Source of the DNA: Nocardia nova SH22a
GTDB taxonomy: Bacteria; Actinomycetota; Actinomycetes; Mycobacteriales; Mycobacteriaceae
Direction of reading: 5' to 3'
DNA: 64,000 bases
NCBI RefSeq assembly: GCF_000523235.1
Contig: NZ_CP006850.1
Span: forward strand, 5,394,001 to 5,458,000
The notes below the pieces were generated by a model, which saw only the letters and a program-made list of their open reading frames with translations, did not search any database and was not told the DNA's origin. The position numbers and the translations under genes are program-made. This document shows, one piece after another, positions 1 to 64,000 of the stretch (its first letter is position 1; every line of letters begins with the position of its first letter).

Positions 1-432
1 CAGATACGCCTGCGTCACGGTGCTCGTGACGACGTTCAGCAGATCGACCGTGCGTGCGCCGATCTGGATGCACTCGGCCCGTTCGTCCCCCTCGGACTGC
101 GCCGCGACCAGCGCGTGCGCCATCTTCGACCCCTCGTGCAGCGCGTGGAGAACGGCCTCGACGGGCACACCCGCCCGCGCCCACTGCGCAGCCGCGGCCT
201 CCAGCTGGGCGACCTGTCTGCCGGTCGGCGCACCGTGCCCGTCGAGAATCGTCGCGACGACCTGGAGACAGTTCACGGTGACCGCCGCGGTGTCACCGCT
301 CAGCGCATCGCGCGGGACCGTCCGGCAGGCCGCCACCTTCCGCCGGAAATGCCGGATCATCTCGGTGGCCACGCGTCCACCTTCGAGGGTCGTCGGCTCG
401 GATCTCGCGTCGGACTTGCTCTCGGTGGACAT
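1..432 (-). CDS. PucR/CdaR-type transcriptional regulator, N-terminal part
   Basis: The gene starts at ATG 432 and runs off the left edge of the window, so only 144 N-terminal residues are visible. The start is supported by an AGGAAAGGA ribosome-binding site. The visible part is a helical domain (residues about 20-140) like the N-terminal sensor region of actinobacterial PucR-family regulators, with no transmembrane segment. The DNA-binding helix-turn-helix of that family is C-terminal and lies outside the window. The assignment rests on overall resemblance only; another RsbR-like sensor protein is possible. Confidence 0.55.
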   Translation of the reverse strand, partial: MSTESKSDARSEPTTLEGGRVATEMIRHFRRKVAACRTVPRDALSGDTAAVTVNCLQVVATILDGHGAPTGRQVAQLEAAAAQWARAGVPVEAVLHALHEGSKMAHALVAAQSEGDERAECIQIGARTVDLLNVVTSTVTQAYL

Positions 433-866
433 CGACCGTTCCTTTCCTACTCGCGTGCCTGCCGCAGCACACGGAGCCGCATTATCTAAACACTTGTCCA
501 GATCAAAGATCGGACAGGTGTCTATTTCGATAACCGGTTACAGCTTCGCATATGCGCCGCGCCTTGTGAACCGAAATCGGATATCCGATCACGCCGTCGC
601 CGGGCGGCCTACCAGGCAAATTGAGACTCTCGTGCCATACATGCGACCAACTTCATCCACCGGTGAAAGTTGTTTGCGCACAATTAACGAGCCGTAACCG
701 CCGGTGCACCCGCCGGACAGCCACGCGAATCTAGAATCGACGGCACGTTCTCCGAATCCGAGACGCTCCTGTTCGTGCATCGTCGCCCGAGCCTGCCCGC
801 CCCGCCGATCCGCGGCTTTCGTCTTCGCCCGGCATCCTCTTCGACGCCGGTCGACCGGGAGGCACC
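433..866. other. Intergenic region between divergent genes
   Basis: This 434-base gap separates the PucR-type gene (minus strand) from the acyltransferase gene (plus strand). It holds a near-perfect inverted repeat at 490-521 and a likely minus-strand -10 box just below it (481-488). No convincing small gene was seen: the open frames here extend from or lie antisense to the flanking genes. The last bases carry the GGGAGG ribosome-binding site of the acyltransferase. Confidence 0.6.
490..521. promoter_or_regulatory. Inverted repeat, candidate operator of the PucR-type gene
   Basis: The arms ACACTTGTCC and GGACAGGTGT (9 of 10 bases complementary) flank a 12-base centre that itself contains GATC...GATC. 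On the minus strand the repeat ends two bases upstream of TAGATAAT (481-488), a good -10 box about 50 bases before the start at 432. The position suits a repressor or activator site. The binding protein is not known. Confidence 0.45.
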
Positions 867-2345
867 ATGAACCACACCGCTGTCCGTCTCCTGACTCCGG
901 GCGAGGTGTTCACCGACCGTGACACGAGCCCGCTCCCCCTCGCCACCGACATCCCGCACGCGCCGGTCAGCGGCGAGCCACGTCAACTGAGCGCGCTGGA
1001 TCTGATGCTGCTGGACAGCGAAACCCCTTCCATGCCACTGCATATCGGCGCGCTGATCCTGCTGGATTCGGGTCGCTCGCCCCACGGCCCGCTCGATGTC
1101 GGATCGTTGCGCCGGACGTTCGCGGCGCGCCTGCATCTGGTGGCCGCGCTGCGGTGGCGCGTGCGGACCGTCCCGTTCGGGCTCGACCGGCCGTATTGGG
1201 AGGACTGCGAAGCGATCGATCTGGGTCGTCATGTCCGTGCCGTCACATTGCCCGAGGGCGCGACGGATGCGGATCTCACCGACTACGTGTCCCGGCACCA
1301 CGCACTGCCGCTGACACGGTCGCGTCCGCTGTGGGAGTGCCATCTGATATCCGGGCTCTCCGGTGGCCGCCAGGCCGTGTACATGAAAATCCATCATGCC
1401 GTCATCGACGGTGTGTCGGCGGCCGAGATCATGGCCGCGTTCCTGGACATCTCCGATGCGCCCGGCGTGCCTCCGCTGCCCGGTGAAGGTATGCGCCGCA
1501 ACAGAACTCCGTCCATCAGGGAAATGCTCGCTCGCAGCGTTCCGAACTCGATCGAACGGCAGTCGTCCCGTGCCCGGGCCGTCCGCGCAGCCCTGCCTTC
1601 GCTGCTGCGCCTGCGTGACGATCTTCGGGGCAGGCACCGCGACATACCTTTCAATCGCCCGCTCACACCGGCCCGCGCGGTCGCCTACGCCTCCTTACCC
1701 CTGGAGCAGGTCAAGAGCGTCAAACGGTCGATCGACGGCACGGTCAACGATGTGGTGATGGCGGTGTGCACGTCGGCGCTACGGGGCTGGATGCTCGACC
1801 GCGACCTGCCCGCCGACCGGCCGCTCCTGGCCGCGGTGCCGGTTTCGGTGCGCACCGCCGAGCAGATCGGGCAAGCGGGCAACCAGTTCTCACTGATGCT
1901 GTCCGCGTTGCCGATCGACGAGACGGATCCGGGCAACAGACTCCGGCTCCTGCATCGAAACCTCCTCGCGGCCAAGGACCGGCTTCGCGCGCAACCACCG
2001 GACCTGCTGCACCAGATCACCTCCCTGCTGACACCGGCCCTGCACGGGCTGCCCACCCGCGCGCTGCTCAATACGGTGTCGCCCGCGCTACCGCTGGCGA
2101 ATCTACTGGTATCGAATGTCCCGGGGCCACAGATTCCCCTGTATCTAAACGGAATCCACGTCCTGGCCAGCTACCCGGTCTCGGTGCTGACCGAACTGTC
2201 GGGAGGCTTGAACATCACCGTGATGTCCTATGACGGACATCTGGATTTCGGCATAGTCACCTGCACCGACGCCCTTCCCGACGCGTGGGACCTGGCCCGG
2301 CACCTACCCCGGGCACTGGCCGAGTTACACGACCCGCATCACTGA
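867..2345 (+). CDS. Wax ester synthase / diacylglycerol acyltransferase (WS/DGAT)
   Basis: This 492-aa protein belongs to the bacterial WS/DGAT family, which joins fatty acyl-CoA to diacylglycerol or fatty alcohol to make storage triacylglycerols or wax esters. The catalytic motif HHAVIDG is at residues 176-182. The C-terminal DUF1298 part has the expected SNVPGPQIP segment. Length is slightly above the usual 450-480 because of about 45 extra N-terminal residues before the conserved LSALD start of the fold. The ATG has a good GGGAGG site. Its end overlaps the end of the convergent DUF3556 gene by seven bases. Substrate preference cannot be read from sequence, and several paralogues are usual in this group. 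Confidence 0.92.
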   Translation: MNHTAVRLLTPGEVFTDRDTSPLPLATDIPHAPVSGEPRQLSALDLMLLDSETPSMPLHIGALILLDSGRSPHGPLDVGSLRRTFAARLHLVAALRWRVRTVPFGLDRPYWEDCEAIDLGRHVRAVTLPEGATDADLTDYVSRHHALPLTRSRPLWECHLISGLSGGRQAVYMKIHHAVIDGVSAAEIMAAFLDISDAPGVPPLPGEGMRRNRTPSIREMLARSVPNSIERQSSRARAVRAALPSLLRLRDDLRGRHRDIPFNRPLTPARAVAYASLPLEQVKSVKRSIDGTVNDVVMAVCTSALRGWMLDRDLPADRPLLAAVPVSVRTAEQIGQAGNQFSLMLSALPIDETDPGNRLRLLHRNLLAAKDRLRAQPPDLLHQITSLLTPALHGLPTRALLNTVSPALPLANLLVSNVPGPQIPLYLNGIHVLASYPVSVLTELSGGLNITVMSYDGHLDFGIVTCTDALPDAWDLARHLPRALAELHDPHH

Positions 2346-4060
2346 CCCGAGACGACCCGGACCGGCAGATCGTCTGCCCAGGGCTGACTTTCGACCATAT
2401 CGGCCACCCGCACCGTGCCCCGCTCGAACTCGCCGGTGGCCGCGTCCACGAGCCGATACGACTGGACCTGCCGATGGATCGGCTGCGCGTCGAGCAAGAC
2501 CACCCGCACCTCGCCGGGCTCGAATTCGCACCGCTGCTGCAAGGCGGCGATGAGCTGTTCGTTGTGCATGTGCCCGTCGCCGAAATTCCAGCCCACCGCG
2601 GTACTGCAGATGCGCTCGCCGTCGGTGATGGTGTACTCGTCCTCCCGCCCGGCGGGCATCGCCCGATGGACGAGGGTGTACAGCGCGCGGCCGTGAGTGT
2701 TCATGGCACGGAACGCATAACCCAGATACAGCAGAATCTCCGCGCGATCGCCGTAGAACCGCTCCATCTGCGCCTGCGGCATACTCGCGATCGCTACGAC
2801 GTTCCGGTCGATCTTCCGCGCGGCCGACGGTTTGACGCACCACACCGTGGTGTCCCAGTTACCCGCGTAGTAGCGCATTCCGGGCAGGAACGAGATCCGC
2901 GACGGCACGAGATTGCCCGCGATCACGATCGCTACGAGGACGGCGAACAACAGCGCCGGCAGCCACGGATGCGCGGAATCGGCGAATCCGATATCCGCGT
3001 ACGCCACGAACAGCACGCCCAGCCCGAAGATCATGAAGACGTTCCACTCGAGCGGCACCCCCATCGGAATGGCGGTGAGAATCGCCAGATGCAGGCACAG
3101 CATGAGCACTGCGGCCACCGCCGTGAGCCAGCCACCGTCCGAGAAGAACAACACCACCGGCATGCACAATTCGACCGCGGTGGCGCTGTGGGCAACGATC
3201 CGTGAAAGGCTGCCCGGGCGTAGATCTTCAGGGAAGTTCGCGAAGAACCGGCGCTTCAACCAGCGCGGGCGCACGACCGGGCTGTTGGACATCATCGTCG
3301 ACACCACGAACGGGAAGTGCTTGTTCAGCTTCGAGGTCGCCGCGCCCATCCAGATCACGACGAATACGAGTTTGGCGCCCAGGACGATATCGGCGCCGGT
3401 GAACAGGAACGCCACCGCCAGCGGCGCGTACACCTCCGCCCGCGCGGCCAGGAAGATCACCTTGTCGCGCAGGCCGAGCAGCACCAGCACCGCGAGAATC
3501 GCGGCGATCTGCCAGACCGGCAACACGCCCACCGTGGTCTCCAGCTCCGGGACCGGGCCGGTACCGTCCGACAGCAGCGCCCACAGCAACAACACCAGTA
3601 ACAGCGCGTAGAGCGCGATATCGACCGGTGTGCGGTTCGTGCCCCGCGTCAACGGGACGAACCGCGGCCACGGTGGGAGCCGAATCGTGTTGGGGCGCAG
3701 CCAGTACAGGGCTGACCCCAGCGGCGGGAAGTAGCGATTGTTGAGCGGGCCGAAGCCGCATCCGAGCCCGACCACCTCGAACAGCATGGTGAACAGGACC
3801 GCCTTCTCGAACACGATCGGTTCCGACCACCAGTTCGACACATCGGTGAATCCGTCGATACCGGCGGTCGCCAGCGCGAACAACCAGCCGCCGAGGATGT
3901 AGAGAAGGATCTTCCCGACGTAGAACAGATGCAGCACCACCGGCGTGCCGAAGCCGACCTCGGCCCAGTGCCGGGCCATCAATCGGATGCGATCACTGCG
4001 ACCGCTGCCGCGCCACTGCGACATATCGACGATCGGTAACTCCGGCTGAACGAATCCCAT
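2339..4060 (-). CDS. DUF3556 transmembrane protein
   Basis: This 573-aa polytopic membrane protein matches the DUF3556 family of mycolic-acid bacteria. The start was set at ATG 4060 because the family begins with the MGF.QPELPIVD segment found there; 35 upstream residues in the same frame come from the remnant hydrolase gene. The sequence has many hydrophobic helices in residues 35-390 and a soluble C-terminal third. The ATG overlaps the stop of the deleted hydrolase as TGATG, so the gene was third in a TetR-hydrolase-DUF3556 operon. The function of the family is unknown. Confidence 0.85.
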   Translation of the reverse strand: MGFVQPELPIVDMSQWRGSGRSDRIRLMARHWAEVGFGTPVVLHLFYVGKILLYILGGWLFALATAGIDGFTDVSNWWSEPIVFEKAVLFTMLFEVVGLGCGFGPLNNRYFPPLGSALYWLRPNTIRLPPWPRFVPLTRGTNRTPVDIALYALLLVLLLWALLSDGTGPVPELETTVGVLPVWQIAAILAVLVLLGLRDKVIFLAARAEVYAPLAVAFLFTGADIVLGAKLVFVVIWMGAATSKLNKHFPFVVSTMMSNSPVVRPRWLKRRFFANFPEDLRPGSLSRIVAHSATAVELCMPVVLFFSDGGWLTAVAAVLMLCLHLAILTAIPMGVPLEWNVFMIFGLGVLFVAYADIGFADSAHPWLPALLFAVLVAIVIAGNLVPSRISFLPGMRYYAGNWDTTVWCVKPSAARKIDRNVVAIASMPQAQMERFYGDRAEILLYLGYAFRAMNTHGRALYTLVHRAMPAGREDEYTITDGERICSTAVGWNFGDGHMHNEQLIAALQQRCEFEPGEVRVVLLDAQPIHRQVQSYRLVDAATGEFERGTVRVADMVESQPWADDLPVRVVSGQ

Positions 4061-4178
4061 CAATACACCTGCTTTTCCAGCTCCAGATAGTCGGCAATGG
4101 TCGTGTTCACCAGCTCGGGCTGCTCCAGGTGCAGGAAATGCCCGGCGGCGAAGAATCCCGGTCACCGGACTCGGTCAT
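4060..4178 (-). pseudogene. Alpha/beta hydrolase remnant with internal deletion
   Basis: Both ends of a gene are kept and the middle is missing. The 5' end has a strong GGAGGTG site and an ATG at 4178 (reading MTESGDRDSS...), overlapping the end of the TetR gene as expected in an operon. The 3' end, in another frame, reads GHFLHLEQPELV and then DYLELEKQVY before a TGA that overlaps the DUF3556 start. GHFLHLEQPE is the typical region of the catalytic histidine of alpha/beta hydrolases. About 39 codons remain of roughly 280 expected, so the gene cannot encode an active enzyme. Confidence 0.75.
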
Positions 4179-4767
4179 GTTCACCTCCCGCGAGACCGGC
4201 CACGATGTGCTCGCGAACGAAGCGGCGCACCGCGCGCGGATTGTCCGGGTCGATTCCGATGGGCGGGAGGAGTTCGAAGCTGAACAACATTCGCATGATC
4301 CATTCGCTCGCCCGCGCGGGATCGACCGCGGCGCCGACCTCCCCGCGCTGCCGCGCCGCACGCACGAGCGGTTTCCACAGCTCGAGCGACCGGCCGATCA
4401 CCCGCTCACCGCCGTGTTCCAGCAGCAGGATCAGCACGCTCTGTTCCAGGCCGGGAGTCCGGGCGCCGGAGGTCCTGCGGTGCGCGGCGATCAGCACGGC
4501 CGCCGCCGCGACCTGATCCGCGAGCGTGGCCTCCTGCGCGACCGCGGCGGCCACGGTGTCGGTGAATGCCGCGGCCAGATGGTCCAGCGCCGTGGCGATG
4601 GCATTGTCCCGCGTGCCCAGCGCATTGTGGGCGGTGCCGCGCGACACACCGGCGGCCTCGGCGACCGCAGTGAGGCTGAAGCGTTGCGGCCCAAGGTATC
4701 TCAGCGTGTCCGTCGCGGCGGTCAGCAACGTCGCAGGCACATCCTTGGGCTCTTCGGGACCGAGCAC
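4162..4767 (-). CDS. TetR-family transcriptional regulator
   Basis: This 201-aa repressor has the TetR N-terminal helix-turn-helix at about residues 30-60 (FSLTAVAEAAGVSRGTAHNALGT region) and a C-terminal ligand-binding part. The start codon is GTG 4767. It has no ribosome-binding site and lies one base after a perfect inverted repeat, with a GATAAT -10 box inside the repeat, so the mRNA is probably leaderless. The gene heads the operon with the deleted hydrolase and the DUF3556 protein and probably represses it. Confidence 0.88.
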   Translation of the reverse strand: MLGPEEPKDVPATLLTAATDTLRYLGPQRFSLTAVAEAAGVSRGTAHNALGTRDNAIATALDHLAAAFTDTVAAAVAQEATLADQVAAAAVLIAAHRRTSGARTPGLEQSVLILLLEHGGERVIGRSLELWKPLVRAARQRGEVGAAVDPARASEWIMRMLFSFELLPPIGIDPDNPRAVRRFVREHIVAGLAGGEHDRVR

Positions 4768-4768
4768 T

Positions 4769-4793
4769 TGAACACATTATCGAGATGTGTTCA
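4769..4793. promoter_or_regulatory. TetR operator overlapping a leaderless promoter
   Basis: The arms TGAACACAT and ATGTGTTCA form a perfect 9-base inverted repeat around a 7-base centre. Read on the minus strand, it contains GATAAT (4776-4781), placed eight bases before the GTG start. The predicted transcription start is therefore at the start codon itself. Repressor bound here would cover the -10 box, which indicates autorepression by the adjacent TetR protein. Confidence 0.75.
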
Positions 4794-4911
4794 ATCTGAC
4801 GCCGGATTCGCCGGATCCGCCCCCCGAAGATTCGGCGCCATCAACCCGCCGTCCACCTGTGCCCGGGCATCTTTCGCGAAGCATCGGCTGCGGGGTAGCA
4901 AAGGCCGACCG

Positions 4912-7900
4912 CTACTCGAGACTCTCGAGGCCGGAGGACAGTATCTCGTCGAATCTCGTCGCGATACGCTGCGCTGTCGGGGCGTCGACGGCGTCGGTGG
5001 CGTATTCGACGAGGCCGTACAGTGCTCGTGGGCGGGCGTCGTCGTCTTTCTCCTCGCTGAGTACCAACGAGAGGTCCCAGTCCGCCGGGGCGGGGGCCTC
5101 GACCGGTTCCCAGGTGGCCGCGAGTCCGGCGCGTCGCAGGTCGGAGGTCGGGATGTTCTGGAACGCCAGGCGGATTCGCAGCCGGTCGCGGAGGCCGAGT
5201 GCGTCGGTCACGAATTCGAACGGGATGTCCTGGTTGTCCATGGCGGCCAGGGTGGTGCCGCGGACCCGCTCGAGCAGCGGCACGAAATCCTGGTGGTCGT
5301 CCACCTCGGTCCGGAGGACGAGGAAGTTGGTGAAACGCCCGACCATATCCTCCATGCCCACCTCGGTGCGTCCGGCCGTCGGGGCGCAGACGGCGATGTC
5401 GTTGCCGTAATCGAACTCTCGGAGGGTGAGCGCGAAGGCGGTGTGGACGACCATGAAGACGCTCGCGTCGTGCGCGGCGGCGAGGCTCACGCTCCGGCGA
5501 TAGCGATCGGGTGCGATGTAGACGTAGACCCGGCCGGCCATCGGCTGCGGGGAGTCCGCGGGGCGCGCCGGGCCCACGGCCGGGGGCAGCCCGGCGAGGG
5601 TGGTCCGCCAGAACGCCAGCTGGGTGTCGGTCACAGCACGGCTCTGCGGCTCGCCGGTGACGCGGTGCTGCCAGATCGCGTGCTCGGCGTACTGGATCGG
5701 CAACGAATTCCACTGCGGCCGGGCGCCGGCGCGGCGGGCGTGCAGCGCGGTGGCAAGGTCGTGGATCAGGGGCGCCATGGACCAGCCGTCGGCGGCCATG
5801 TGGTGCAGCACGATCAGCAGCAGATCGGAGTCGCCGTCCGGATACAGCCGCACCCGCAGCGGCACCTCGGTGCGCAGATCGAACGGCCGCGCGAGGCAGG
5901 CGGCCGTGGCGGCCGGGATGTCGTCGGTGGTGACGGTCTCGACATCGAGGGCCTCGTCCAGGATCACCTGCTGTCCGGGAAAGACCGTGCGCAGGATCTC
6001 GTGGCGCGCGGTCAGGTCGGCGAGCGCCTGGACGACGACCGCCGGGGGTGTCGCGCCGTGCAGCCTGAGCATGATGTTGTACGCGCGGCCGGGACCCGGC
6101 CCGAGTTGCTCGCGGTCGTTCAGCTCGAGCAGCCGCTGCTGCGGGTAGGACAGCGGGACCGGCGCGGTGCGGACACTGTCGGCCCGGGCGGGCAGTCCCA
6201 GCGGCCGGGTCGCGACGGTGGCGAGTCCCGCGACGGTGCGCTGCTCGAATATGTCCTGGACCTGGATGTCCTCCCCGAGCGCGTGCCGGATCCGGGAACG
6301 CAGCCGCACCGCGCTCAGCGAGTCGCCGCCCATCTCGAAGAAGTCGTCGTCGATGCCGATCTCGGTGAGGCCCAGCACTTCCGCGACGATGGCGGCCAGG
6401 GCGCGCTCGCGATCGGTGCGGGGCGCCCGCGCGGTGGACTGCGCCGCGAAGTCGGGTTCGGGCAGTGCCCGCGGATCGAGCTTGCCGTTCACGGTCATCG
6501 GCCAGCTGTCGACCACGGTGATCGCCGCGGGGACCATGTGCTCGGGCAGGTATCGGGCGGCGGCCCGCCGGATCCCGGCCGTCGCGGCGGGATCGGCGCC
6601 GCGCAGGTAGGCGAGCAGCCGACCGTCGCGGACGATGACCTTGGCGTCGGCGCCGCCGCATCGAGTGAGCACGGCCTCGATTTCGCCGGGTTCGATGCGG
6701 AATCCGCGCAACTGGAGCTGGTGATCGCCGCGGCGGAGGTATTCCAGCCCCCGGGTGGTGCGGCGGACGAGATCGCCGGAACGGTACATCCGCCGCCCCG
6801 GTGGACCGGCCGGATCCGCCACGAATCGAGTGGCGGTGAGGCCCGCCCGGCCGAGATAACCCCGCGCCACCTGGGGTCCGGTGACGTACAGATCGCCCGG
6901 TGTGCCGGTCGGCGCCGGATGCAAACGGCCGTCGAGGACATGGGCGCCCACTCCCGGCAGCCCGTGCCCGATGCCGCTGCCGACCGACGCGCCGAGGGTC
7001 GCCCGCCGGTCGAGCGGCCGAAAGGTCACGTGCACCGTGGTTTCGGTGATTCCGTACATGTTGACCAGGCGTGGGGAGTCGTCGCCGTATCGCTCGAACC
7101 AGCCGGTGAGCGTGGCCGTTTCCAGCGCCTCTCCCCCGAACACCACATACCGCAACGCGAGCGCTGGATCGCCCGCGCGCCGATCGGCCTCGTCGAGGTG
7201 ACGGAACGCCGACGGGGTCTGACTCAGGACGGTGACCTGCTCGCGAATCAGCAAGTCCCGGAAGGCTTCCGGTGAGCGCGAGGTCGGATGGTCGACGACG
7301 ATCGCGGTACCGCCGGTGCTCAGCGCGCCCCACAACTCCCACACCGCGAAGTCGAAGGCGAACGAGTGGAATACCGTCCACACGTCGCCGACGCCGATGT
7401 CGAAGTACCGCAGGGCATTCGACAGCAGGTGCGCCAGGTTGCGATGGGTCACGGCCACCCCCTTGGGGACGCCGGTGGATCCCGAGGTGTAGATGACGTA
7501 GGCGAGGTCGTCAGCGCGGACCCGCACGGGCGCAACGGCTTCCGCGTGCCCGTCTGCCGTGTCGTCCACGAGCAGCACCGGCATCGAGTCGGCGGGCATG
7601 GTCGCGAGCAGCGGCGCACTCGTGATCAGGCAGGCGGGGGCGGCATCGGCCACCACGAATTCGAGCCGGGCCCGTGGATAGGCCGGATCGAGCGGAAGAT
7701 AGGCCGCGCCCGCGCGCAGGACGGCCAGCAGGGCGATCGGCATCCGCACCGACCGATCCAGCCCGACGGCGACCACCGATCCCGGCCCGACTCCCCGGGA
7801 GATCAGCAGCCGGGCGAGAGCGTCGGCGCGCCGGGACATCTCGGCGTAGGTGAGCGATTCCGCACCGGCTCGTACGGCGACGGCGTCGGGCCGGTCGCGG

Positions 7901-10900
7901 ATCTGTGTAGCGAACAGATCCAGCACCGTGCGGTCGGATTCCGCGCCGGGAAGATGTGCAGCGCAGGGAATCTCGTCACCGGGCACCAGCAGATCGATGT
8001 CGCCGACCACAGCCGCCGGTTCGGCGGCAACGGTCCGCAGGAGACCCAGCAGCCGTTCACCCAGATGCCGCACCGTCCGGTCGTCGAACAGGTCGCGGGC
8101 GTAGGAGATCCGGCCGGACAGGGAGCCGTCACGAGGATCCTCGCCGAGGTCGACCGTGAGGTCGAACATTTCGGTCGATGCCGGGATGTCGACCGGAGTC
8201 ACCCGAACACCGGGCAATTCGACTGTCTCGGAGGGAAAGTTCTGGAACGACAACGCCACCTGGAACAGCGGCGACCGCGCCGGTTGCCGGGGCAGGTCGA
8301 GGGCTTCCACCACCCGATCGAACGGCAGCTCCGCGTGCGAGAACGCGGCCAGGTCGATATCTCGTTGCCGCACAAGCATATCGGCGAAGGTCCGGGTCGA
8401 GTCGAACCGGGTTCGCAGGACCAGGGTGTTGACGAACATGCCGATCGAATCGTCGAGCGCGGCGATACCGCGGCCCGCGACCGGCGCGCCGACCGCAACG
8501 TCCGTGGCGTTCGACATCCGGGCGAGCAATACCGCCAGCGCGGTGTGCACCACCACGAACAGGCTCGCGTCGTGCGCCCGGGCGAGATCCCGTAGCCCGC
8601 GCGCGATCTCGGCGTCGACGGTCAGGGGCACCGCGCCCCCGGCCCGAGATGCCACCACCGGACGCGGCCGGTCGACGGGAAAGGTGGACTCCGACGGCAG
8701 TCCGGCGAGCGCGCCGCGCCAGTAGCGGATCTGCGAGGCGGCCGTACTCCGCGGGTCGTCCTCGGCGCCGAGAACCGCACGCTGCCACGAGGTGAAGTCG
8801 GCGTACTGGACCGCCGGTCGTTCCCACTCCGGCGCCCGGCCCGCGACGCGCGCGGCGTAGGCGGCCATCAGGTCGCGCGTCAGCGGTCGCGCCGACCAGC
8901 CGTCGGCGGCGATATGGTGCGCGACCAGGACGAGGATGTGCGGACCGGTCTCGATCCGGAACAGCGCCGCCCGCAGCGGCACCTCGGCCGTGACATCGAA
9001 GCCGCCCGAGACCAGGTCGTGGATGCGCTCGTGAATTTCCGCACCGCACACGGGCTTCGGCGTCAGATCCGGCACCGCGTCGAGGGCGGGCAGAATCAGC
9101 TGGTACGGGGTCTCGTCCCGTTTCGGATACACCGTGCGCAGGGTTTCGTGCCGCGCGATCACGTCGGCGACGGCCCGCCGCAGTGCGGTGACGTCCAGGT
9201 CACCGGTGAGCCGCAGCGCGATCGGGATGTTGTAGGCCGCGGACCCGGTGTCGAGCTGATTGACGATCCACATGCGCTGTTGTGCCGGGGACAGCGGAAT
9301 CGGCTCGGGTCGTGGCCCCGGGACGAGTTCGGGCAGGCCACCGGAACCGGCGTCCGGGGCGATCCGGGCGGCGAAGCCCGCGACGGTCGGCGCCTCGAAG
9401 AGTGTTCCCACCGGGATCCGGGTGTCCAGGGCGGCGCCCACCCGCGCCGCCACCCGGGTGGCGAGCAGCGAATTGCCGCCGAGGTCGAAGAAGTCGTCGT
9501 CGGCGCCGACCCGCTCCGCACCGAGCAGATCGGTGAACGCACCGGCCACGATCCGCTCGACGGGACCGGCGGGCGCGCGGTAGTCGGCGGTGTCGAATAC
9601 TGGCTCCGGCAATGCTTTTCGATCGAGCTTGCCGTTCGCGGTCAGCGGTAGCGCGGCCAGCACCACGAACGCCGCGGGGATCAGGTACGAGGGAAGCCGC
9701 TCGGACAGCACCGATTTCACCGCTTCCACCTCGAGGTGGTTGCCGGTCGGCACCAGATAGGCGACCAGCAGGTCACCACGAGGAGCGCCGGAGCGAACCA
9801 GCACCGCGGCCCGCGCGACCCCGGGTAGTGCGAGCAGTGCGGCCTCGATCTCGCCGGGTTCGATCCGGAAGCCGCGAACCTTCACCTGCAGATCGCTGCG
9901 TCCACGGAATACCAACTCGCCCTGCGGGTTACACGTCACCAGATCGCCGGTGCGGTACATGCGTTCCCCGTCCCGGAACGGGTCGGCCACGAAGCGCTCG
10001 GCGGTCGAGTCGCTGCGTCCGGCATAGCCGCGCGCCAGCTGCGCACCGGCCAGGTAGAGCTCGCCCACCACCCCACGGGGTACCGGATGCAAGCGCGAAT
10101 CCAGGACGTACGCCCGGATGTTCCACTCCGGGGTGCCGATGGGCACCGTGGTCTGGTCGGCGTCGGTCACGGCGTGGCAGGTGCTCGAGACCGCGACCTC
10201 GGTCGGGCCGTACACATTGAACAGCTCGACGTCCGGGCAGACGCCGCGGAAGCGCTGCGCCAGCGGTCCGGGCAGGGTCTCCCCGGCCGCCAGCACCCGG
10301 CGCAACGCGCCCGACGCGGCCACTTCGGTCCGGCCCTCGGCGAGGACCACCAGGGCATCCAGCATCGACGGCACCGCATACAAGGTGGTGACACCCTCGC
10401 GACGGATCAGTTCGTCCATATACTCCGCGTCCCGATGCCCGTCGGGCGCGGCGATCACGAGGCGGCCACCGCACACCACCGACGACCAGAACTCCCACAC
10501 CGAGAGGTCGAACGCGGCCGTCGCCTTCAACACCATCACGTCATCGGGCGCGAGGCCGAATTCGGCGTTGTTCCAGAGCAATTGGTTGACTACCGCCGCA
10601 TGGGGCACCACCACACCCTTCGGCACACCCGTCGAACCCGATGTGAAGATGACATAGGCCGCGTTCGTTCCCCGGAGCGGAGCGACCCGCTCGCGGTCGG
10701 TGAGCGACGCACCGGACAGGCTCGACACATCGAGTTCGTCGAGTACCACCACCCGATGCTCGGCACCGCGCGGCCCTCGTGCTCGCAGGTCCTCCCCTTC
10801 CGTGCCGGACCCTGCCGCTGCCCGGCCCTCGGCGAGGCGGTCCCGGGTCGCCATATCGATGAGCACACAGACCGGATCCGCGGTGCGGAGAATGGCGCCG

Positions 10901-13900
10901 ATACGTTCGGCGGGCTGGTCCGGATCCAGCGGCACGTAGGCGCCACCGGCGACGCTGACCGCGTACACGGCCACCACCAGATCCACCGACCGGCCCACCA
11001 GCACACCCACCCGTGACTCCGGACCCACGCCCAGCGAGATCAGATGCCGCGCAAGTCGATTCACCCGTGCGCCCAGCTCCGCATACGAAATGTCCGCCAG
11101 CGCGGTTCGCCCCGGCGCGGCCGAAACCGCGCGATCGAACAGGGCGGCCAAGGTCAGCGCCGGGTCGACCTCGTGTGCGGTGCCGGTGCAGCTCGTGGCG
11201 AGGGCGCGGCGCTCCGACGCGGTCACCAGCGCGATCTCACCGACCGGGGCGGCCGGATGCGCCACGATCTCGCCCAGCAGGTAGACGAATCGGTCGGCGA
11301 GGACGCGCACGATCTCGTCGTCGTACAGGTCGCGAGCGAAGACGACGGCTCCCTCGATTCCGGCCGCCGCGCCCGACCCGTCGTACCTGTCGGCCACGAT
11401 CAGATTCAGATCGTATTGAGCCACAGCGACTTCCGGCTCGACCGGCTCGACGCGCACATCGGTCAAGCGCAGTTCGGCCGGTGACAGGTTCTGGAACGAC
11501 AGTCCGACCTGGAACAGCGGATGCCGCGCCGCTGACCGTGGCGGATCCAGTACCTCGACCAGCCGCTCGAACGGCACATCCGCATGGGCGAATGCTCGGA
11601 TATCGGTTTCTCGTTGCCGCCCGAGGAGCGCGTTGAACGGTTCGGTCGCATCGATCCGAGTGCGCAGCACCAGCGTGTTGACGAACATGCCGATGACGCC
11701 GTCCAGTGCCGCCTCGCCGCGCCCCGCCGTGGGGGTGCCGAGCGCGATATCGCCGGAACCCGACAATCGGGCCAGCAGCACGGCGAACGCGGTCTGCACC
11801 ACCATGAACAGGGTGACGTTCTCGCCGCGCGCCAGGTCGATCAGCGCGCGGTGGAGTGCGGCGTCGACGGCGACGGGTATCCGGCCTCCGGCCGCGGACC
11901 GGACCGCGGGTCGCGGACGGTCGGTGGGCAGCTCCAGCTGGTCGGGCAGTCCGGCCAGGGCTCGGGACCAGTACCGAATCTGCTCGGCGGCAGGGGATTC
12001 CGGATCATCGTCGGCGCCGAGCAGGGCGCGCTGCCAGACGGCGAAATCCGCGTACTGCACCGGAAGCGGCGCCCAGCGCGGCGCCTCGCCCGCGGCGCGG
12101 GCGGCGTAGGCGGTCATCAGATCGCGGATGAGCGGGCCCAGGGACGATCCGTCGGCGGCGATGTGGTGCACCACCACGGCCAGGATGTGTTCGGTGGACG
12201 CACTGCCGGATCGGTCGCCGGTGATCCGGTAGAGCCGGATCCGGAGGGGGATGTCGCCGGTGACGTCGAACGGGGCGGCGAAGAACTCGGCGAGGTCGGC
12301 CGCGACATCCTCGGCGGCGATGTCGCGAGGGCCGGACTCCGGCACGCTCCGGCCGGGCGGCAGGATGTCCTGGACCGGCCCGGCGGCGGTGTCCGGATAG
12401 ACGGTGCGCAGCACTTCGTGCCGGGCGATCAGGTCGCCGACCGCGGCGCCGAGCGCATCGGTGTCGAGCTTTCCGGACAGGCGCACCGCGACGGGGACGT
12501 TGTAGGCGGCGGAGTGCGGGTCGAGCCGGTTGAGGATCCACATGCGCTGCTGAGCCGGTGACAGCGGCACCGGATCGGGGCGCTGCCCGGCGACCAGAGC
12601 TGGTCGATCACTCGTACGGTCCTGTCGACCGACGGCGGCCGCCAGTGTTGCGGCGGTGGGTGTTTCGAAGATCGCCCGCACCGGGATCCGAGTGCCGAGG
12701 GCGGCGCCGAGGCGGGCGGCGACGCGGGTGGCGAGGAGCGAATTGCCGCCGAGGGCGAAGAAGTCGTCGTGGGCGCCGACCGAATCCCGGCCGAGCACCT
12801 CGCCGAAGGCACCGGCCACGAGCTGCTCGGCGGGCGTTGCGGGGGCGCGGAATTCGGCGACATCGACGTCGGGTTCCGGCAACGCCTTTCGGTCGAGTTT
12901 GCCGTTCACCGTCAGCGGCAACGCGGGCGAGACGACGACTGCGGCCGGGACCATATACGACGGCAGCACCCTGGCGAGCGCCGACTTCACCCCGGCCACA
13001 TCGATGTCGTCGGCGGCGGGCACCAGGTAGGCGGTGAGGCGCTCGGCCGCACGGACCAGCACCGCGGCCTGGGATATGCCGGGCAGCGCCAGGAGCGCGG
13101 TTTCGATCTCGCCGAGCTCGATCCGAAATCCGCGGATCTTCACCTGCGAATCGCCACGGCCGCGGAACTCCAGCTCACCGTCGCGATTCCACACCGCGAT
13201 ATCACCGGTGCGGTACATGCGAGCGCCCGCAACGTTCGGATCGGCGACGAACGCGGCCGCGGTCGCCGCCGCGCGATCGGCATAGCCGCGCGCCAGCTGC
13301 GCACCACCCACGTACAGCTCGCCCGGCACGCCGTCGGGAACCGGATGCAGCCGCGAATCCAGCACGTAGACACGGCAATTCCACTCCGGTCGGCCGATCG
13401 GCACCGACGCCCGGTCCCGGCCGGTCACCGGATGGCAGGTGACCGATACCGCCGTCTCCGTCGGCCCGTACAGGTTGAACAGGGCCGTGCCGGTATGGGC
13501 GGCCCGGAATCGCCGCGCCGTCGGCCCCGGCAGCGTCTCCCCGATCGCGAGCACCCGGCGCAGCGAACGACCGCCCGAACCCGGGGATGCGCCGATCCCG
13601 CCGCGTGCATCGGCGAGCAGCGCCTCCAGCATCGACGGCACCGTGTGCAGGGTGGTCACGCCCTCGCGGCCGATCAATTCGTTCAGATCCGCCGGATCAC
13701 CGTCGGGGTCGGAGATCACCAACCGGCCGCCGCACACCACCGCGGACCAGAACTCCCATACCGACAGATCGAAGGACGCGGTCGTCTTCAGCACCATCAC
13801 ATCGGTCGAGTCGAGGCCGAAGGTCCTTTTCTTCCAGAGCAATTGGTTGACGACGGCCGAGTGCGGCACGGCCACACCCTTCGGCTTGCCCGTGGAGCCG

Positions 13901-16900
13901 GAGGTGAAGATGACATACGCGGTGTTCTCCGGTCGTACCGCCGCGACGCGCTCACGATCGGTGATCGGCTCGCTCGATACCGTGGACAGCTCGAGTTCGT
14001 CGAGCACCACGACATGCGGCTCACCGCACCGCGAGCCTGCCGTTCCGGTGTCGGCTGCCGACTTGTCCCGGCCCGCGTCGAGGCGGGCCCGCGTATCCGA
14101 GTCGGTGAGCACACAGATCGGCGCCACCGCCCGGAGCACGGCGCCGGTGCGTTCGGTGGGCTGGTCCGGATCCAACGGCACATACGCGCCGCCGGAAACG
14201 GTCACCGCGTACACGGCGACCACCAGATCCACCGACCGGCGCAGCGCCAGAGCCACTCGCGATTCCGGGCCCACGCCGAGCGAAATGAGTTGTCGCGCCA
14301 TCCGATTCACTCGTGCGCCCAGCTCGGCACAGGTCAGGTGACCGCCGTCCGCATCGACCAGCGCCACCGCGTCGCCGCGCGCCCGGAGCGCGTCGGCCAG
14401 CAGCTCCGGCAAGGTCGTCGCCGGGCCGAGCGGATGCCGGGTCTCGTTGCGTGCCAGCATGATTGCGGCACGTTCCGCATTGTCGAGCAGCGTCAGATCG
14501 CCCACGGGTGTCCGTGGACGGGCCGTGATCTCGGCCAGCAACCGGGTGAAGCGCCCGACCAGCAAGCGCGCCGTGGCGGGTTCGAACAGATCGGTGGCGT
14601 AGGTGAGGAATCCGCTGATCCCGGCCGGGTCACCGGTCGCCCCATATCTGTCCGCGATGTTCAGATGCAGATCGAATTGCGAAGTGCCCGTGTCGATCAC
14701 CAGTTCCGACACCTCGAGCCCCGGCAGACTCAGCCGCGTGACGGGAAGGTTCTGGAACGAGAATCCGATCTGGAACAGCGGATGCCGTGCCGTGGACCGC
14801 GGCGGGTTGAGCGCTTCGACCAGCCGCTCGAACGGTACATCCGAATGTGCGAACGCCTCGATATCGGCCGTCCGCTGCCGAGCCAGCAGGGCTGTGAAGG
14901 GCTCCCCTCCCCGCACCCGCGTCCGGAACACCAGGGTGTTGACGAACATGCCGACGACATCGTCCAGTTCGGGTTCCCCGCGCCCCGCGATCGGTGTCCC
15001 GATCGCGATGTCACCGGCACCCGACAGCCGCGCCAGCAGCACCGCGAATGCCGTGTGCAACACCATGAACAGCGTCGCGCCTTCCGCGCGCGCCAGCTCG
15101 ACCAGGCCGCGATGGGTGTCGGCGTCGATGTCGACGGCGGCCCGCGCCCCGGCGTAGGTCTGCACCGCCGGACGCGGATGGTCGAGCGGCAGGTCCAGCT
15201 GGTCCGGCAGGTCCGCCAGCGCCCGTCGCCAATAGGCGATCTGCCCGGCCGCCACCGATTCGGGATCGTCCTCGTCGCCCAGGAGTTCCCGCTGCCAGAT
15301 GCTGTAGTCGGCGTACTGCACCGGCGGCGGCGTCCAGTCCGGCGCGGTACCGGCGGACCGTGCCGCGTAGGCGGTCATCAGATCGCGCGTCAACGGCCCG
15401 GCCGACGAACCGTCGGCGGAGATGTGGTGGACCACCATCACCAGCACGTGGTTGCCGGAATCGCGGATCCCGATGAGCGCCAAGCGGATCGGTACCTCGG
15501 TGGTGACGTCGAATTCGGTCGCGGCCAGTTCCCGCACCGCGGACTCGACACGGTCGGGGGTCGCCGTCCACAGCGCCAGCGCCGGAACCGCCTGCTCCGG
15601 CGGCAGGATCACCTGCGCCGGGCCGCTGTCGGTCTCGGGATAGACCGTTCGCAGAATCTCGTGGCGGGCAACCAGATCCGAGATCGCCGACCGGAGCGCG
15701 TCGACATCCAGCACACCGGTCAGTCGCACGGCGGCCGCCATATTGTATGCGGCAGAACGCTGATCGAACCGGTTCAGGAACCACATCCGTCGCTGCGCCG
15801 GTGACAGCGGAATCCGTTCCGGCCGGGCACCGGCTCGGACCGTGCGGCGACCACGGCCCGCCAGTTCCTCGGCCCGGTGTGCCAGGGCCGCGACGGTCGG
15901 CGCCTCGAAGACCAGGCGGACCGGGATCCGGGTATCGAGCGCCGCGCCCAGGCGGGCCACCACGTGGGTCGCGACGAGCGAATTCCCGCCGAGTTCGAAG
16001 AAGTCGTCGTCGCGGCCGACGTCGTTCGAGAGTCCGAGAACCGCGGCGAACGCCGCCGCCACCGTGGGCTCGATCTCGCCGAGCGGCGCGCGGAATTCCC
16101 GTTGCGGCACGGGCGGTTCCGGCAGGGCGTCGCGATCCAGCTTCCCGACCGGGGTCAACGGCAGCTCGTCCAGGATCACGACGGCCGCGGGAACCATGTG
16201 CCGTGGCAGGCTGCGCCGCGCGTGCTCGAGGACGTCGGCCGGGTCGAGCGCCGCGTCGCCGGTGGCCAGGACGTACGACACGAGAGCCGTGGTGCCCGCC
16301 GCGGCAGGCCGTCCGGTCGTCACCGCGAATTCGATCCGGGGATGCCGTCCGAGGACCGCGTCGATCTCCCCGAGTTCGATGCGGAATCCGCGAATCTTCA
16401 CCTGGAAGTCGCAACGGCCGACGAACTCGAGATGCGACTCCCCCGACACGGCGCACCACCGCACCAGATCACCGGTGCGATACATCCGTGTGCCTGCCGC
16501 ACCCCAGGGGTCCGGCAGGAAACGCTCGGCCGTGGCACCAGCGCTGCCGTGGTAGCCACGGGCCAGCCCGGCACCGGCCAGATACAGCTCGCCGGTCACC
16601 CCGGGCGGCACCGGACGCAGCCGGTCGTCGAGCACTAGGGCCGACATGCCGCGGACGGGACGGCCGATCGTGATGCGACGACCGGCCGTCAGCCGGGCGT
16701 ACGAGGACAGGATCGTGGTCTCGGTGGGGCCGTAGAAGTTGAACAGGTCGCGTCCCGGCGACCACTTCGCGACCAGTTCCGGGGCGGCCACGTCACCACC
16801 GATGCCGATGGCGGTCACCTGCTCGAGGCCGCCGGGTTCCATCGTCGCGAGGACGCCCGGCGTGGTCGCGATATGTGTCACCCGTTCGGCGCGCAGGTAT

Positions 16901-19900
16901 GCGGCCAGGTCGGGGCCGCCGACCAGATCCGGGGGTGCGATCACCAGGGTGGCGCCGGTGTGCAGGGCGCAGAGGTATTCCAGCAGCGACGGATCGAAGC
17001 TCGGGGAGGTCAGACCGAGGAACCGATCGTCGGAGGTCAATCGCATCGCACCGGTCACATCGGCGACCAGATCGGCCAACCCGGCGTGGGTTACGCAGAC
17101 CCCCTTGGGTTTTCCCGTCGACCCGGAGGTGTAGATCAGGTACGCCGGATGCGCCGCCCGCACGGGGTGGCGCCGGTCTGCATCGGTGATCGGCCCGGCC
17201 GGGCGCGCGGCACACTGCCGCGCCGTCGCGGGGTCGTCGAGGACCAGCCATTCCGTCTCACCAGGCAGCGTGCCCGCGTGGGTCGAGTTCGTGATGCCCA
17301 GTGCCGCGGCCGAATCCGCGAGCATGTGCCCGATGCGCTCCGCCGGATACGCCGGGTCGATCGGAAGGTAGGCGCCGCCCGCCGCGGCGATCGCCGACAC
17401 CGCGACGATCAGGTCGTAGGAACGTGGCAAGGCCACGGCGACAACGCTTTCCGGGCCGATACCACGGTCGGTCAGCAGGCGTGCCAGCCGCGCCGAGTCG
17501 TCGCCGAGTTCACCGTAGGAGACGGCCCGGCCCGCGTCGCGGACGGCGATCCGGTCGCGACGCGGGCGCATCCCGTGCGCCAGCAGATCCGGAAGCAGGC
17601 CGGTTCCCGTGGTGCGGGCCGGGTCCGCGGGTCCGGTGGTGAGCATCCGGTACTCGTCGGCGGAGAGGATCGGCAGGTCACCGACGGGGGTATCGGGTTC
17701 GGAGGTCGCGGCCGAGAGCAGTCGCAGCAACCGCTGTCCGAAGACCTCGACCGTGGCCTCGTCGAACAGGTCGCGAGCGAACGAGAACGACGCGGCCATC
17801 CCCGATCCCGCGTCGGCGTTCTCCCGAATCGTCAGGGCCAGATCGAATTTCGCGGTGTCGACGCCGAGATCGACGGGGCGCACACGCATTCCGTGCAGCT
17901 GGAACGAACTCTCCGGGGTGTTGTCGAACGACAGCGCCACCTGGAACAGCGGATTCCGGGCGGGTGAGCGCCGCGGTCGCAGCAGGTCCACCACCTGATC
18001 GAACGGGATGTCGGCGTGGTCGAAGGCGGCCAGGTCCGCGGCCTCGGTCCGGGCCAGCAGTTCGGTGAAGGTCGCCCCCGGCGACACGGTCGTCCGCAGG
18101 ACGAGAGTGTTGACGAACATGCCGATCAGGTCGTCGAGTTCGGCGGCGCCCCGGCCCGCGATCGGCGTGCCGACCGCGATATCGGTGCTTCCGGACAAGC
18201 GGGCCAGCAGGACGGCGAACGCACTGTGCACGACCATGAAGGTGGTCACGCCGTGCTCGCGGGCGAGCCGGCGGACCCGATGGTCCAGTTCGGGGCCGAT
18301 CCGGAACGTCACCCGTCCCCCGCGCGACGACCGGGTCGGCGGGCGTGGCCGGTCGGTCGGCAGGCTCAGCTCGTCCGGCACTCCCGCCAGGGTGCGGCGC
18401 CAGAACGCCGCCTGCCGGGCCAGCAGGCTGTCCGGGTCGTCCGCCGATCCCAGCAGCTCGCGCTGCCAGCTGCTGTAGTCGGCGTACTGCACCGGCAACG
18501 GTGACCAGGACGGCGCCTCGCCGCGAAGCCGGGAGCCGTACGCGGTCATCAGGTCCCGGGTGAGCGGCAGCACCGACCAGCCGTCGGCGCTGATGTGGTG
18601 CGCGACGGCGGCCAGGACGTATTCGGTTGTGCCCGTGCGGAACAGGCGCAGGCGGAACGGAATCTCGGCGCCGACATCGAATCCGGCGGAGGCGAAATCG
18701 GCTACCGCGGCTGCGACATCGGCGGCGGCGATCGGCCGCGGCGCCAGGTCGATCGGCACGGCGTCGGGTGCGAGCGTCCGCTGCGCCGGGCCGTCGGGTG
18801 TCTCGGGGTATCGGGTGCGCAGGATCTCGTGGCGCGCGACGAGATCGCGCGCCGCCCGCTCGAGGGCCCGCACGTTCACCTCGCCGGACAACCGGATGGC
18901 CATCGGCATGTTGTCGACCGGCGAGGCGGGGTCGAGCTGGTTCAGCACCCACATGCGCTGCTGGGCGAGTGCCAGTGGCACGTGCGCCGGGCGCGGGCGC
19001 GGCACCAGCGCGGGGCGCGCCGGTCCGGCGGCGGTGTGTTCGATGCGCTCGGCCAGAGCGGCGACGGTCGGCGCGTCGAACAGATCCCGGACGGCCAGCC
19101 GGATCCCGAGTCCGTCCGCCAGCCGTGCCACCGCCCGGGCGCCGAGCAGCGAATTGCCGCCGAGCTCGAAGAAGTTGTCGTCCGCGCCGACCCGGGCGGC
19201 GCCGAGAACCGCGCCGAACGCATCGGCGACGGTGCGCTGCGCCGGTGTCGACGGCGGCCGGAACGCGCGGGTCGCGAACACCGGGGCCGGTAGCGCCGCG
19301 CGGTCGAGCTTGCCCGACGCGGTGAGCGGCAGCGCCGCCGAGACGACGATCGCGGACGGCACCAGGTTGTGCGGGAGTACGGCGGCGAGTTCGGCACGCA
19401 CCGCGGCCGTGTCGATCGCCGCGGTGGCGACGACGTGGGCGACGAGCTGGTCGCCGAGCCGCTCGTCGGTGTGCACGGCGACGGCCGCCTGTGCGATCGA
19501 TTCCATTCCGGTGAGCGCGGATTCGATTTCTCGCGGTTCGATGCGGACCCCGCGCAGTTTCACCTGCAGGTCCGTGCGGCCGAGGTACTCCAGTTCACCG
19601 GCCGCGGTCCAGGTCACCAGGTCCCCGGTGCGGTACATCCGCTCGCCGGTGCCGAACGGGTCCGGCACGAACCGCTCGGCGGTCGTGGCGGCGCGCCCGG
19701 CGTAGCCACGCGCGAGTTGCGCTCCCGCGAGATACAACTCACCGGCCACCCCGGCCGGAACCGGATGCAACCACGAGTCCAGCACATACACCCGGGTGCC
19801 GGGTACGGGCACGCCGATCGGCACCGACGTCGTCTCCTGCGCCGTCAGCCGGTGCGCGGTGACCTCGATCGCGGCCTCGGTGGGTCCGTACAGGTTGTGC

Positions 19901-22176
19901 ACGCGGGCGCCGGTCAGCTCGGTGAGGCGCTGGGCGGCCGCGGCCGGAAGTGCCTCGCCGGAGGCGAAAACCACGCGCAGGGAGGAACATTCACGCGCGG
20001 CGGGCTCGGCGAGGAACAGCGCCAGCATCGACGGAACGAAATGCGCGACGGTCACCCGTTCCGCCACGATCACCTCGGCGAGGTAGCGGGGATCGCGGTG
20101 GCCGTCCGGGCGCGCGAGGACCAGCCGCGCTCCAGTGCGCAACGGCCCGAACAGTTCCCACACCGACACGTCGAAGCTCACCGGTGTCTTCTGCAGTACC
20201 GTGTCGGCGGTGGTCAGCTCGCAGCCGTCGGGCAGCCAGGACAGCCGGTTCACGATGGCTCCGTGGCTCATCGCCACGCCTTTCGGGCGGCCGGTCGACC
20301 CGGAGGTGAAGATCACGTAGGCGGTATTCGACTGCCGCAGTGGGGCTTTGCGGTCGGCGTCGGTCAGCGGCCCGGCGGAGTGCGGCGACAGATCCACCCG
20401 GTCCAGCTCGATGATCTCGGCTTCGGCGATATCGGGGCGATCCCGAGTGCTGGTCAGCACACACACCGGCCGGGTCGTCGCCACCACATAGCGGGTGCGA
20501 TCGGCCGGATGGTCGGGATCGAGAGGAACGAAGGCGCCGCCCGCCTCGGCGATCGCGTGGACGGCGACCACCAGGTCGATCGAACGGCGCAGATGCACGG
20601 CGACCATCGACTCCGGGCCGACGCCGACCCGCACCAGATATCGGGCCAGACGATGCACACGGGCGGCGAGTTCGGAATAGGACAGGCTCTCGCCCTCGAA
20701 TGTCACCGCGATCGCGCGGGGCGTGCGGCGGGCCCGGGCGGCCGGCGCCGACGCGAGCGTCGGGTATTCCACCACCGACGGCCGGGGACCGGTGCCGAGT
20801 TCGAGGAGTCGCCGCCGTTCCCGATCGCCGACGACGGGGATCGCCCCTACCGGCTCGTCGGCGTCGGCCCGCGCGAATTCGGCGAAGTATGCGAGGAGGC
20901 GGTCGTGGTATCGCCGTACCTCGTCGTCGGCGTCCAGTCCGGCGCGAGCCTCCAGATCCACCCGGTACCGCGGTGCCGCGGCCGACCGGTAGACGCTGAT
21001 CGTCAGATCGTCGACGCCCCCGGTGGACAGCACGTGCACCTGTCCCGCCACCGCTCCCAGCCGGACCTCCATGTGCACCGGGCTGATATTGATCCTGGGC
21101 CCGGCCACGGTACCGAAAGGCGCGGCGGCGGTAGCGGTTTCACGACGAATGTCCTCGTAGCGGTACCGCTGGTGCCGCAGCGCGCCGGTGACCGCGAGCC
21201 GGACCGCGCGCAGCAACTCCGAAATCGTCGTGTGAGGGCCCACTTCGAGGCGCAGCGGGACGATATTCGACAGCATGCCCGCCGACCGGCGCAGCACCGC
21301 CGTCGTGCGCGCGGCCACGGGCAGGCTCAGGATCACATCACCACTACCGGACAGGTGGGCCAGACAGCCCGCGAAGGCGGCGATGAAGAGTTCGGATTCG
21401 GAGGCGCCGAACCGCTCGGCGGCAGGACGCACCGATTCCGATACCGCCTGCGGCAGTTCGGATCCGAGGTTCACCGTCGCCACCGTGCCGCGTCCGCCCA
21501 GCGGGATCGGCGTCGGCGGCTCCCGATGATCCGCGAGCCGCTCCCGCCAATAGGCGCGATCGGTCTCGAACCGGCGGCTGTCGCGATACGCGCGGTCGGA
21601 GTCGACCAGGTCGCCCAGATCTCCTGCGGTGAGCGGCTGCGGCCGCGCGCCGGAGAGCATCGCCGTGTAGATGTGCGCGGTGCGCTGGATCAGATTCATC
21701 GCACCGAAGCCGTCCAGCACGATGTGGTGCGCCGCCATGTACCAGAACCAGTGCCGGTCGCCGACCCGGAGGAACGCGTTGCGGATCAGCCGGTCCCGCA
21801 GAATATCGATGTGCCGCAGCGAATCTCGCCGCATCCACGCATGCGCCTCGGCGACCGGATCGGCCGATTCCCGGAGGTCGACGTAATCCACCGGGGTGTA
21901 GAGGTCCGGGTCCACGACCTGATACGGCTCGTCGTCCTGGATTCCGATCCGCACGTAGCCCGAACCCATTTCGAGCCCGGCGGCGCGCCCGGCGCGTTCC
22001 AGGACGACGATGTCCAGATCTCCGGCAACCTCGATGTGCATCGCGATCGTCATCGGCGCGTCGAGCAACCGGGACGAGTGCCACACCCCCAGTTGCGCCG
22101 CCGTGAGTGGAAGCCTGTCGTGCCGCACCGGTTCGGTGCCGCCGCTGGCCCGGGATGTGCCGATGGAGCTGACCAC
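4912..22176 (-). CDS. Five-module non-ribosomal peptide synthetase with terminal condensation domain
   Basis: This 5,754-aa synthetase has the order C-A-T five times and then a final C. Carrier (T) domains have the GGNSL or GGDSL serine near 19150, 15980, 12740, 9470 and 6320. All six C domains keep HHxxxDG. No epimerization, methylation or thioesterase domain was seen. Specificity codes read by eye are A1 DVWHFSLIEK (serine, EntF-like), A2 DPLAGGFILK (no known match), A3 DLWHLILVSK, A4 DLWYLAVVSK (both unassigned) and A5 DFWSVGMVHK (threonine). The first C domain also resembles EntF, which accepts an aryl acid, so an acyl- or aryl-capped peptide beginning with Ser is likely. GTG 22176 was chosen because AGGACAAGG precedes it; an ATG at 22272 in the same frame lacks a site. 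No MbtH, carrier-loading or export genes are adjacent. Confidence 0.93.
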   Translation of the reverse strand: MVSSIGTSRASGGTEPVRHDRLPLTAAQLGVWHSSRLLDAPMTIAMHIEVAGDLDIVVLERAGRAAGLEMGSGYVRIGIQDDEPYQVVDPDLYTPVDYVDLRESADPVAEAHAWMRRDSLRHIDILRDRLIRNAFLRVGDRHWFWYMAAHHIVLDGFGAMNLIQRTAHIYTAMLSGARPQPLTAGDLGDLVDSDRAYRDSRRFETDRAYWRERLADHREPPTPIPLGGRGTVATVNLGSELPQAVSESVRPAAERFGASESELFIAAFAGCLAHLSGSGDVILSLPVAARTTAVLRRSAGMLSNIVPLRLEVGPHTTISELLRAVRLAVTGALRHQRYRYEDIRRETATAAAPFGTVAGPRINISPVHMEVRLGAVAGQVHVLSTGGVDDLTISVYRSAAAPRYRVDLEARAGLDADDEVRRYHDRLLAYFAEFARADADEPVGAIPVVGDRERRRLLELGTGPRPSVVEYPTLASAPAARARRTPRAIAVTFEGESLSYSELAARVHRLARYLVRVGVGPESMVAVHLRRSIDLVVAVHAIAEAGGAFVPLDPDHPADRTRYVVATTRPVCVLTSTRDRPDIAEAEIIELDRVDLSPHSAGPLTDADRKAPLRQSNTAYVIFTSGSTGRPKGVAMSHGAIVNRLSWLPDGCELTTADTVLQKTPVSFDVSVWELFGPLRTGARLVLARPDGHRDPRYLAEVIVAERVTVAHFVPSMLALFLAEPAARECSSLRVVFASGEALPAAAAQRLTELTGARVHNLYGPTEAAIEVTAHRLTAQETTSVPIGVPVPGTRVYVLDSWLHPVPAGVAGELYLAGAQLARGYAGRAATTAERFVPDPFGTGERMYRTGDLVTWTAAGELEYLGRTDLQVKLRGVRIEPREIESALTGMESIAQAAVAVHTDERLGDQLVAHVVATAAIDTAAVRAELAAVLPHNLVPSAIVVSAALPLTASGKLDRAALPAPVFATRAFRPPSTPAQRTVADAFGAVLGAARVGADDNFFELGGNSLLGARAVARLADGLGIRLAVRDLFDAPTVAALAERIEHTAAGPARPALVPRPRPAHVPLALAQQRMWVLNQLDPASPVDNMPMAIRLSGEVNVRALERAARDLVARHEILRTRYPETPDGPAQRTLAPDAVPIDLAPRPIAAADVAAAVADFASAGFDVGAEIPFRLRLFRTGTTEYVLAAVAHHISADGWSVLPLTRDLMTAYGSRLRGEAPSWSPLPVQYADYSSWQRELLGSADDPDSLLARQAAFWRRTLAGVPDELSLPTDRPRPPTRSSRGGRVTFRIGPELDHRVRRLAREHGVTTFMVVHSAFAVLLARLSGSTDIAVGTPIAGRGAAELDDLIGMFVNTLVLRTTVSPGATFTELLARTEAADLAAFDHADIPFDQVVDLLRPRRSPARNPLFQVALSFDNTPESSFQLHGMRVRPVDLGVDTAKFDLALTIRENADAGSGMAASFSFARDLFDEATVEVFGQRLLRLLSAATSEPDTPVGDLPILSADEYRMLTTGPADPARTTGTGLLPDLLAHGMRPRRDRIAVRDAGRAVSYGELGDDSARLARLLTDRGIGPESVVAVALPRSYDLIVAVSAIAAAGGAYLPIDPAYPAERIGHMLADSAAALGITNSTHAGTLPGETEWLVLDDPATARQCAARPAGPITDADRRHPVRAAHPAYLIYTSGSTGKPKGVCVTHAGLADLVADVTGAMRLTSDDRFLGLTSPSFDPSLLEYLCALHTGATLVIAPPDLVGGPDLAAYLRAERVTHIATTPGVLATMEPGGLEQVTAIGIGGDVAAPELVAKWSPGRDLFNFYGPTETTILSSYARLTAGRRITIGRPVRGMSALVLDDRLRPVPPGVTGELYLAGAGLARGYHGSAGATAERFLPDPWGAAGTRMYRTGDLVRWCAVSGESHLEFVGRCDFQVKIRGFRIELGEIDAVLGRHPRIEFAVTTGRPAAAGTTALVSYVLATGDAALDPADVLEHARRSLPRHMVPAAVVILDELPLTPVGKLDRDALPEPPVPQREFRAPLGEIEPTVAAAFAAVLGLSNDVGRDDDFFELGGNSLVATHVVARLGAALDTRIPVRLVFEAPTVAALAHRAEELAGRGRRTVRAGARPERIPLSPAQRRMWFLNRFDQRSAAYNMAAAVRLTGVLDVDALRSAISDLVARHEILRTVYPETDSGPAQVILPPEQAVPALALWTATPDRVESAVRELAATEFDVTTEVPIRLALIGIRDSGNHVLVMVVHHISADGSSAGPLTRDLMTAYAARSAGTAPDWTPPPVQYADYSIWQRELLGDEDDPESVAAGQIAYWRRALADLPDQLDLPLDHPRPAVQTYAGARAAVDIDADTHRGLVELARAEGATLFMVLHTAFAVLLARLSGAGDIAIGTPIAGRGEPELDDVVGMFVNTLVFRTRVRGGEPFTALLARQRTADIEAFAHSDVPFERLVEALNPPRSTARHPLFQIGFSFQNLPVTRLSLPGLEVSELVIDTGTSQFDLHLNIADRYGATGDPAGISGFLTYATDLFEPATARLLVGRFTRLLAEITARPRTPVGDLTLLDNAERAAIMLARNETRHPLGPATTLPELLADALRARGDAVALVDADGGHLTCAELGARVNRMARQLISLGVGPESRVALALRRSVDLVVAVYAVTVSGGAYVPLDPDQPTERTGAVLRAVAPICVLTDSDTRARLDAGRDKSAADTGTAGSRCGEPHVVVLDELELSTVSSEPITDRERVAAVRPENTAYVIFTSGSTGKPKGVAVPHSAVVNQLLWKKRTFGLDSTDVMVLKTTASFDLSVWEFWSAVVCGGRLVISDPDGDPADLNELIGREGVTTLHTVPSMLEALLADARGGIGASPGSGGRSLRRVLAIGETLPGPTARRFRAAHTGTALFNLYGPTETAVSVTCHPVTGRDRASVPIGRPEWNCRVYVLDSRLHPVPDGVPGELYVGGAQLARGYADRAAATAAAFVADPNVAGARMYRTGDIAVWNRDGELEFRGRGDSQVKIRGFRIELGEIETALLALPGISQAAVLVRAAERLTAYLVPAADDIDVAGVKSALARVLPSYMVPAAVVVSPALPLTVNGKLDRKALPEPDVDVAEFRAPATPAEQLVAGAFGEVLGRDSVGAHDDFFALGGNSLLATRVAARLGAALGTRIPVRAIFETPTAATLAAAVGRQDRTSDRPALVAGQRPDPVPLSPAQQRMWILNRLDPHSAAYNVPVAVRLSGKLDTDALGAAVGDLIARHEVLRTVYPDTAAGPVQDILPPGRSVPESGPRDIAAEDVAADLAEFFAAPFDVTGDIPLRIRLYRITGDRSGSASTEHILAVVVHHIAADGSSLGPLIRDLMTAYAARAAGEAPRWAPLPVQYADFAVWQRALLGADDDPESPAAEQIRYWSRALAGLPDQLELPTDRPRPAVRSAAGGRIPVAVDAALHRALIDLARGENVTLFMVVQTAFAVLLARLSGSGDIALGTPTAGRGEAALDGVIGMFVNTLVLRTRIDATEPFNALLGRQRETDIRAFAHADVPFERLVEVLDPPRSAARHPLFQVGLSFQNLSPAELRLTDVRVEPVEPEVAVAQYDLNLIVADRYDGSGAAAGIEGAVVFARDLYDDEIVRVLADRFVYLLGEIVAHPAAPVGEIALVTASERRALATSCTGTAHEVDPALTLAALFDRAVSAAPGRTALADISYAELGARVNRLARHLISLGVGPESRVGVLVGRSVDLVVAVYAVSVAGGAYVPLDPDQPAERIGAILRTADPVCVLIDMATRDRLAEGRAAAGSGTEGEDLRARGPRGAEHRVVVLDELDVSSLSGASLTDRERVAPLRGTNAAYVIFTSGSTGVPKGVVVPHAAVVNQLLWNNAEFGLAPDDVMVLKATAAFDLSVWEFWSSVVCGGRLVIAAPDGHRDAEYMDELIRREGVTTLYAVPSMLDALVVLAEGRTEVAASGALRRVLAAGETLPGPLAQRFRGVCPDVELFNVYGPTEVAVSSTCHAVTDADQTTVPIGTPEWNIRAYVLDSRLHPVPRGVVGELYLAGAQLARGYAGRSDSTAERFVADPFRDGERMYRTGDLVTCNPQGELVFRGRSDLQVKVRGFRIEPGEIEAALLALPGVARAAVLVRSGAPRGDLLVAYLVPTGNHLEVEAVKSVLSERLPSYLIPAAFVVLAALPLTANGKLDRKALPEPVFDTADYRAPAGPVERIVAGAFTDLLGAERVGADDDFFDLGGNSLLATRVAARVGAALDTRIPVGTLFEAPTVAGFAARIAPDAGSGGLPELVPGPRPEPIPLSPAQQRMWIVNQLDTGSAAYNIPIALRLTGDLDVTALRRAVADVIARHETLRTVYPKRDETPYQLILPALDAVPDLTPKPVCGAEIHERIHDLVSGGFDVTAEVPLRAALFRIETGPHILVLVAHHIAADGWSARPLTRDLMAAYAARVAGRAPEWERPAVQYADFTSWQRAVLGAEDDPRSTAASQIRYWRGALAGLPSESTFPVDRPRPVVASRAGGAVPLTVDAEIARGLRDLARAHDASLFVVVHTALAVLLARMSNATDVAVGAPVAGRGIAALDDSIGMFVNTLVLRTRFDSTRTFADMLVRQRDIDLAAFSHAELPFDRVVEALDLPRQPARSPLFQVALSFQNFPSETVELPGVRVTPVDIPASTEMFDLTVDLGEDPRDGSLSGRISYARDLFDDRTVRHLGERLLGLLRTVAAEPAAVVGDIDLLVPGDEIPCAAHLPGAESDRTVLDLFATQIRDRPDAVAVRAGAESLTYAEMSRRADALARLLISRGVGPGSVVAVGLDRSVRMPIALLAVLRAGAAYLPLDPAYPRARLEFVVADAAPACLITSAPLLATMPADSMPVLLVDDTADGHAEAVAPVRVRADDLAYVIYTSGSTGVPKGVAVTHRNLAHLLSNALRYFDIGVGDVWTVFHSFAFDFAVWELWGALSTGGTAIVVDHPTSRSPEAFRDLLIREQVTVLSQTPSAFRHLDEADRRAGDPALALRYVVFGGEALETATLTGWFERYGDDSPRLVNMYGITETTVHVTFRPLDRRATLGASVGSGIGHGLPGVGAHVLDGRLHPAPTGTPGDLYVTGPQVARGYLGRAGLTATRFVADPAGPPGRRMYRSGDLVRRTTRGLEYLRRGDHQLQLRGFRIEPGEIEAVLTRCGGADAKVIVRDGRLLAYLRGADPAATAGIRRAAARYLPEHMVPAAITVVDSWPMTVNGKLDPRALPEPDFAAQSTARAPRTDRERALAAIVAEVLGLTEIGIDDDFFEMGGDSLSAVRLRSRIRHALGEDIQVQDIFEQRTVAGLATVATRPLGLPARADSVRTAPVPLSYPQQRLLELNDREQLGPGPGRAYNIMLRLHGATPPAVVVQALADLTARHEILRTVFPGQQVILDEALDVETVTTDDIPAATAACLARPFDLRTEVPLRVRLYPDGDSDLLLIVLHHMAADGWSMAPLIHDLATALHARRAGARPQWNSLPIQYAEHAIWQHRVTGEPQSRAVTDTQLAFWRTTLAGLPPAVGPARPADSPQPMAGRVYVYIAPDRYRRSVSLAAAHDASVFMVVHTAFALTLREFDYGNDIAVCAPTAGRTEVGMEDMVGRFTNFLVLRTEVDDHQDFVPLLERVRGTTLAAMDNQDIPFEFVTDALGLRDRLRIRLAFQNIPTSDLRRAGLAATWEPVEAPAPADWDLSLVLSEEKDDDARPRALYGLVEYATDAVDAPTAQRIATRFDEILSSGLESLE

Positions 22177-22317
22177 GCCTTGTCCTGCCACGAAAACGAA
22201 TGAGCGAAAGAATTCCCCGACCGCATCGACCCTAGCCGCCGGAACCCTTCCGCCGCGCGCCCCGTATTCCATGGGCGAAACGCGGGCTATCCACCTCCGT
22301 GTCGAACCACGGGCGCC

Positions 22318-22719
22318 CTACTTGTCGCGGCCACCGTCCACGAAGGCGAACAGCACACCGCCGAGCATCGCCACATTCTTCTGGAACTGCACGCGCTGAG
22401 CCTTGCGCGCCGCCGGGTCCTCGAGGGTCCAGAATGCGTGTCCCGCAGCGGTTGTGGGGATCAGCGAGGCCGCCAGAGCGGCCGATGACAGCCGCGGCGC
22501 GATGCCCAACGCCAGCAGCGATCCACCGGCCACCTGTACCGCGGCGTTCGCCTTGACCAGCAATTCGTCGTCGTCGGGCAACGGTACGACCCTGCGGATC
22601 GCGGCCAGGGCCGGGGCGGCGATCTCCGGACGCGGGCCCGGCTCGCGCAGGGCGTCCACACCGAGAATCGCGTAGGTCGAACCGGTCAACGCGCGGGCGG
22701 CGATGCGTAGCAGATTCAT
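22318..22719 (-). CDS. DoxX-family membrane protein
   Basis: This 133-aa protein has about four hydrophobic helices and the layout of actinobacterial DoxX-like proteins, including the QKN.AMLGG segment near the C terminus. The family is linked to thiol or redox stress but has no agreed reaction. The start is ATG 22719, seven bases downstream of the AraC gene stop, so the two genes form one operon and the AraC protein is the probable regulator. Confidence 0.8.
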   Translation of the reverse strand: MNLLRIAARALTGSTYAILGVDALREPGPRPEIAAPALAAIRRVVPLPDDDELLVKANAAVQVAGGSLLALGIAPRLSSAALAASLIPTTAAGHAFWTLEDPAARKAQRVQFQKNVAMLGGVLFAFVDGGRDK

Positions 22720-22726
22720 GGTCGTC

Positions 22727-23725
22727 TCATCTCCCTGTCGGATGGCATCGAAATCGGCCAGTGCCGATCGTAGATGCGCGACCGCGGATGTCTCGTGGGC
22801 TGGCGCCGAAGCGGCGCCGGAAGTCGGTGCTGAAGACACTCGCCGAGCCGAAGCCGAGTCCGATGGCGAGATCGCCGATACTCCAATGCGCGAAGGCGGG
22901 ATCCCGCAAGCGCGAATGCGCGAGTCTCAGGCGTTCCTCCTTGATCAGTTCTCGCGGGGTCGTGCCACCGGCCCGCAGCGCCGCCTGAATCTGACGCACC
23001 GACCAGCCCAGCGCCCGGGCCACGGCGGCGCCGTTCAGCTCGGGGTCGGCGGCATGGGCGCGAATGTGTCGGCGGACAGCGGCTTCGATCCTGGCGAGGT
23101 GTCCGGTCTCGGTCGGGTGGTCGCCGACGATGTGCATGCAGAGCAACTCGACCAGTCGCTCGGTCGCCGCGTCGAACTGCCGCGGGGTGAGCGCGTCGCG
23201 TTCGGTCACCAGTCCGGTCGCCATATCCGCGACCAGACGTCCGAGCCCGGAGGTGAGATCCACCGATCGGGCGGGCTCGGCCCGGTGTCCGAGGCGATGT
23301 TCGATCTCCCGGTACGGGATCGCCACGGTGAGCCCTCTGCTGCCGTCACCGTGTGTGAAGGAGAAGGGCCGGTTGATCGTCACCAGGGCGCCGGCTCCCG
23401 ACGGGATCGGCATCTCCTCATCGCCCTGCCGGATCACGGCGGTACCGGCGGCGGGCACGATCAATCGATAGTCGTCGTCGGGGTCGGCGCGGATCTGACC
23501 GGCCGTGCGATAGAAGGTCACCGCGTCCGCCTGCCAGCCCACGAGTTGATAGGCGGCGGTCCGGCGCAGCACCGCCCGCCCCCGGAAATCCCGCTGCTCG
23601 CGAAACCGGTAGCCGAGGCGCCGGCGATGGTACGTCGAGATCAGCTCACCCCAGAATTCCGGTCGCGCCCCGGCGGCGACGGCACCCGTCGAGGCCGAGT
23701 CGACGAGATCGGAATCGGATGTCAT
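22727..23725 (-). CDS. AraC-family transcriptional regulator
   Basis: This 332-aa regulator has an AraC-binding-like sensor domain in residues 1-200 and two helix-turn-helix units of the AraC type in the last 100 residues; the second includes the SIGDLAIGLGFGSASVFSTDF segment. ATG 23725 is preceded by GGGGAGACA, a good site; upstream in-frame codons are not needed. It is followed closely by the DoxX gene and is divergent from the small secreted protein gene, whose promoter it could also control. The inducer is not predictable. Confidence 0.88.
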   Translation of the reverse strand: MTSDSDLVDSASTGAVAAGARPEFWGELISTYHRRRLGYRFREQRDFRGRAVLRRTAAYQLVGWQADAVTFYRTAGQIRADPDDDYRLIVPAAGTAVIRQGDEEMPIPSGAGALVTINRPFSFTHGDGSRGLTVAIPYREIEHRLGHRAEPARSVDLTSGLGRLVADMATGLVTERDALTPRQFDAATERLVELLCMHIVGDHPTETGHLARIEAAVRRHIRAHAADPELNGAAVARALGWSVRQIQAALRAGGTTPRELIKEERLRLAHSRLRDPAFAHWSIGDLAIGLGFGSASVFSTDFRRRFGASPRDIRGRASTIGTGRFRCHPTGR

Positions 23726-23904
23726 CGGCGTTGTCTCCCCTCGTCGCACTCCACCGGTTCCGCGGAGGCAGCGTACCGGGCACACCGGACAACCCACGCA
23801 CTGCGCGCAGGGGCAACTTCTCTGCGCTCACGCGCAAGACCCGTCCCGCCGTCGCCTCTAACGTTCTCGTCTTGACCGTGTGAAATCGAGAGACAGGGGA
23901 CAAC

Positions 23905-24126
23905 ATGTTTCGAAAGATCGTTCTGGCCGCCACCGCGGGTGCGCTGATCGTCGCGCCCGCGACGGCATCGGCCGGCACGACAGCGCACGACGGCGCTGCG
24001 CCCACTGCCGAGCAGGTGGCGATCAATACCGGGTCCGGGGCGGCCGATGTCGTGATCAACGGGCTGATAGCCGCGATCTTCGGCCCGAACGACCCGTCGA
24101 CCTGCAAATTCCCGTACTGCTTCTGA
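23905..24126 (+). CDS. Small secreted protein
   Basis: This 73-aa protein has a clear signal peptide (positive MFRK start, hydrophobic core and an ASA-G cleavage site near residue 23). The mature part is about 50 residues and ends with two cysteines, at CKFPYCF, that could form a disulfide. The start has a good AGGGGACAAC site. Similar short exported proteins of unknown function are common in Nocardia. It is divergent from the AraC gene. Confidence 0.72.
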   Translation: MFRKIVLAATAGALIVAPATASAGTTAHDGAAPTAEQVAINTGSGAADVVINGLIAAIFGPNDPSTCKFPYCF

Positions 24127-24165
24127 GGCCGCGCCGGACCGGCATCGGCTGCGCGCCAACACATC

Positions 24166-26112
24166 TCAGATGTGGATGTATCCACCGCCGAGCATGCCGT
24201 CGTCGAGCCGCGGGGAGATGGATTCGCCGCCGAGTGCGTCGCGCATCTCGATCTGCTCGTCGCGGACCACGTGCATGACGGCGTTGATCAGCGCGAGGTG
24301 GGTGAACGCCTGCGGATAGTTGCCCCAGTGCCGGCCGGTCACGGGGTCGATCTCCTCGGCGTAGAGGCCCAGCGGACTGGCGTAGCCGAGCAGCCTTTCA
24401 CACAACTGCTTGGCCCGGTGTTTCTCACCGATCTCCGACAGCGCCGACACCAGCCAGAACGAGCAGATCGTGAAGGTGCCCTCCTCCCCTGCGCAGCCGT
24501 CGTCGGTTTCGTCGACGCGGTAGCGCAGGACGAGTCCGTCGGTGGTGAGTTCGTCGGCGATGGCGAGCACGGTGTTGCGCACCCGTTCGTCGTCGGGAGG
24601 CAGGAACCGGACCAGCGGAATGAGCAGGGTCGAGGCGTCCAGTGCCGTGCTGCCGTAGTACTGGGTGAACACGCCCCGCGCGTCGACCGCGTGGTCGCAG
24701 ATGTCGGCGTGGATCTCGTCGGCGGCGCGTTGCCAGCGGTCGGCGCGCTCGGCGTCCTGCTGGATGCGCGCCAGCCGGGCGCCGCGGTCGGCGGCGACCC
24801 AGCACATGACCTTGCTGGAGGTGAAATGCTGCGGTTTGCCGCGCACTTCCCAGATGCCGTGATCGGGTTCGCGCCACACCGCGAGCGCACTGCGCACCGC
24901 CCAGCGCAACAGCGGCCAGGTGCGCGCGTCGATGCGGTCCTGATGACGGGCATAGAGGTAGACCGCGTCCAGCGCCGCACCCCAGACATCGTGCTGCTGT
25001 TGCCCATAGGCGCCGTTACCGATCCGCACCGGTCGCGCGTTCTCGTACCCGCGCAGATTGTCCAGCGTCTGTTCGCGCAATTCGGTCTCGCCGCCGATGC
25101 CGTAGACGATCTGCATCCCGTCGGTGTCCTCGGCCAGGTTGACGATGTAGGAGAAGTAGTCGTTGGCCTCCCAGCTGAACCCCAGGGTGTACAGCGCCCA
25201 CAGCGCGAAGGCCGAATCCCGGATCCAGGTGTAGCGGTAGTCCCAATTACGTTGTCCGCCGGGTGTTTCCGGTAACGATGTGGTGGGCGCGGCGACGAAG
25301 GCGCCGGTCGGGGCGAAGGTCAGGCCCTTGAGCGTCAGGGCGCTGCGGGTGAGCTGGGCGCTCCACGGATGGTCCGGGAACCGGCCACCGGCCAGCCAGT
25401 GCCGCCAGTGATGCACCGTCCCCTCCAGCCGTTCGGCGGCCTCCTCGACCGTTTCCGGCGCCTCCCGGCTCCCCCACGACAGCGCGCAGAAGCGGGTGTC
25501 GCCGCTCTTGAGCAGCGTGCGGGCGACCGCCCGGGAACCTTCGAGTCCCAGGCGCAGGTCGGTGGTCAGCCGCAACGGCAGTCCACCCGCGTCGGCGCTC
25601 GCCTGGGCGCGGTGGTAGCTGTCCAGATATTCCCACCGCGCCCGGGCGCGGCCGTAGTCGAAGAAGGGCTGGCAGTCGAGGACGAACTGGATCTGCCCGG
25701 TCTCGCAGTGCACGATGCGCAGCAGGATGTGTTCGGCGTCGTAGTCGGTGGGCGCGCGGCGGTGGGCGCTGCGGCCGGGTTGCTGATGTCGCCACGGGCC
25801 GACCAGCAGCACATCCCGCACGGTGGCCCAGCCCTCGCCGCTGCGCCAGCTGGTCTCCATGACCATCGTGCCGGGGATGTAGCGGCGATCGGCCGGGGTC
25901 TCGATGTCGTCGGGACCGAACCGGAACGACCCGGCGGACCGGTCGAGGATCGCGCCGAAGACGCTGGGCGAATCCATGCGCGGCAAGCACATCCACTCCA
26001 CCGCGCCACTGGGCGCGATGAGGGCGGTGACCTCGGAATCGGAGATGAAGGCGTAGTCGTCGATGCGCGGGAAGGCCGTGACCCGTGGCGTATGTTCCGG
26101 ATGATCGTTCAC
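24166..26112 (-). CDS. GH15 family trehalase/glucoamylase-like hydrolase
   Basis: This 648-aa protein is a glycoside hydrolase family 15 enzyme of the mycobacterial trehalase type (Rv2402-like). Family members hydrolyse trehalose or alpha-glucans. The N-terminal beta domain starts with the conserved R..DYAFISD segment. The (alpha/alpha)6 barrel has YTWIRDSAF, WEVRG, EEGTF (candidate catalytic Glu) and the AEEIDP...GNYPQAF block near the end. The start is GTG 26112 with GGGAG upstream. There is no signal peptide, so it is cytoplasmic. Trehalase is favoured over glucoamylase on resemblance only. Confidence 0.86.
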   Translation of the reverse strand: MNDHPEHTPRVTAFPRIDDYAFISDSEVTALIAPSGAVEWMCLPRMDSPSVFGAILDRSAGSFRFGPDDIETPADRRYIPGTMVMETSWRSGEGWATVRDVLLVGPWRHQQPGRSAHRRAPTDYDAEHILLRIVHCETGQIQFVLDCQPFFDYGRARARWEYLDSYHRAQASADAGGLPLRLTTDLRLGLEGSRAVARTLLKSGDTRFCALSWGSREAPETVEEAAERLEGTVHHWRHWLAGGRFPDHPWSAQLTRSALTLKGLTFAPTGAFVAAPTTSLPETPGGQRNWDYRYTWIRDSAFALWALYTLGFSWEANDYFSYIVNLAEDTDGMQIVYGIGGETELREQTLDNLRGYENARPVRIGNGAYGQQQHDVWGAALDAVYLYARHQDRIDARTWPLLRWAVRSALAVWREPDHGIWEVRGKPQHFTSSKVMCWVAADRGARLARIQQDAERADRWQRAADEIHADICDHAVDARGVFTQYYGSTALDASTLLIPLVRFLPPDDERVRNTVLAIADELTTDGLVLRYRVDETDDGCAGEEGTFTICSFWLVSALSEIGEKHRAKQLCERLLGYASPLGLYAEEIDPVTGRHWGNYPQAFTHLALINAVMHVVRDEQIEMRDALGGESISPRLDDGMLGGGYIHI

Positions 26113-26198
26113 GCGGCGCTCCCATTCGTCACCCGCGCGGCCCGCACGGACGCTGTTTCGATGGTATGCCGGGAGTTTGCGCGGTTCCAGGGCGCGAG

Positions 26199-27890
26199 TC
26201 AGCCCGTGACGGCGCCGTGGGCGGCCGAGCTGACCAGCTTGCGGTATTTCGCCAGCACACCCGAGGTGTATTTCGGGGGAGGCGGCTCCCAGCCGACCTT
26301 GCGCGCGGCGAGGTCGGCCGGGTCGATCTCGACATCGAGAATGCGACGGGCGACATCGAGGACGATCGGATCACCGTCGGCGACGAAGGCGATCGGCCCA
26401 CCGTCGACGGCCTCGGGCGCGACGTGACCGACGCACAATCCGGTGGTGCCGCCGGAGAATCGGCCGTCGGTGAGCAGCAGCACCTCCTTACCCAGGCCGG
26501 CGCCCTTGATCGCACCGGTGATGGCGAGCATCTCCCGCATTCCGGGGCCGCCCTTGGGGCCCTCGTACCGGATGACGACCACGTCACCGGCGACGATCGT
26601 GCCGTTCTCGAGGGCGTCCATCGCCGCACGCTCGCCGTCGAACACTCGTGCGGTGCCGCGGAATACGTCGGAGTCGAAGCCCGCGCTCTTCACCACGGCG
26701 CCCTCGGGGGCGAGGGTGCCGTGCAGGATGGTCAGCCCGCCCGTCGCGTGGATCGGCCGGTCCAGCGCGCGGATCACGTCGCCGTCGAGACCGAGGTCGA
26801 TGTCCGCGAGATTCTCGGCCATCGTCCGGCCGGTCACGGTCAGCGCGTCGCCGTGCAGCAGTCCCGCGTCGAGCAGGGCCTTCATCACCACCGGGATGCC
26901 GCCGACCCGGTCGACGTCGTTCATGACGTAGCGGCCGAACGGTTTCAGATCGCCCAGATGCGGCACCCGGTCACCGACCCGGTTGAAATCGGCGAGCGTC
27001 AGACCGACACCGGCCTCCCGGGCGATGGCCAGCAGATGCAGCACGGCATTGGTGGAACCGCCGAGCGCCATGACCACGGTGATGGCGTTCTCGAAGGCCT
27101 CCAGCGTCAGGATGTCGCGGGCGGTGATGCCGTCGCGCAGCAATCCGACGACGGCCTCGCCGGACTTGCGGGCGTACTCGTCGCGGCGGCGGTCGGGGGC
27201 GGGTGGTGCGGCCGAACCGGGCAAGCTCATACCCAGCGCCTCGGCAGCCGAGGCCATGGTGTTGGCGGTGTACATCCCGCCGCAGGCGCCCTCGCCCGGG
27301 CAGATCGCCCGCTCGATCCGGTCCACCTCGTCACGGCTGATCAGGCCCTTGATACAGGCGCCAACCGCTTCGAACGCGTCGATGATCGTGACGTCGCGGC
27401 CGTCCACACTGCCCGGCAGAGTCGAACCGGCGTAGAGGAATACGCTCGCCAGATCCAGCCGCGCGGCGGCCATCAGCATGCCGGGCAGGCTCTTGTCGCA
27501 GCCGGCGAGCAGTACCGAACCGTCCAGCCGTTCCGCCATCATGACGGTCTCCACCGAATCGGCGATGATCTCGCGGCTCACCAGCGAGAAATGCATCCCC
27601 TCGTGGCCCATCGAAATCCCGTCGGACACCGAGATCGTGCCGAATTCGAGCGGATACCCACCGGCGGCATGCACCCCCTCCTTGACCGCCTTCGCCAGCC
27701 GATCCAGCGACAGATTGCACGGAGTGATCTCGTTCCAGCTCGACGCCACACCGATCTGCGGTTTGCTCCAGTCGTCGTCCCCCATCCCGACCGCCCGGAG
27801 CATGCCCCGGGCCGCGGTCTTCTCCAGCCCGTCGGTGACGTCGCGGGAACGAGGCTTCATGTCGTGCGAGCTGTCGCGATCCGATGCCAT
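26199..27890 (-). CDS. ilvD: Dihydroxy-acid dehydratase
   Basis: This 563-aa enzyme carries out the third step of isoleucine and valine synthesis, dehydrating 2,3-dihydroxy acids to 2-keto acids with an iron-sulfur cluster. The conserved blocks are present: [44 protein letters not shown] and the C-terminal [10 protein letters not shown]. The cysteines in the first, third and fourth blocks are the likely cluster ligands. Length is normal. It stands alone on the minus strand with no other branched-chain genes nearby, as is usual in actinobacteria. Confidence 0.96.
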
Positions 27891-28044
27891 GCCGCAAGCC
27901 TACGACCGCGAACATCCCACCCCGGGCCCGCGACATGCGCGGTGCCGCGAACGCCCCGAACCGTAATCGGCCGACCCGGCACCACGGTGCGGAACATCCG
28001 ATCGGACACCATCAGCCTTGCGTCGTGTCGGGGCACCTGTGCGG

Positions 28045-28344
28045 TCAGCGCAGGAGCTCCATCAGCACGTCCTGTGCGTCGTTGTAGTGGAGGGTGTCCA
28101 CCCACAGTCGCCAGCCGACGGTCGCGCTTTCGGGTTCGAGGCGGGTGGTGCGGACGGCGGCGGCGTAGCCCGCGATTCCGGCCTCGGCGAGTGCGAAAAG
28201 TGCCGGGTAGATCTGCTTTTCGGTCAGATCGGCGAGGATCGCCCAGGCATGTGCGGTATGGCCGTTGCCGATGCCGTTGGGCGGCAGCCAGTACATCGTG
28301 TCGCGGCCGTCGGACCACGGGTCGGGGATGTTCGGCGCGCTCAT
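28045..28344 (-). CDS. Hypothetical 99-aa protein of the ABC-F operon
   Basis: This small soluble protein has no family that I recognise. ATG 28344 has a strong AGGAGG site and overlaps the stop of the upstream zinc-repeat gene by four bases (ATGA), so it is the third gene of the operon controlled by the leader at 31429-31497. The sequence begins with a DPWSDGRDTMYWLP segment, is mixed alpha/beta in character and has no cysteine. Its job should be linked to the two upstream genes. Confidence 0.75.
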   Translation of the reverse strand: MSAPNIPDPWSDGRDTMYWLPPNGIGNGHTAHAWAILADLTEKQIYPALFALAEAGIAGYAAAVRTTRLEPESATVGWRLWVDTLHYNDAQDVLMELLR

Positions 28345-29720
28345 GTTCCGGCCTCCTGCCATTCTTTCGCGGTCGATCCGAGGAATGCGGCGCCGCGCAG
28401 CAGCGGCACGGCACGCCGCCACGCCTGCTCGACCGGGGTGACCGGCTCGTTGCGCGCGGTCCAGGCCCGCTTGCGCAATGTCTCGTCCAGTTCCCATGCC
28501 AGCAGGCGCAACCGTTGCCGCACCACCGTGTGCGGTAGCCGCTCGCCGAACCGGTGGGCGTGGGCCAGGCACGGCCCGTGCCCGTGTTCCCAATGATCGC
28601 GCACCGTGCGGTCCGCCATCGCCGCCGACAGCAGGGCCCGTTCGCGATTCTCGGCGGTGCCGGCGGCGACGCAGGCCGCGCACGGGGTGCTGTCGCGTTC
28701 GAAGCGCTCGACATGTTCGCGCACCTTGGGCGGGTGCAGGACCTCGGCGAGGCCCGCGCCGCGCCGCATCGAGTGGACCGAGTCCGTGACCCGGTGCGGC
28801 AGCGCGTGGTGGGCGGTCGCGGCGTCGACCCGTTCGTACAGGCGCCGCAGCCGTGCGAGGGTGTGTGCCCGCATGATGCCCGCGAGTTGTCCGGCGGCAG
28901 CGTAGCCGAACAGCGTCGCGATGCCGAGATGCTCCGGACAGAGCCATGTTTCGACGGAATCCAGCTCCGCCGGACGCTGGCCGACCAGCCACGTCACATA
29001 CCGGAGTTCGGCGTGTGCGCGTGCCCGGCACAGCGGGCAGCACGCCCGGTCCAGATCGGCGACGGCGCGGTCGAATCCGGTCCGCGCGGCGGTCAGTTCG
29101 TCGGCGGCCTTGCGGATATCGTTGGTGTGCACCACGATCCGCGCACTGCGGGCGAGATCGGAATTCAGGGGCACCAGCAGGGTGAGCGAATCGGTGCGGG
29201 CGTCGGCCAGTGTGCCGATCATCGACGAAACCAGGTCGGCGGTGGCCGCCGGTGGCGCACCGTGCAGGAGAGCCTGCAGATGCGGCAGGCAGTAGTCCGA
29301 TGCGGCCAGTGCTCCCATGACCTCGTCGTCGGCGAGTTGTTCGGCCAGCCGCCGCAGATGGTGCTGCCGGGCAGCCTCACGGCTCGCACAGGCCGGGCAT
29401 CTCCCGTCGAGAGTGTTCTCCGGATGGGCGAGCACCGCCGCGACGACATCGGCGAACATCTGCGGAAGATGGCCGCGCCCTTCGGAATCGAGGCACAGCC
29501 CGCGCAGATGTTCGGCGCAGAATCCGCCCGCGTGCGCGACCTTCATCCGATAACCGGGGTCGGAGTGCGTCTCGATCACATACCAGTTGTGCCAGTTGAG
29601 ATCCGCGCCGTCGCCGGTGCGGCACAGCGGGCAGCCGGGTTCGCCGAGATCCCGCAGGACCGCGGTGCGTTCGGCGGAGCGGGATTCCGCGCGGCCGGTG
29701 TCGCTGAACAGTCCGATCAT
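28341..29720 (-). CDS. Protein with four CxxC...CxxH putative zinc-binding repeats
   Basis: This 459-aa soluble protein contains four copies of one pattern: CxxC, 33-38 residues, then CxxH. The cysteine pairs are at 30/33, 108/111, 228/231 and 347/350, and the partner CxxH motifs at 68-71, 144-147, 261-264 and 384-387. The repeated C3H sets suggest four bound zinc ions. No catalytic motif was recognised. The gene starts 11 bases after the ABC-F gene with GAGGAG upstream and overlaps the next gene, so it is co-transcribed with an EttA-like factor under a fluoride-riboswitch-type leader. A ribosome- or RNA-associated role is a guess from this context. Confidence 0.8.
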   Translation of the reverse strand: MIGLFSDTGRAESRSAERTAVLRDLGEPGCPLCRTGDGADLNWHNWYVIETHSDPGYRMKVAHAGGFCAEHLRGLCLDSEGRGHLPQMFADVVAAVLAHPENTLDGRCPACASREAARQHHLRRLAEQLADDEVMGALAASDYCLPHLQALLHGAPPAATADLVSSMIGTLADARTDSLTLLVPLNSDLARSARIVVHTNDIRKAADELTAARTGFDRAVADLDRACCPLCRARAHAELRYVTWLVGQRPAELDSVETWLCPEHLGIATLFGYAAAGQLAGIMRAHTLARLRRLYERVDAATAHHALPHRVTDSVHSMRRGAGLAEVLHPPKVREHVERFERDSTPCAACVAAGTAENRERALLSAAMADRTVRDHWEHGHGPCLAHAHRFGERLPHTVVRQRLRLLAWELDETLRKRAWTARNEPVTPVEQAWRRAVPLLRGAAFLGSTAKEWQEAGT

Positions 29721-29731
29721 GATCTCGCTCC

Positions 29732-31405
29732 TCAGTCTCGGGTCAGCCTGCGGTGGGTGAGGCGGTGCGGTCGCGCCGCGTCCGGCCCCAGGCGCGCGAG
29801 CTTGTTCTGTTCATAGGCGGCGAAGTTGCCCTCGAACCAGAACCAGCGGCCGGGATCGGCGGCGGTCCCCTCCCAGGCCAGGATGTGGGTGGCCAGCCGG
29901 TCGAGGAACCAGCGGTCGTGGGCGGTGACGATCACACAGCCCGCGAACTCGTCGATCGCGTTCTCGAGCGAGTCCAGGGTTTCGGTGTCGAGATCGTTGG
30001 CGGGCTCGTCGAGCAGCAGCACATTGCCACCCTGTTTCAGGGTCAGGGCCAGGTTCAGCCGGTTGCGTTCACCACCGGAGAACAGCCGCGACGGTTTCTG
30101 CTGATCGACTCCGCGAAATCCGAAGGCGGCCAGATACGCTCGCGACGGCACCTCCATCGTGCCGACCCCGATGACGGCGTGTCCGCCGGACACCACATCC
30201 CACGCGGTGCGGCCGGGATCGATCCGCACGCGATTCTGATCCACGTACGAGATTTCGACGCTGTCACCGATGCGGATCTTCCCGGCGTCGGGAGTCAGCT
30301 CGCCGATGAGCAGCCGGAACAGGGTGGTCTTACCCGCGCCGTTGGGGCCGAGTACGCCCACGATTCCGTTGCGCGGCAACGAGAACGACAGATCCCGGAT
30401 GACGGTGTGGTCGCCGAACGATTTGTCCACGTGGTCGGCCTCGACGACCAGACCGCCCAGCCGCGGCCCCGGCGGTATCCGGATCTCGTCGAACGTGCGA
30501 ACCCGCGCACCGTCGGCCGCGGCGGCCATCTCCTCGTAACGACGCAGGCGCGCAGCGCCTTTCGCCTGTCGCGCCGCAGGGCCGGAGCGGATCCATTCCA
30601 GTTCCCGGCGCAGTCGCCGCAGTCGTTCGGCGTCCTTGCGGCCCTCGACCCGCAGCCGGGTCGCCTTGGTATCGAGATAGATACCGTAGTTGCCGCGGTA
30701 GGGATGGGCGTGACCACGGTCGAGTTCGAGAATCCACTCGGCGAGGTTGTCGAGGAAGTAGCGGTCGTGGGTGACGGCGACGACCGTGCCCGGATATCCG
30801 GACAGGTGCTGTTCGAGCCACTGCACGCTCTCGGCGTCGAGATGATTGGTCGGCTCGTCCAGCAGCAGCAGATCCGGTCGCTGTAACAGCAAGCGGCACA
30901 ATGCGACTCGACGTCGCTCACCGCCGGACAGGGTGGTGACCCCGGCATCGGGCGGCGGGCAGCGCAGGGCGTCCATCGCCTGATCGAGGCGCGAATCCAG
31001 ATCCCACGCGCCGCGGCGGTCCAGCTGTTCCTGCAGTGCTCCCAGTTCCGCCAGCAGTTCCTCGTCCGCGTCGTCGGCGAGCCGTTCGGCGATCTCGGTG
31101 TAGCGCGCCAGCAGCGCCTGGGTGCCGGCCACCGCGGCCTCCACGTTGCCGCGCACGGTCGCGGTCTCGTCCAATTCGGGCTCCTGCGCCAGGATGCCGA
31201 CCGTGATGCCGGGGGCGAGCACCGCCTCCCCGCCCGCGGTCAATTCGAGCCCGGCCATCACGCGCAGCACGGTCGACTTACCCGCGCCGTTCGGGCCGAC
31301 GACGCCGATCTTCGCGCCGGGCAGCACCGTCAGGGAGACGTCATCGAGGATGACCTTGTCCCCTTTGGTCACCCGGGCACGGTCCAGCATGAAGATCCAC
31401 CGCAC
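29732..31405 (-). CDS. EttA-like ABC-F ATPase
   Basis: This 557-aa protein has two ABC cassettes with Walker A motifs GPNGAGKST and GPNGAGKTT, signatures LSGGERRR and FSGGERNR, and the arm/linker region of EttA, a ribosome-bound translation factor. There are no membrane segments, as expected for ABC-F. The sequence differs from the usual actinobacterial EttA N terminus, so it is probably a second copy. GTG 31405 was chosen because GGAGG lies eight bases upstream and the upstream ATG (31426) falls inside the leader RNA. It is the first gene after the riboswitch-like element at 31429-31497. Confidence 0.88.
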   Translation of the reverse strand: MRWIFMLDRARVTKGDKVILDDVSLTVLPGAKIGVVGPNGAGKSTVLRVMAGLELTAGGEAVLAPGITVGILAQEPELDETATVRGNVEAAVAGTQALLARYTEIAERLADDADEELLAELGALQEQLDRRGAWDLDSRLDQAMDALRCPPPDAGVTTLSGGERRRVALCRLLLQRPDLLLLDEPTNHLDAESVQWLEQHLSGYPGTVVAVTHDRYFLDNLAEWILELDRGHAHPYRGNYGIYLDTKATRLRVEGRKDAERLRRLRRELEWIRSGPAARQAKGAARLRRYEEMAAAADGARVRTFDEIRIPPGPRLGGLVVEADHVDKSFGDHTVIRDLSFSLPRNGIVGVLGPNGAGKTTLFRLLIGELTPDAGKIRIGDSVEISYVDQNRVRIDPGRTAWDVVSGGHAVIGVGTMEVPSRAYLAAFGFRGVDQQKPSRLFSGGERNRLNLALTLKQGGNVLLLDEPANDLDTETLDSLENAIDEFAGCVIVTAHDRWFLDRLATHILAWEGTAADPGRWFWFEGNFAAYEQNKLARLGPDAARPHRLTHRRLTRD

Positions 31406-31428
31406 GACGACCACCTCCGGACGCATCC

Positions 31429-31497
31429 GCAGGGACCATCGGCGGCACCCATCCCTCGTCGGGTGGGGCGCAGTTGGTGGCGGGTCCCACCGCCAGC
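31429..31497 (-). promoter_or_regulatory. Fluoride-riboswitch-like element 1 (ABC-F operon), G6-C38 type
   Basis: The 5' strand GGCGGUGGGACCCGCC folds as a GGCG/CGCC stem. Its loop GGGAC pairs with GUCCC in the 3' strand GCCGAUGGUCCCUGC, which gives the fluoride-riboswitch pseudoknot. A hairpin lies between the two strands. Compared with the known aptamer, A6 is G and U38 is C, a coupled change, while the 3' GAUG is kept. The element ends about 20 bases before the ABC-F start. Confidence 0.82.
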
Positions 31498-31562
31498 TGT
31501 CTATCGAGCGTAGCTGGTGATCACCCGCACCTGCTACCGTGAAATCAACCGCGCTCCTCGGC

Positions 31563-31643
31563 GGTCAGGCGATGAAGCTCCGCCTGACCGGTGCCTCCGG
31601 ACACCGGTGCCCCCGTGCCGAACGGCACTGATGGCTTCTACCC
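31563..31643 (+). promoter_or_regulatory. Fluoride riboswitch 2 (CysRS-like operon), canonical
   Basis: The 5' strand has GGCGAUGAAGCUCCGCC inside a longer stem with GUCAG/CUGAC. The 3' strand has CUGAUGGCUUCUACC. The loop GAAGC pairs with GCUUC as the pseudoknot. A6, U7, G8, U38, U41 and G42 of the known Thermotoga aptamer are all kept. A separate hairpin (CCGGUG/CACCGG) sits between the two strands. Confidence 0.92.
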
Positions 31644-31651
31644 ACAGCCTC

Positions 31652-31678
31652 GTAACCGATGTGCGACACACCGGTTAC
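31652..31678 (+). promoter_or_regulatory. Hairpin after riboswitch 2, candidate expression platform
   Basis: GTAACCG (31652-31658) pairs with CGGTTAC (31672-31678), and TGTG with CACA inside it, making an 11-base-pair hairpin directly after the aptamer and just before the CGGGAG ribosome-binding site. There is no T-tract, so it may act as an actinobacterial terminator without one or control access to the site. Confidence 0.5.
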
Positions 31679-31694
31679 CCGACCGGGAGTAGTC

Positions 31695-32498
31695 ATGGAC
31701 AACGCGATGCTCACCCTGCGTAACCCGTTCACCGGCGATCCGGTGCCACTGCGAACCACGCGCGGCGCCATGCTGACGCTCGGCTGCGCGTTGCCGGCCG
31801 ATATCACCACCTTCACCCTCGTCCGGGCGTTGCTGATCGCCGATGTGCTGCGCCGCATTCTCGAAGATCTGCACGATGTGCAGGTGATATCGGCCGTACT
31901 CAGCGACGATCCGGACATCCTGGAGCGGGTCGGCACGCACCTGTCGACCGTCCGCCCACCGGCGGGCGTGTTCGACTCGCCCGCGGCGGCACGCGCCGCG
32001 CTGGGCCGCGATCCCGACGTGCTGGTCACGCCGCGGCATTCGGCCGAGGACCACCCGCTCAACCGGATACCCCGGGCCACCACGGTGGTGCGGGTGGCGG
32101 CCGTGCACTGGGTGGCGCCCGGACGGCACTGCGAACCCGATCCGGCCACCGTGCGATACGCGTTCACCCAGGCACCCTACGAATACGAACTCGTGCTCAC
32201 CGGCGCCGTCCTCGATCACAGTGCGGCACAACTGGATCGCTGGCGCCGGCGCATGGGCGAGTGGAGCCGCTCGGCCAGCCGCCCGATACCGGCGTGGTGG
32301 CGCGCCCGCGCGATCGCCGACCTCGACGACGATCTCGATGTGGCGGCGGCCGCGGAGCGGATGAACCGCCTCGAACTCTCCACCACGGTGGAACCCGGCG
32401 CGAAATTCGAGGCGTTCGCGTTCCTGGACCGCATCCTGGCCATCGATCTGGCACGCGACCTGGGCCGTATGTCACGACAACCCGCGCCCGTGCGATGA
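31695..32498 (+). CDS. Degenerate cysteinyl-tRNA-synthetase/MshC-like protein
   Basis: This 267-aa protein resembles the N-terminal nucleotide-binding fold of CysRS or MshC: it opens with LTLRNPFTGDPVPLR, continues with a region where CysRS has its CGPTVY...HIGHAR segment, and then ADVLRRILEDL. The HIGH and KMSKS motifs needed for adenylate formation are gone; only one cysteine remains at the aligned position. The C-terminal helices end with FLDRILAIDL, as in CysRS. It is about half the length of CysRS. Aminoacylation is therefore unlikely. The start ATG 31695 has CGGGAG upstream. It is the first gene after riboswitch 2 and overlaps the ABC ATPase gene by four bases. Confidence 0.72.
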   Translation: MDNAMLTLRNPFTGDPVPLRTTRGAMLTLGCALPADITTFTLVRALLIADVLRRILEDLHDVQVISAVLSDDPDILERVGTHLSTVRPPAGVFDSPAAARAALGRDPDVLVTPRHSAEDHPLNRIPRATTVVRVAAVHWVAPGRHCEPDPATVRYAFTQAPYEYELVLTGAVLDHSAAQLDRWRRRMGEWSRSASRPIPAWWRARAIADLDDDLDVAAAAERMNRLELSTTVEPGAKFEAFAFLDRILAIDLARDLGRMSRQPAPVR

Positions 32499-33334
32499 TC
32501 CGCCAATCGCGGCACGTCGGGAGCGCTGCCGTGATCGGCGCCGAAACACACTGCGCCTGTGTCGATTTCCCGATCTTCGACGCCCGGTCCCGGTCGCTGA
32601 AGAAGCACGTGCTGGCCGGTGGCCGGATCGGGACCGGCACGGCGGTGCCGGTGGTGCACGCGCTGCGCGAGATCACGCTGTCGATCCGGCGAGGTGAGCG
32701 GGTGGGCCTGGTCGGACGCAATGGCGCGGGCAAGTCGACACTGTTGCGCCTGCTGGCCGGGATCTACGAGCCGACCAGCGGGTTCGCCCGCACCGTCGGC
32801 CGCGTCGCCCCGGTATTCGACCTCGGATACGGCATGGACCCGGAGATCTCCGGATACGACAACATCATCCTGCGCGGGCTGTTCCTCGGGATGACCCGCC
32901 GTCAGATGCGTTCCCGGGTCGAGGACATCGCCGATTTCACCGAACTCGGCGAATATCTGTCGATGCCGCTGCGCACCTTCTCGACCGGAATGCGGGTGCG
33001 GCTGGCGCTGGGCGTGGTGACCTGCCTCGAACCGGAGATCCTGCTGCTCGACGAGGGAATCAGCGCGATCGACCGGGGCTTTCTGCTGCGCGCGCGGCAA
33101 CGCCTGCACGATCTCGTGGACCGGTCGGGCGTGCTGGTGCTGGCCTCGCACACCGACGACTATCTGCTCGAGTTCTGCGACCGCGCGCTGTGGTTGCAGG
33201 ACGGCCACATCGTCGCCGACGGCCCGGCCGGGCAGATTCTCGCCGCCTATCACGGCCGCCCGGTGACGCCCGCGAACGGCCCGGAGACAGGTTGCGACAC
33301 GGTCGAGGCGATCGGCGAGGGGCCCGGCCACTGA
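32495..33334 (+). CDS. ABC transporter ATPase of the polysaccharide-export type
   Basis: This 279-aa ATPase resembles the TagH/Wzt/RfbE group that powers export of polysaccharides. It has Walker A GRNGAGKST, the FSTGM signature typical of this group, Walker B ILLLDEGISAID and an ASH switch histidine. ATG 32495 overlaps the stop of the upstream gene (ATGA). No permease gene is in the window, so its membrane partner must be elsewhere or it does not work as a transporter. It belongs to the operon of riboswitch 2. Confidence 0.85.
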   Translation: MIRQSRHVGSAAVIGAETHCACVDFPIFDARSRSLKKHVLAGGRIGTGTAVPVVHALREITLSIRRGERVGLVGRNGAGKSTLLRLLAGIYEPTSGFARTVGRVAPVFDLGYGMDPEISGYDNIILRGLFLGMTRRQMRSRVEDIADFTELGEYLSMPLRTFSTGMRVRLALGVVTCLEPEILLLDEGISAIDRGFLLRARQRLHDLVDRSGVLVLASHTDDYLLEFCDRALWLQDGHIVADGPAGQILAAYHGRPVTPANGPETGCDTVEAIGEGPGH

Positions 33335-33345
33335 TACTCTGATCT

Positions 33346-33398
33346 GTAGGCGATGAAGCTCGCCTTCGACCGCGCCCCCGGCGCTGATGGCTTCTACC
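33346..33398 (+). promoter_or_regulatory. Fluoride riboswitch 3 (MutS-enolase operon), canonical
   Basis: The strands are GGCGAUGAAGCUCGCC and GCUGAUGGCUUCUACC, with the loop GAAGC pairing with GCUUC. It is a very close match to the known fluoride aptamer, including A6, U7, G8, U38, G39, A40, U41 and G42. The connecting hairpin is short (CGCGCCCCCGGCG). It lies 80 bases upstream of the first MutS-like gene. Confidence 0.94.
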
Positions 33399-33436
33399 AC
33401 GGTTACACCAGACCGCAGCAGTAGTCGATCCAGATA

Positions 33437-33457
33437 TCGACGCCCGATCGGCGTCGA
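33437..33457 (+). promoter_or_regulatory. Hairpin after riboswitch 3, candidate expression platform
   Basis: TCGACGCC pairs perfectly with GGCGTCGA around a five-base loop. It stands between the aptamer and the GTAGGAGG ribosome-binding site of the next gene. No T-tract follows. It is a good candidate for the switching hairpin. Confidence 0.5.
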
Positions 33458-33478
33458 CCCGGGTAGGAGGCGTTCGGC

Positions 33479-35017
33479 ATGAACCAGAGCTTCAGCATCC
33501 TGTTTCCCGGTGCGCCGCCACCGCTGTGCCGCCCGGAACCACCGTATTTCTCCGATCTCAACCTCGGACAGGTGCGCCAGGTCCTGTTCGCCGGGCGCGA
33601 CGCCTACGACCTCGCGCCGGTGTTCCACACGCCCCTGACCGATGTCGCCTCGGTGCGTTACCGGCACGAGGTCTTCACCGATCTCGACGGCGATCCCGAA
33701 TTACGTGCGCTCGTAAAAGAATTCGCCGCCTCGATGCGAACCGTCCGCCGCGCCCTCGACCTCGCCCGGCAGGTGACCGACCACCACGAGGCGGACGCCT
33801 GGCAGTTGCACGCCGCCGAGGTCTACGTCGCCGCGACCCGATCACTGCACCGCTACCTGTCACGGTCCGAGGTGGCCTCGACGGCCCTGCGGCAATTCGG
33901 CGCCCGCCTGAACGACCTGGTGGCACACTCCGCCTTCACCGAACTCGCCGAACATGCCGCCGACGTCGCCGAACAGCTCTACCGGATCACCTACTGTCTC
34001 GACGTCCACGGCGACCGGATCCGGGTCGCCCGCTACACCGGCGACGACGACTACGAGGCCCGCGTCCGCGCCGTCTTCGACAAATTCCAGGAGACCGACA
34101 CCCCGCGCGAGGTCTACGACTTCCATTCCCACGCCGACCTCAACGGTGTCGAGAGCAAAGTCCTCACCCTCGTCGCGAAGCTGTATCCCGATCGGTTCGC
34201 CGCCCTCGCCCGATTCCGCGACCACCATCCCCGGATCCCCGACGAACTGATCGTCGACTTCGACCGGGAGATCCAGTTCTATTGCGCCGCACTGGATCTC
34301 CGTGACCGCCTGGCGCCGTTCGGATTGTCGTTCTGCCTGCCGGAACTGCTCACCGATTCCAAGGACCTGTCCGCGAGCGGAGTGTTCGATCTGGCACTGG
34401 CCGACAAACTGACGCTGGACAAGAAGCCCCGGCCGGTGGTCACCAACGACGTCGATCTGTCCGGCCGCCAGCGCGTCATCGTGGTCACCGGGCCCAACCA
34501 GGGCGGCAAGACCACCTTCGCGCGCGCGATCGGCCAGCTCTACCACCTCGCCGCACTCGGCATGCCGGTACCGGCCGCCACCGCTCGAATCCGGCTGTGC
34601 GACAGGCTGTTCACCCATTTCGAGCGCGAAGAGGATATGGAAACCCTCAGCGGCAAACTCGAAGACGAGCTGATCCGCGTGCACGACATCCTCGACCACG
34701 CCACCGGCGAATCGGTGGTGGTGATGAACGAGACCTTCACCTCCACCACACTCGCCGACGCCGCCCGCCTGGGCGCGTCGGTCCTGCGCCGGATGCTCGG
34801 ACTGGACCTGCGCTGCGTATACGTGACCTTCGTCGACGAACTCTCGGCGCTGGGTCCGGCGACGGTCAGCATGGTCGCCGCCGTCGATCCCGCCGATCCC
34901 GCGCACCGCACCTTCGAGGTGGTGCGGCGCCCCGCCGACGGCCTGGCCTACGCGGCGGCCCTCGCCGAGGCGCACGGGCTGACCTATCAGCGGATCAAGG
35001 AACGGATGGCGTCATGA
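33479..35017 (+). CDS. MutS-related ATPase, first copy
   Basis: This 512-aa protein has the core (lever/clamp) and ATPase domains of MutS but no mismatch-binding domain I. Walker A is GPNQGGKTT in place of the MutS GPNMGGKST, and the Walker B region reads VVVMNETFTSTT, with Asn before the Glu. The start ATG has a TAGGAGG site. It is the first gene after riboswitch 3 and overlaps the second MutS-like gene by four bases, so the two may form a heterodimer. MutS-like genes are among those known to follow fluoride riboswitches; their task is not known. Confidence 0.85.
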   Translation: MNQSFSILFPGAPPPLCRPEPPYFSDLNLGQVRQVLFAGRDAYDLAPVFHTPLTDVASVRYRHEVFTDLDGDPELRALVKEFAASMRTVRRALDLARQVTDHHEADAWQLHAAEVYVAATRSLHRYLSRSEVASTALRQFGARLNDLVAHSAFTELAEHAADVAEQLYRITYCLDVHGDRIRVARYTGDDDYEARVRAVFDKFQETDTPREVYDFHSHADLNGVESKVLTLVAKLYPDRFAALARFRDHHPRIPDELIVDFDREIQFYCAALDLRDRLAPFGLSFCLPELLTDSKDLSASGVFDLALADKLTLDKKPRPVVTNDVDLSGRQRVIVVTGPNQGGKTTFARAIGQLYHLAALGMPVPAATARIRLCDRLFTHFEREEDMETLSGKLEDELIRVHDILDHATGESVVVMNETFTSTTLADAARLGASVLRRMLGLDLRCVYVTFVDELSALGPATVSMVAAVDPADPAHRTFEVVRRPADGLAYAAALAEAHGLTYQRIKERMAS

Positions 35018-36564
35018 AAGTGCGGCTCATGTACCCCGATCGCGCCTTCGATCCGGAGGCCGAGCTGCCGCCGCACGTGCCGGACCTGCGCCAGGATCTG
35101 GAACTGGACCGGCTGCTGTCGGTGATGGCCAGCGACGACGACTACCTCTACACCGTCTGCGAACGCGGGCTGTTCAACGGCGTCACCGAGCCGGACGTGA
35201 TTTGCTATCGCCAAAGGGCACTGCGGGATTGCCTGGCCCATCCCGGCACCGTCATCGAGATCTACAACCTCGTTTTCGAGGCGCTGGCCCAGGAGCGCAA
35301 GCACTGGCTCTTCCGCTCGGCCATGTATCAGCCCACCCCGGACAAACTCCTCACCCGGGCGCTGTCGCTGCTGACCGTCTTCCTCGACGCGCTGGTGCGC
35401 GTCCGGGATCTGACCGCCGCCCACCGCGCCGAATTCGATTCCGCGGCCTTCACCCAGTTGTTCGCGACCCTGTCGCGCGAACTGTCCGACGACTACGTCG
35501 CCGAGGTGCGCGACCACCTCGCGCAGTGCCGGTTCCCGCGCGGCGCACATTTCAGCGCACGCCTCGAAAAAGGCTGTAGCAGTACCGATTACATATTGCG
35601 CACCCCCCATCGGGTGGGCCTGCTCGGTCAGCTGGGCCAGCTGGGCTCCGCCGATTCCAAGTCCTACACCTTCCGCATTCCCGACCGCGACATCGCCGCG
35701 ATGGATGCCGCCGCCGAACTCTACGCACGCGGCATCATGGCGGTGTCGCAGACGCTGACCAGGGCCTCCGATCACGTCACCGCGTTCCTGCGGCAACTGC
35801 GCGCCGAACTCGGCTTCTACATCGGCTGCTACCACCTGCGCCGCGAACTGGACGACCGGCGGCTTCCGGTCTGCTTCCCCGAGCCGGTCGACACCGGAAC
35901 CGAGACGCTGACCTGCCGCGGACTCTACGATCCGTGCCTGGGCCTGCACGTCGGCCATCCGGTGATCGGCAACGACATAGACGCCGACGGCATCTCCGTC
36001 ATCGTGGTCACCGGCGCGAACCAGGGCGGCAAATCGACTTTTCTGCGCAGCGTCGGCGCGGCGCAACTGATGATGCAGGCGGGCATGTTCGTCCCCGCCG
36101 AGTCCTTCCGCGCCAATACCCGCACGGGGGTGTTCACCCACTTCAAGCGGGAGGAGGATCAGACGATGACGCACGGCAAATTCGACGAGGAGCTGGTGCG
36201 GATGAGCCATCTGATCGACCTGATGGGCGGCGACGCCCTGTTGCTGTGCAACGAATCGTTCGCCGCCACCAACGAACGCGAGGGTTCGGCGATCGCCCGC
36301 GACGTGATCGACGCGCTCGACAGCGCCGGGGTCGAGATCGTCTACGTCACGCACATGTTCGATCTCGCGTCGAGTCTGGCCCGGCGCCACGACGCCACCC
36401 AGTTGTTCCTGCGCGCCGAACGCCGCCGCGACGGCGCCCGAACCCTGCGCGTCACCCCCGGCGCACCACTGCCGACCAGCCACGGCGACGACGTCTACCG
36501 CCATATCTTCGGGACCGAACCCGAACCCGCACCACCGAATCCGATGCCGAATTCGCCACGGTGA
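35014..36564 (+). CDS. MutS-related ATPase, second copy
   Basis: This 516-aa paralogue of the preceding gene also lacks the mismatch-recognition domain. Walker A is TGANQGGKST and the Walker B region LLLCNESFAATN, followed by EREGSAIARDV. The NE pair in place of the usual DE is shared with the first copy, which supports a common special function. ATG 35014 overlaps the upstream stop as ATGA. It is followed by enolase after 14 bases. Classical mismatch repair is unlikely from the domain content. Confidence 0.85.
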   Translation: MKVRLMYPDRAFDPEAELPPHVPDLRQDLELDRLLSVMASDDDYLYTVCERGLFNGVTEPDVICYRQRALRDCLAHPGTVIEIYNLVFEALAQERKHWLFRSAMYQPTPDKLLTRALSLLTVFLDALVRVRDLTAAHRAEFDSAAFTQLFATLSRELSDDYVAEVRDHLAQCRFPRGAHFSARLEKGCSSTDYILRTPHRVGLLGQLGQLGSADSKSYTFRIPDRDIAAMDAAAELYARGIMAVSQTLTRASDHVTAFLRQLRAELGFYIGCYHLRRELDDRRLPVCFPEPVDTGTETLTCRGLYDPCLGLHVGHPVIGNDIDADGISVIVVTGANQGGKSTFLRSVGAAQLMMQAGMFVPAESFRANTRTGVFTHFKREEDQTMTHGKFDEELVRMSHLIDLMGGDALLLCNESFAATNEREGSAIARDVIDALDSAGVEIVYVTHMFDLASSLARRHDATQLFLRAERRRDGARTLRVTPGAPLPTSHGDDVYRHIFGTEPEPAPPNPMPNSPR

Positions 36565-36578
36565 GAAAGGGATCCGCG

Positions 36579-37850
36579 ATGCGCCTGGCCGAACTGACCG
36601 CCGTCGAAATACTCGACTCGCGCGGCAACCCCACTCTCCACGTCCGCGCCACCCTCGCCGACGGCCGCACCGTCACCGCCGGAGTTCCGTCCGGCGCGTC
36701 CACCGGCAGCGGTGAAGCCGTCGAACTGCGCGATCACGACCCGGCCCGCTACGGCGGGCGCGGGGTCACCCGGGCGGTCGGCAATGTCGACACCGTGCTC
36801 GCCGAGCGGCTCACCGGGCACGTGTTCGGCAGCTTCGCCGATGTCGACCGCCTGCTGCGCGAGCTCGACGGCACCGAGAATCTGTCGCGGCTGGGCGCGA
36901 ACGCCGTTGTCGGAGTGTCGATCGCGGCCGCCCGCGCCTTCGCCCTGGCCACCGGACAGCAACTGTGGCAGTGGCTGACGCCCGAGGGCGGGCAGCCGCG
37001 GCTGCCGGTACCGCATTTCAACGTCATCAACGGCGGCGTGCACGCGCGAACGGCCTTGGATTTCCAGGAATTCATGATCGCTCCCGTCGGTGCGCCCTCG
37101 ATCGCGGAAGCGGTGCGGGCGGGGGCCGAGATCTATCACCGGCTGCGTTCGGATCTCGCCGACGGCGGGCTGGCCACCGGACTCGGCGACGAGGGCGGAT
37201 TCGCGCCCGATATCGCCGGGCCCGAACAGGCACTGGCCCTGCTCACCGCGGCGATCGACGGGGCCGGATACCGGGCCGGGCCGGAGGGGGTCATGATCGC
37301 GATCGACCCGGCCGCCAGCGAATTCCACCGCGACGACCGCTATCACGTCGGCGGGCAGGCGCTCACGGCGCAGGAGATGATCACCCGCTACGCGGAGATG
37401 ATCGACAACTATCCGATCCGCAGTATCGAGGACGGACTCGGCGAGACCGACGGTGCGGGATGGCGTGCGCTCACCGCCGCTCTCGGTGACCGCGTCCAGC
37501 TGGTCGGGGACGACAATTTCGTGACCGATCCGTCGATCATCGCCGCGGCCGCCCGCGACGGTATCGCGAACGCGGCGTTGATCAAGGTCAATCAGATCGG
37601 CACCGTCACCGGCACACTCGACGCGCTGAGCGTGTGCCGCGAGGTCGGTTACGGTGCGATGATCTCGCATCGCTCGGGCGAGACCGACGACACCTTCATC
37701 GCCGACCTCGCCGTCGGATCCGGTTGCGGCCAAATCAAATCCGGTGCTCCCGCCCGCGGCGAGCGGGTCGCCAAATACAACCGACTGATCGAGATCGCCG
37801 CCACCGCCCACCTGCCCTACGGCCTGCCGCCCGGCTGGCGACACCGTTGA
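36579..37850 (+). CDS. eno: Enolase (riboswitch-controlled copy)
   Basis: This 423-aa enolase converts 2-phosphoglycerate to phosphoenolpyruvate. All catalytic and metal-binding segments are present: [60 protein letters not shown] and the lysine in QIKSGAP. Differences from typical enolases include DDNFVTD for DDLFVTN and DPAASEF for DVAASEF. Enolase is a classical fluoride target because fluoride, phosphate and magnesium block its active site. Its place in the operon of riboswitch 3 suggests extra or less sensitive enolase made under fluoride stress. GAGAAAGG precedes the ATG. Confidence 0.95.
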
Positions 37851-37864
37851 CCGAAAGGACCACC

Positions 37865-38446
37865 GTGAACGAGTTTTCGGCCCAGCCCACCGTGGACTGC
37901 GTCTATCTGGCCCGGCACGGCCGCACCGCCTACAACGCCGGTGGGCTGCTGCGCGGCCTCAGCGATCCGCCGCTGGACGAGGTGGGCGCGGAAGAGGCGG
38001 ACAAGCTGGCCGCCGCCCTCGCCGAACGCCATCTCACCGCCGTGCTGTCGAGTCCGCTGCAGCGGGCGGTGTCCACCGCACGCGCCATCGCCGACGCGGC
38101 AGGTCTCGAGGTGCGGGTCGACGCACGGCTCGACGACCGCGACTACGGTCCGTGGACGGGGCATCCACGCGCCGACGTGGAGGAACGTTTCGGCAGTGTC
38201 GACAATGCTCCGGGGGTCGAACCGGCCGATGCGCTCGCCGCTCGTGCCCTGTCGGCGTTCCTGGCCATCGCCTCCGAGTTCCGCGGCGGACCGATCGCAC
38301 TCGTCTCACACGACGCCTTCAACCGGGCCGTGCTGCACCAGCTGGATCCGACCCTGACCGATATTCCGCAGCCCACGGCCTGCTGGAATCGGCTCGACCT
38401 CGACCACGGCCGCTGGACGGTCACCACCGTCGGTCACAAACCCTGA
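37865..38446 (+). CDS. Histidine phosphatase / phosphoglycerate-mutase-like protein
   Basis: This 193-aa protein belongs to the histidine phosphatase superfamily. The catalytic motif is ARHGRTAYN at residues 16-24, with the second histidine in LVSHDAFNR. The short length points to a phosphatase rather than a cofactor-dependent mutase. GTG 37865 has AAAGGA upstream, 14 bases after the enolase stop, so it ends the operon of riboswitch 3. Pairing with enolase suggests work on glycolytic three-carbon phosphates, but the substrate is not known. Confidence 0.85.
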
Positions 38447-38481
38447 CGCCGCGAGGCCACCGGCTCGGTTATCCTGTAATC

Positions 38482-38551
38482 AGTGGCGGTGGGGCTCGCC
38501 ACTTCCGTTCCGGAACAACCGCAGTCACCGTGCTCGCCAACGGTCCCTACT
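38482..38551 (+). promoter_or_regulatory. Fluoride-riboswitch-like element 4 (NUDIX gene), G6-C38 type
   Basis: GGCGGUGGGGCUCGCC forms the GGCG/CGCC stem, and its loop GGGGC pairs with GUCCC in GCCAACGGUCCCUAC. Relative to the known aptamer, A6-U38 has become G-C, and G39 and U41 are A and C, so GAUG reads AACG. A hairpin with UUCCGGAA lies between the strands. The topology is the same as in the canonical elements. Confidence 0.72.
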
Positions 38552-38585
38552 TGATCCACTGTGTTGTTGTTCGAGTAGGAGCCCG

Positions 38586-38648
38586 TTGCCGTACATCTCG
38601 TCGTCCGAGCACATCCAGCCGGACCGCTGCCATGTCCGTGCCCGATAA
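38586..38648 (+). other. Possible 20-codon upstream open frame
   Basis: A TTG codon at 38586 stands five bases after GTAGGAG, and the frame ends at TAA 38646-38648, overlapping the start of the NUDIX gene. It could be a leader peptide coupled to translation of that gene. The evidence is only the good ribosome-binding site and the overlap. Confidence 0.3.
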
Positions 38649-39168
38649 CGCGCGCCCCCGGCGTCGTGCGCATACCGGGATGCGGACCGTGCACGAAACC
38701 TCGGCGGGCGGTCTCGTCGTCGACGGACTGGGCGGGCCGCCACAGCACTGCCGGGTCGTGCTCATCGGGCGCACCGATCGCCGCGGCCGACTGGCGTGGT
38801 CGCTGCCCAAGGGGCACATCGAAACCGGGGAGACCACGGAGCAGACCGCCGTGCGAGAAGTCGCGGAGGAAACCGGGGTACACGGTGACGTGGTCGCCGA
38901 ACTGGGCACCGTCAGCTACTGGTTCGTCGCGGACCGTCGCCGGATACACAAGACCGTTCACCACTTTCTGATCCGCTACGTGGGCGGTGAGCTGACGACG
39001 AGCGACTACGAGGTCGACGAGATCGCCTGGGTTCCCCTGCACGAACTCCGATCCTGGCTGGCCCACCCCGGGGAACGCCGCCTGGCAGGTATCGCGGAGC
39101 AGTTGATCGGCGAGCTCGGGAACGATCGGCGACGATGCGCGCCGAAGGGCGACGACGGGCGCGGGTGA
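38632..39168 (+). CDS. MutT4-like NUDIX hydrolase
   Basis: This 178-aa protein is like mycobacterial MutT4 (Rv3908): a basic N-terminal stretch, then [11 protein letters not shown], and the NUDIX box [20 protein letters not shown] with the expected Gx5Ex7REVxEE spacing. NUDIX enzymes cleave nucleoside diphosphates linked to another group, using magnesium. ATG 38632 was chosen; no strong ribosome-binding site precedes it, but a TAGGAG site at 38574 serves an overlapping short frame. It is a single-gene unit under element 4. Confidence 0.82.
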
Positions 39169-39221
39169 GCGGTTCCGCGACGCGATTTCCGACGCGAATC
39201 GGAGGTATACTTCCTGTACCA

Positions 39222-39277
39222 GCGGCGGAGGGGCTCGCCACCACTGTCGGTTTGATCAACCACCAACGGTCCCTACC
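39222..39277 (+). promoter_or_regulatory. Fluoride-riboswitch-like element 5 (phosphoesterase gene), G6-C38 type
   Basis: GGCGGAGGGGCUCGCC forms the stem-loop and GGGGC pairs with GUCCC in ACCAACGGUCCCUACC. A6 is G and U38 is C, as in elements 1, 4 and 6, and U7 is A here. GGUUUGAUCAACC is the connecting hairpin. The element ends 30 bases before the gene start. Confidence 0.72.
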
Positions 39278-39307
39278 TTTTCGGCACAGCTTCGAAAGAG
39301 GTGGACC

Positions 39308-40165
39308 ATGGTTGCGATCCGTGATTTCGGCACCGGCACCGCGTCGGCATTCCTGCACACACCCGCCCGGCTGGCGATCGCCGGGGACTGGCACGCCCAC
39401 ACCGATTACGCCGTCCAGGCGATCATGCACGCCCACCGCCGCAACGCGCAGGTGATCGTGCACCTGGGCGACTTCGGCTTCACCTTCGACGATCGCTATC
39501 TGGACAGCCTCGAGCATGTTCTCGAGGCGGGCGACCTGGTTCTCGGTTTCGTGGAAGGCAATCACGAGGACTTCGACTGGCTACTCGCCCAGCCCGTCGC
39601 CGCCGACGGTCTCCGCCCGCTGCGCGACCGTATCGTGCACCTGCCCAGGGGATTTCGCTGGCGGTGGGGCGACATCCGCTGTCTCGCGGTCGGCGGCGCG
39701 CATTCGATCGATCAATTCCTGCGGGTGCCGGGCCGCACCTGGTGGCCGCAGGAGGCCATCGGCCCCGAGGACGTGTCGCGAATTACGGCCGCCGGTCCCG
39801 CGGATGTCATGTTCTGCCACGACTGCCCCACCGGAATCGATGTCCCGGGCCTCGAGCGCGACCGGTGGGGGTTCCCGCCCGAGGCGGTGCGCGCCTCCGA
39901 GCACAACCGGCAGCAGTTGCGCGCGATTGTGGACCGGGTGCAGCCGAAACGGCTGTGGCACGGCCATTTCCACCATCGCTACCAGTCGATGCTGCACGGC
40001 GACGGGTACTGCACCGTGGTCGACGGGCTCGGCCGCGACAGCGATCCGATCGACAACAACATGGTCGTCGTCAACCTCCCGGCACTCGCCGATCACGGCT
40101 CCCGCACCCGGCACGGCAACGCGCCGATCGCGGCGTACCACGGCGGTATCCGGCCCGGGCCGTGA
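39308..40165 (+). CDS. Calcineurin-like metallophosphoesterase
   Basis: This 285-aa protein has the motif set of two-metal phosphoesterases: GDWH at about residues 23-26, GDFG near 54, GNHED near 86, CHDC near 173 and the final GHFHH near 219. Such enzymes cleave phosphate mono- or diesters; the substrate is unknown. The ATG has AAAGAGG upstream. It is a single-gene unit under riboswitch-like element 5. No signal peptide is present, so it is cytoplasmic. Confidence 0.87.
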   Translation: MVAIRDFGTGTASAFLHTPARLAIAGDWHAHTDYAVQAIMHAHRRNAQVIVHLGDFGFTFDDRYLDSLEHVLEAGDLVLGFVEGNHEDFDWLLAQPVAADGLRPLRDRIVHLPRGFRWRWGDIRCLAVGGAHSIDQFLRVPGRTWWPQEAIGPEDVSRITAAGPADVMFCHDCPTGIDVPGLERDRWGFPPEAVRASEHNRQQLRAIVDRVQPKRLWHGHFHHRYQSMLHGDGYCTVVDGLGRDSDPIDNNMVVVNLPALADHGSRTRHGNAPIAAYHGGIRPGP

Positions 40166-40210
40166 CAGTCGGAACCTGCACGGGCACACGGGGGTTCACC
40201 GTTCGGGCAG

Positions 40211-40605
40211 TCACGGCGCGCCCGAGACGGTGAACGCCGCCGCCATCCACACCGCCGCGTATCCGAACGCGACCGCCAGGGAGAACACCGCATAGAGCAG
40301 GCCCGCCACGACCATCGCCACCAGATCACCGGCGGCCCGCACACACCCAGCACATCGAAACCGCTGCCGCGCAGGTGGTCCGGTAACAAGTGCGCGAAGT
40401 CCGCCGACTGGGCGGGCTCCGTAGCACCCGCGAGGGCGAAACCGGTGACGTGCACGCCCGGGTGGTTCGAGCCCACCGCGAACACCGCACACCCGAGGAC
40501 GTAAGCGCCGCAGCCGCAGGCGAACACGCGCCGCGGTCCGATCCGGTCGAGCCACCGTCCGACCACCAGCGAGGCCACGGCGGCCACGAGGTTGTGGCGT
40601 CGATG
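40211..40605 (-). pseudogene. MFS transporter remnant, truncated and frameshifted
   Basis: Only the C-terminal part of a major facilitator transporter remains. One frame reads VAAVASLVVGRWLDRIGPRR and continues through hydrophobic helices to GFDVLGV. The frame then changes inside a CACACAC run (40340-40346) and continues as AGDLVAMVVAGLLYAVFSLA to a stop at 40211. The N-terminal half is absent. It fills the 520-base gap between the phosphoesterase and glnA genes; nothing else was seen there. Confidence 0.7.
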
Positions 40606-40687
40606 AAGACCCGTTGTCCGTGCCTGACTTTCGTCGGTCTGCTGCTCATCGCGCGACGATCCGGATCGAACACTTTGCCGCTCAGGC

Positions 40688-42124
40688 TTATACGTCGTAG
40701 TAGAGTTCGAATTCGTAGGGGTGGGGGCGCAGGTTGACCGGCGCGATTTCGTTGTCTCGTTTGAGCTGGATCCAGGTCTCGATGAGGTCGTCGGTGAACA
40801 CGTTGCCCTCGGTGAGGTATTCGTGGTCCTGTTCGAGGCGGTCGATGACCGAGGCCAGCGAGGTCGGGGCCTGGGGGATGTTCTTGGCCTCTTCCGGGGG
40901 AAGCTCGTAGAGGTCCTTGTCGACCGGGGCCTTGGGTTCGATCTTCTTCTTGATGCCGTCCAGGCCGGCCATCATCATGGCGGCGAAGGCCAGGTACGGG
41001 TTGCCCGAGGAGTCCGGGGCACGGAACTCGATGCGCTTGGCCTTGGGGTTGTTGCCCGTGACCGGGATACGCACGGCCGCGGAGCGGTTGCGCTGGGAGT
41101 AGACCAGGTTGATCGGGGCCTCGTAGCCGGGCACGAGGCGGTGGTAGGAGTTGATGGTGGGGTTGGTGAACGCCAGCAGCGAGGGGGCGTGGTGCAGGAT
41201 GCCGCCGATGTAGTGGCGTGCCAGGTCCGACAGGCCGCCGTAGCCGGCTTCGTCGTGGAACAGTGGTTTGCCGTCTTTCCACAGCGACTGGTGTACGTGC
41301 ATGCCCGACCCGTTGTCGCCGAACAAGGGTTTGGGCATGAAGGTGACGGACTTGCCTTCCTGCCAGGCGGTGTTCTTCACGATGTACTTGAACAGTTGCA
41401 GGTCGTCGGCCGCGCCGAGCAGGGTGCCGAACTTGTAGTTGATCTCGGCCTGTCCGGCGGTGCCGACCTCGTGGTGGCCGCGTTCGAGTTCGAAGCCCGC
41501 GTTCTGCAGGTTGGTCGAGATCTTGTCGCGCAGATCGACGTAGTGGTCGTAGGGGGCGACGGGGAAGTAGCCGCCCTTGTTACGGACCTTGTAGCCGAGG
41601 TTGCGGGTGCCGTCGGGGTTGAACTCCGCGCCGGTGTTCCACGAACCCGACACCGACTCGATCTTGTAGAACGAGCCGTTCATCGCCGAGTCGTAACTCA
41701 CGCCGTCGAAGATGTAGAACTCGGCCTCGGCACCGAAGAACGCGGTATCGGCGATACCGGTCGACCGCAGGTACTCCTCCGCCTTACGCGCGATATTACG
41801 CGGATCGCGAGAATAGTCGGCCCGGGTGAACGGGTCCTGTACGAAACAGTTGACGTTCAGCGTCTTCGCCGCCCGGAAGCTGTCGAGCTGTGCCGTGGAG
41901 ACATCCGGGAGCAGCAGCATGTCGGACTCGTGAATGGACTGGAAGCCGCGCACCGAGGAGCCGTCGAACGCCAAGCCCTCATCGATCGTGTCGACGGTGA
42001 ACGACTGTGCCGGGATCGAGAAATGGTGCATGGTTCCCGGGAGATCGCAGAACCGCACATCGAGATATTCGATGTCTTGATCGGCAATGTATTTGATGAC
42101 CTCATCGGCCGAATTGAACGTCAT
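40688..42124 (-). CDS. glnA: Glutamine synthetase, type I
   Basis: This 478-aa enzyme makes glutamine from glutamate, ammonia and ATP with two divalent metals. The family blocks are present: [41 protein letters not shown] and RIPVTGN. The adenylylation tyrosine lies in [10 protein letters not shown], so control by GlnE is expected. Length equals that of the main GlnA of mycobacteria. The start is ATG 42124. Unusually, its 5' leader has riboswitch-like element 6. Whether this is the only glnA of the genome cannot be told from the window. Confidence 0.96.
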
Positions 42125-42200
42125 ATCGGGTGCCGCCCTTCGTTGCGGCCGACCGATTCGCGCTGATGAGCGCACGCCCCGGCCAGCACTCGGTACTGAA

Positions 42201-42260
42201 CCAGGGACCGTTGGCGTGCCGGTGCACCGGCATGCGGTTTCGGCGAGCCCCACCGCCGTC
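42201..42260 (-). promoter_or_regulatory. Fluoride-riboswitch-like element 6 (glnA), G6-C38 type
   Basis: GGCGGUGGGGCUCGCC is identical to the 5' strand of element 4. The loop GGGGC pairs with GUCCC in GCCAACGGUCCCUGG, and GCCGGUGCACCGGC forms the hairpin between. A6-U38 is replaced by G-C. About 75 bases separate it from the glnA start, with a GCGCT/AGCGC hairpin between. Confidence 0.72.
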
Positions 42261-42339
42261 ATCGAACCGAAGCTAGCACAACCTCGGCGCACGATCCGAG
42301 CCGCGCCTCGGCACATGCGCGATCCGGCCCGGTGCGGGA

Positions 42340-44385
42340 TCAATTCAACGCGAGGACGACGGCGAGGACCGCGAGCAAGGCGATCAGCATGTATCCGACG
42401 TAGGCGTCGAGGCGGCCGTTCTGCAACCGTTTCACCGTCCGCACCACCGCCCGCACCGGTCGCAACAGCGGCCGGTAGACGAACGCCTCGACCGCTTCGA
42501 CGACATCGGAACTGTAACCCAGATGCGCACTCCCCGCGCCGGGGCGCGGGTCGTCGTCCATACCACCGGTCCGGCGTTCCACCGTCCGCAGCTCGGCCCG
42601 GGTGAGCAGCACATTGGCCAGCACCTTGCGGCTCGGATTGGCGAAAGCGAAAGGCTTGTAATGGTTTTCGCCCTCCACACCGCCGGTGGCCGAGCGCCAG
42701 ACCGGCACCCGCCGCACCCGCAGCACCCGGCCCCGCCCGAACACCACGCACACCGCGGCCGCGAACACGAACAGCGCGGGCAGGGTGATCGCCAGCCAGG
42801 ACGGGGACAGGACCGAGAAGTCCGGATAGACCGGGCCCAGGACCCACGGCTGCGCGCGGGCCGCGTCCACCTGTCCCGAATTCACGATCGGGTCCAAACC
42901 CACTGCGATGAAACGTATTTCGAGCGGCGTCACGGCGGCGACCGCGACACAGGCTCCGGCCAGGGCCACGACGCCGAGCCGGGCGGCCGGTCCGATATCG
43001 CGGTGCAGGAGCATATCGGTCAGTCCGCGCGGGCCCAGCACGGTCAGGCCGACGATGCGGACGAAGGCCACGGCGGCGAATCCGGCGGTGAGCGCCACCA
43101 GCGCACCGGTGACCGCCAGCGGCAGCGTGTAGTAGAGGGGTTCGAGCCGGAACTGCTGCATCAGCGATTCGAGCAGGAACCATTCGGACACGAACCCGAC
43201 CGTCAGCGGCAGCCCGGCCAGGGTCAGCGAGCCGACCGCCAATCCGGCCCCCGACCACGGCAATCGGTAGCCGACGCCGCGCAGATCATCGAGTTCGGTT
43301 GTGCCGGTGGCCTCTTCGATCCCCGCGGTCGAGGTGAACAACAGCGTCTTGGCGAGGGCGTGCGCGATGGCTTGCAGCGTCGCCGCCAGCAACACCACCG
43401 CGACCAGCGCCGGTAGTCCGGTGGCGGCGCCGACCAGCGCCACCGCGTATCCGGCGGTGATCAGGCCGCCGTTCTCGACGCTGGAGTAGGCGACGACCTC
43501 GGCCAGGTTCGTCTGGACGGTGGCGTGTGCGATGCCGAGCAGGGCGGTGGCGCCGGCGAGCAGCAGTGTGATGATCGCCAGCCAGGCCGGGGGCCGGTGC
43601 AGCAGATCCAGGGTGCGCCACAGTCCGTAGAAACCGGCATTGACCGCGACCCCGGCCATGATCGCGCGCAGCGGTCCGGGCGCGGCGCGATAGCCGCGGG
43701 GCATCCACACATGCAGCGGAACCAGTCCGACCTTCACCGCGAAACCGGCGACCAGCAGCGCGAAGGCGGCGTCGCGCCAGCCGCTGCCCGGCAATGCCGC
43801 CAGCGACGGCAGCGAGAAACTGCCCGCCCGGGAGACAAGCAGCAGGAACCCGATCAGCAGCGCCGCGCCGCTGATCTTGCCCATCCCACCGGTGATCACC
43901 GCGGCCGTGCCGTCACCGACACCGCGCCGGTCCAGGGCGGTGAGCAGATAGAACGCCACCGTCAGCGATTCCCACGCGAACAGGAACACGAAAACGTTGT
44001 CGGCGCAGACGACCACCGCGACCGCGGCCAGGGTCAGCGCGTAGGCGGCGCCGATGCCGCGCGAGGTCACCCGGCCCGGTCGCACCGCCCACGCCGCGCA
44101 CGCCAGCGAGCCCGGAATCGCGACGGTGAACACGATCACCAGAAACAGCCCCGAGAGCCGGTCGACGGTCAACTGCGCACTCCCGAAGCCCAGGAAGGCG
44201 TCCATACTCGATCGGATGCCGGTGCCGCCGAGCCCGGCCGCCCCGATCACCACGAACAGCACCGATGCCGCGATACCCAGCAGGTACGGCACCGGCCGCA
44301 CCCACGCGTGCCGGGCACCGGCGATCAGGTCGACGAGGAATCCCAGCCCCAGCAGGCCCAGTCCGATCCACGGCACGATCGTCAT
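42340..44385 (-). CDS. HyfB/HycC-like proton-antiporter-type membrane subunit
   Basis: This 681-aa polytopic protein is related to NuoL and the HyfB/HycC subunits of hydrogenase-4 and formate hydrogenlyase. Typical segments are [17 protein letters not shown], the helix with [19 protein letters not shown] and [10 protein letters not shown]. The lysine and glutamate positions used for proton transfer in the family appear kept. Start ATG 44385 has GGAGGGG upstream and overlaps the stop of the preceding gene. It is the last of six co-directional genes under riboswitch 7. Confidence 0.88.
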
Positions 44386-45167
44386 CGGCGCCCCTCCTTC
44401 CCGCGCAGATCGCCCAGCCGCCCGGCGGCCAGCTCGATCGCGTACAACAGCGCGAAGGGCGTCGGCGGAGAACCCGGCACCCACACATCGACCGGGACCA
44501 GTTCGCCGATACCGCCCGTCGCGGCGTAGGACGGGCAGATCAGCCCGCCGGAGATCGCGTCGGTACCGGCCGCGATGACGACCAGCGGCCGGGGCGTGGC
44601 CTCCAGGGTCCGTGCCAGCGGGGCGGCCATTCCGTGGCTACCGCAGCCGGTGACGAGCAGGATGTCGGCGTGGCGCGGGCTGGCCGTGAAGAAGATGCCC
44701 AGCCGGTGCACGTCGTAGACGGGATTGAGCAGCGCCTGGATCTCCCATTCGACCGCGCCGTCGGAGCCCGCGTCGACGTGGCGAATGTGCACCGATCGCC
44801 GGAATCCCCTGGTGCGCTCGGCAAGCCGATTCCGCACCGCGTCGAGTTCGGTGCCGGGAAGTTCGGGAACCACCAGCAGGTCCCGATCCGGCCGGGCCAC
44901 CGCGGATCCGGGCGTCCACTCGAAGACCTCGGGGTGCGCGGTGACGCAGAATCCGCATCCGATGCAGCGCCCCTGATCCACCTGCGTCGTATCCGCCACC
45001 GGGGAGATCGCGCCGGTCGGGCACAGCGTCCGGAATTCCTTGCGCCACACTGTCTCCGGTCGCACGCGGGCCACCGACCGCACACCGCGCTCGGCGTAGT
45101 CGTCGGGCCGTTTCGGGTAGCCGGTGGTGACCACACCGTCGCGCAGGCCCCGCAGTACCCACGGCAT
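44382..45167 (-). CDS. Ferredoxin-NuoB-like fusion subunit lacking the proximal cluster motif
   Basis: This 261-aa protein fuses a ferredoxin-like domain to a HyfI/HycG (NuoB-like) domain. The ferredoxin part keeps CPTGAI and CIGCGFC, enough for one [4Fe-4S] cluster; the cysteines of the other cluster are lost (HP replaces CP). In the NuoB-like part, VHIRHVDAGS is followed by DGAVEWEIQ where hydrogenase small subunits have CNGCELEIQ, so the cysteines of the proximal cluster are absent. ASPRHADILLVTG is well kept. It begins directly after the large-subunit stop and overlaps the HyfB-like gene. Confidence 0.85.
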   Translation of the reverse strand: MPWVLRGLRDGVVTTGYPKRPDDYAERGVRSVARVRPETVWRKEFRTLCPTGAISPVADTTQVDQGRCIGCGFCVTAHPEVFEWTPGSAVARPDRDLLVVPELPGTELDAVRNRLAERTRGFRRSVHIRHVDAGSDGAVEWEIQALLNPVYDVHRLGIFFTASPRHADILLVTGCGSHGMAAPLARTLEATPRPLVVIAAGTDAISGGLICPSYAATGGIGELVPVDVWVPGSPPTPFALLYAIELAAGRLGDLRGKEGRR

Positions 45168-46661
45168 CTACATCACCACCCCGGCGATCGAGAGTCCGAA
45201 ACTCGCTTCGATGAACGGGAAGTCGGTGAGGATGTCACCGCGGAACGTGCGCGCGAAGACGGCCAGATTGTGGAACGACGCCGAACGAGGCGCACAGCGC
45301 GCCAGGCGACCGTCCGCGCCGACGCGGATCAGATACAGCACCTCGCCCTGCGGCGCTTCGGCCCAGCCGACGCTCTGTCCCGCCACGACGTCCACGGGCG
45401 ACCGGAGTTCGCCGCCGATGCCGTTGTCGAGCAACTCGACTGTCTGCGAGAGCAATTCGAACGATTCGCCGACCTCGTCCCAGCGCACCCGCAGTCGCGC
45501 CATCGCATCGCCGTCGGTCTGTGGTGTGCCCGGCGACCGCATCAGTTTCGGGTAGGCGTCGTAGGGGCGCTGCCAGCGCGCGTCGTCGGTTTCACCGCTG
45601 GCCCGGCCGACCGGTCCGAGCAGTCCGTAGGCGCGGGCGAAATCGTCGGCCAGCGGTCCGGTGCCGCGCAAGCGGTCCAGGAACGACGGTGTCTGCATCA
45701 GCGCGCGGGCGTCACCGGTCACGGCGCGCCGGACTCGCCGCAGCAGCGCGTGGATCTCCGCACCGGACAGTGCGGGCAGTGCGCGCACTCCGCCGGGCAC
45801 GACGACCCCGCGGCCGAATCTGTTGCCGCACAATGCCGAAACCAGGCGCAGCACCGATTCCTTGTGCGTGCCGAAGCGGGCGGTGGCCACGGCCAGCCCC
45901 GCGGCGTCGGACAACCGCATCGCCACGTCGAGATGGTTGGCGACGCGTTCGAGTTCGGCGTGCAGCACCCGCACCAGCTGTGCGGCCGGTGGCGGTTGCG
46001 CGCCCGACAGGCGTTCCACCGCATGCGAATACGCGACGGCGTGGGCCACCGTCGCGATCCCTTCGACCCGCTCGGCCAGCAGCACCGCCTCGATCGGGTC
46101 CATCGATTCGAACCGCACCTCGACGCCGCGGTGCTTGAAATGCGGGCGGACATTGACATGCGGAATGTCCTCGCCGGGTGTCTCCACCACGTACTCCACC
46201 GATTCGAAGACTCCGGAGCGGACCGGGCCGTGCGGAATGCTGAACAACCCCGGCCCCATGACATGACGCGGCAGCGCTCGCTCGTCCGGATCGACCCGCA
46301 CGGGATGTGCCGGGCCACCCGGATTCGGCAATGCCGCCGCAACCTCGCCGTGCCCGCGATGCGGGAGGACGAGCGGATCCAGTCGTGGATGCCCCTCGGC
46401 GAGGGCGCCGAACAGGTCGTGGATCGCGCGCTCGTACCAGAAGGCCGCGGGGACATCGCGAGTCAGCGACGGATATCGGTCCGCGCCCGGTGGCAGACGC
46501 ACGTCGATCGAGGTGACCTCCTGCTCCCCCGCCAGCAGCGCGTGCAGGGTCAGGCCGCCGGCGATCTCGCCGTCGCCGACCAGACCGGCGAAACGCGCAC
46601 CCGCGTCCCAGGATTCGAGCACCTCGGTCCACAGGTCGGCGGCGATCACCGGGCGGCTCAC
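45168..46661 (-). CDS. HyfG/HycE-like large subunit without nickel-iron cysteines
   Basis: This 497-aa protein combines a NuoC-like N-terminal part (PAAFWYERAIHDLFG) and a NuoD/hydrogenase-large-subunit part (HFKHRGVEVRFE). Where group 4 hydrogenases have the first metal motif RxCGxC, this protein has RVEGIATVAH. At the C terminus, where DPCxxC is expected, it ends SFGLSIAGVVM. All four metal-binding cysteines are therefore missing and hydrogenase activity is excluded. GTG 46661 overlaps the upstream stop. The protein is long and well formed, so this is a kept variant and not a decayed gene. Confidence 0.86.
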   Translation of the reverse strand: MSRPVIAADLWTEVLESWDAGARFAGLVGDGEIAGGLTLHALLAGEQEVTSIDVRLPPGADRYPSLTRDVPAAFWYERAIHDLFGALAEGHPRLDPLVLPHRGHGEVAAALPNPGGPAHPVRVDPDERALPRHVMGPGLFSIPHGPVRSGVFESVEYVVETPGEDIPHVNVRPHFKHRGVEVRFESMDPIEAVLLAERVEGIATVAHAVAYSHAVERLSGAQPPPAAQLVRVLHAELERVANHLDVAMRLSDAAGLAVATARFGTHKESVLRLVSALCGNRFGRGVVVPGGVRALPALSGAEIHALLRRVRRAVTGDARALMQTPSFLDRLRGTGPLADDFARAYGLLGPVGRASGETDDARWQRPYDAYPKLMRSPGTPQTDGDAMARLRVRWDEVGESFELLSQTVELLDNGIGGELRSPVDVVAGQSVGWAEAPQGEVLYLIRVGADGRLARCAPRSASFHNLAVFARTFRGDILTDFPFIEASFGLSIAGVVM

Positions 46662-48115
46662 GGCCCACCGCCGATCTCGGCGACCCCGCGGCCGATCAGG
46701 TCGGCGAACGCGGCCGGTGGATGCACACCCAGCACGACCAGTACCAGCACCCCGGCCAGCATCGGCACGACCATCCAGACGCTCGGTTCGCCGCGGGCCG
46801 GGATGTCGTCACCCGCGACGAACAGCATGCGCGTCGTGGCCAGCGACAGACCGAGAAATGCCACCGTGACCAGCACCACCAGCACCGCGGCGGCGGTCGT
46901 GCGGGCCCCGGAGATACCGCCGGTGACGATCTGGAACTCACTGCGGAACAGGCCGAACGGCGGCATCGCCGACAATGCCAGGACCGCGGTCAGCAGCAGC
47001 GGCCCCGTCCACGGCAGCGCCGCTCCCGCGGCGCGGATCCCGGCGATCTCCTTGGTCCCGTACTTCTGCACCAGCACGCCCGCGCCGAAGAACGCGTTGC
47101 CCTTCGCCGCGGCGTGCACGACCACATGCAGCAGCACCCCGGCCACCGCGATCGGCGCGCCGAAACCGATTCCGATCGCCATGATTCCCATGTGCTCGAC
47201 GCTGGAATAGGCCAGCATGCGTTTGAGATCCTGCTGATCGAGCAGATACAGCGCCGCCAGCGCCAGCGACGCGATCCCGAACACGAGCAGAACCGCACGC
47301 GGAAACTCCGGGCCCAGCGCGGCCACCGCGATCTGGTAATAGCGCAGCACCGCATAGAAACTCACCGCCAGCAGCGATCCCGACAGCAGCGCCGAGATCG
47401 GCGTGGGCGCCTGCGAGTGCGCGTCGGGAAGCCAGGTGTGCACCGGGAACAATCCGACCTTCGTACCGTAGCCGAGCACGCCGAGCACGTAGGCGAGTTG
47501 AACGGCGGTGTGCGGTAACGCCTTTCCGGCGGACAGCAGTGGCGCGAAGGCCAGATCGTAGGAGGCTCCCAGCGCTTCGGCTCCGGCGTAGTACATGAAA
47601 ATCGTGGCCAGCAAACCGATTCCGAGCCCCGCCGAGGCCAGCAGGACATATTTCCACGCGGCCTCGGCGGCGGAGCGGGTGCCGTCCAGCGCCACCAGCA
47701 GCGCCGAGACCACGGTGGTGATCTCGACCGCGATCCACAGCAGCGCCAGCCCGTTCATCGCCGGCGCGCACACCATCGACCACGCGAAGATGTTGAACCC
47801 CAGGTAGTACCGGCGCGCATAGCGGCCGAAATGCTCACCGCCGTGCCCCGAACGCACATAGCCGACCGAGTACACCGCCGCGGCCGCGTACAGGAAGCCG
47901 GTGGCGAGCAGGAAGATCACCGACACGGCATCGACCCGCAGGAAGCCGATCTGCACCGGCCCGGCCGAGACCGTCGTGATCAGCGATACCGCGAGCCCCG
48001 CGACACCGAGTCCGGCCAGCACGGTGGACACCTCCGCGGCCCGTACCCGTCCCGTAGCCGAGATCAGCGCGGCCAGCAGCGGGACCGTCACCAGCGCGAT
48101 CAGCACACCCGTCAT
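46658..48115 (-). CDS. HyfF-like (NuoN/NuoM-type) membrane subunit
   Basis: This 485-aa polytopic protein is a second antiporter-type subunit of the hydrogenase-4-like complex. Family segments include WIAVEITTVVSALLVAL, GYGTKVGLFPVHTWLPDAHSQAP and MLAYSSVEHMG. The lysine in GTKVGL and the glutamate in AVEITT match proton-channel positions of the family. It lies four bases before the HyfE-like gene's stop in the same operon and overlaps the large-subunit gene by four bases. Confidence 0.88.
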   Translation of the reverse strand: MTGVLIALVTVPLLAALISATGRVRAAEVSTVLAGLGVAGLAVSLITTVSAGPVQIGFLRVDAVSVIFLLATGFLYAAAAVYSVGYVRSGHGGEHFGRYARRYYLGFNIFAWSMVCAPAMNGLALLWIAVEITTVVSALLVALDGTRSAAEAAWKYVLLASAGLGIGLLATIFMYYAGAEALGASYDLAFAPLLSAGKALPHTAVQLAYVLGVLGYGTKVGLFPVHTWLPDAHSQAPTPISALLSGSLLAVSFYAVLRYYQIAVAALGPEFPRAVLLVFGIASLALAALYLLDQQDLKRMLAYSSVEHMGIMAIGIGFGAPIAVAGVLLHVVVHAAAKGNAFFGAGVLVQKYGTKEIAGIRAAGAALPWTGPLLLTAVLALSAMPPFGLFRSEFQIVTGGISGARTTAAAVLVVLVTVAFLGLSLATTRMLFVAGDDIPARGEPSVWMVVPMLAGVLVLVVLGVHPPAAFADLIGRGVAEIGGGP

Positions 48116-48119
48116 GTGG

Positions 48120-48827
48120 TCAGCCCCGCAATCCGGTCAGATCGCGGGTGGACAGCGATTCCGCGCGCCGGTGATGCAACTGCATCAGCACGCCGAACAC
48201 CACCACCGCGACCAGCAGATCGAACAGGAACGCCACCTCCAGGATCAGCGGAAGTCCCGCCGCGACAACGAGACTGGCCAGCGAGACGCCGTTCTCCAGG
48301 GAGAAGAATCCGATCGCCTGCGACACCACGTCGCGGCGCACGATCATCAGGACGAACGCGACCAGCACCACCGCCATCGCCAGCCCCAGGGCGGTGGTGG
48401 GCAGTGCCGGGCTCTCGATGTGGAACCGCCCGGTGGCGAAGAATCCGAAGGCGGCGACCACCACCGCCAGCAGCACTTCACTGGCGACTCCGAGCGCGCC
48501 GCTCCCGGCGATCTCGGTACCGGCGGTGCGCAGCATCCGCAACACCAGCCACGGCACCACGATCACCTTCAACGCCAGCGACAATGCCGCCAGCGCATAC
48601 AGTTCCGGAACATGCCGGTCCACGGCGACCACGACCGCGAGCACCGACACCAGCAGCGACTGCACCGCGTACACCCGGACCTGGCCGCGCAGCAGTGTCG
48701 TGCGCAACATGGCGAATTCGGTCAGCAGCACCAGCACCGCGAGCCCGTTCGCGATTCCGGCGTAGACCGACGGCGGCGCCACGGCGGGCGAATCACCGCC
48801 CACCGCAATCAGATTCACCACGGACAT
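48120..48827 (-). CDS. HyfE-like membrane subunit
   Basis: This 235-aa membrane protein corresponds to HyfE, a NuoK-related subunit of hydrogenase-4 complexes, with about seven hydrophobic helices and the FFSLENGVSLASL segment typical of the group. It begins immediately after the stop codon of the HyfC-like gene and ends four bases before the HyfF-like start, showing tight operon packing. Confidence 0.85.
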   Translation of the reverse strand: MSVVNLIAVGGDSPAVAPPSVYAGIANGLAVLVLLTEFAMLRTTLLRGQVRVYAVQSLLVSVLAVVVAVDRHVPELYALAALSLALKVIVVPWLVLRMLRTAGTEIAGSGALGVASEVLLAVVVAAFGFFATGRFHIESPALPTTALGLAMAVVLVAFVLMIVRRDVVSQAIGFFSLENGVSLASLVVAAGLPLILEVAFLFDLLVAVVVFGVLMQLHHRRAESLSTRDLTGLRG

Positions 48828-49787
48828 CTACCCACCTCCGAAGTAGAGGGTGAATACGGCCAGCACCACCAGCAGGAAGGCGGCCGCCACGAATTCGGTG
48901 ATCTTGAACAGCCGCAGCTTCGCGAACGAGTCGTCGATCACCGCGATGACCACGCCCAGCAGCACGCATTTCAGCGGCAGCGCCACGATCGCCACCCCGA
49001 CCCGCCCGGCGTCGGCGCTCACCGCCATCCCCCACGGCGCGATGAACACATTGAGCAGAATCGTGAACAGCACCATCTGCTTCATCGCCGAACCCCAGCG
49101 CAGCATCGCCAGCAGCGGCCCGGACCACTCGAATCCGCGCGCTTCCTCGATCATGCCGAATTCGTTTGTCCCGGTGTGGGTTTCCACCGGAATACGCCCG
49201 GTCTCGTAGAGGATCACCATGAAGAACGCGACCGCGGCCAGCAGATGCGCCGGGCGCACGATCTGCTCGGCCGACGACCGCACCGTCTCGCCCAGCGCGT
49301 ACGGCAGATCGGTGCCGGTCACCAGCGCCACGGTGAACACCACGAACAGCACCACCGGTTCGGTGATGGCGGCGAAGGTCTTCGATCGGCTCGCGCCCAT
49401 CTGCGCGTAGGGAGAACCGGTCTCGGCGGCGGCCACCGCGATCACGAAGCTCGCCAGCGCCAGCACGAAACCGCCGCCGAGGATGTCACCGATATAGCCC
49501 AGCGGCAACGGATAGGTCGTCAGTACCGGAATCAGCAGTGGGACCAGCAGATAGCACGCCATCGCCGCGACCGGCGCGAGCAGAAATACCCACGAGGCGC
49601 CGCGCGGGGCCAGCGACTCCTTGCCGAAGAACTTGGCGAGGTCGTAGTAGGGCTGCAGCACGCGGGTTCCGCGCCGACCCTGCAATCGCGATTCCACCCG
49701 GGCGATGACGCCCGACACCCAGGGAGCGGTGACCAGGATCGTCACCGGTTGCAACGCCTGGACCATCGGAATCGGCAGCGAGATCAT
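48828..49787 (-). CDS. HyfC/NuoH-like membrane subunit
   Basis: This 319-aa membrane protein is the NuoH-type anchor of the complex. It has QPYYDLAKFFGKE, AETGSPYAQMGASRSKTFA, ILYETGRIPVETHTGTNEFGMIEE and AKLRLFK, all typical of HyfC/HycD. ATG 49787 was chosen with GAGG upstream; more upstream codons in frame lie in the leader RNA. It is the first gene of the six-gene operon under riboswitch 7. In hydrogenase complexes this subunit links the soluble arm to the proton pumps. Confidence 0.88.
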   Translation of the reverse strand: MISLPIPMVQALQPVTILVTAPWVSGVIARVESRLQGRRGTRVLQPYYDLAKFFGKESLAPRGASWVFLLAPVAAMACYLLVPLLIPVLTTYPLPLGYIGDILGGGFVLALASFVIAVAAAETGSPYAQMGASRSKTFAAITEPVVLFVVFTVALVTGTDLPYALGETVRSSAEQIVRPAHLLAAVAFFMVILYETGRIPVETHTGTNEFGMIEEARGFEWSGPLLAMLRWGSAMKQMVLFTILLNVFIAPWGMAVSADAGRVGVAIVALPLKCVLLGVVIAVIDDSFAKLRLFKITEFVAAAFLLVVLAVFTLYFGGG

Positions 49788-49863
49788 GGGCGGACCTCGC
49801 CTGCGCGGCGACACCGGGATCCGGCGGCGATCTCGCCCATTCGTCGCTCCTCTACCGTCCGGA

Positions 49864-49879
49864 CGCATGTCGACATGCG
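49864..49879. promoter_or_regulatory. 16-base perfect palindrome between riboswitch 7 and the hyf-like operon
   Basis: CGCATGTCGACATGCG is self-complementary over all 16 bases. It lies 12 bases downstream of the aptamer on the minus strand and about 75 bases before the first gene. In RNA it could pair only weakly as a hairpin without a loop, so a protein-binding site on DNA is as likely as an expression platform. Confidence 0.4.
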
Positions 49880-49890
49880 ATTGTCGGGAT

Positions 49891-49982
49891 CGGTAGGAGC
49901 TATCAGCGCGAACCGCTGTAAAGGCCCGCATCGTCACAGGACCTCGGCTGGCGCGGTTGAGGCGAGCTCCATCGCCTACATC
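49891..49982 (-). promoter_or_regulatory. Fluoride riboswitch 7 (hyf-like operon), canonical
   Basis: GGCGAUGGAGCUCGCC followed by UCAACCGC forms the 5' half, and GCGCUGAUAGCUCCUACC the 3' half. The loop GGAGC pairs with GCUCC. A6, U7, G8, U38, A40 and U41 match the known aptamer; G42 is A. A long connecting hairpin region of about 45 bases ends with AGCGGUUCGCGCU. Formate-hydrogenlyase-like operons are known fluoride-riboswitch targets. Confidence 0.9.
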
Positions 49983-50081
49983 TTCACCAGAACACCACAA
50001 TCACCCCGGCCCGGGCAAGCACGACACCGCATCTGAATGCGCGGCGGCTTGACCCACCGGACGCACCGGGATGTACTGAGA

Positions 50082-50144
50082 GCAGGTGATGGATCCCGCC
50101 CGGGAAATTCCCGAACCGCCACCTCGGCTGATGGGTCCTGCTGG
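50082..50144 (+). promoter_or_regulatory. Fluoride riboswitch 8 (DUF190 operon), canonical
   Basis: GGUGAUGGAUCCCGCC and GGCUGAUGGGUCCUGCU form the two strands, with GGAUC pairing with GGUCC. CGGGAAAUUCCCG is a perfect hairpin between them. All ion-site positions A6, U7, G8, U38, U41 and G42 are kept. Element 7 faces the other way about 100 bases to the left, so the two operons share this regulatory region. Confidence 0.92.
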
Positions 50145-50193
50145 CGTCGACGCGCGTACTCGTATGCGCGCACAACACCAGGAGGGCAGCCGA

Positions 50194-50532
50194 GTGAAGA
50201 CCTCGGACAGGTCGATGCGACTCTCGATATTCGTCGGTGAGAACGATATGTGGCACCACCGGCCGGTCTACAGCGAAATCGTGCACCGAGCCCACCGCGC
50301 GGGCCTGGCCGGAGCGACCGTCGTGCGCGGCATCGAGGGCTACGGCGCCACCTCGCGCATCCACCAGACGCATCTGTTCAAACTCAGCCAGGATCTGCCG
50401 ATGCTCATCGTCATCACCGATGCCGAGGACCGGATCAGGACCTTCCTGCCGCAACTGGAAGAACTCGATCTCACGGGTCTGGCCGTCCTCGACGAGGTCG
50501 AAGCCATCCATTACCAGACTCGGCGAGGGTGA
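50194..50532 (+). CDS. DUF190 protein, first copy
   Basis: This 112-aa protein belongs to DUF190, a family with a PII-like fold often encoded beside crcB/Fluc fluoride channels. It has [20 protein letters not shown] and [18 protein letters not shown], the family hallmarks. GTG 50194 has CCAGGAGGG upstream; the earlier ATG at 50086 lies inside the riboswitch and is rejected. It is the first of four genes in the unit. A regulatory or ion-linked sensor role is likely by family context, not shown. Confidence 0.87.
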
Positions 50533-50539
50533 CACGCGG

Positions 50540-50881
50540 ATGAAACTCACCGGATACGCGCTGCGGTTGCAGATCCTGGTCGGCGAGGACGACCTGTGGC
50601 ACCACAAGCCCGTGTACCACGAAATCGTGCGCCGGGCACGGGAATCCGGCCTCGCGGGAGCGACCGTGCTGCGGGGCTGCGAGGGGTTCGGCGGCCACGC
50701 CGTCATCCACACCACCCGGTTGCTGGACATGACCGAAGACCTCCCGGTGGTGGTCGTCCTCGTCGACGCCGAGGAGCGCATCCGCGAATTCCTGCGCCAG
50801 CTCGACGACATCATCACCGACGGCACCGTACTGCTCGACGAGGTCGAGGTCATCCACTATCAGGGCAGGGCTCCCTCGTGA
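50540..50881 (+). CDS. DUF190 protein, second copy
   Basis: This 113-aa paralogue follows the first DUF190 gene after seven bases. It has [38 protein letters not shown] and a C-terminal DEVEVIHYQ segment. The two copies may form mixed oligomers. Its stop overlaps the GTG start of the DUF211 gene. Confidence in the family is high; the function is not known. Confidence 0.88.
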
Positions 50882-51162
50882 ACGTGCGACGGATAACCAT
50901 GGATGTCGACAAGGCCGTGCAGCGGCCCGATCTGGTCGAACTCGCCGAAGCCATCGACACCGTGCCCGGTGTCCGGGCGTTCAACATCACCGTCGGGAAC
51001 ATCGACATCGAGACGGTCGGCATGGACATCACCGTCGAAGGTGAATTCCTCGATGTCACCGCGATCGTGGCCGCCATCGAGAACGCGGGCGCGGCCATGC
51101 ACAGCATCGACGAAATCGTCGTCGGCGACCACATCGTCGATCTCGTGCAGCGCAACAGATGA
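50878..51162 (+). CDS. DUF211 protein
   Basis: This 94-aa protein matches DUF211, a small ferredoxin-like-fold family best known in archaea. It has the [20 protein letters not shown] start, [17 protein letters not shown] and the [14 protein letters not shown] ending. GTG 50878 overlaps the upstream stop, and its own stop overlaps the ATG of the next gene, so translation of the four genes is coupled. Presence in an actinobacterial fluoride operon is unusual. No catalytic residues are evident. Confidence 0.83.
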
Positions 51163-51695
51163 CACGACCACACGACAGCGCGTGGCTGCTGCCCGTCGGC
51201 CTCGGCACCTCCGACGGCATCCTCAACGCCCTCGTCCTGGCGTCGGCCTCCCTCGTCCACGGCGACACGACCATGACCTTCGCCCTCGCCGCGCGGGTCT
51301 CGACGGCCGCGCTGGTCACCGCGGTATTCACCTATTTCGTCGCCGAATACGCCAACCTCCGCTCGCAATTGCGTCACGCCGAGCGCCAGCTCAACATCAC
51401 CGAAGCCGGTCGCCTCGCCACCGGCCACCTCGGTCACCGGATACGCCTCGACGCCGCACGCGCCACCCTCCTCGCCGGAAGCTGCAGCTTCCTCGGCGCA
51501 CTCGGGCCGCTGCTGCTCGGCGCCGCGGTTCCTTCCGCCCCCTGGCTCTCCCTCGCCGTCGCGATCTGCGCGCTCGGCGGCCTCGGCGCGGTCCTGGCCC
51601 GCGCCGTCCACGGCACAACCCTGAAATGGGCGACCGTGATGATGGGCTGCGGAGCCGCACTCGCGGCGATCGGCATCCAACTCGACATCGCGTGA
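51159..51695 (+). CDS. VIT1/CCC1-like integral membrane protein
   Basis: This 178-aa protein has about five hydrophobic helices and begins with GLGTSDGILNALVLAS, like the GANDGI start of VIT1/CCC1 iron/manganese transporters. It is shorter than those and lacks their cytosolic metal-binding loop. It is the last gene of the DUF190-DUF190-DUF211 operon under riboswitch 8, so it could be the membrane partner of these soluble proteins, possibly for ion export. This function is inferred from context. Confidence 0.72.
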   Translation: MTRPHDSAWLLPVGLGTSDGILNALVLASASLVHGDTTMTFALAARVSTAALVTAVFTYFVAEYANLRSQLRHAERQLNITEAGRLATGHLGHRIRLDAARATLLAGSCSFLGALGPLLLGAAVPSAPWLSLAVAICALGGLGAVLARAVHGTTLKWATVMMGCGAALAAIGIQLDIA

Positions 51696-51814
51696 ACACC
51701 ACCGACCGATCCCCCTCGATGCCGCACCGCGAAACGACCGTCGCGGGTTCGGCAGTGGGATCTACGCAGGGGCACGGCACCCGCGTACCGACGTCGTCCG
51801 TCTTGCCCGCCGGG

Positions 51815-51856
51815 TTGACACATTGCACACTGCAGGTAATGTTAGCGACGCAAACA
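51815..51856 (+). promoter_or_regulatory. Promoter and imperfect operator of the MarR gene
   Basis: TTGACA (51815-51820) and TAATGT (51837-51842) are spaced by 16 bases, a strong SigA-type promoter. TGTTAGC-GAC-GCAAACA (51840-51856), 6 of 7 arm bases complementary, overlaps the -10 box and start point and is a candidate autorepressor site. The promoter excludes an upstream start at 51823. Confidence 0.65.
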
Positions 51857-51882
51857 TCGGTGGCGGGCGAGAGGGTACTTGC

Positions 51883-52434
51883 ATGTGCGCGGCGGTATCG
51901 GATGACTTCGACGATCCGGGCGTGACACAGCAGGAAGCCGATTTCCCCGCTCCCGGACGGGCGAGACTGCGACTACCGACGACGACAGGAACGATACCGC
52001 CGACCGCCGTTCTCGCGGCGCGCCTGCGCATGAGCCTGGCATTGGTGTTGCGCCGCACTCGCGAGGAGGCGGCCGGATCGGGAGTGTCGCCGACACAGCT
52101 GTCGATCCTCGGACGACTGGAACGCCGTCCCGGCATGACCGCGACCGATCTCGCCGCGGCCGAGGGACTCCGTCCACAGAGCGTGCGCAACCTGATCGAC
52201 GAACTGCGCGACGAAGGCTTCATCGACGGAGTCCGCGACAGCTCGGATGCCCGGCGAGTGAACCTCACCCTGACCGAACGCGGCCGCGACTTCGTCCACG
52301 GCCTCCGCCACCCCGGCGAACCGGTCCTCGCCCGACTGCTCGTCGACAGCTTCGACGAGAACGAGATACGAACGCTGACAGCGGCAGTCACGCTACTCGA
52401 ACGACTCGCCTACGCCCCCACGCCCGCGTCCTGA
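51883..52434 (+). CDS. MarR-family transcriptional regulator
   Basis: This 183-aa regulator has a winged helix-turn-helix: SPTQLSILGRLE, MTATDLAAAEGLRPQSVRNLIDEL and the wing DSSDARRVNLTLTERG. ATG 51883 was chosen because the promoter at 51815-51842 would start transcription near 51848, downstream of another in-frame ATG. The N-terminal 40 residues before the fold are low-complexity. It is alone; the following 290 bases contain no clear gene. Its target is unknown. Confidence 0.85.
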   Translation: MCAAVSDDFDDPGVTQQEADFPAPGRARLRLPTTTGTIPPTAVLAARLRMSLALVLRRTREEAAGSGVSPTQLSILGRLERRPGMTATDLAAAEGLRPQSVRNLIDELRDEGFIDGVRDSSDARRVNLTLTERGRDFVHGLRHPGEPVLARLLVDSFDENEIRTLTAAVTLLERLAYAPTPAS

Positions 52435-52727
52435 CGATACCGGGCATGATGATCGTCGCCTCGTCCGTCATCTGGACCTCACCGGAGACGAAGGGTATCG
52501 ACCTGGCAACCATGACCACGAAAGTTGCCTCGCCCCACGACGATCCATCGCCGCGCCTCCACGCTCGCCGATCTTCCCACCGAATCGGCCGAGCGACCGA
52601 TTGCCTCTCGTGGGGCTGCACGCCCCGGTTCGCGTGCAGCCCCCGACAGCGATGCGAAATGTGACGCTTTGCTTACCGGTGGCGCTGCGAACCCGCGGCG
52701 CACCCGGACAGTGGACACAATCGCGGT

Positions 52728-53792
52728 ATGCGGATTCTGTTGACCGGCGCGGCCGGGTTTATCGGATCTCACGTGTGGCGGTCGCTGACCGGCGCGGGGC
52801 ACGAGGTGGTGGCGGTCGATGCGATGCTCGCCTCCGCGCACGGCGCGCGGACACCGCCGCCCGCCGGGGCGCACCGCGTGGATGTGCGCGATCAGGACGC
52901 GCTCGAGCGCCTGCTGCCCGGAATCGACGTGGTGTGTCATCAGGCCGCGGTGGTGGGCGCGGGGGTGACGGTTCAGGATGCGCCCGCCTACGCCAGTCAC
53001 AACGATCTGGGCACCGCGGTGCTGCTGGCCGCGATGGAGCGGGCCGGTTGCCGCCGCCTGGTACTGGCGTCGTCGATGGTGGTGTACGGCGAAGGATGTT
53101 ATCGCACAGCGGATTCCGTGGCGGTGACACCGCTCGCGCGGCGGCGCGCGGATCTCGAACGCGGCGTGTTCGACCATCGCCACCCGGATACCGGCGCTCC
53201 CCTGCAGTGGGCGCCGGTGCGGGAGGACGCGGCTCTCGACCCGCGCAGCCTGTACGCCGCCAGCAAACTCGCGCAGGAGAATTACGCGGCGGCCTGGGCC
53301 ACCGCTACCGGGTCGACGGTGACCGCGCTGCGCTATCACAATGTCTACGGTCCCGAGATGCCGAGGGATACACCGTATTCCGGTGTCGCGGCGATCTTCC
53401 GGTCGGCCCTGGAGGCGGGGACGGCGCCGCGGGTGTTCGAGGACGGCGCCCAGATGCGCGATTTCGTGCACGTCAGCGATGTCGCCGCGGCCAATGTGCG
53501 GGCCGTGGAGCACCCGCTGGACGGGTTCACCGCGCTGAACGTCGCGTCGGGACGGCCGATCAGCATCGGCGAGGTGGCCGGGATCCTCGCTCGCGCCTGC
53601 GACGGTCCGGAGCCGGTGGTGACCGGCGAGTTCCGTCCGGGCGATGTGCGCCACATCGTCGCCGGGGCCGATCGGGCACGGGAACTGCTCGGTTTCACCG
53701 CCGCGATCGATCCCACGCGAGGTCTCACCGCGTTCGCCACGGCTCCGTTGCGGGCCGCCGCCGGAACGGGAGCACCACGGTGGCGCGACTGA
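52728..53792 (+). CDS. NAD-dependent sugar-nucleotide epimerase/dehydratase
   Basis: This 354-aa extended short-chain dehydrogenase has the nucleotide-binding GAAGFIGSH motif at residues 7-15, an LASSMVVYG segment and the catalytic YAASK near residue 185. It resembles actinobacterial dTDP-L-rhamnose 4-epimerase-like or UDP-glucose 4-epimerase-like proteins; the exact sugar cannot be fixed. No ribosome-binding site is present, and CACAAT lies six bases before the ATG, so a leaderless mRNA is possible. It converges with the histidine kinase gene, whose stop directly follows. Confidence 0.83.
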   Translation: MRILLTGAAGFIGSHVWRSLTGAGHEVVAVDAMLASAHGARTPPPAGAHRVDVRDQDALERLLPGIDVVCHQAAVVGAGVTVQDAPAYASHNDLGTAVLLAAMERAGCRRLVLASSMVVYGEGCYRTADSVAVTPLARRRADLERGVFDHRHPDTGAPLQWAPVREDAALDPRSLYAASKLAQENYAAAWATATGSTVTALRYHNVYGPEMPRDTPYSGVAAIFRSALEAGTAPRVFEDGAQMRDFVHVSDVAAANVRAVEHPLDGFTALNVASGRPISIGEVAGILARACDGPEPVVTGEFRPGDVRHIVAGADRARELLGFTAAIDPTRGLTAFATAPLRAAAGTGAPRWRD

Positions 53793-54872
53793 TCAGGGCG
53801 TCGAGGTGGACAGGCCGCGGTCGCGGGCCGTCCTCGACGCCGACACCGGATCGGCCGCGCCCGACAGCAGCGGCAGGCGAATCTCGAAGCGGGCGCCCTG
53901 TTCTCGATTGCACGCGGTGATGTCACCGTGGTGGACCGACAGCAGACCGGCGGCGATCGCCAGGCCCATACCGCTCCCACTGCCTTCGGCCGCCGGAGAA
54001 CGCGCCGCGGAACCGCGATAGCCCGCCTCGAAGATGCGGGGAAGGTCGGTCTCGCTGATGCCGGGACCGCTGTCGTCGATATGCACCCGGGCGCTGCCGC
54101 GGGCCGTCCCCGCCGAGATCTCGATCCGTCCACCCGGCGGGGTGTGGGCGATCGCATTGGCGACGACATTGGTCAGCACCCGGGTCAGCGCCTGATCGCT
54201 GCCCGTCACGGTGAGTGCCGAATCCGGTTGCCGGGCATGCAGTTCCACACCCGCGCGCGCGGCGGCGGGCGCGTTGGCGGCGACCACCTCGTCGATGAGT
54301 TCGCGCAGATCCAGCGGTTCCACGTGCAGGCGCAGGGCCCCGGCGTTGATCTTCGACATCTCGAACAGGTCGTCGACCATGCCCGACAAGCGGGTGGTCT
54401 CGCGCACGACCTGCACGCCGTAGCGCTCGATATCGCCGGGCCGGTCGACCACGCCGTCGGCCAGCGCCTCGCCCATCGCCCTGATCCCGGCCAGCGGGGT
54501 GCGCAGATCGTGGCTGACCCAGGCCACCAGTTCGCGCCGCGACGCCTCCGCGGCGCGTTCCTGGTCGAGCATCTGTTTCTCCCAGACCAGCTGACGGGCC
54601 TGCGCCCGGCCCAGCACGATCGCCGCGGGCACGGTCACCGCGGTGACCACGGCGAGTACCACCGCCATCCGGGCCAGCGCGTCGGTGAACATCAGACCGC
54701 TGACGGCGACGAATCCACAGAGGGTCGCCAGGGTCGGAATCAACACCAGAATCACCATCGACAGCCCGAGCGACCGATTGCGGAAGGCCCGCAGCAGCAC
54801 CGCTCCGAGCACCACCACGGGCACCGATCCGGCCAGCGCCCATCCGATCAGCCCGGCGACATCATTCGGCAC
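53793..54872 (-). CDS. Sensor histidine kinase
   Basis: This 359-aa kinase has several N-terminal membrane helices within residues 1-100, a HisKA domain with [10 protein letters not shown] (phospho-accepting His) and an ATPase domain with [17 protein letters not shown] and [12 protein letters not shown] 54872 has CAGGAG upstream. Its start overlaps the end of the response regulator gene by 11 bases, so the two are a cognate pair. The short external loops suggest it senses a membrane or envelope signal. Confidence 0.92.
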
Positions 54873-55551
54873 GATCGACTCCTGTCCCGGTGCCCCAGGC
54901 GTAACCACGCCCCCACACCGTCTCGATCCGGTGGGTATCGCCGAGTTTGGCACGCAGGCGTTTGACGTGCACCGTCACCGTCGACTGATCGCCGAAATCC
55001 CAGCCCCACACCTGTGCGAGCAGTTCCGTGCGGCTGAACACCCGCTGCTGATTGGCCAGCAGGAACGACAGCAGATCGAATTCGCGCGCCGTCAGCGATA
55101 TCGGCCGACCGCCGATATCCACCGTCCGCGCTGCCGGGCGCACACGGATCTCCCCGCTGCGCAACACCCCCTCGGCGGGCGGCGGGCCGTGCGTGCGACG
55201 CAGCACCGACGCCACCCGCAGCGCCAGTTCGCGCGGGCTGAACGGTTTGGTCAGGTAGTCGTCGGCGCCCGCGGTCAGGCCGAGCACCCGGTCCTCCTCC
55301 TCGCCGAGCGCGGTGAGCATGATGATCGGGGTCTCGGGACGCTCGCCCTCGCGTACCGCGCGGCACAATTCGATGCCGTCGGGCGCGGGCATCATCACAT
55401 CGAGCACGGCCAGGTCGATATCGCCGCCGGTCAGGGCGCGTCGCGCCTGCACACCATCGGCGGCCTCGGTGACCTGCAGGCCGTCGCGTTCGAGATAGCG
55501 GCGGACCACCTCCCGGACCACGGGGTCGTCGTCGGCGATCAGGATGCGCAT
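54862..55551 (-). CDS. OmpR-family response regulator
   Basis: This 229-aa regulator has a receiver domain with phospho-accepting Asp in [11 protein letters not shown] and the YLTKPF lysine, then a winged-helix DNA-binding domain with [13 protein letters not shown] and [15 protein letters not shown] 55551 lies five bases after the upstream membrane protein gene. Three GTCAC direct repeats in the divergent promoter at 57015-57039 are candidate binding sites, which would let it control its own operon and the opposite glycosyltransferase unit. Confidence 0.92.
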
Positions 55552-55556
55552 CGCGG

Positions 55557-56963
55557 TCACCAATTCGTGAGAAGGACGTGGGCGAGTACCAGGGTGCCGA
55601 CCGCCTGGACGGCCAGCCACGCGCGGGCGGTACGCGCGGGCAGGAGGGCGGTTCCGCCGATGAGCCAGATATCGAACGGCAGCCAGATCCGCTCGGTTTC
55701 GGCCTTGCTCAGGCCGCTGAGATCGGCGAGCAGCAGGCCGGTGAGCGCGGCCAGGGCCAGCAGCGCCGCCGGGTCGGCGCGGGTGCGCCAGCGGGCGAAC
55801 GCCGCCGCGGGAGCGGCCCGGATCTCCGCCGGTGTGGGGATGTGCAGCGCACCCGGAAGCCGGTGCAGCGCAGCCGCGGAGGCCAATCCGATCGCGCACA
55901 CCGTCGCGGCCAGATTGCCCCAGATCCAGTAGGAGACCGGTCGTGTCGTCGCGATGCCCTGGTAGTAGCGCTGCACCACCAGGTGGTATCCGTCCAGCCA
56001 CCAGAAGCCGGACAGGGTGAAGGCCGCGACCACCGCCAGCACTCCGAGCACGGCAGGCCACACCGCCCGCACACCACGCAGCAGTGCCACCGCCGCGGCG
56101 GGGACGGCCATCAGGACCAATCCGTAGTTGAGGTAGATGCCGAAGCCGAACAGCACCCCGGAGACGAACACGATCAGCGGGCCTCGCCGGGCGCCACCGA
56201 GTCCGGCCGCGAGCGCCGCGACCGCCCACGCGACCACCCCGGCGAAGAAGGCGTCGGCGGAGACCGCCAGCCAGATCGCGGCGGGTGCGAGTGCGAGATA
56301 CGGTGCGGCCGTGCGGGCCCGGTTCTCGGCGCCCAGTGCGCGCAGCGCCACCAGCACCGCCACCGACGCACTGCATCCGACGAGCACGCACAGCGTGGAA
56401 GCCCATGCGCCGCCGCCCAATCCGATCCGGTCCAGCCACACGAACGTCAGCAGCGCGCCCGGCGGATGCCCGGAGACGTGGGTGGTCCAGGAGTCGGGCT
56501 GATAGTCCAGAATCCGGCCGGAGAACCCGCGCAGCATCGCCGGAATGTCGTGCACCCCGCCGACCTCGTGCAGATATTCGTGCGTCGTGGTCAGCCGACC
56601 AGCGAAACCGCGCTGCCAGCCGTCGATCATGGCGAGCGAGAACGCCCACGCGAGCGCGGTCCCCCAGGTGCTCAGCAGCAACCGGGGCCAGCCGAGCGCG
56701 GCGGCCAGCTTCGGGCCGTAGAGCACCACGGCGACGGCGATCACGATCGCGGGGCCGGTGCCCCATCCGAGGTGCGGAAGCCAGGAGCCGAAGATCGGCG
56801 CCGCCGCGGCGTAGAGGGAATCGCGATAGTGCGGCGTGCTGATCCGCGGGACGACGAAGGCGACGGCGACGAGGATCGCGGCCGCCAGCGCGCAGGCGAT
56901 ATCGGCGCGCACGCCCGTCGGTCGCCGGGTCCGTGGTGCGGCGCTGCTGCGGGTATCGCTCAC
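55557..56963 (-). CDS. Polytopic membrane protein, GT-C-glycosyltransferase-like
   Basis: This 468-aa protein has about 11-12 hydrophobic helices. The large first external loop contains DYQPDSWTTHVSGHPPGALL, and a later segment ends SKAETERIWLPFDIW, an arrangement like actinobacterial GT-C (lipid-linked sugar) transferases. GTG 56963 has no clear ribosome-binding site, and TACGGT lies six bases upstream, so it is probably leaderless. It is first in an operon with the two-component system. The substrate is unknown. Confidence 0.72.
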   Translation of the reverse strand: MSDTRSSAAPRTRRPTGVRADIACALAAAILVAVAFVVPRISTPHYRDSLYAAAAPIFGSWLPHLGWGTGPAIVIAVAVVLYGPKLAAALGWPRLLLSTWGTALAWAFSLAMIDGWQRGFAGRLTTTHEYLHEVGGVHDIPAMLRGFSGRILDYQPDSWTTHVSGHPPGALLTFVWLDRIGLGGGAWASTLCVLVGCSASVAVLVALRALGAENRARTAAPYLALAPAAIWLAVSADAFFAGVVAWAVAALAAGLGGARRGPLIVFVSGVLFGFGIYLNYGLVLMAVPAAAVALLRGVRAVWPAVLGVLAVVAAFTLSGFWWLDGYHLVVQRYYQGIATTRPVSYWIWGNLAATVCAIGLASAAALHRLPGALHIPTPAEIRAAPAAAFARWRTRADPAALLALAALTGLLLADLSGLSKAETERIWLPFDIWLIGGTALLPARTARAWLAVQAVGTLVLAHVLLTNW

Positions 56964-56969
56964 TCGTTC

Positions 56970-57070
56970 ACCGTAGGGCCCGGCCACCCCGGTCATCGCC
57001 GCCGCGATCGCGCCGTCACACTTTCGTCACCTGTGTCACCAGCTCTTTTCCCGCCGATCGGCCTTACGGT
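56970..57070. promoter_or_regulatory. Divergent leaderless promoters with GTCAC repeats
   Basis: TACGGT occurs on both strands (complement of 56970-56975 and 57065-57070), each six or seven bases before a GTG start, so both divergent mRNAs may be leaderless. Between them GTCAC occurs at 57015, 57026 and 57035 (spacings 11 and 9), a pattern that suits an OmpR-type regulator such as the one encoded next door. Confidence 0.5.
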
Positions 57071-57077
57071 CGACACT

Positions 57078-57740
57078 GTGACCCCAGCCGAAACCAGTCG
57101 AGAGCTGACCGTGGTGATCCCGTGCCGGAACGAGGCGGGAGCGCTACCGGATGTGCTGTCGGCGGTTCCCCCGGAGTATCGAGTCGTCGTGGTGGACAAC
57201 GGTTCGACCGATGACACCGCCGCGGTGGCGCGTGCGGCGGGCGCGACGGTGGTGGTCGAATCCGTCCCGGGCTACGGCAGTGCCGTGCAGGCCGGAATCG
57301 CCGCCGCGGCAACCGAATTGGTGGCGGTGCTCGACGGCGACGGTTCGATGGCGCCCGGCGAGTTGCCGCTGCTGGTCGACGAACTGCGGCCCGGCGTGAC
57401 CATGGTGGCCGGGCGCCGCCGCCCGGTCCGGGGCGCCTGGCCGTGGCATGCGCGCCTGGGCAATTGGCTGCTCGCGCGCTGGTTGCGGCGACGCTACGCG
57501 TTACCGGTGCACGATCTGGCCGCGATGCGAGTGATCCGCCGCCGCGAACTGGTGGCATTGGGCCCGCTGCATCCGCGATCGGGGTATCCGCTGGCATTGC
57601 TGGCCGGGGCGGCGCGGGCCGGATGGCGGATCGTCGAACGCGATGTCACCTACCGCCCGCGCACCCACGGTGTGTCGAAGGTGTCCGGTTCGGTGGTCGG
57701 CACGGTGCGTGCCGCCCGGGACTTCTGGAGTGTGCGATGA
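57078..57740 (+). CDS. GT2-family glycosyltransferase (polyprenyl-phosphate type)
   Basis: This 220-aa enzyme has the GT-A fold of family 2: VVIPCRNEAGALP, VVDNGSTDDT, and the DGDGSM metal-binding motif near residue 88. It resembles dolichyl-phosphate mannose synthase-like proteins and would move a sugar from a nucleotide to polyprenyl phosphate at the membrane. GTG 57078 is probably the leaderless start. It overlaps the next gene as ATGA. The divergent GT-C-like protein could use its lipid-linked product. Confidence 0.87.
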   Translation: MTPAETSRELTVVIPCRNEAGALPDVLSAVPPEYRVVVVDNGSTDDTAAVARAAGATVVVESVPGYGSAVQAGIAAAATELVAVLDGDGSMAPGELPLLVDELRPGVTMVAGRRRPVRGAWPWHARLGNWLLARWLRRRYALPVHDLAAMRVIRRRELVALGPLHPRSGYPLALLAGAARAGWRIVERDVTYRPRTHGVSKVSGSVVGTVRAARDFWSVR

Positions 57741-58411
57741 CCGTTCTGCCGTTGACGCTGCTGGTGGTCGCGAAGGCGCCGATCGCCGGATTCGCCAAGA
57801 CCCGCCTGACCCCGCCGTTGTCCCCGGCCGAGGCCGCCGACCTGGCCGCCGCCGCGCTCCTGGACACCCTGACCGCGGTCCGCGACAGCGCGGCGGCGCG
57901 GGCCGTGGTCGCGTGGACCGGCGACGTGGACCGCGCCTGCCGCGCGAGCGAAATCCGTTCGGCTCTGAGTGATTTCGATGTCGTCGGACAACGCGGTGAC
58001 GGTTTCGGCGTGCGGCTGGCCAATGCGCACGCCGACGCGGCGCGGCTCGGGCTGCCCGTCCTGCAGATCGGCATGGACACCCCGCAGGCCGGACCGCAGC
58101 TGCTGGACGAATGCGGCGCCCGGCTGCTCGCCGGAACCGACGCGGTGCTGGGTCCGGCCGCCGACGGCGGCTGGTGGGCGCTGGGACTGACCGATGCCCG
58201 CGCGGCACGCGTGCTCGCCGAGGTTCCCATGTCCACCGATCGCACCGGCGATCTCACCCGAGAGGCATTGTCGCGCAACGGTTGCCGAGTGGAGATGCTG
58301 CGCGAGCTCAACGATGTCGACCTGTTCACCGATATCGCGGATGTGGCCGCGGGCTGCCACGGACTGTTCGCGGCGGCGGCCGAACGGGTCGCGGCGGCCG
58401 CACACCGATGA
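57737..58411 (+). CDS. DUF2064 (TIGR04282-type) glycosyltransferase-like protein
   Basis: This 224-aa protein has the nucleotidyl/glycosyl-transferase-like fold of DUF2064: VVAKAPIAGFAKTRL at the N terminus, QIGMDTPQ in place of DDDxQ and LGPAADGGWWALGL. ATG 57737 and its own stop overlap the neighbouring genes, so the four plus-strand genes are translated together. The reaction of the family is not established. Confidence 0.82.
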   Translation: MTVLPLTLLVVAKAPIAGFAKTRLTPPLSPAEAADLAAAALLDTLTAVRDSAAARAVVAWTGDVDRACRASEIRSALSDFDVVGQRGDGFGVRLANAHADAARLGLPVLQIGMDTPQAGPQLLDECGARLLAGTDAVLGPAADGGWWALGLTDARAARVLAEVPMSTDRTGDLTREALSRNGCRVEMLRELNDVDLFTDIADVAAGCHGLFAAAAERVAAAAHR

Positions 58412-59622
58412 GTACCGGCGACCGGTTTCTGCTTCCGGGGGCCATCGCCACCCGCATCTCGCCCGCCCGCTCACCGGCGGTCGCCGCGCGGATCGGCATC
58501 GCCATCGGGGTCACGATCACGATCTGTTTCGTGACCGGTCTGATCAGCCACTGGATTCAGCATCCACCGGACTGGTTCCGGTGGCCCGCCCATCCGGTGT
58601 GGCTGTACCGGGTGACGCAGGGGACGCATGTGATCTCGGGTGTGATCACGATTCCCCTGGTTCTGGTGAAGTTGTGGTCGGTGTATCCGCGGCTGTTCGC
58701 CCGGCCCGCGATCGGCGGGCTGCTGCGGCTGGCCGAACGCGGCTCGATCGCGGTGCTGGTCGCGGCGACGCTGTTCCAATTGGCGACCGGGCTGTTCAAT
58801 ATCGCCCAGTTCTACGCCTGGCGGTTCTTCTTCACCACCACGCATTACGCGATGGCCTATGTCGCGTTCGGCGCACTCGCGGTCCACTTGGCGGTGAAGC
58901 TCCCGGTGGTCCGGTCCGAGCTCGCCAGGGGCACGAGCACCGCTCGCCCAGCAGCCGGAAACGGGTCCGACTCCAGTGCGTCCGCTACCGATTCCGCGGC
59001 GGGTCCGCACCCAGCGGCGCGCGAGCAGGCGGTGTCGCGCCGCGTGGTGCTCGGCGCGGCGATCGTCTCGGCCGGGCTGGCGGGTCTGTCGGTGGCCGGG
59101 CAGTCGGTGCCGTGGCTGCGCCGGATCTCGGTGCTGGCGCCGCGAAGTGGTGCCGGACCGCTCGGGGTACCGGTGAACCGCACCGCCGCACAGGCGTCGG
59201 TCACCGAGCGTGCCCTCGATCCGGACTATCGGCTCGCGGTCACGGTGCCCGGCGGTCACCGCACCTTCTCCCGCGCGGAGCTGGCGGGGCTGCCGCAGAC
59301 CACGGTGGATCTGCCGATCAGCTGTGTGGAGGGCTGGAGCGTCTCCGCGCGCTGGTCGGGTGTGCGGCTGCGGGATCTGCTCGCGGCGGTGGGCGACTAT
59401 CGCGGCGGGGCCGTCGGTTTCCGATCGCTGGAACCGGCCGGACTCTACAGTCGTTCAACGCTGCCGCACGATTTCGCGGTCGATGCCGCGACCCTGATCG
59501 CCTTGCGGCTCAACGGAACAGATCTGGATGTGGATCACGGCTTTCCCTGCCGTTTGATCGCACCCGACCGGCCCGGGGTGCTGCAGACCAAGTGGCTGTC
59601 CGCGATCGAGGTACTGGGATGA
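58408..59622 (+). CDS. Membrane-anchored molybdopterin oxidoreductase (sulfite-oxidase fold)
   Basis: This 404-aa protein has an N-terminal b561-like membrane part with about four helices and several histidines (residues 25-170), a linker, another hydrophobic segment after SRRVVLG, and a C-terminal molybdopterin domain (residues 260-404). The candidate molybdenum-binding cysteine is in DLPISCVEGW. The domain faces outside. It resembles MsrP-like or YedY-like oxidoreductases fused to their membrane partner. The substrate is unknown. Start ATG 58408 overlaps the previous stop. Confidence 0.84.
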   Translation: MSTGDRFLLPGAIATRISPARSPAVAARIGIAIGVTITICFVTGLISHWIQHPPDWFRWPAHPVWLYRVTQGTHVISGVITIPLVLVKLWSVYPRLFARPAIGGLLRLAERGSIAVLVAATLFQLATGLFNIAQFYAWRFFFTTTHYAMAYVAFGALAVHLAVKLPVVRSELARGTSTARPAAGNGSDSSASATDSAAGPHPAAREQAVSRRVVLGAAIVSAGLAGLSVAGQSVPWLRRISVLAPRSGAGPLGVPVNRTAAQASVTERALDPDYRLAVTVPGGHRTFSRAELAGLPQTTVDLPISCVEGWSVSARWSGVRLRDLLAAVGDYRGGAVGFRSLEPAGLYSRSTLPHDFAVDAATLIALRLNGTDLDVDHGFPCRLIAPDRPGVLQTKWLSAIEVLG

Positions 59623-60017
59623 GCGTACTGCGGGCGCTGCTGATCGTCGCGGGCATCGCGTCGGCGGCGTACGGCATCGGCCTTGTGCTGCAGATGAATA
59701 CGGCCGATCTGAGGTCGATCGCGGTGTGGTCGGCCGGACTGCTCGTACTGCACGATGCCGTGTTCGCACCGCTGTCGGCCGGTGCGGGAACCCTGGGCCG
59801 ATATCTGCTCCCGGCACCCGTACGCGGGCCGGTCACTATCGGATCCGTCGCCACCGTCGTGCTGGCGATCGTGAGCGTTCCGGTTGTCGGACGCGCGGGC
59901 GCGGTAGCGAATCCGACTGTGCTGGACCGCGATTACGGCGTGGGCCTGACAGTCGCGCTGGTACTGGTCTGGGCCGGTGTCGGCCTCGCCGTGCTGTGGC
60001 GTATCCGGCGCTCGTGA
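59619..60017 (+). CDS. Small membrane protein of the oxidoreductase operon
   Basis: This 132-aa protein has four hydrophobic helices and no recognised domain. ATG 59619 overlaps the stop of the molybdopterin gene (ATGA). It is the last gene of the plus-strand unit and may help assemble or anchor the oxidoreductase; this is inferred from position only. Confidence 0.75.
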   Translation: MSVLRALLIVAGIASAAYGIGLVLQMNTADLRSIAVWSAGLLVLHDAVFAPLSAGAGTLGRYLLPAPVRGPVTIGSVATVVLAIVSVPVVGRAGAVANPTVLDRDYGVGLTVALVLVWAGVGLAVLWRIRRS

Positions 60018-60040
60018 CGGCGGTCCCCTGGACCGGACGG

Positions 60041-60074
60041 TGAACATCTGTTTACTATAGTAAACATGCGTTCA
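60041..60074. promoter_or_regulatory. TetR operator overlapping the start codon
   Basis: TGTTTACTATAGTAAACA (60049-60066) is a perfect 18-base palindrome, and TGAAC/GTTCA extend the symmetry outward to 60041-60074. TACTAT (60053-60058) is a -10 box seven bases before the ATG at 60066, so the mRNA starts at the start codon. Binding would block the promoter, which indicates autorepression. Confidence 0.8.
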
Positions 60075-60695
60075 CTCGATGGAGACCGTACGGCGCGGGC
60101 CAGGATCCGCGACGAAGCGCTGCACCTTTTCGCGGAACGCGGCCCCGACGCGGTGACGATCCGCGATATCGCCGCGGCGGCGGAGGTCTCACCGGCGCTC
60201 GTCATGCGCCATTACCGGTCCAAGGACGGGTTGCGCGAGGTCGTGGACGAATACGTGGTGACGGTTTTCGGTTCCCTGCTGGAGCAGGTCGCGAGTCCGG
60301 ACGACAGCGGCGCCCTCGATGCCGGTCGATCGCGTGGTCTGGCCGAATTGGTGACCGAACAGTTGCCCGGCGACTCGGCGATCCCCCGGTACCTGGGCCG
60401 CATGCTGCTCTCGGGAGGCGCGGCCGGGTCCGCACTGTTCGCACGCCTGTACGCGCTCAGCCGCGACACACTCGGCACGATGGCGGCGGCGGGAGCGGTC
60501 ACCCCCGGACCGGATCCCGCGGTGCGCGCGGCGATTCTGCTCGTCAACGACCTCGCCGTGCTGATGCTGCGCCCCCGCCTGAACGAGGTACTCGGTTTCG
60601 AACTGTTGTCACCCGACGGAATGCGGCGCTGGGGCGCCGAAGTGCTGGCGATCTACCAGCACGGAATGGGGAACGGATCCGATCCCGACGGCTGA
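60066..60695 (+). CDS. TetR-family transcriptional regulator
   Basis: This 209-aa regulator has a TetR helix-turn-helix in residues 12-58 (ALHLFAERG, TIRDIAAAAEVSPALVMRHY) and a C-terminal dimer/ligand domain. The start ATG 60066 lies inside the palindromic operator and has no ribosome-binding site, so it is likely leaderless. The F420-type oxidoreductase gene follows after 50 bases on the same strand and is its probable target. Confidence 0.9.
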   Translation: MRSLDGDRTARARIRDEALHLFAERGPDAVTIRDIAAAAEVSPALVMRHYRSKDGLREVVDEYVVTVFGSLLEQVASPDDSGALDAGRSRGLAELVTEQLPGDSAIPRYLGRMLLSGGAAGSALFARLYALSRDTLGTMAAAGAVTPGPDPAVRAAILLVNDLAVLMLRPRLNEVLGFELLSPDGMRRWGAEVLAIYQHGMGNGSDPDG

Positions 60696-60745
60696 CAGCC
60701 CGTCGAAACTCTCAGTGCCGCCACGTCTTTCGAGAAAGGTTCGTC

Positions 60746-61249
60746 ATGTCGAAATTGTCCGCGATACCCACCGCGGTCGGCGACACGCTCGTCGGCGCGG
60801 CCACCGCGGCCCTGCACAACCGGCGGCTGATGCGCGCCCCCATCTGGTTGTATCGGGCGCGACTGGGCTTCCTGTTCGGATCACGCATGCTGATGCTCGA
60901 GCACATCGGCCGCAAGTCCGGCGCGCGCCGATACGTGGTCCTGGAGCTGATCGACCGCCCGGCGCCCGGCGCCTACGTGGTGGTCTCCGGATTCGGAACC
61001 CGTGCCCAGTGGTTCCGCAATCTGCGCGCCAACCCCTCGGCGCGCGTGTGGACCGGGCCGCGAGCCGCCGTGCCCGCCACCGCGCGCGAGTTGAACCCCG
61101 ACGAAGCCGCACGGTCGTTGCGGTCCTACACATCCCGCCACCGGCGAGCCTGGAACGCGCTGAAACCGGCGATCGAGAACACCTACGGCGCCCCCATCGA
61201 CGAGAACGCTCCCGGCATACCTCTGGTCGAACTTCGGCTGGACAACTGA
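60746..61249 (+). CDS. Deazaflavin (F420)-dependent nitroreductase-family protein
   Basis: This 167-aa protein belongs to the DDN-like family, which uses reduced F420 and is widespread in mycolic-acid bacteria. It has LMLEHIGRKSGARRYVVLE, VVVSGFGTRAQWFRNLRANP and a final IPLVELR. ATG 60746 has GAAAGG upstream. It probably forms an operon with the TetR gene. The substrate cannot be told; many family members act on quinones or nitro compounds. Confidence 0.87.
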   Translation: MSKLSAIPTAVGDTLVGAATAALHNRRLMRAPIWLYRARLGFLFGSRMLMLEHIGRKSGARRYVVLELIDRPAPGAYVVVSGFGTRAQWFRNLRANPSARVWTGPRAAVPATARELNPDEAARSLRSYTSRHRRAWNALKPAIENTYGAPIDENAPGIPLVELRLDN

Positions 61250-61290
61250 CAGCCTCGGCCGCGCGGACGCGAGATCGGTTGCCGCGCAGG

Positions 61291-61650
61291 TCAATGCAGA
61301 TCGAGGCGCTCGAAGGCGGCGACGGTCGCCGCGACCGCGGCGACGGCGATACCGATCAGGACGCCGCACCAGGCGAGGGACAGTCCGTGGTCGAGTTGTC
61401 CGTCGCCGACGGCGTAGAAGAAGGGGGACGCGAATCGTGCCGGGCGCAGCCAGTGCACGACCGGAGCGAGCGAGCTGAGCAGGTAGGCCGCCGCCGCGAG
61501 GGCCGATGTGACGCCGAGTGCCGTGCCGCGGCTGCCGGTCGCGGCGCCGACGAGCATGGCGACGGCGCCGAAGTCCACGCCGAGCAGGATCACTCCGGCA
61601 GTGATTCCGGCGAGGGCGCCGACGCCGACGTCGAGGTCGAATGCCCGGCC
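61291..61650 (-). pseudogene. ABC-2-type permease remnant (C-terminal part)
   Basis: About 120 codons read as the C-terminal helices of an ABC exporter permease: DVGVGALAGITAGVILLG, LSSLAPVVHWLRPARFASPFFY and a last helix ending AAFERLDLH. The frame opens upstream with unrelated, basic sequence and no start fits, so the N-terminal 400 or so residues are missing. No ATPase partner is nearby. Confidence 0.65.
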
Positions 61651-61748
61651 CACGAGGACGTGATGATCACATCGCTCATCGGTCGCACCCCGCCGGTTGT
61701 GCGACAAGGGCATACCGTGCGCGTCTCCGTGTCATTCGGCGAGTCCTT

Positions 61749-62408
61749 TCAGGGCCGCGGCTGGCCGGGCCAGGGCTGGTAGTCGTCGAGGCCGGGCAGC
61801 GGTGCGGCGGTCGGCGCGGGCACCAACTCCGCACGCCAGTCGGAGTCGTGCCACACCTCCGTGGCGTGCAGGGAACGCAGGGTGCCGTCGGATTCTTGCA
61901 GAGCGAGATCGGCGACGGCCCGGGTTCCGTCGTAGGAGATCCACCGGAATCCGGAGAAGTAGGGCAGGGCGGCCGCCGGGTCGATCCCGGTCGCCATGCG
62001 GGCCGTGGGCGGGCGGTCGTCGGGCGCGACCACGGCCATGGTCCGAGCCGCGTCGAGCCAGGCGGCATCGCCGATGCCGGTGAGTCGCGCGCGCTGCTGG
62101 ATCATCGCCAGTACCGCGCCTTCGGGATTGTGGCCGAATCCGGTGGCGGTGTCGTCGGTGACGCTGGCAGGACCCCATCGCTGAGAGTAGGGCAGGCGGG
62201 TGCCGTGCCACGGTTTCCAGGTCAGCCACGGCGTCATGGCGAGCGCGACCGGAATAGTGTCGCCGGGACGCGGCGGGTCGAGCGAGACCGTCCGGCTGCC
62301 CGGATCATGCACGGCGCCAGCGGTATTCGCCGCACAGGCGGGCAGTACGAGGCAGGCGCACAGTGCGGTCGCCGCCCACACCGAGCGCAATCGGGGAACG
62401 GGGATCAC
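61749..62408 (-). CDS. Putative lipoprotein
   Basis: This 219-aa protein has a lipoprotein signal: basic start, hydrophobic core and a LPAC lipobox with Cys at about residue 25. The mature part is rich in Trp and Asp and contains HNPEGAVLAMIQQRARLTG. I do not recognise a named family; similar lipoproteins occur with mobile or integrated elements of actinobacteria, which is a weak hint only. Its start meets the end of the CtaG-like gene, so they may be co-transcribed. Confidence 0.72.
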   Translation of the reverse strand: MIPVPRLRSVWAATALCACLVLPACAANTAGAVHDPGSRTVSLDPPRPGDTIPVALAMTPWLTWKPWHGTRLPYSQRWGPASVTDDTATGFGHNPEGAVLAMIQQRARLTGIGDAAWLDAARTMAVVAPDDRPPTARMATGIDPAAALPYFSGFRWISYDGTRAVADLALQESDGTLRSLHATEVWHDSDWRAELVPAPTAAPLPGLDDYQPWPGQPRP

Positions 62409-63488
62409 TACTGGTCCTCTCGGCTGGGCGGGCGGTCGGCATGCGGAGTCACGCCGGTCGGTGTGCCGCCGGGATCGGCGGTGCGGGTGTAGCTCGTCGG
62501 CCGCGCACCGCCGCGGGAACGCGGGGGTGGTCCGTTCATCTGGGCGAGGCGCGCGTTGTAGGCGTCGAGCGCGGCTTGCTCCCGGTCGATATCCGTCCCG
62601 GCGGTGGCGGCGCCCAGGACGGCGCGGTCGCGGATGCCGTCGAGCCAGGGCCCGAGCCCGACATCACGGTCGGCGGTGCGAATCCATTGCCCCGCAACGG
62701 CAATCATGATCAGCATCATGAGCCCGTCACCGCCGAGCCACATGATGATCCCGGCCAGGTTCTGGTCGGCCAGTGCGCTCGGGCCCCAGTCGCGGGAACC
62801 GGCGTAGGCGGGGGCGAGCACGGTCGACGACATCATCAACGTGACGCCGACGAGGGTGTCGGGCCCGACGCAGACGGCGAGGACGACGAAGCGCAGCGCG
62901 TAGGGCCATTCGGGGGCGACGGCGAGTTCGTCACCGGCGAGCGGAAGTAACAACAGATACCCGGTGACCAGGTACAGCACGAGTTCGCCGTCGTGAATCC
63001 ACATGTGCGTCGCCATCGCCTGCTGGAACCCGGTGAGATGGGTGAGCAGCAATACGCCGCTGTAGAGCGGAACGGTGAACCGCGCCGAGACCAGGATCCG
63101 GAAGACGCGGCTCGCGCGCATCCGGTCGACGGCCGCGGCGACACCCGCTCCCCCCGGCATCGTGCAGGAGCCGAATCGGCTGCGCCCACACCAGCAGTGC
63201 CGGGATCACCATGATCAGCAGCAGATGCACCACCATGTGGACCGAGAACAGCGCGTGCGAGTACGTCGCGAGCGCACTGTCGGCGACGGCGATCGCGAGG
63301 GCCAGCGCGGCCAGCCAGCAGACGGTGCGTAGCAACGGCCAACGCGATCCCCCGCGCACGGCCCGCCACAGCAGACCGAGATAGCCCACGGCAGCGGCCA
63401 CGACGAGCATGTCCACGACGGGCGACCACGTCCAGGTCCCGAAAACCGTCGCCGCGGTGGGCGCGGGAACGCCCTGCATGCCGGTCAC
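62408..63488 (-). pseudogene. CtaG-like cytochrome c oxidase assembly protein, frameshifted
   Basis: The first frame from GTG 63488 (GGAG upstream) gives membrane helices and the family segment HMVVHLLLIMVIPALLVWAQPIRLLHDA. It then leaves frame in a run of six C (63150-63155). The second frame carries on as GGAGVAAAVDRMRASRVFR and the remaining helices to the stop at 62408. Removing one base from the run restores a single protein of about 360 residues. It could be a true inactivation, a phase-variable tract or a sequencing error. The intact family inserts copper into cytochrome oxidase. Confidence 0.78.
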
Positions 63489-63513
63489 CGTCGAACTCCA
63501 AATACGAGCACAC

Positions 63514-63519
63514 TACAAT
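63514..63519 (+). promoter_or_regulatory. Likely -10 box of the ClC gene
   Basis: TACAAT matches the SigA -10 consensus closely and stands 44 bases before the ClC start, with a weak -35 (TCGAAC, 63491-63496) at 17-base spacing. It lies in the short divergent region with the CtaG-like gene. Confidence 0.45.
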
Positions 63520-63563
63520 TGTTGCACTGTGCATGGTTCAGGTTTCGTTCGAGGGTGGTCGGC

Positions 63564-64000
63564 ATGGGTGTGAGACCCTCGGAGACGGCGAGCGCACGGT
63601 GGGGGTCACTGCCACTGCCGGGACGGACGCCGTGGCGGGAGTGGCTACGGGAAAGCCGCGGCGGTCTGGTGACGCTCGCCCTGGTGATCGGCGCCGGAGC
63701 GGGCGGTGGCGCGATCGTCTTTCGCTGGCTGATAACGACTTTCACCCGAATTCTGTCCGGATATGAGGATTATTCGGCCGCCGGGCACGTGCCGAATCCG
63801 CATGCGCCCTTCCTGGGGCCGTGGTTCGTCCTGCTGGCGCCGGTGGTGGCGGGGCTCGTCTACGGGCCCCTGGTGTATCGGTTCGCGCCCGAGGCGCGGG
63901 GCCACGGCGTGCCGGAGGTCATGTACGCCGTGGCCGCCCGGGGTGGGCGGATCCCGCCGCAGGTGACCGTCGTGAAGGCGCTCGCGTCGGCGTTGTGCAT
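63564..64000 (+). CDS. ClC-family chloride channel/antiporter, N-terminal part
   Basis: The gene starts at ATG 63564 (GAGGGTGG upstream) and runs off the right edge; 145 codons are visible. The first helices are present, and the family selectivity motif appears as GHGVPE near residue 115, in place of GSGIPE of classic ClC proteins, followed by RGGRIPPQVTVVKALASAL. This pattern fits the actinobacterial ClC group and not the fluoride-specific CLC-F group as I know it, but the filter regions that decide this are outside the window. Confidence 0.85.
   Translation, partial: MGVRPSETASARWGSLPLPGRTPWREWLRESRGGLVTLALVIGAGAGGGAIVFRWLITTFTRILSGYEDYSAAGHVPNPHAPFLGPWFVLLAPVVAGLVYGPLVYRFAPEARGHGVPEVMYAVAARGGRIPPQVTVVKALASALC

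Follow-up and report, generated by a model that had tools for sequence, protein, structure and literature searches.

Within 19,000 bases of the window (the whole 64 kb stretch of DNA that was analysed) we find eight elements with the core of the fluoride riboswitch, each before one of eight units that together hold about 22 genes, whose role is probably protective. Eight such leaders before eight units in one island had been proposed in the preliminary description, and this proposal is upheld by the Rfam model RF01734, a structural descriptor, the covariance model R2 and the recurrence of the gene set elsewhere. It is very probable, judging from sequence, that the eight units form a fluoride-stress island, each turned on by its own leader riboswitch (four canonical, four of a class with a G6-C38 pair); the fluoride response of the units is what we infer from these leaders.

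Eight elements with a common core

31429-31494, minus strand: element 1, G6-C38; heads the EttA-like ABC-F/DUF6062/99-aa unit; RF01734 23.2 bits
31568-31641, plus strand: element 2, A6-U38, one extra loop base; heads the CysRS-like gene and an ABC ATPase; 27.6 bits
33349-33397, plus strand: element 3, A6-U38; heads the MutS-like pair, enolase and phosphatase; 39.2 bits, above cut-off
38485-38550, plus strand: element 4, G6-C38; heads NUDIX; 21.3 bits
39224-39276, plus strand: element 5, G6-C38; heads the metallophosphoesterase; absent from the RF01734 list
42201-42257, minus strand: element 6, G6-C38; heads glnA; 16.1 bits (R2, 49.9 bits)
49893-49976, minus strand: element 7, A6-U38; heads the six-gene Ehr-type complex; 43.1 bits, above cut-off
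50085-50141, plus strand: element 8, A6-U38; heads the DUF190-DUF190-DUF211-TIGR00267 unit; 31.8 bits

All eight elements were present where the preliminary description had placed them. The descriptor (P1 as GGNG/CNCC, six pseudoknot pairs 8-13/42-47, A40 and U48, with one extra loop base tolerated) was written after the sites had been inspected and left positions 6, 7, 37, 38, 39 and 41 free; applied to the two strands of the window, it returned exactly these eight, against a mean of 0.6 matches in 30 second-order Markov shuffles. P1 and the six-pair pseudoknot are kept in every element, as are A40 and U48, the bases of the reverse Hoogsteen pair, which the descriptor demands. At the free positions, C37 is found in all eight and 6/38 is A-U in four and G-C in four. 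The single topology that had been proposed thus holds for the core, but in two sequence classes. The first-gene start codons lie 23-105 nt 3' of the elements (nearest start per unit, eight units).

R2, which was trained on 40 elements from other genomes only and whose E-values are rough, ranked all eight at the top of the window, seven of them with E <= 2.8e-6; element 2, with its extra loop base, scored an E of 0.0013, on par with the best chance match (0.0014). A window match to R1 at 6832 (E 0.0026) lacks the 6/38 pair and was taken as chance, and a 3' signature at 3936841 in the genome has no descriptor match and is not an element. Non-fluoride Rfam matches in the window and at the crcB locus were all far under their cut-offs.

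Genes of the island

28045..28344, minus strand: 99-aa protein ending unit 1, without Pfam match
28341..29720, minus strand: DUF6062 protein (PF19538, E 1e-9)
29732..31405, minus strand: EttA-like ABC-F ATPase, GTG start at 31405; best genome paralogue 67%
31695..32498, plus strand: CysRS-like protein; part of it is related to cysteinyl-tRNA synthetases (about 44%, weak)
32495..33334, plus strand: Wzt/RfbE-like ABC exporter ATPase, by homology
33479..35017, plus strand: MutS-like ATPase a, MutS_V domain only
35014..36564, plus strand: MutS-like ATPase b, MutS_V domain only
36579..37850, plus strand: enolase; two other genome enolases 55% and 50% identical
37865..38446, plus strand: histidine phosphatase/phosphoglycerate-mutase superfamily protein (Pfam)
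38586..38648, plus strand: leader ORF, 20 codons, TTG start, behind a sequestered Shine-Dalgarno sequence (SD); overlaps the NUDIX ATG
38632..39168, plus strand: NUDIX hydrolase (Pfam)
39308..40165, plus strand: calcineurin-like metallophosphoesterase, weak Pfam match under cut-off (E 0.035)
40688..42124, minus strand: glutamine synthetase glnA copy, 94% identical to the closest other glnA of the genome
42340..49787, minus strand: six-gene complex with NuoH/HyfC-, HyfE-, HyfF-, NuoCD-, NuoB- and HyfB-like subunits
49784..49840, minus strand: leader ORF, 18 codons; its TGA stop overlaps the start codon (ATG) with which the complex begins
50194-50532, plus strand: DUF190
50540-50881, plus strand: DUF190
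50878-51162, plus strand: DUF211
51159-51695, plus strand: TIGR00267-like protein, under the family cut-off

The protein initially taken for a C3H-repeat protein is a DUF6062 protein instead. A homologue of the metallophosphoesterase, 63% identical, lies behind a fluoride element at another locus. Large subunits of NiFe group 4 hydrogenases and formate hydrogenlyases carry CxxC motifs. In the large subunit of the window, the N-terminal motif reads RVEGIATVAHA, with no CxxC; the motif is equally without CxxC in all seven relatives whose alignment spans it (an eighth does not span it), and the C-terminal tails inspected have none either. In the closer relatives the small subunit has lost cysteines too, and none of the island genes named by domain or homology search is a formate dehydrogenase. 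With hydrogenase-like subunits devoid of NiFe ligands next to antiporter-like membrane subunits, the "formate hydrogenlyase" looks like an Ehr-type ion-moving complex. The Ehr complexes treated in passages of PMC6349859 likewise combine group-4-hydrogenase-like subunits lacking NiFe-coordinating residues with antiporter-like membrane subunits; here, in contrast, the complex is under a fluoride riboswitch and the small subunit has lost cysteines in the closer relatives.

Enolase, mutS-like and formate-hydrogenlyase genes are given as known fluoride-riboswitch targets in passages of PMC2864571 and PMC11139923. That all three are found here is true for enolase, but the mutS-like genes encode proteins with MutS_V as their sole MutS domain and no mismatch-recognition domain (Pfam, E <= 0.1), and the complex has no NiFe motif, so that both the "DNA repair mutS" and the "formate hydrogenlyase" labels are questioned. 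We propose that some products would stand in for, or add to, fluoride-sensitive metalloenzymes (enolase, glutamine synthetase, phosphatases), that the Ehr-type complex, and perhaps DUF190 and TIGR00267, would move ions, and that others, such as the MutS-like pair, the EttA-like ABC-F and DUF6062, would have tasks yet to be assigned. The list of genes possibly switched on against fluoride would thereby be extended by glnA, ABC-F, DUF6062, metallophosphoesterase and DUF211.

Two aptamer classes

At the gathering score of 34 bits, the RF01734 search of the window accepted two of the eight elements (hits at 49887, 43.1 bits, and 33340, 39.2 bits) and six fell short; with permissive filters seven were listed, at 43.1, 39.2, 31.8, 27.6, 23.2, 21.3 and 16.1 bits (E 5e-9 to 3.4). 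This is largely because four elements are of the G6-C38 variant: none of these reaches 34 bits (23.2, 21.3, 16.1 and one unlisted), whereas the canonical A6-U38 elements are split, two above and two under (31.8 and 27.6 bits). RF01734 also passed none of 20 G6-C38 elements in 18 loci of Actinomycetota. The class usually has C41 and A39 as well. Among 81 R1 matches, in loci unselected for 6/38, 62 retain the core, with 50 A-U, 9 G-C (four being the window's own) and 3 other combinations, and by this comparison the long-range pair 6/38, a reversed Watson-Crick pair, is kept by covariation between A6-U38 and G6-C38. A pair count over 48 sequences (95.1% of cells paired) was excluded as evidence because the descriptor choosing them demands most of those pairs, and 6/38 counts from pattern-selected loci were likewise excluded. 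As far as sequence goes, the G6-C38 elements are a variant subclass that lies outside Rfam membership.

Among Actinomycetota the variant is widespread, and it often lies immediately 5' of the fluoride exporter gene crcB, as in genus members and Streptomyces. Indeed, inspection of the genome's own crcB locus, outside the window, revealed a ninth element of the G6-C38 class, unlisted by RF01734, which would govern the exporter; this overturned our earlier reading that crcB was switchless and that no element lay beyond the window. Counts of elements per genome with R1 or RF01734 are lower bounds because both genome searches overlooked this element (R1 also overlooked 50085, and RF01734 38485 and 39224). 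On such lower bounds, none of 150 genus genomes besides this one shows more than three elements. crcB adjoins an element in all 19 genus loci fetched, and other actinobacterial loci bearing such elements share much of the island's gene set.

Both classes stand 5' of the same families. When 167 elements were typed by downstream gene (54 unclassified, 4 without gene), G-C and A-U elements numbered 36 and 13 for crcB, where seeds had been chosen by a motif, 4 and 1 for EttA, 1 and 3 for DUF6062, 1 and 2 for histidine phosphatase, and 1 and 1 for metallophosphoesterase; the DUF190 class of this typing is probably in part an artefact of gene picking in crcB-DUF190 loci. Since the same gene families lie behind both, fluoride is most likely what both aptamer classes sense. 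A large actinobacterial subclass, with Streptomyces/Nocardia-type crcB leaders among its members, escapes the standard model, and fluoride regulons of Actinomycetota are therefore probably under-annotated. We found no description of a G6-C38 fluoride riboswitch in the literature searched; it may sit in the data of Baker 2012, Ren 2012 or Walker 2012, the last (S. cattleya) being credited with extensive riboswitch regulation in a passage of PMC11139923. The natural replacement of A6-U38 by G6-C38, to which the changes at 39 and 41 are linked, lends itself directly to experiments on the way RNA holds fluoride.

Proposed mechanism of the switch

We examined 159 leaders with SDs chosen by regular expression; 22, GlnA among them, were without SD plus start. 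In 137 leaders, complementarity between pseudoknot strand and SD averaged -13.2 kcal/mol, compared to -8.9 for the other genes at these loci and -10.6 for strands permuted among leaders, with p-values that overstate the difference because related sequences are not independent. The strand is thus complementary to the ribosome-binding site beyond the controls, and for most leaders this suggests a translational ON switch. In the folding model, strand 42-50 mostly holds the SD in four leaders (P 0.67-0.80, the 0.80 being that of element 1), holds it about half the time in one (0.48) and does so at only 0.12 in the MutSa leader; modelled binding raised SD accessibility in those five and in MutSa, with small gains for the NUDIX (0.21 to 0.36) and phosphoesterase (0.08 to 0.17) leaders. 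At 31568 and 42201 modelled binding does little to free the SD (0.15 to 0.16 and 0.69 to 0.78), contradicting plain SD sequestration there, and for the EttA and GlnA leaders a duplex search found that the best partner of the pseudoknot strand is not the SD.

In the proposed mechanism, fluoride and magnesium would lock the pseudoknot and retain strand 42-50 in the aptamer, and without fluoride this strand would pair with the ribosome-binding site and block translation, the fluoride step being one that we infer from the riboswitch family. It is possible, if doubtful, that the two classes have different fluoride set-points and form a graded programme, with new units arising when a portable crcB-type leader comes to lie before copied housekeeping genes. 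In that case crcB, the EttA-like factor, NUDIX, the phosphoesterase and the spare glutamine synthetase (G6-C38) would respond at one concentration, and the CysRS-like, enolase/MutS-like, Ehr-complex and DUF190/DUF211 units (A6-U38) at another.

Alternative explanations

In other riboswitch classes, ligand specificity has shifted with small alterations of the core, and positions 6, 38, 39 and 41 change together in the variant, so that the G6-C38 (C41/A39) class might bind another ligand (another anion, or magnesium alone), leaving only four units fluoride-responsive. Such a reading would also fit the hydrogen bonds of U41 (U38 in the source's numbering; the equivalence is ours), which are strengthened by fluoride in the B. 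cereus RNA according to a passage of PMC8004769. We nevertheless regard it as unlikely, given that the variant precedes crcB in genus members and Streptomyces, that both classes head the same gene families, and that the four G-C elements of the window retain A40, U48 and all six pseudoknot pairs. Control by transcription termination, as for the B. cereus crcB switch, instead of a translation block also seems rather improbable. Predicted terminators often overlap the motif, as a passage of PMC2864571 has it, but within the next 120 nt TTTTT occurs in only 10 and TTTT in 20 of the 159 leaders (a count that bears on intrinsic terminators), and the SD region has its complement in the pseudoknot strand.

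Some of the eight could instead be decaying, non-working duplicates left by rearrangement, as the extra loop base and weakest R2 score of 31568 and the two leaders without clear SD control might suggest; that all core pairs are kept in all eight despite five different pseudoknot helices makes this quite unlikely. The idea that the matches are chance GC-rich hairpins could draw on the six elements under the Rfam cut-off, but it is refuted by the descriptor count (eight found, every one before a gene, against 0.6 expected) and by the independently trained R2; similar elements also head the same gene families in other genomes, and we give this idea practically no weight.

Origin of the island and comparison with known systems

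Element 4 with its flanks aligns to the crcB leaders of five congeners over 101-123 nt at 79.5-83% identity, and this resemblance of the NUDIX leader suggests that the island was assembled partly by leader capture, or so it seems for at least two units: in one, the NUDIX gene would have come under a crcB-type leader, and in the other a switch would have gained a copy of the glnA reading frame. DNA identity between the glnA copy and the closest other glnA begins at the start codon. The regulon seems to grow via capture of riboswitch leaders. The island holds extra copies of housekeeping enzymes, but the idea that all of them are fluoride-proof isozymes does not suit glnA, whose 94% identity to the other copy makes it an unlikely one.

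The elements share P1, P3, the six-pair pseudoknot, C37, A40 and U48 with the fluoride riboswitch (crcB motif, RF01734), as well as a place in the leaders of crcB, enolase, mutS-like and formate-hydrogenlyase-like genes. They differ in that half are G6-C38, mostly with A39 and C41 and under the cut-off, and in that control here appears, from complementarity and folding, to be translational in most leaders. GI3 of Enterobacter cloacae FRM is likewise an island with a riboswitch over enolase and a phosphoglycerate-mutase gene; in the passages of PMC5533749 that describe it, one riboswitch serves one six-gene operon with crcB, ppaC and uspA, whereas here there are eight riboswitches and eight units, with crcB elsewhere in the genome.

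Eight adjacent units with fluoride-type leaders

The island occupies 28.0-51.7 kb of the window, which itself lies within a single chromosome of 8.35 Mb, and comprises eight units with about 22 genes in all. Every unit is headed by one element, located 23 to 105 nt upstream of the start codon of the unit's first gene.

31429, minus strand, unit 1: EttA-like ABC-F, DUF6062, 99-aa protein
31568, plus strand, unit 2: protein resembling part of CysRS, ABC exporter ATPase
33349, plus strand, unit 3: two MutS_V ATPases, enolase, histidine phosphatase
38485, plus strand, unit 4: NUDIX
39224, plus strand, unit 5: metallophosphoesterase (weak match)
42201, minus strand, unit 6: glutamine synthetase (glnA)
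49893, minus strand, unit 7: six subunits of a hydrogenase-like membrane complex
50085, plus strand, unit 8: DUF190, DUF190, DUF211, TIGR00267-like protein

The preliminary description had proposed fluoride-type leaders at eight sites, and we could confirm both their kind and, with a structural descriptor and two covariance models (R1 and R2), all eight positions. The descriptor, composed only after inspection of the eight sites, requires A40, U48, P1 and six pseudoknot pairs, sets no constraint on positions 6, 7, 37, 38, 39 and 41, and matches these eight elements and no others on both strands of the 64 kb, with an average of 0.6 matches in shuffled windows. R1, trained on 48 elements including the window's eight, recovers 8/8, while R2, trained on 40 elements all from other genomes, ranks all eight above every other match, 31568 being at noise level (E 0.0013 vs 0.0014 for the next match). 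The proposed check with the Rfam model RF01734 succeeded in part: two sites score over the cut-off and the rest below it, and permissive filters list seven.

R1 matches such elements at E <= 1e-4 in at least 99 of 396 genomes of a phylum sample, and RF01734 does so at E <= 0.01 in at least 32, and over the cut-off in at least 19, of 151 genomes of a family sample. Among 150 genus genomes, host included, at least 64 carry an R1 element at E <= 1e-4; the host is the only one with seven (eight counting 50085, nine counting the element at crcB), and R1 detects no more than three in any other.

Two classes at positions 6 and 38

At aptamer positions 6 and 38, both free in the descriptor, 31568, 33349, 49893 and 50085 carry A-U, and 31429, 38485, 39224 and 42201 carry G-C. 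In the T. petrophila structure, the bases at these positions are joined as a reversed Watson-Crick pair (PMC11586693, PMC10687018). A total of 81 matches to R1 came from 40 sources, namely the window and 39 loci recruited via RF01734 (biased towards A-U) or R1, not via the G-C pattern. The core (G2, G3, G5, A40, U48) is kept in 62, comprising 50 A-U, 9 G-C (four of them the window's own) and one each of A-C, G-U and C-C; the 19 without the full core comprise 13 A-U, 1 G-C and 5 others.

A scan for the G-C form over 84,980 species returned at least 120 stretches, and all 80 loci among the matches listed carry actinobacterial names, two having no element by the descriptor. In this set, where the pattern forces G6 and C38 in at least one element per locus, 110 of 114 matches were readable by length, and of these 105 have an intact core (92 G-C, 11 A-U, 2 other). 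A39 and C41 are also present in 81 of the 92; some G-C elements, 31429 among them, retain G39 and U41 and represent intermediate forms. At its cut-off, Rfam reports no fluoride riboswitch in 18 loci bearing 20 G-C elements.

Fluoride is the most likely ligand of the G-C class. By eye and by gene classification, its members lie immediately 5' of crcB-like genes at many loci in Streptomyces, Micromonospora and others. The best 19 genus loci all contain crcB, and 17 have a descriptor match near the expected place, G-C in every case. Among 167 elements classified by downstream gene (54 unclassified, 4 without a gene), crcB follows 36 G-C, 13 A-U and 1 other; counts behind G-C versus A-U elements are 23 vs 4 for DUF190, 4 vs 1 for EttA, 1 vs 3 for DUF6062, 1 vs 2 for histidine phosphatase, and 1 vs 1 for both metallophosphoesterase and the CysRS-like protein. 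A ninth host element precedes the crcB pair about 600 kb from the window (host chromosome G000:C1, 6054500-6054570, equal to L013:1267-1337 in the crcB locus). It belongs to the G-C class, has one U-G pair in P1 and scores 43.1 bits under R2 (E 2e-12); the Rfam search lists no match for it, even at E 10.

Related GTP-binding proteins of 550-600 aa, dynamin-like in appearance, lie behind fluoride elements in ten loci (L093, L100, L104, L216, L218, L219, L220, L224, L228, L229), a recurrent target absent from the window. L059, L069 and L100 share related proteins of 295-390 aa behind their fluoride elements; the L059 member has weak helix-turn-helix matches, and these are possible regulators under fluoride control. 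The Speluncibacter locus L106 carries a guanidine-III riboswitch (7606-7668) and a G6-C38 element within the same 8 kb.

Origin of the island

MutSa, the first MutS-like gene of unit 3, has matches in 47 of the 150 genus genomes, host included, with 38-50% identity elsewhere. The NUDIX leader shares 79.5-83% identity with crcB leaders of five congeners over 101-123 nt, ending at the end of the ribosome-binding site (SD), and the DNA of the glnA copy matches that of the other glnA at 93% identity over 1436 nt, beginning at the start codon, with no likeness upstream. The island enolase is 62-67% identical to enolases of ten other element-bearing loci (51% over a part for an eleventh, L218), above its host paralogues (55% and 50%). 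Of the named relatives of the CysRS-like protein, the nearest is from Nocardia nova (88%). Comparable loci elsewhere include L213 (seven R1 matches in 20 kb, two without the core), L120 (six), L059 (five) and L214 (four), which jointly hold the MutS pair, six-subunit complex, enolase, EttA, DUF6062, DUF211 and TIGR00267 genes. This kind of riboswitch is already known; new, within the literature searched, are the island with its eight elements, the apparent leader capture and the G6-C38 subclass, which Rfam misses.

Proposed switching mechanism

By analogy with their riboswitch family, these leaders would bind fluoride. In 159 leaders with 150 nt downstream, strand 42-50, which includes the 3' pseudoknot strand, pairs better with the next 120 nt than with shuffles (mean z -1.29; 53% below -1, 5% above +1). 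In 137 of them an SD with a start codon behind it could be located. The mean pairing energy of the strand is -13.2 kcal/mol with its own SD, -8.9 with SDs of other same-locus genes, and -10.6 when SDs are permuted among leaders; the last figure suggests, in leaders that are related to one another, that strand and SD change together.

Partition-function probability that strand 42-50 holds the SD; modelled SD accessibility, free to bound
EttA: 0.80; 0.20 to 0.78
NUDIX: 0.79; 0.21 to 0.36
Complex: 0.74; 0.25 to 0.77
DUF190: 0.67; 0.17 to 0.61
Phosphoesterase: 0.48; 0.08 to 0.17
MutSa: 0.12; 0.04 to 0.22
CysRS-like: 0.01; 0.15 to 0.16
glnA: 0.00; 0.69 to 0.78

TTTTT is present in only 10 of the 159 leaders. 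With the strand-SD pairing and the folding models, this makes a translational ON switch the best supported prediction. Two units have a short ORF that begins at the sequestered SD and overruns the start of the first gene, suggesting translational coupling: 18 codons at 49784-49840, whose TGA overlaps the ATG of the first complex gene, and 20 codons at 38586-38648, running across the NUDIX ATG.

Products of the island

Fluoride inhibits enolase (Ki about 80 uM; PMC11139923). In E. cloacae FRM, as PMC5533749 describes, a fluoride riboswitch stands over enolase and a phosphoglycerate mutase, and the enolase transcript rose 176-fold. In both proteins of the MutS-like tandem (33479-36564) only the MutS_V ATPase domain is present.

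The preliminary description named formate-hydrogenlyase-like genes; their NuoCD- and NuoB-like subunits (44382-46661) lack NiFe and cluster cysteines. The large subunit is without the NiFe motif in the window and in all seven relatives, from other fluoride loci, whose alignment covers it; the small subunit in the window, L087, L069, L104 and L166 has also lost cysteines that are retained in L214, L216, L218 and L230. Because of these losses we regard the complex as Ehr-like, a group described as having no NiFe-coordinating residues (PMC6349859), and probably an ion-moving machine that would be useful when HF acidifies the cell.

Elsewhere in the window, the minus strand carries a 5786-aa open reading frame (4912-22272), judged by its size to be perhaps a non-ribosomal peptide synthetase.
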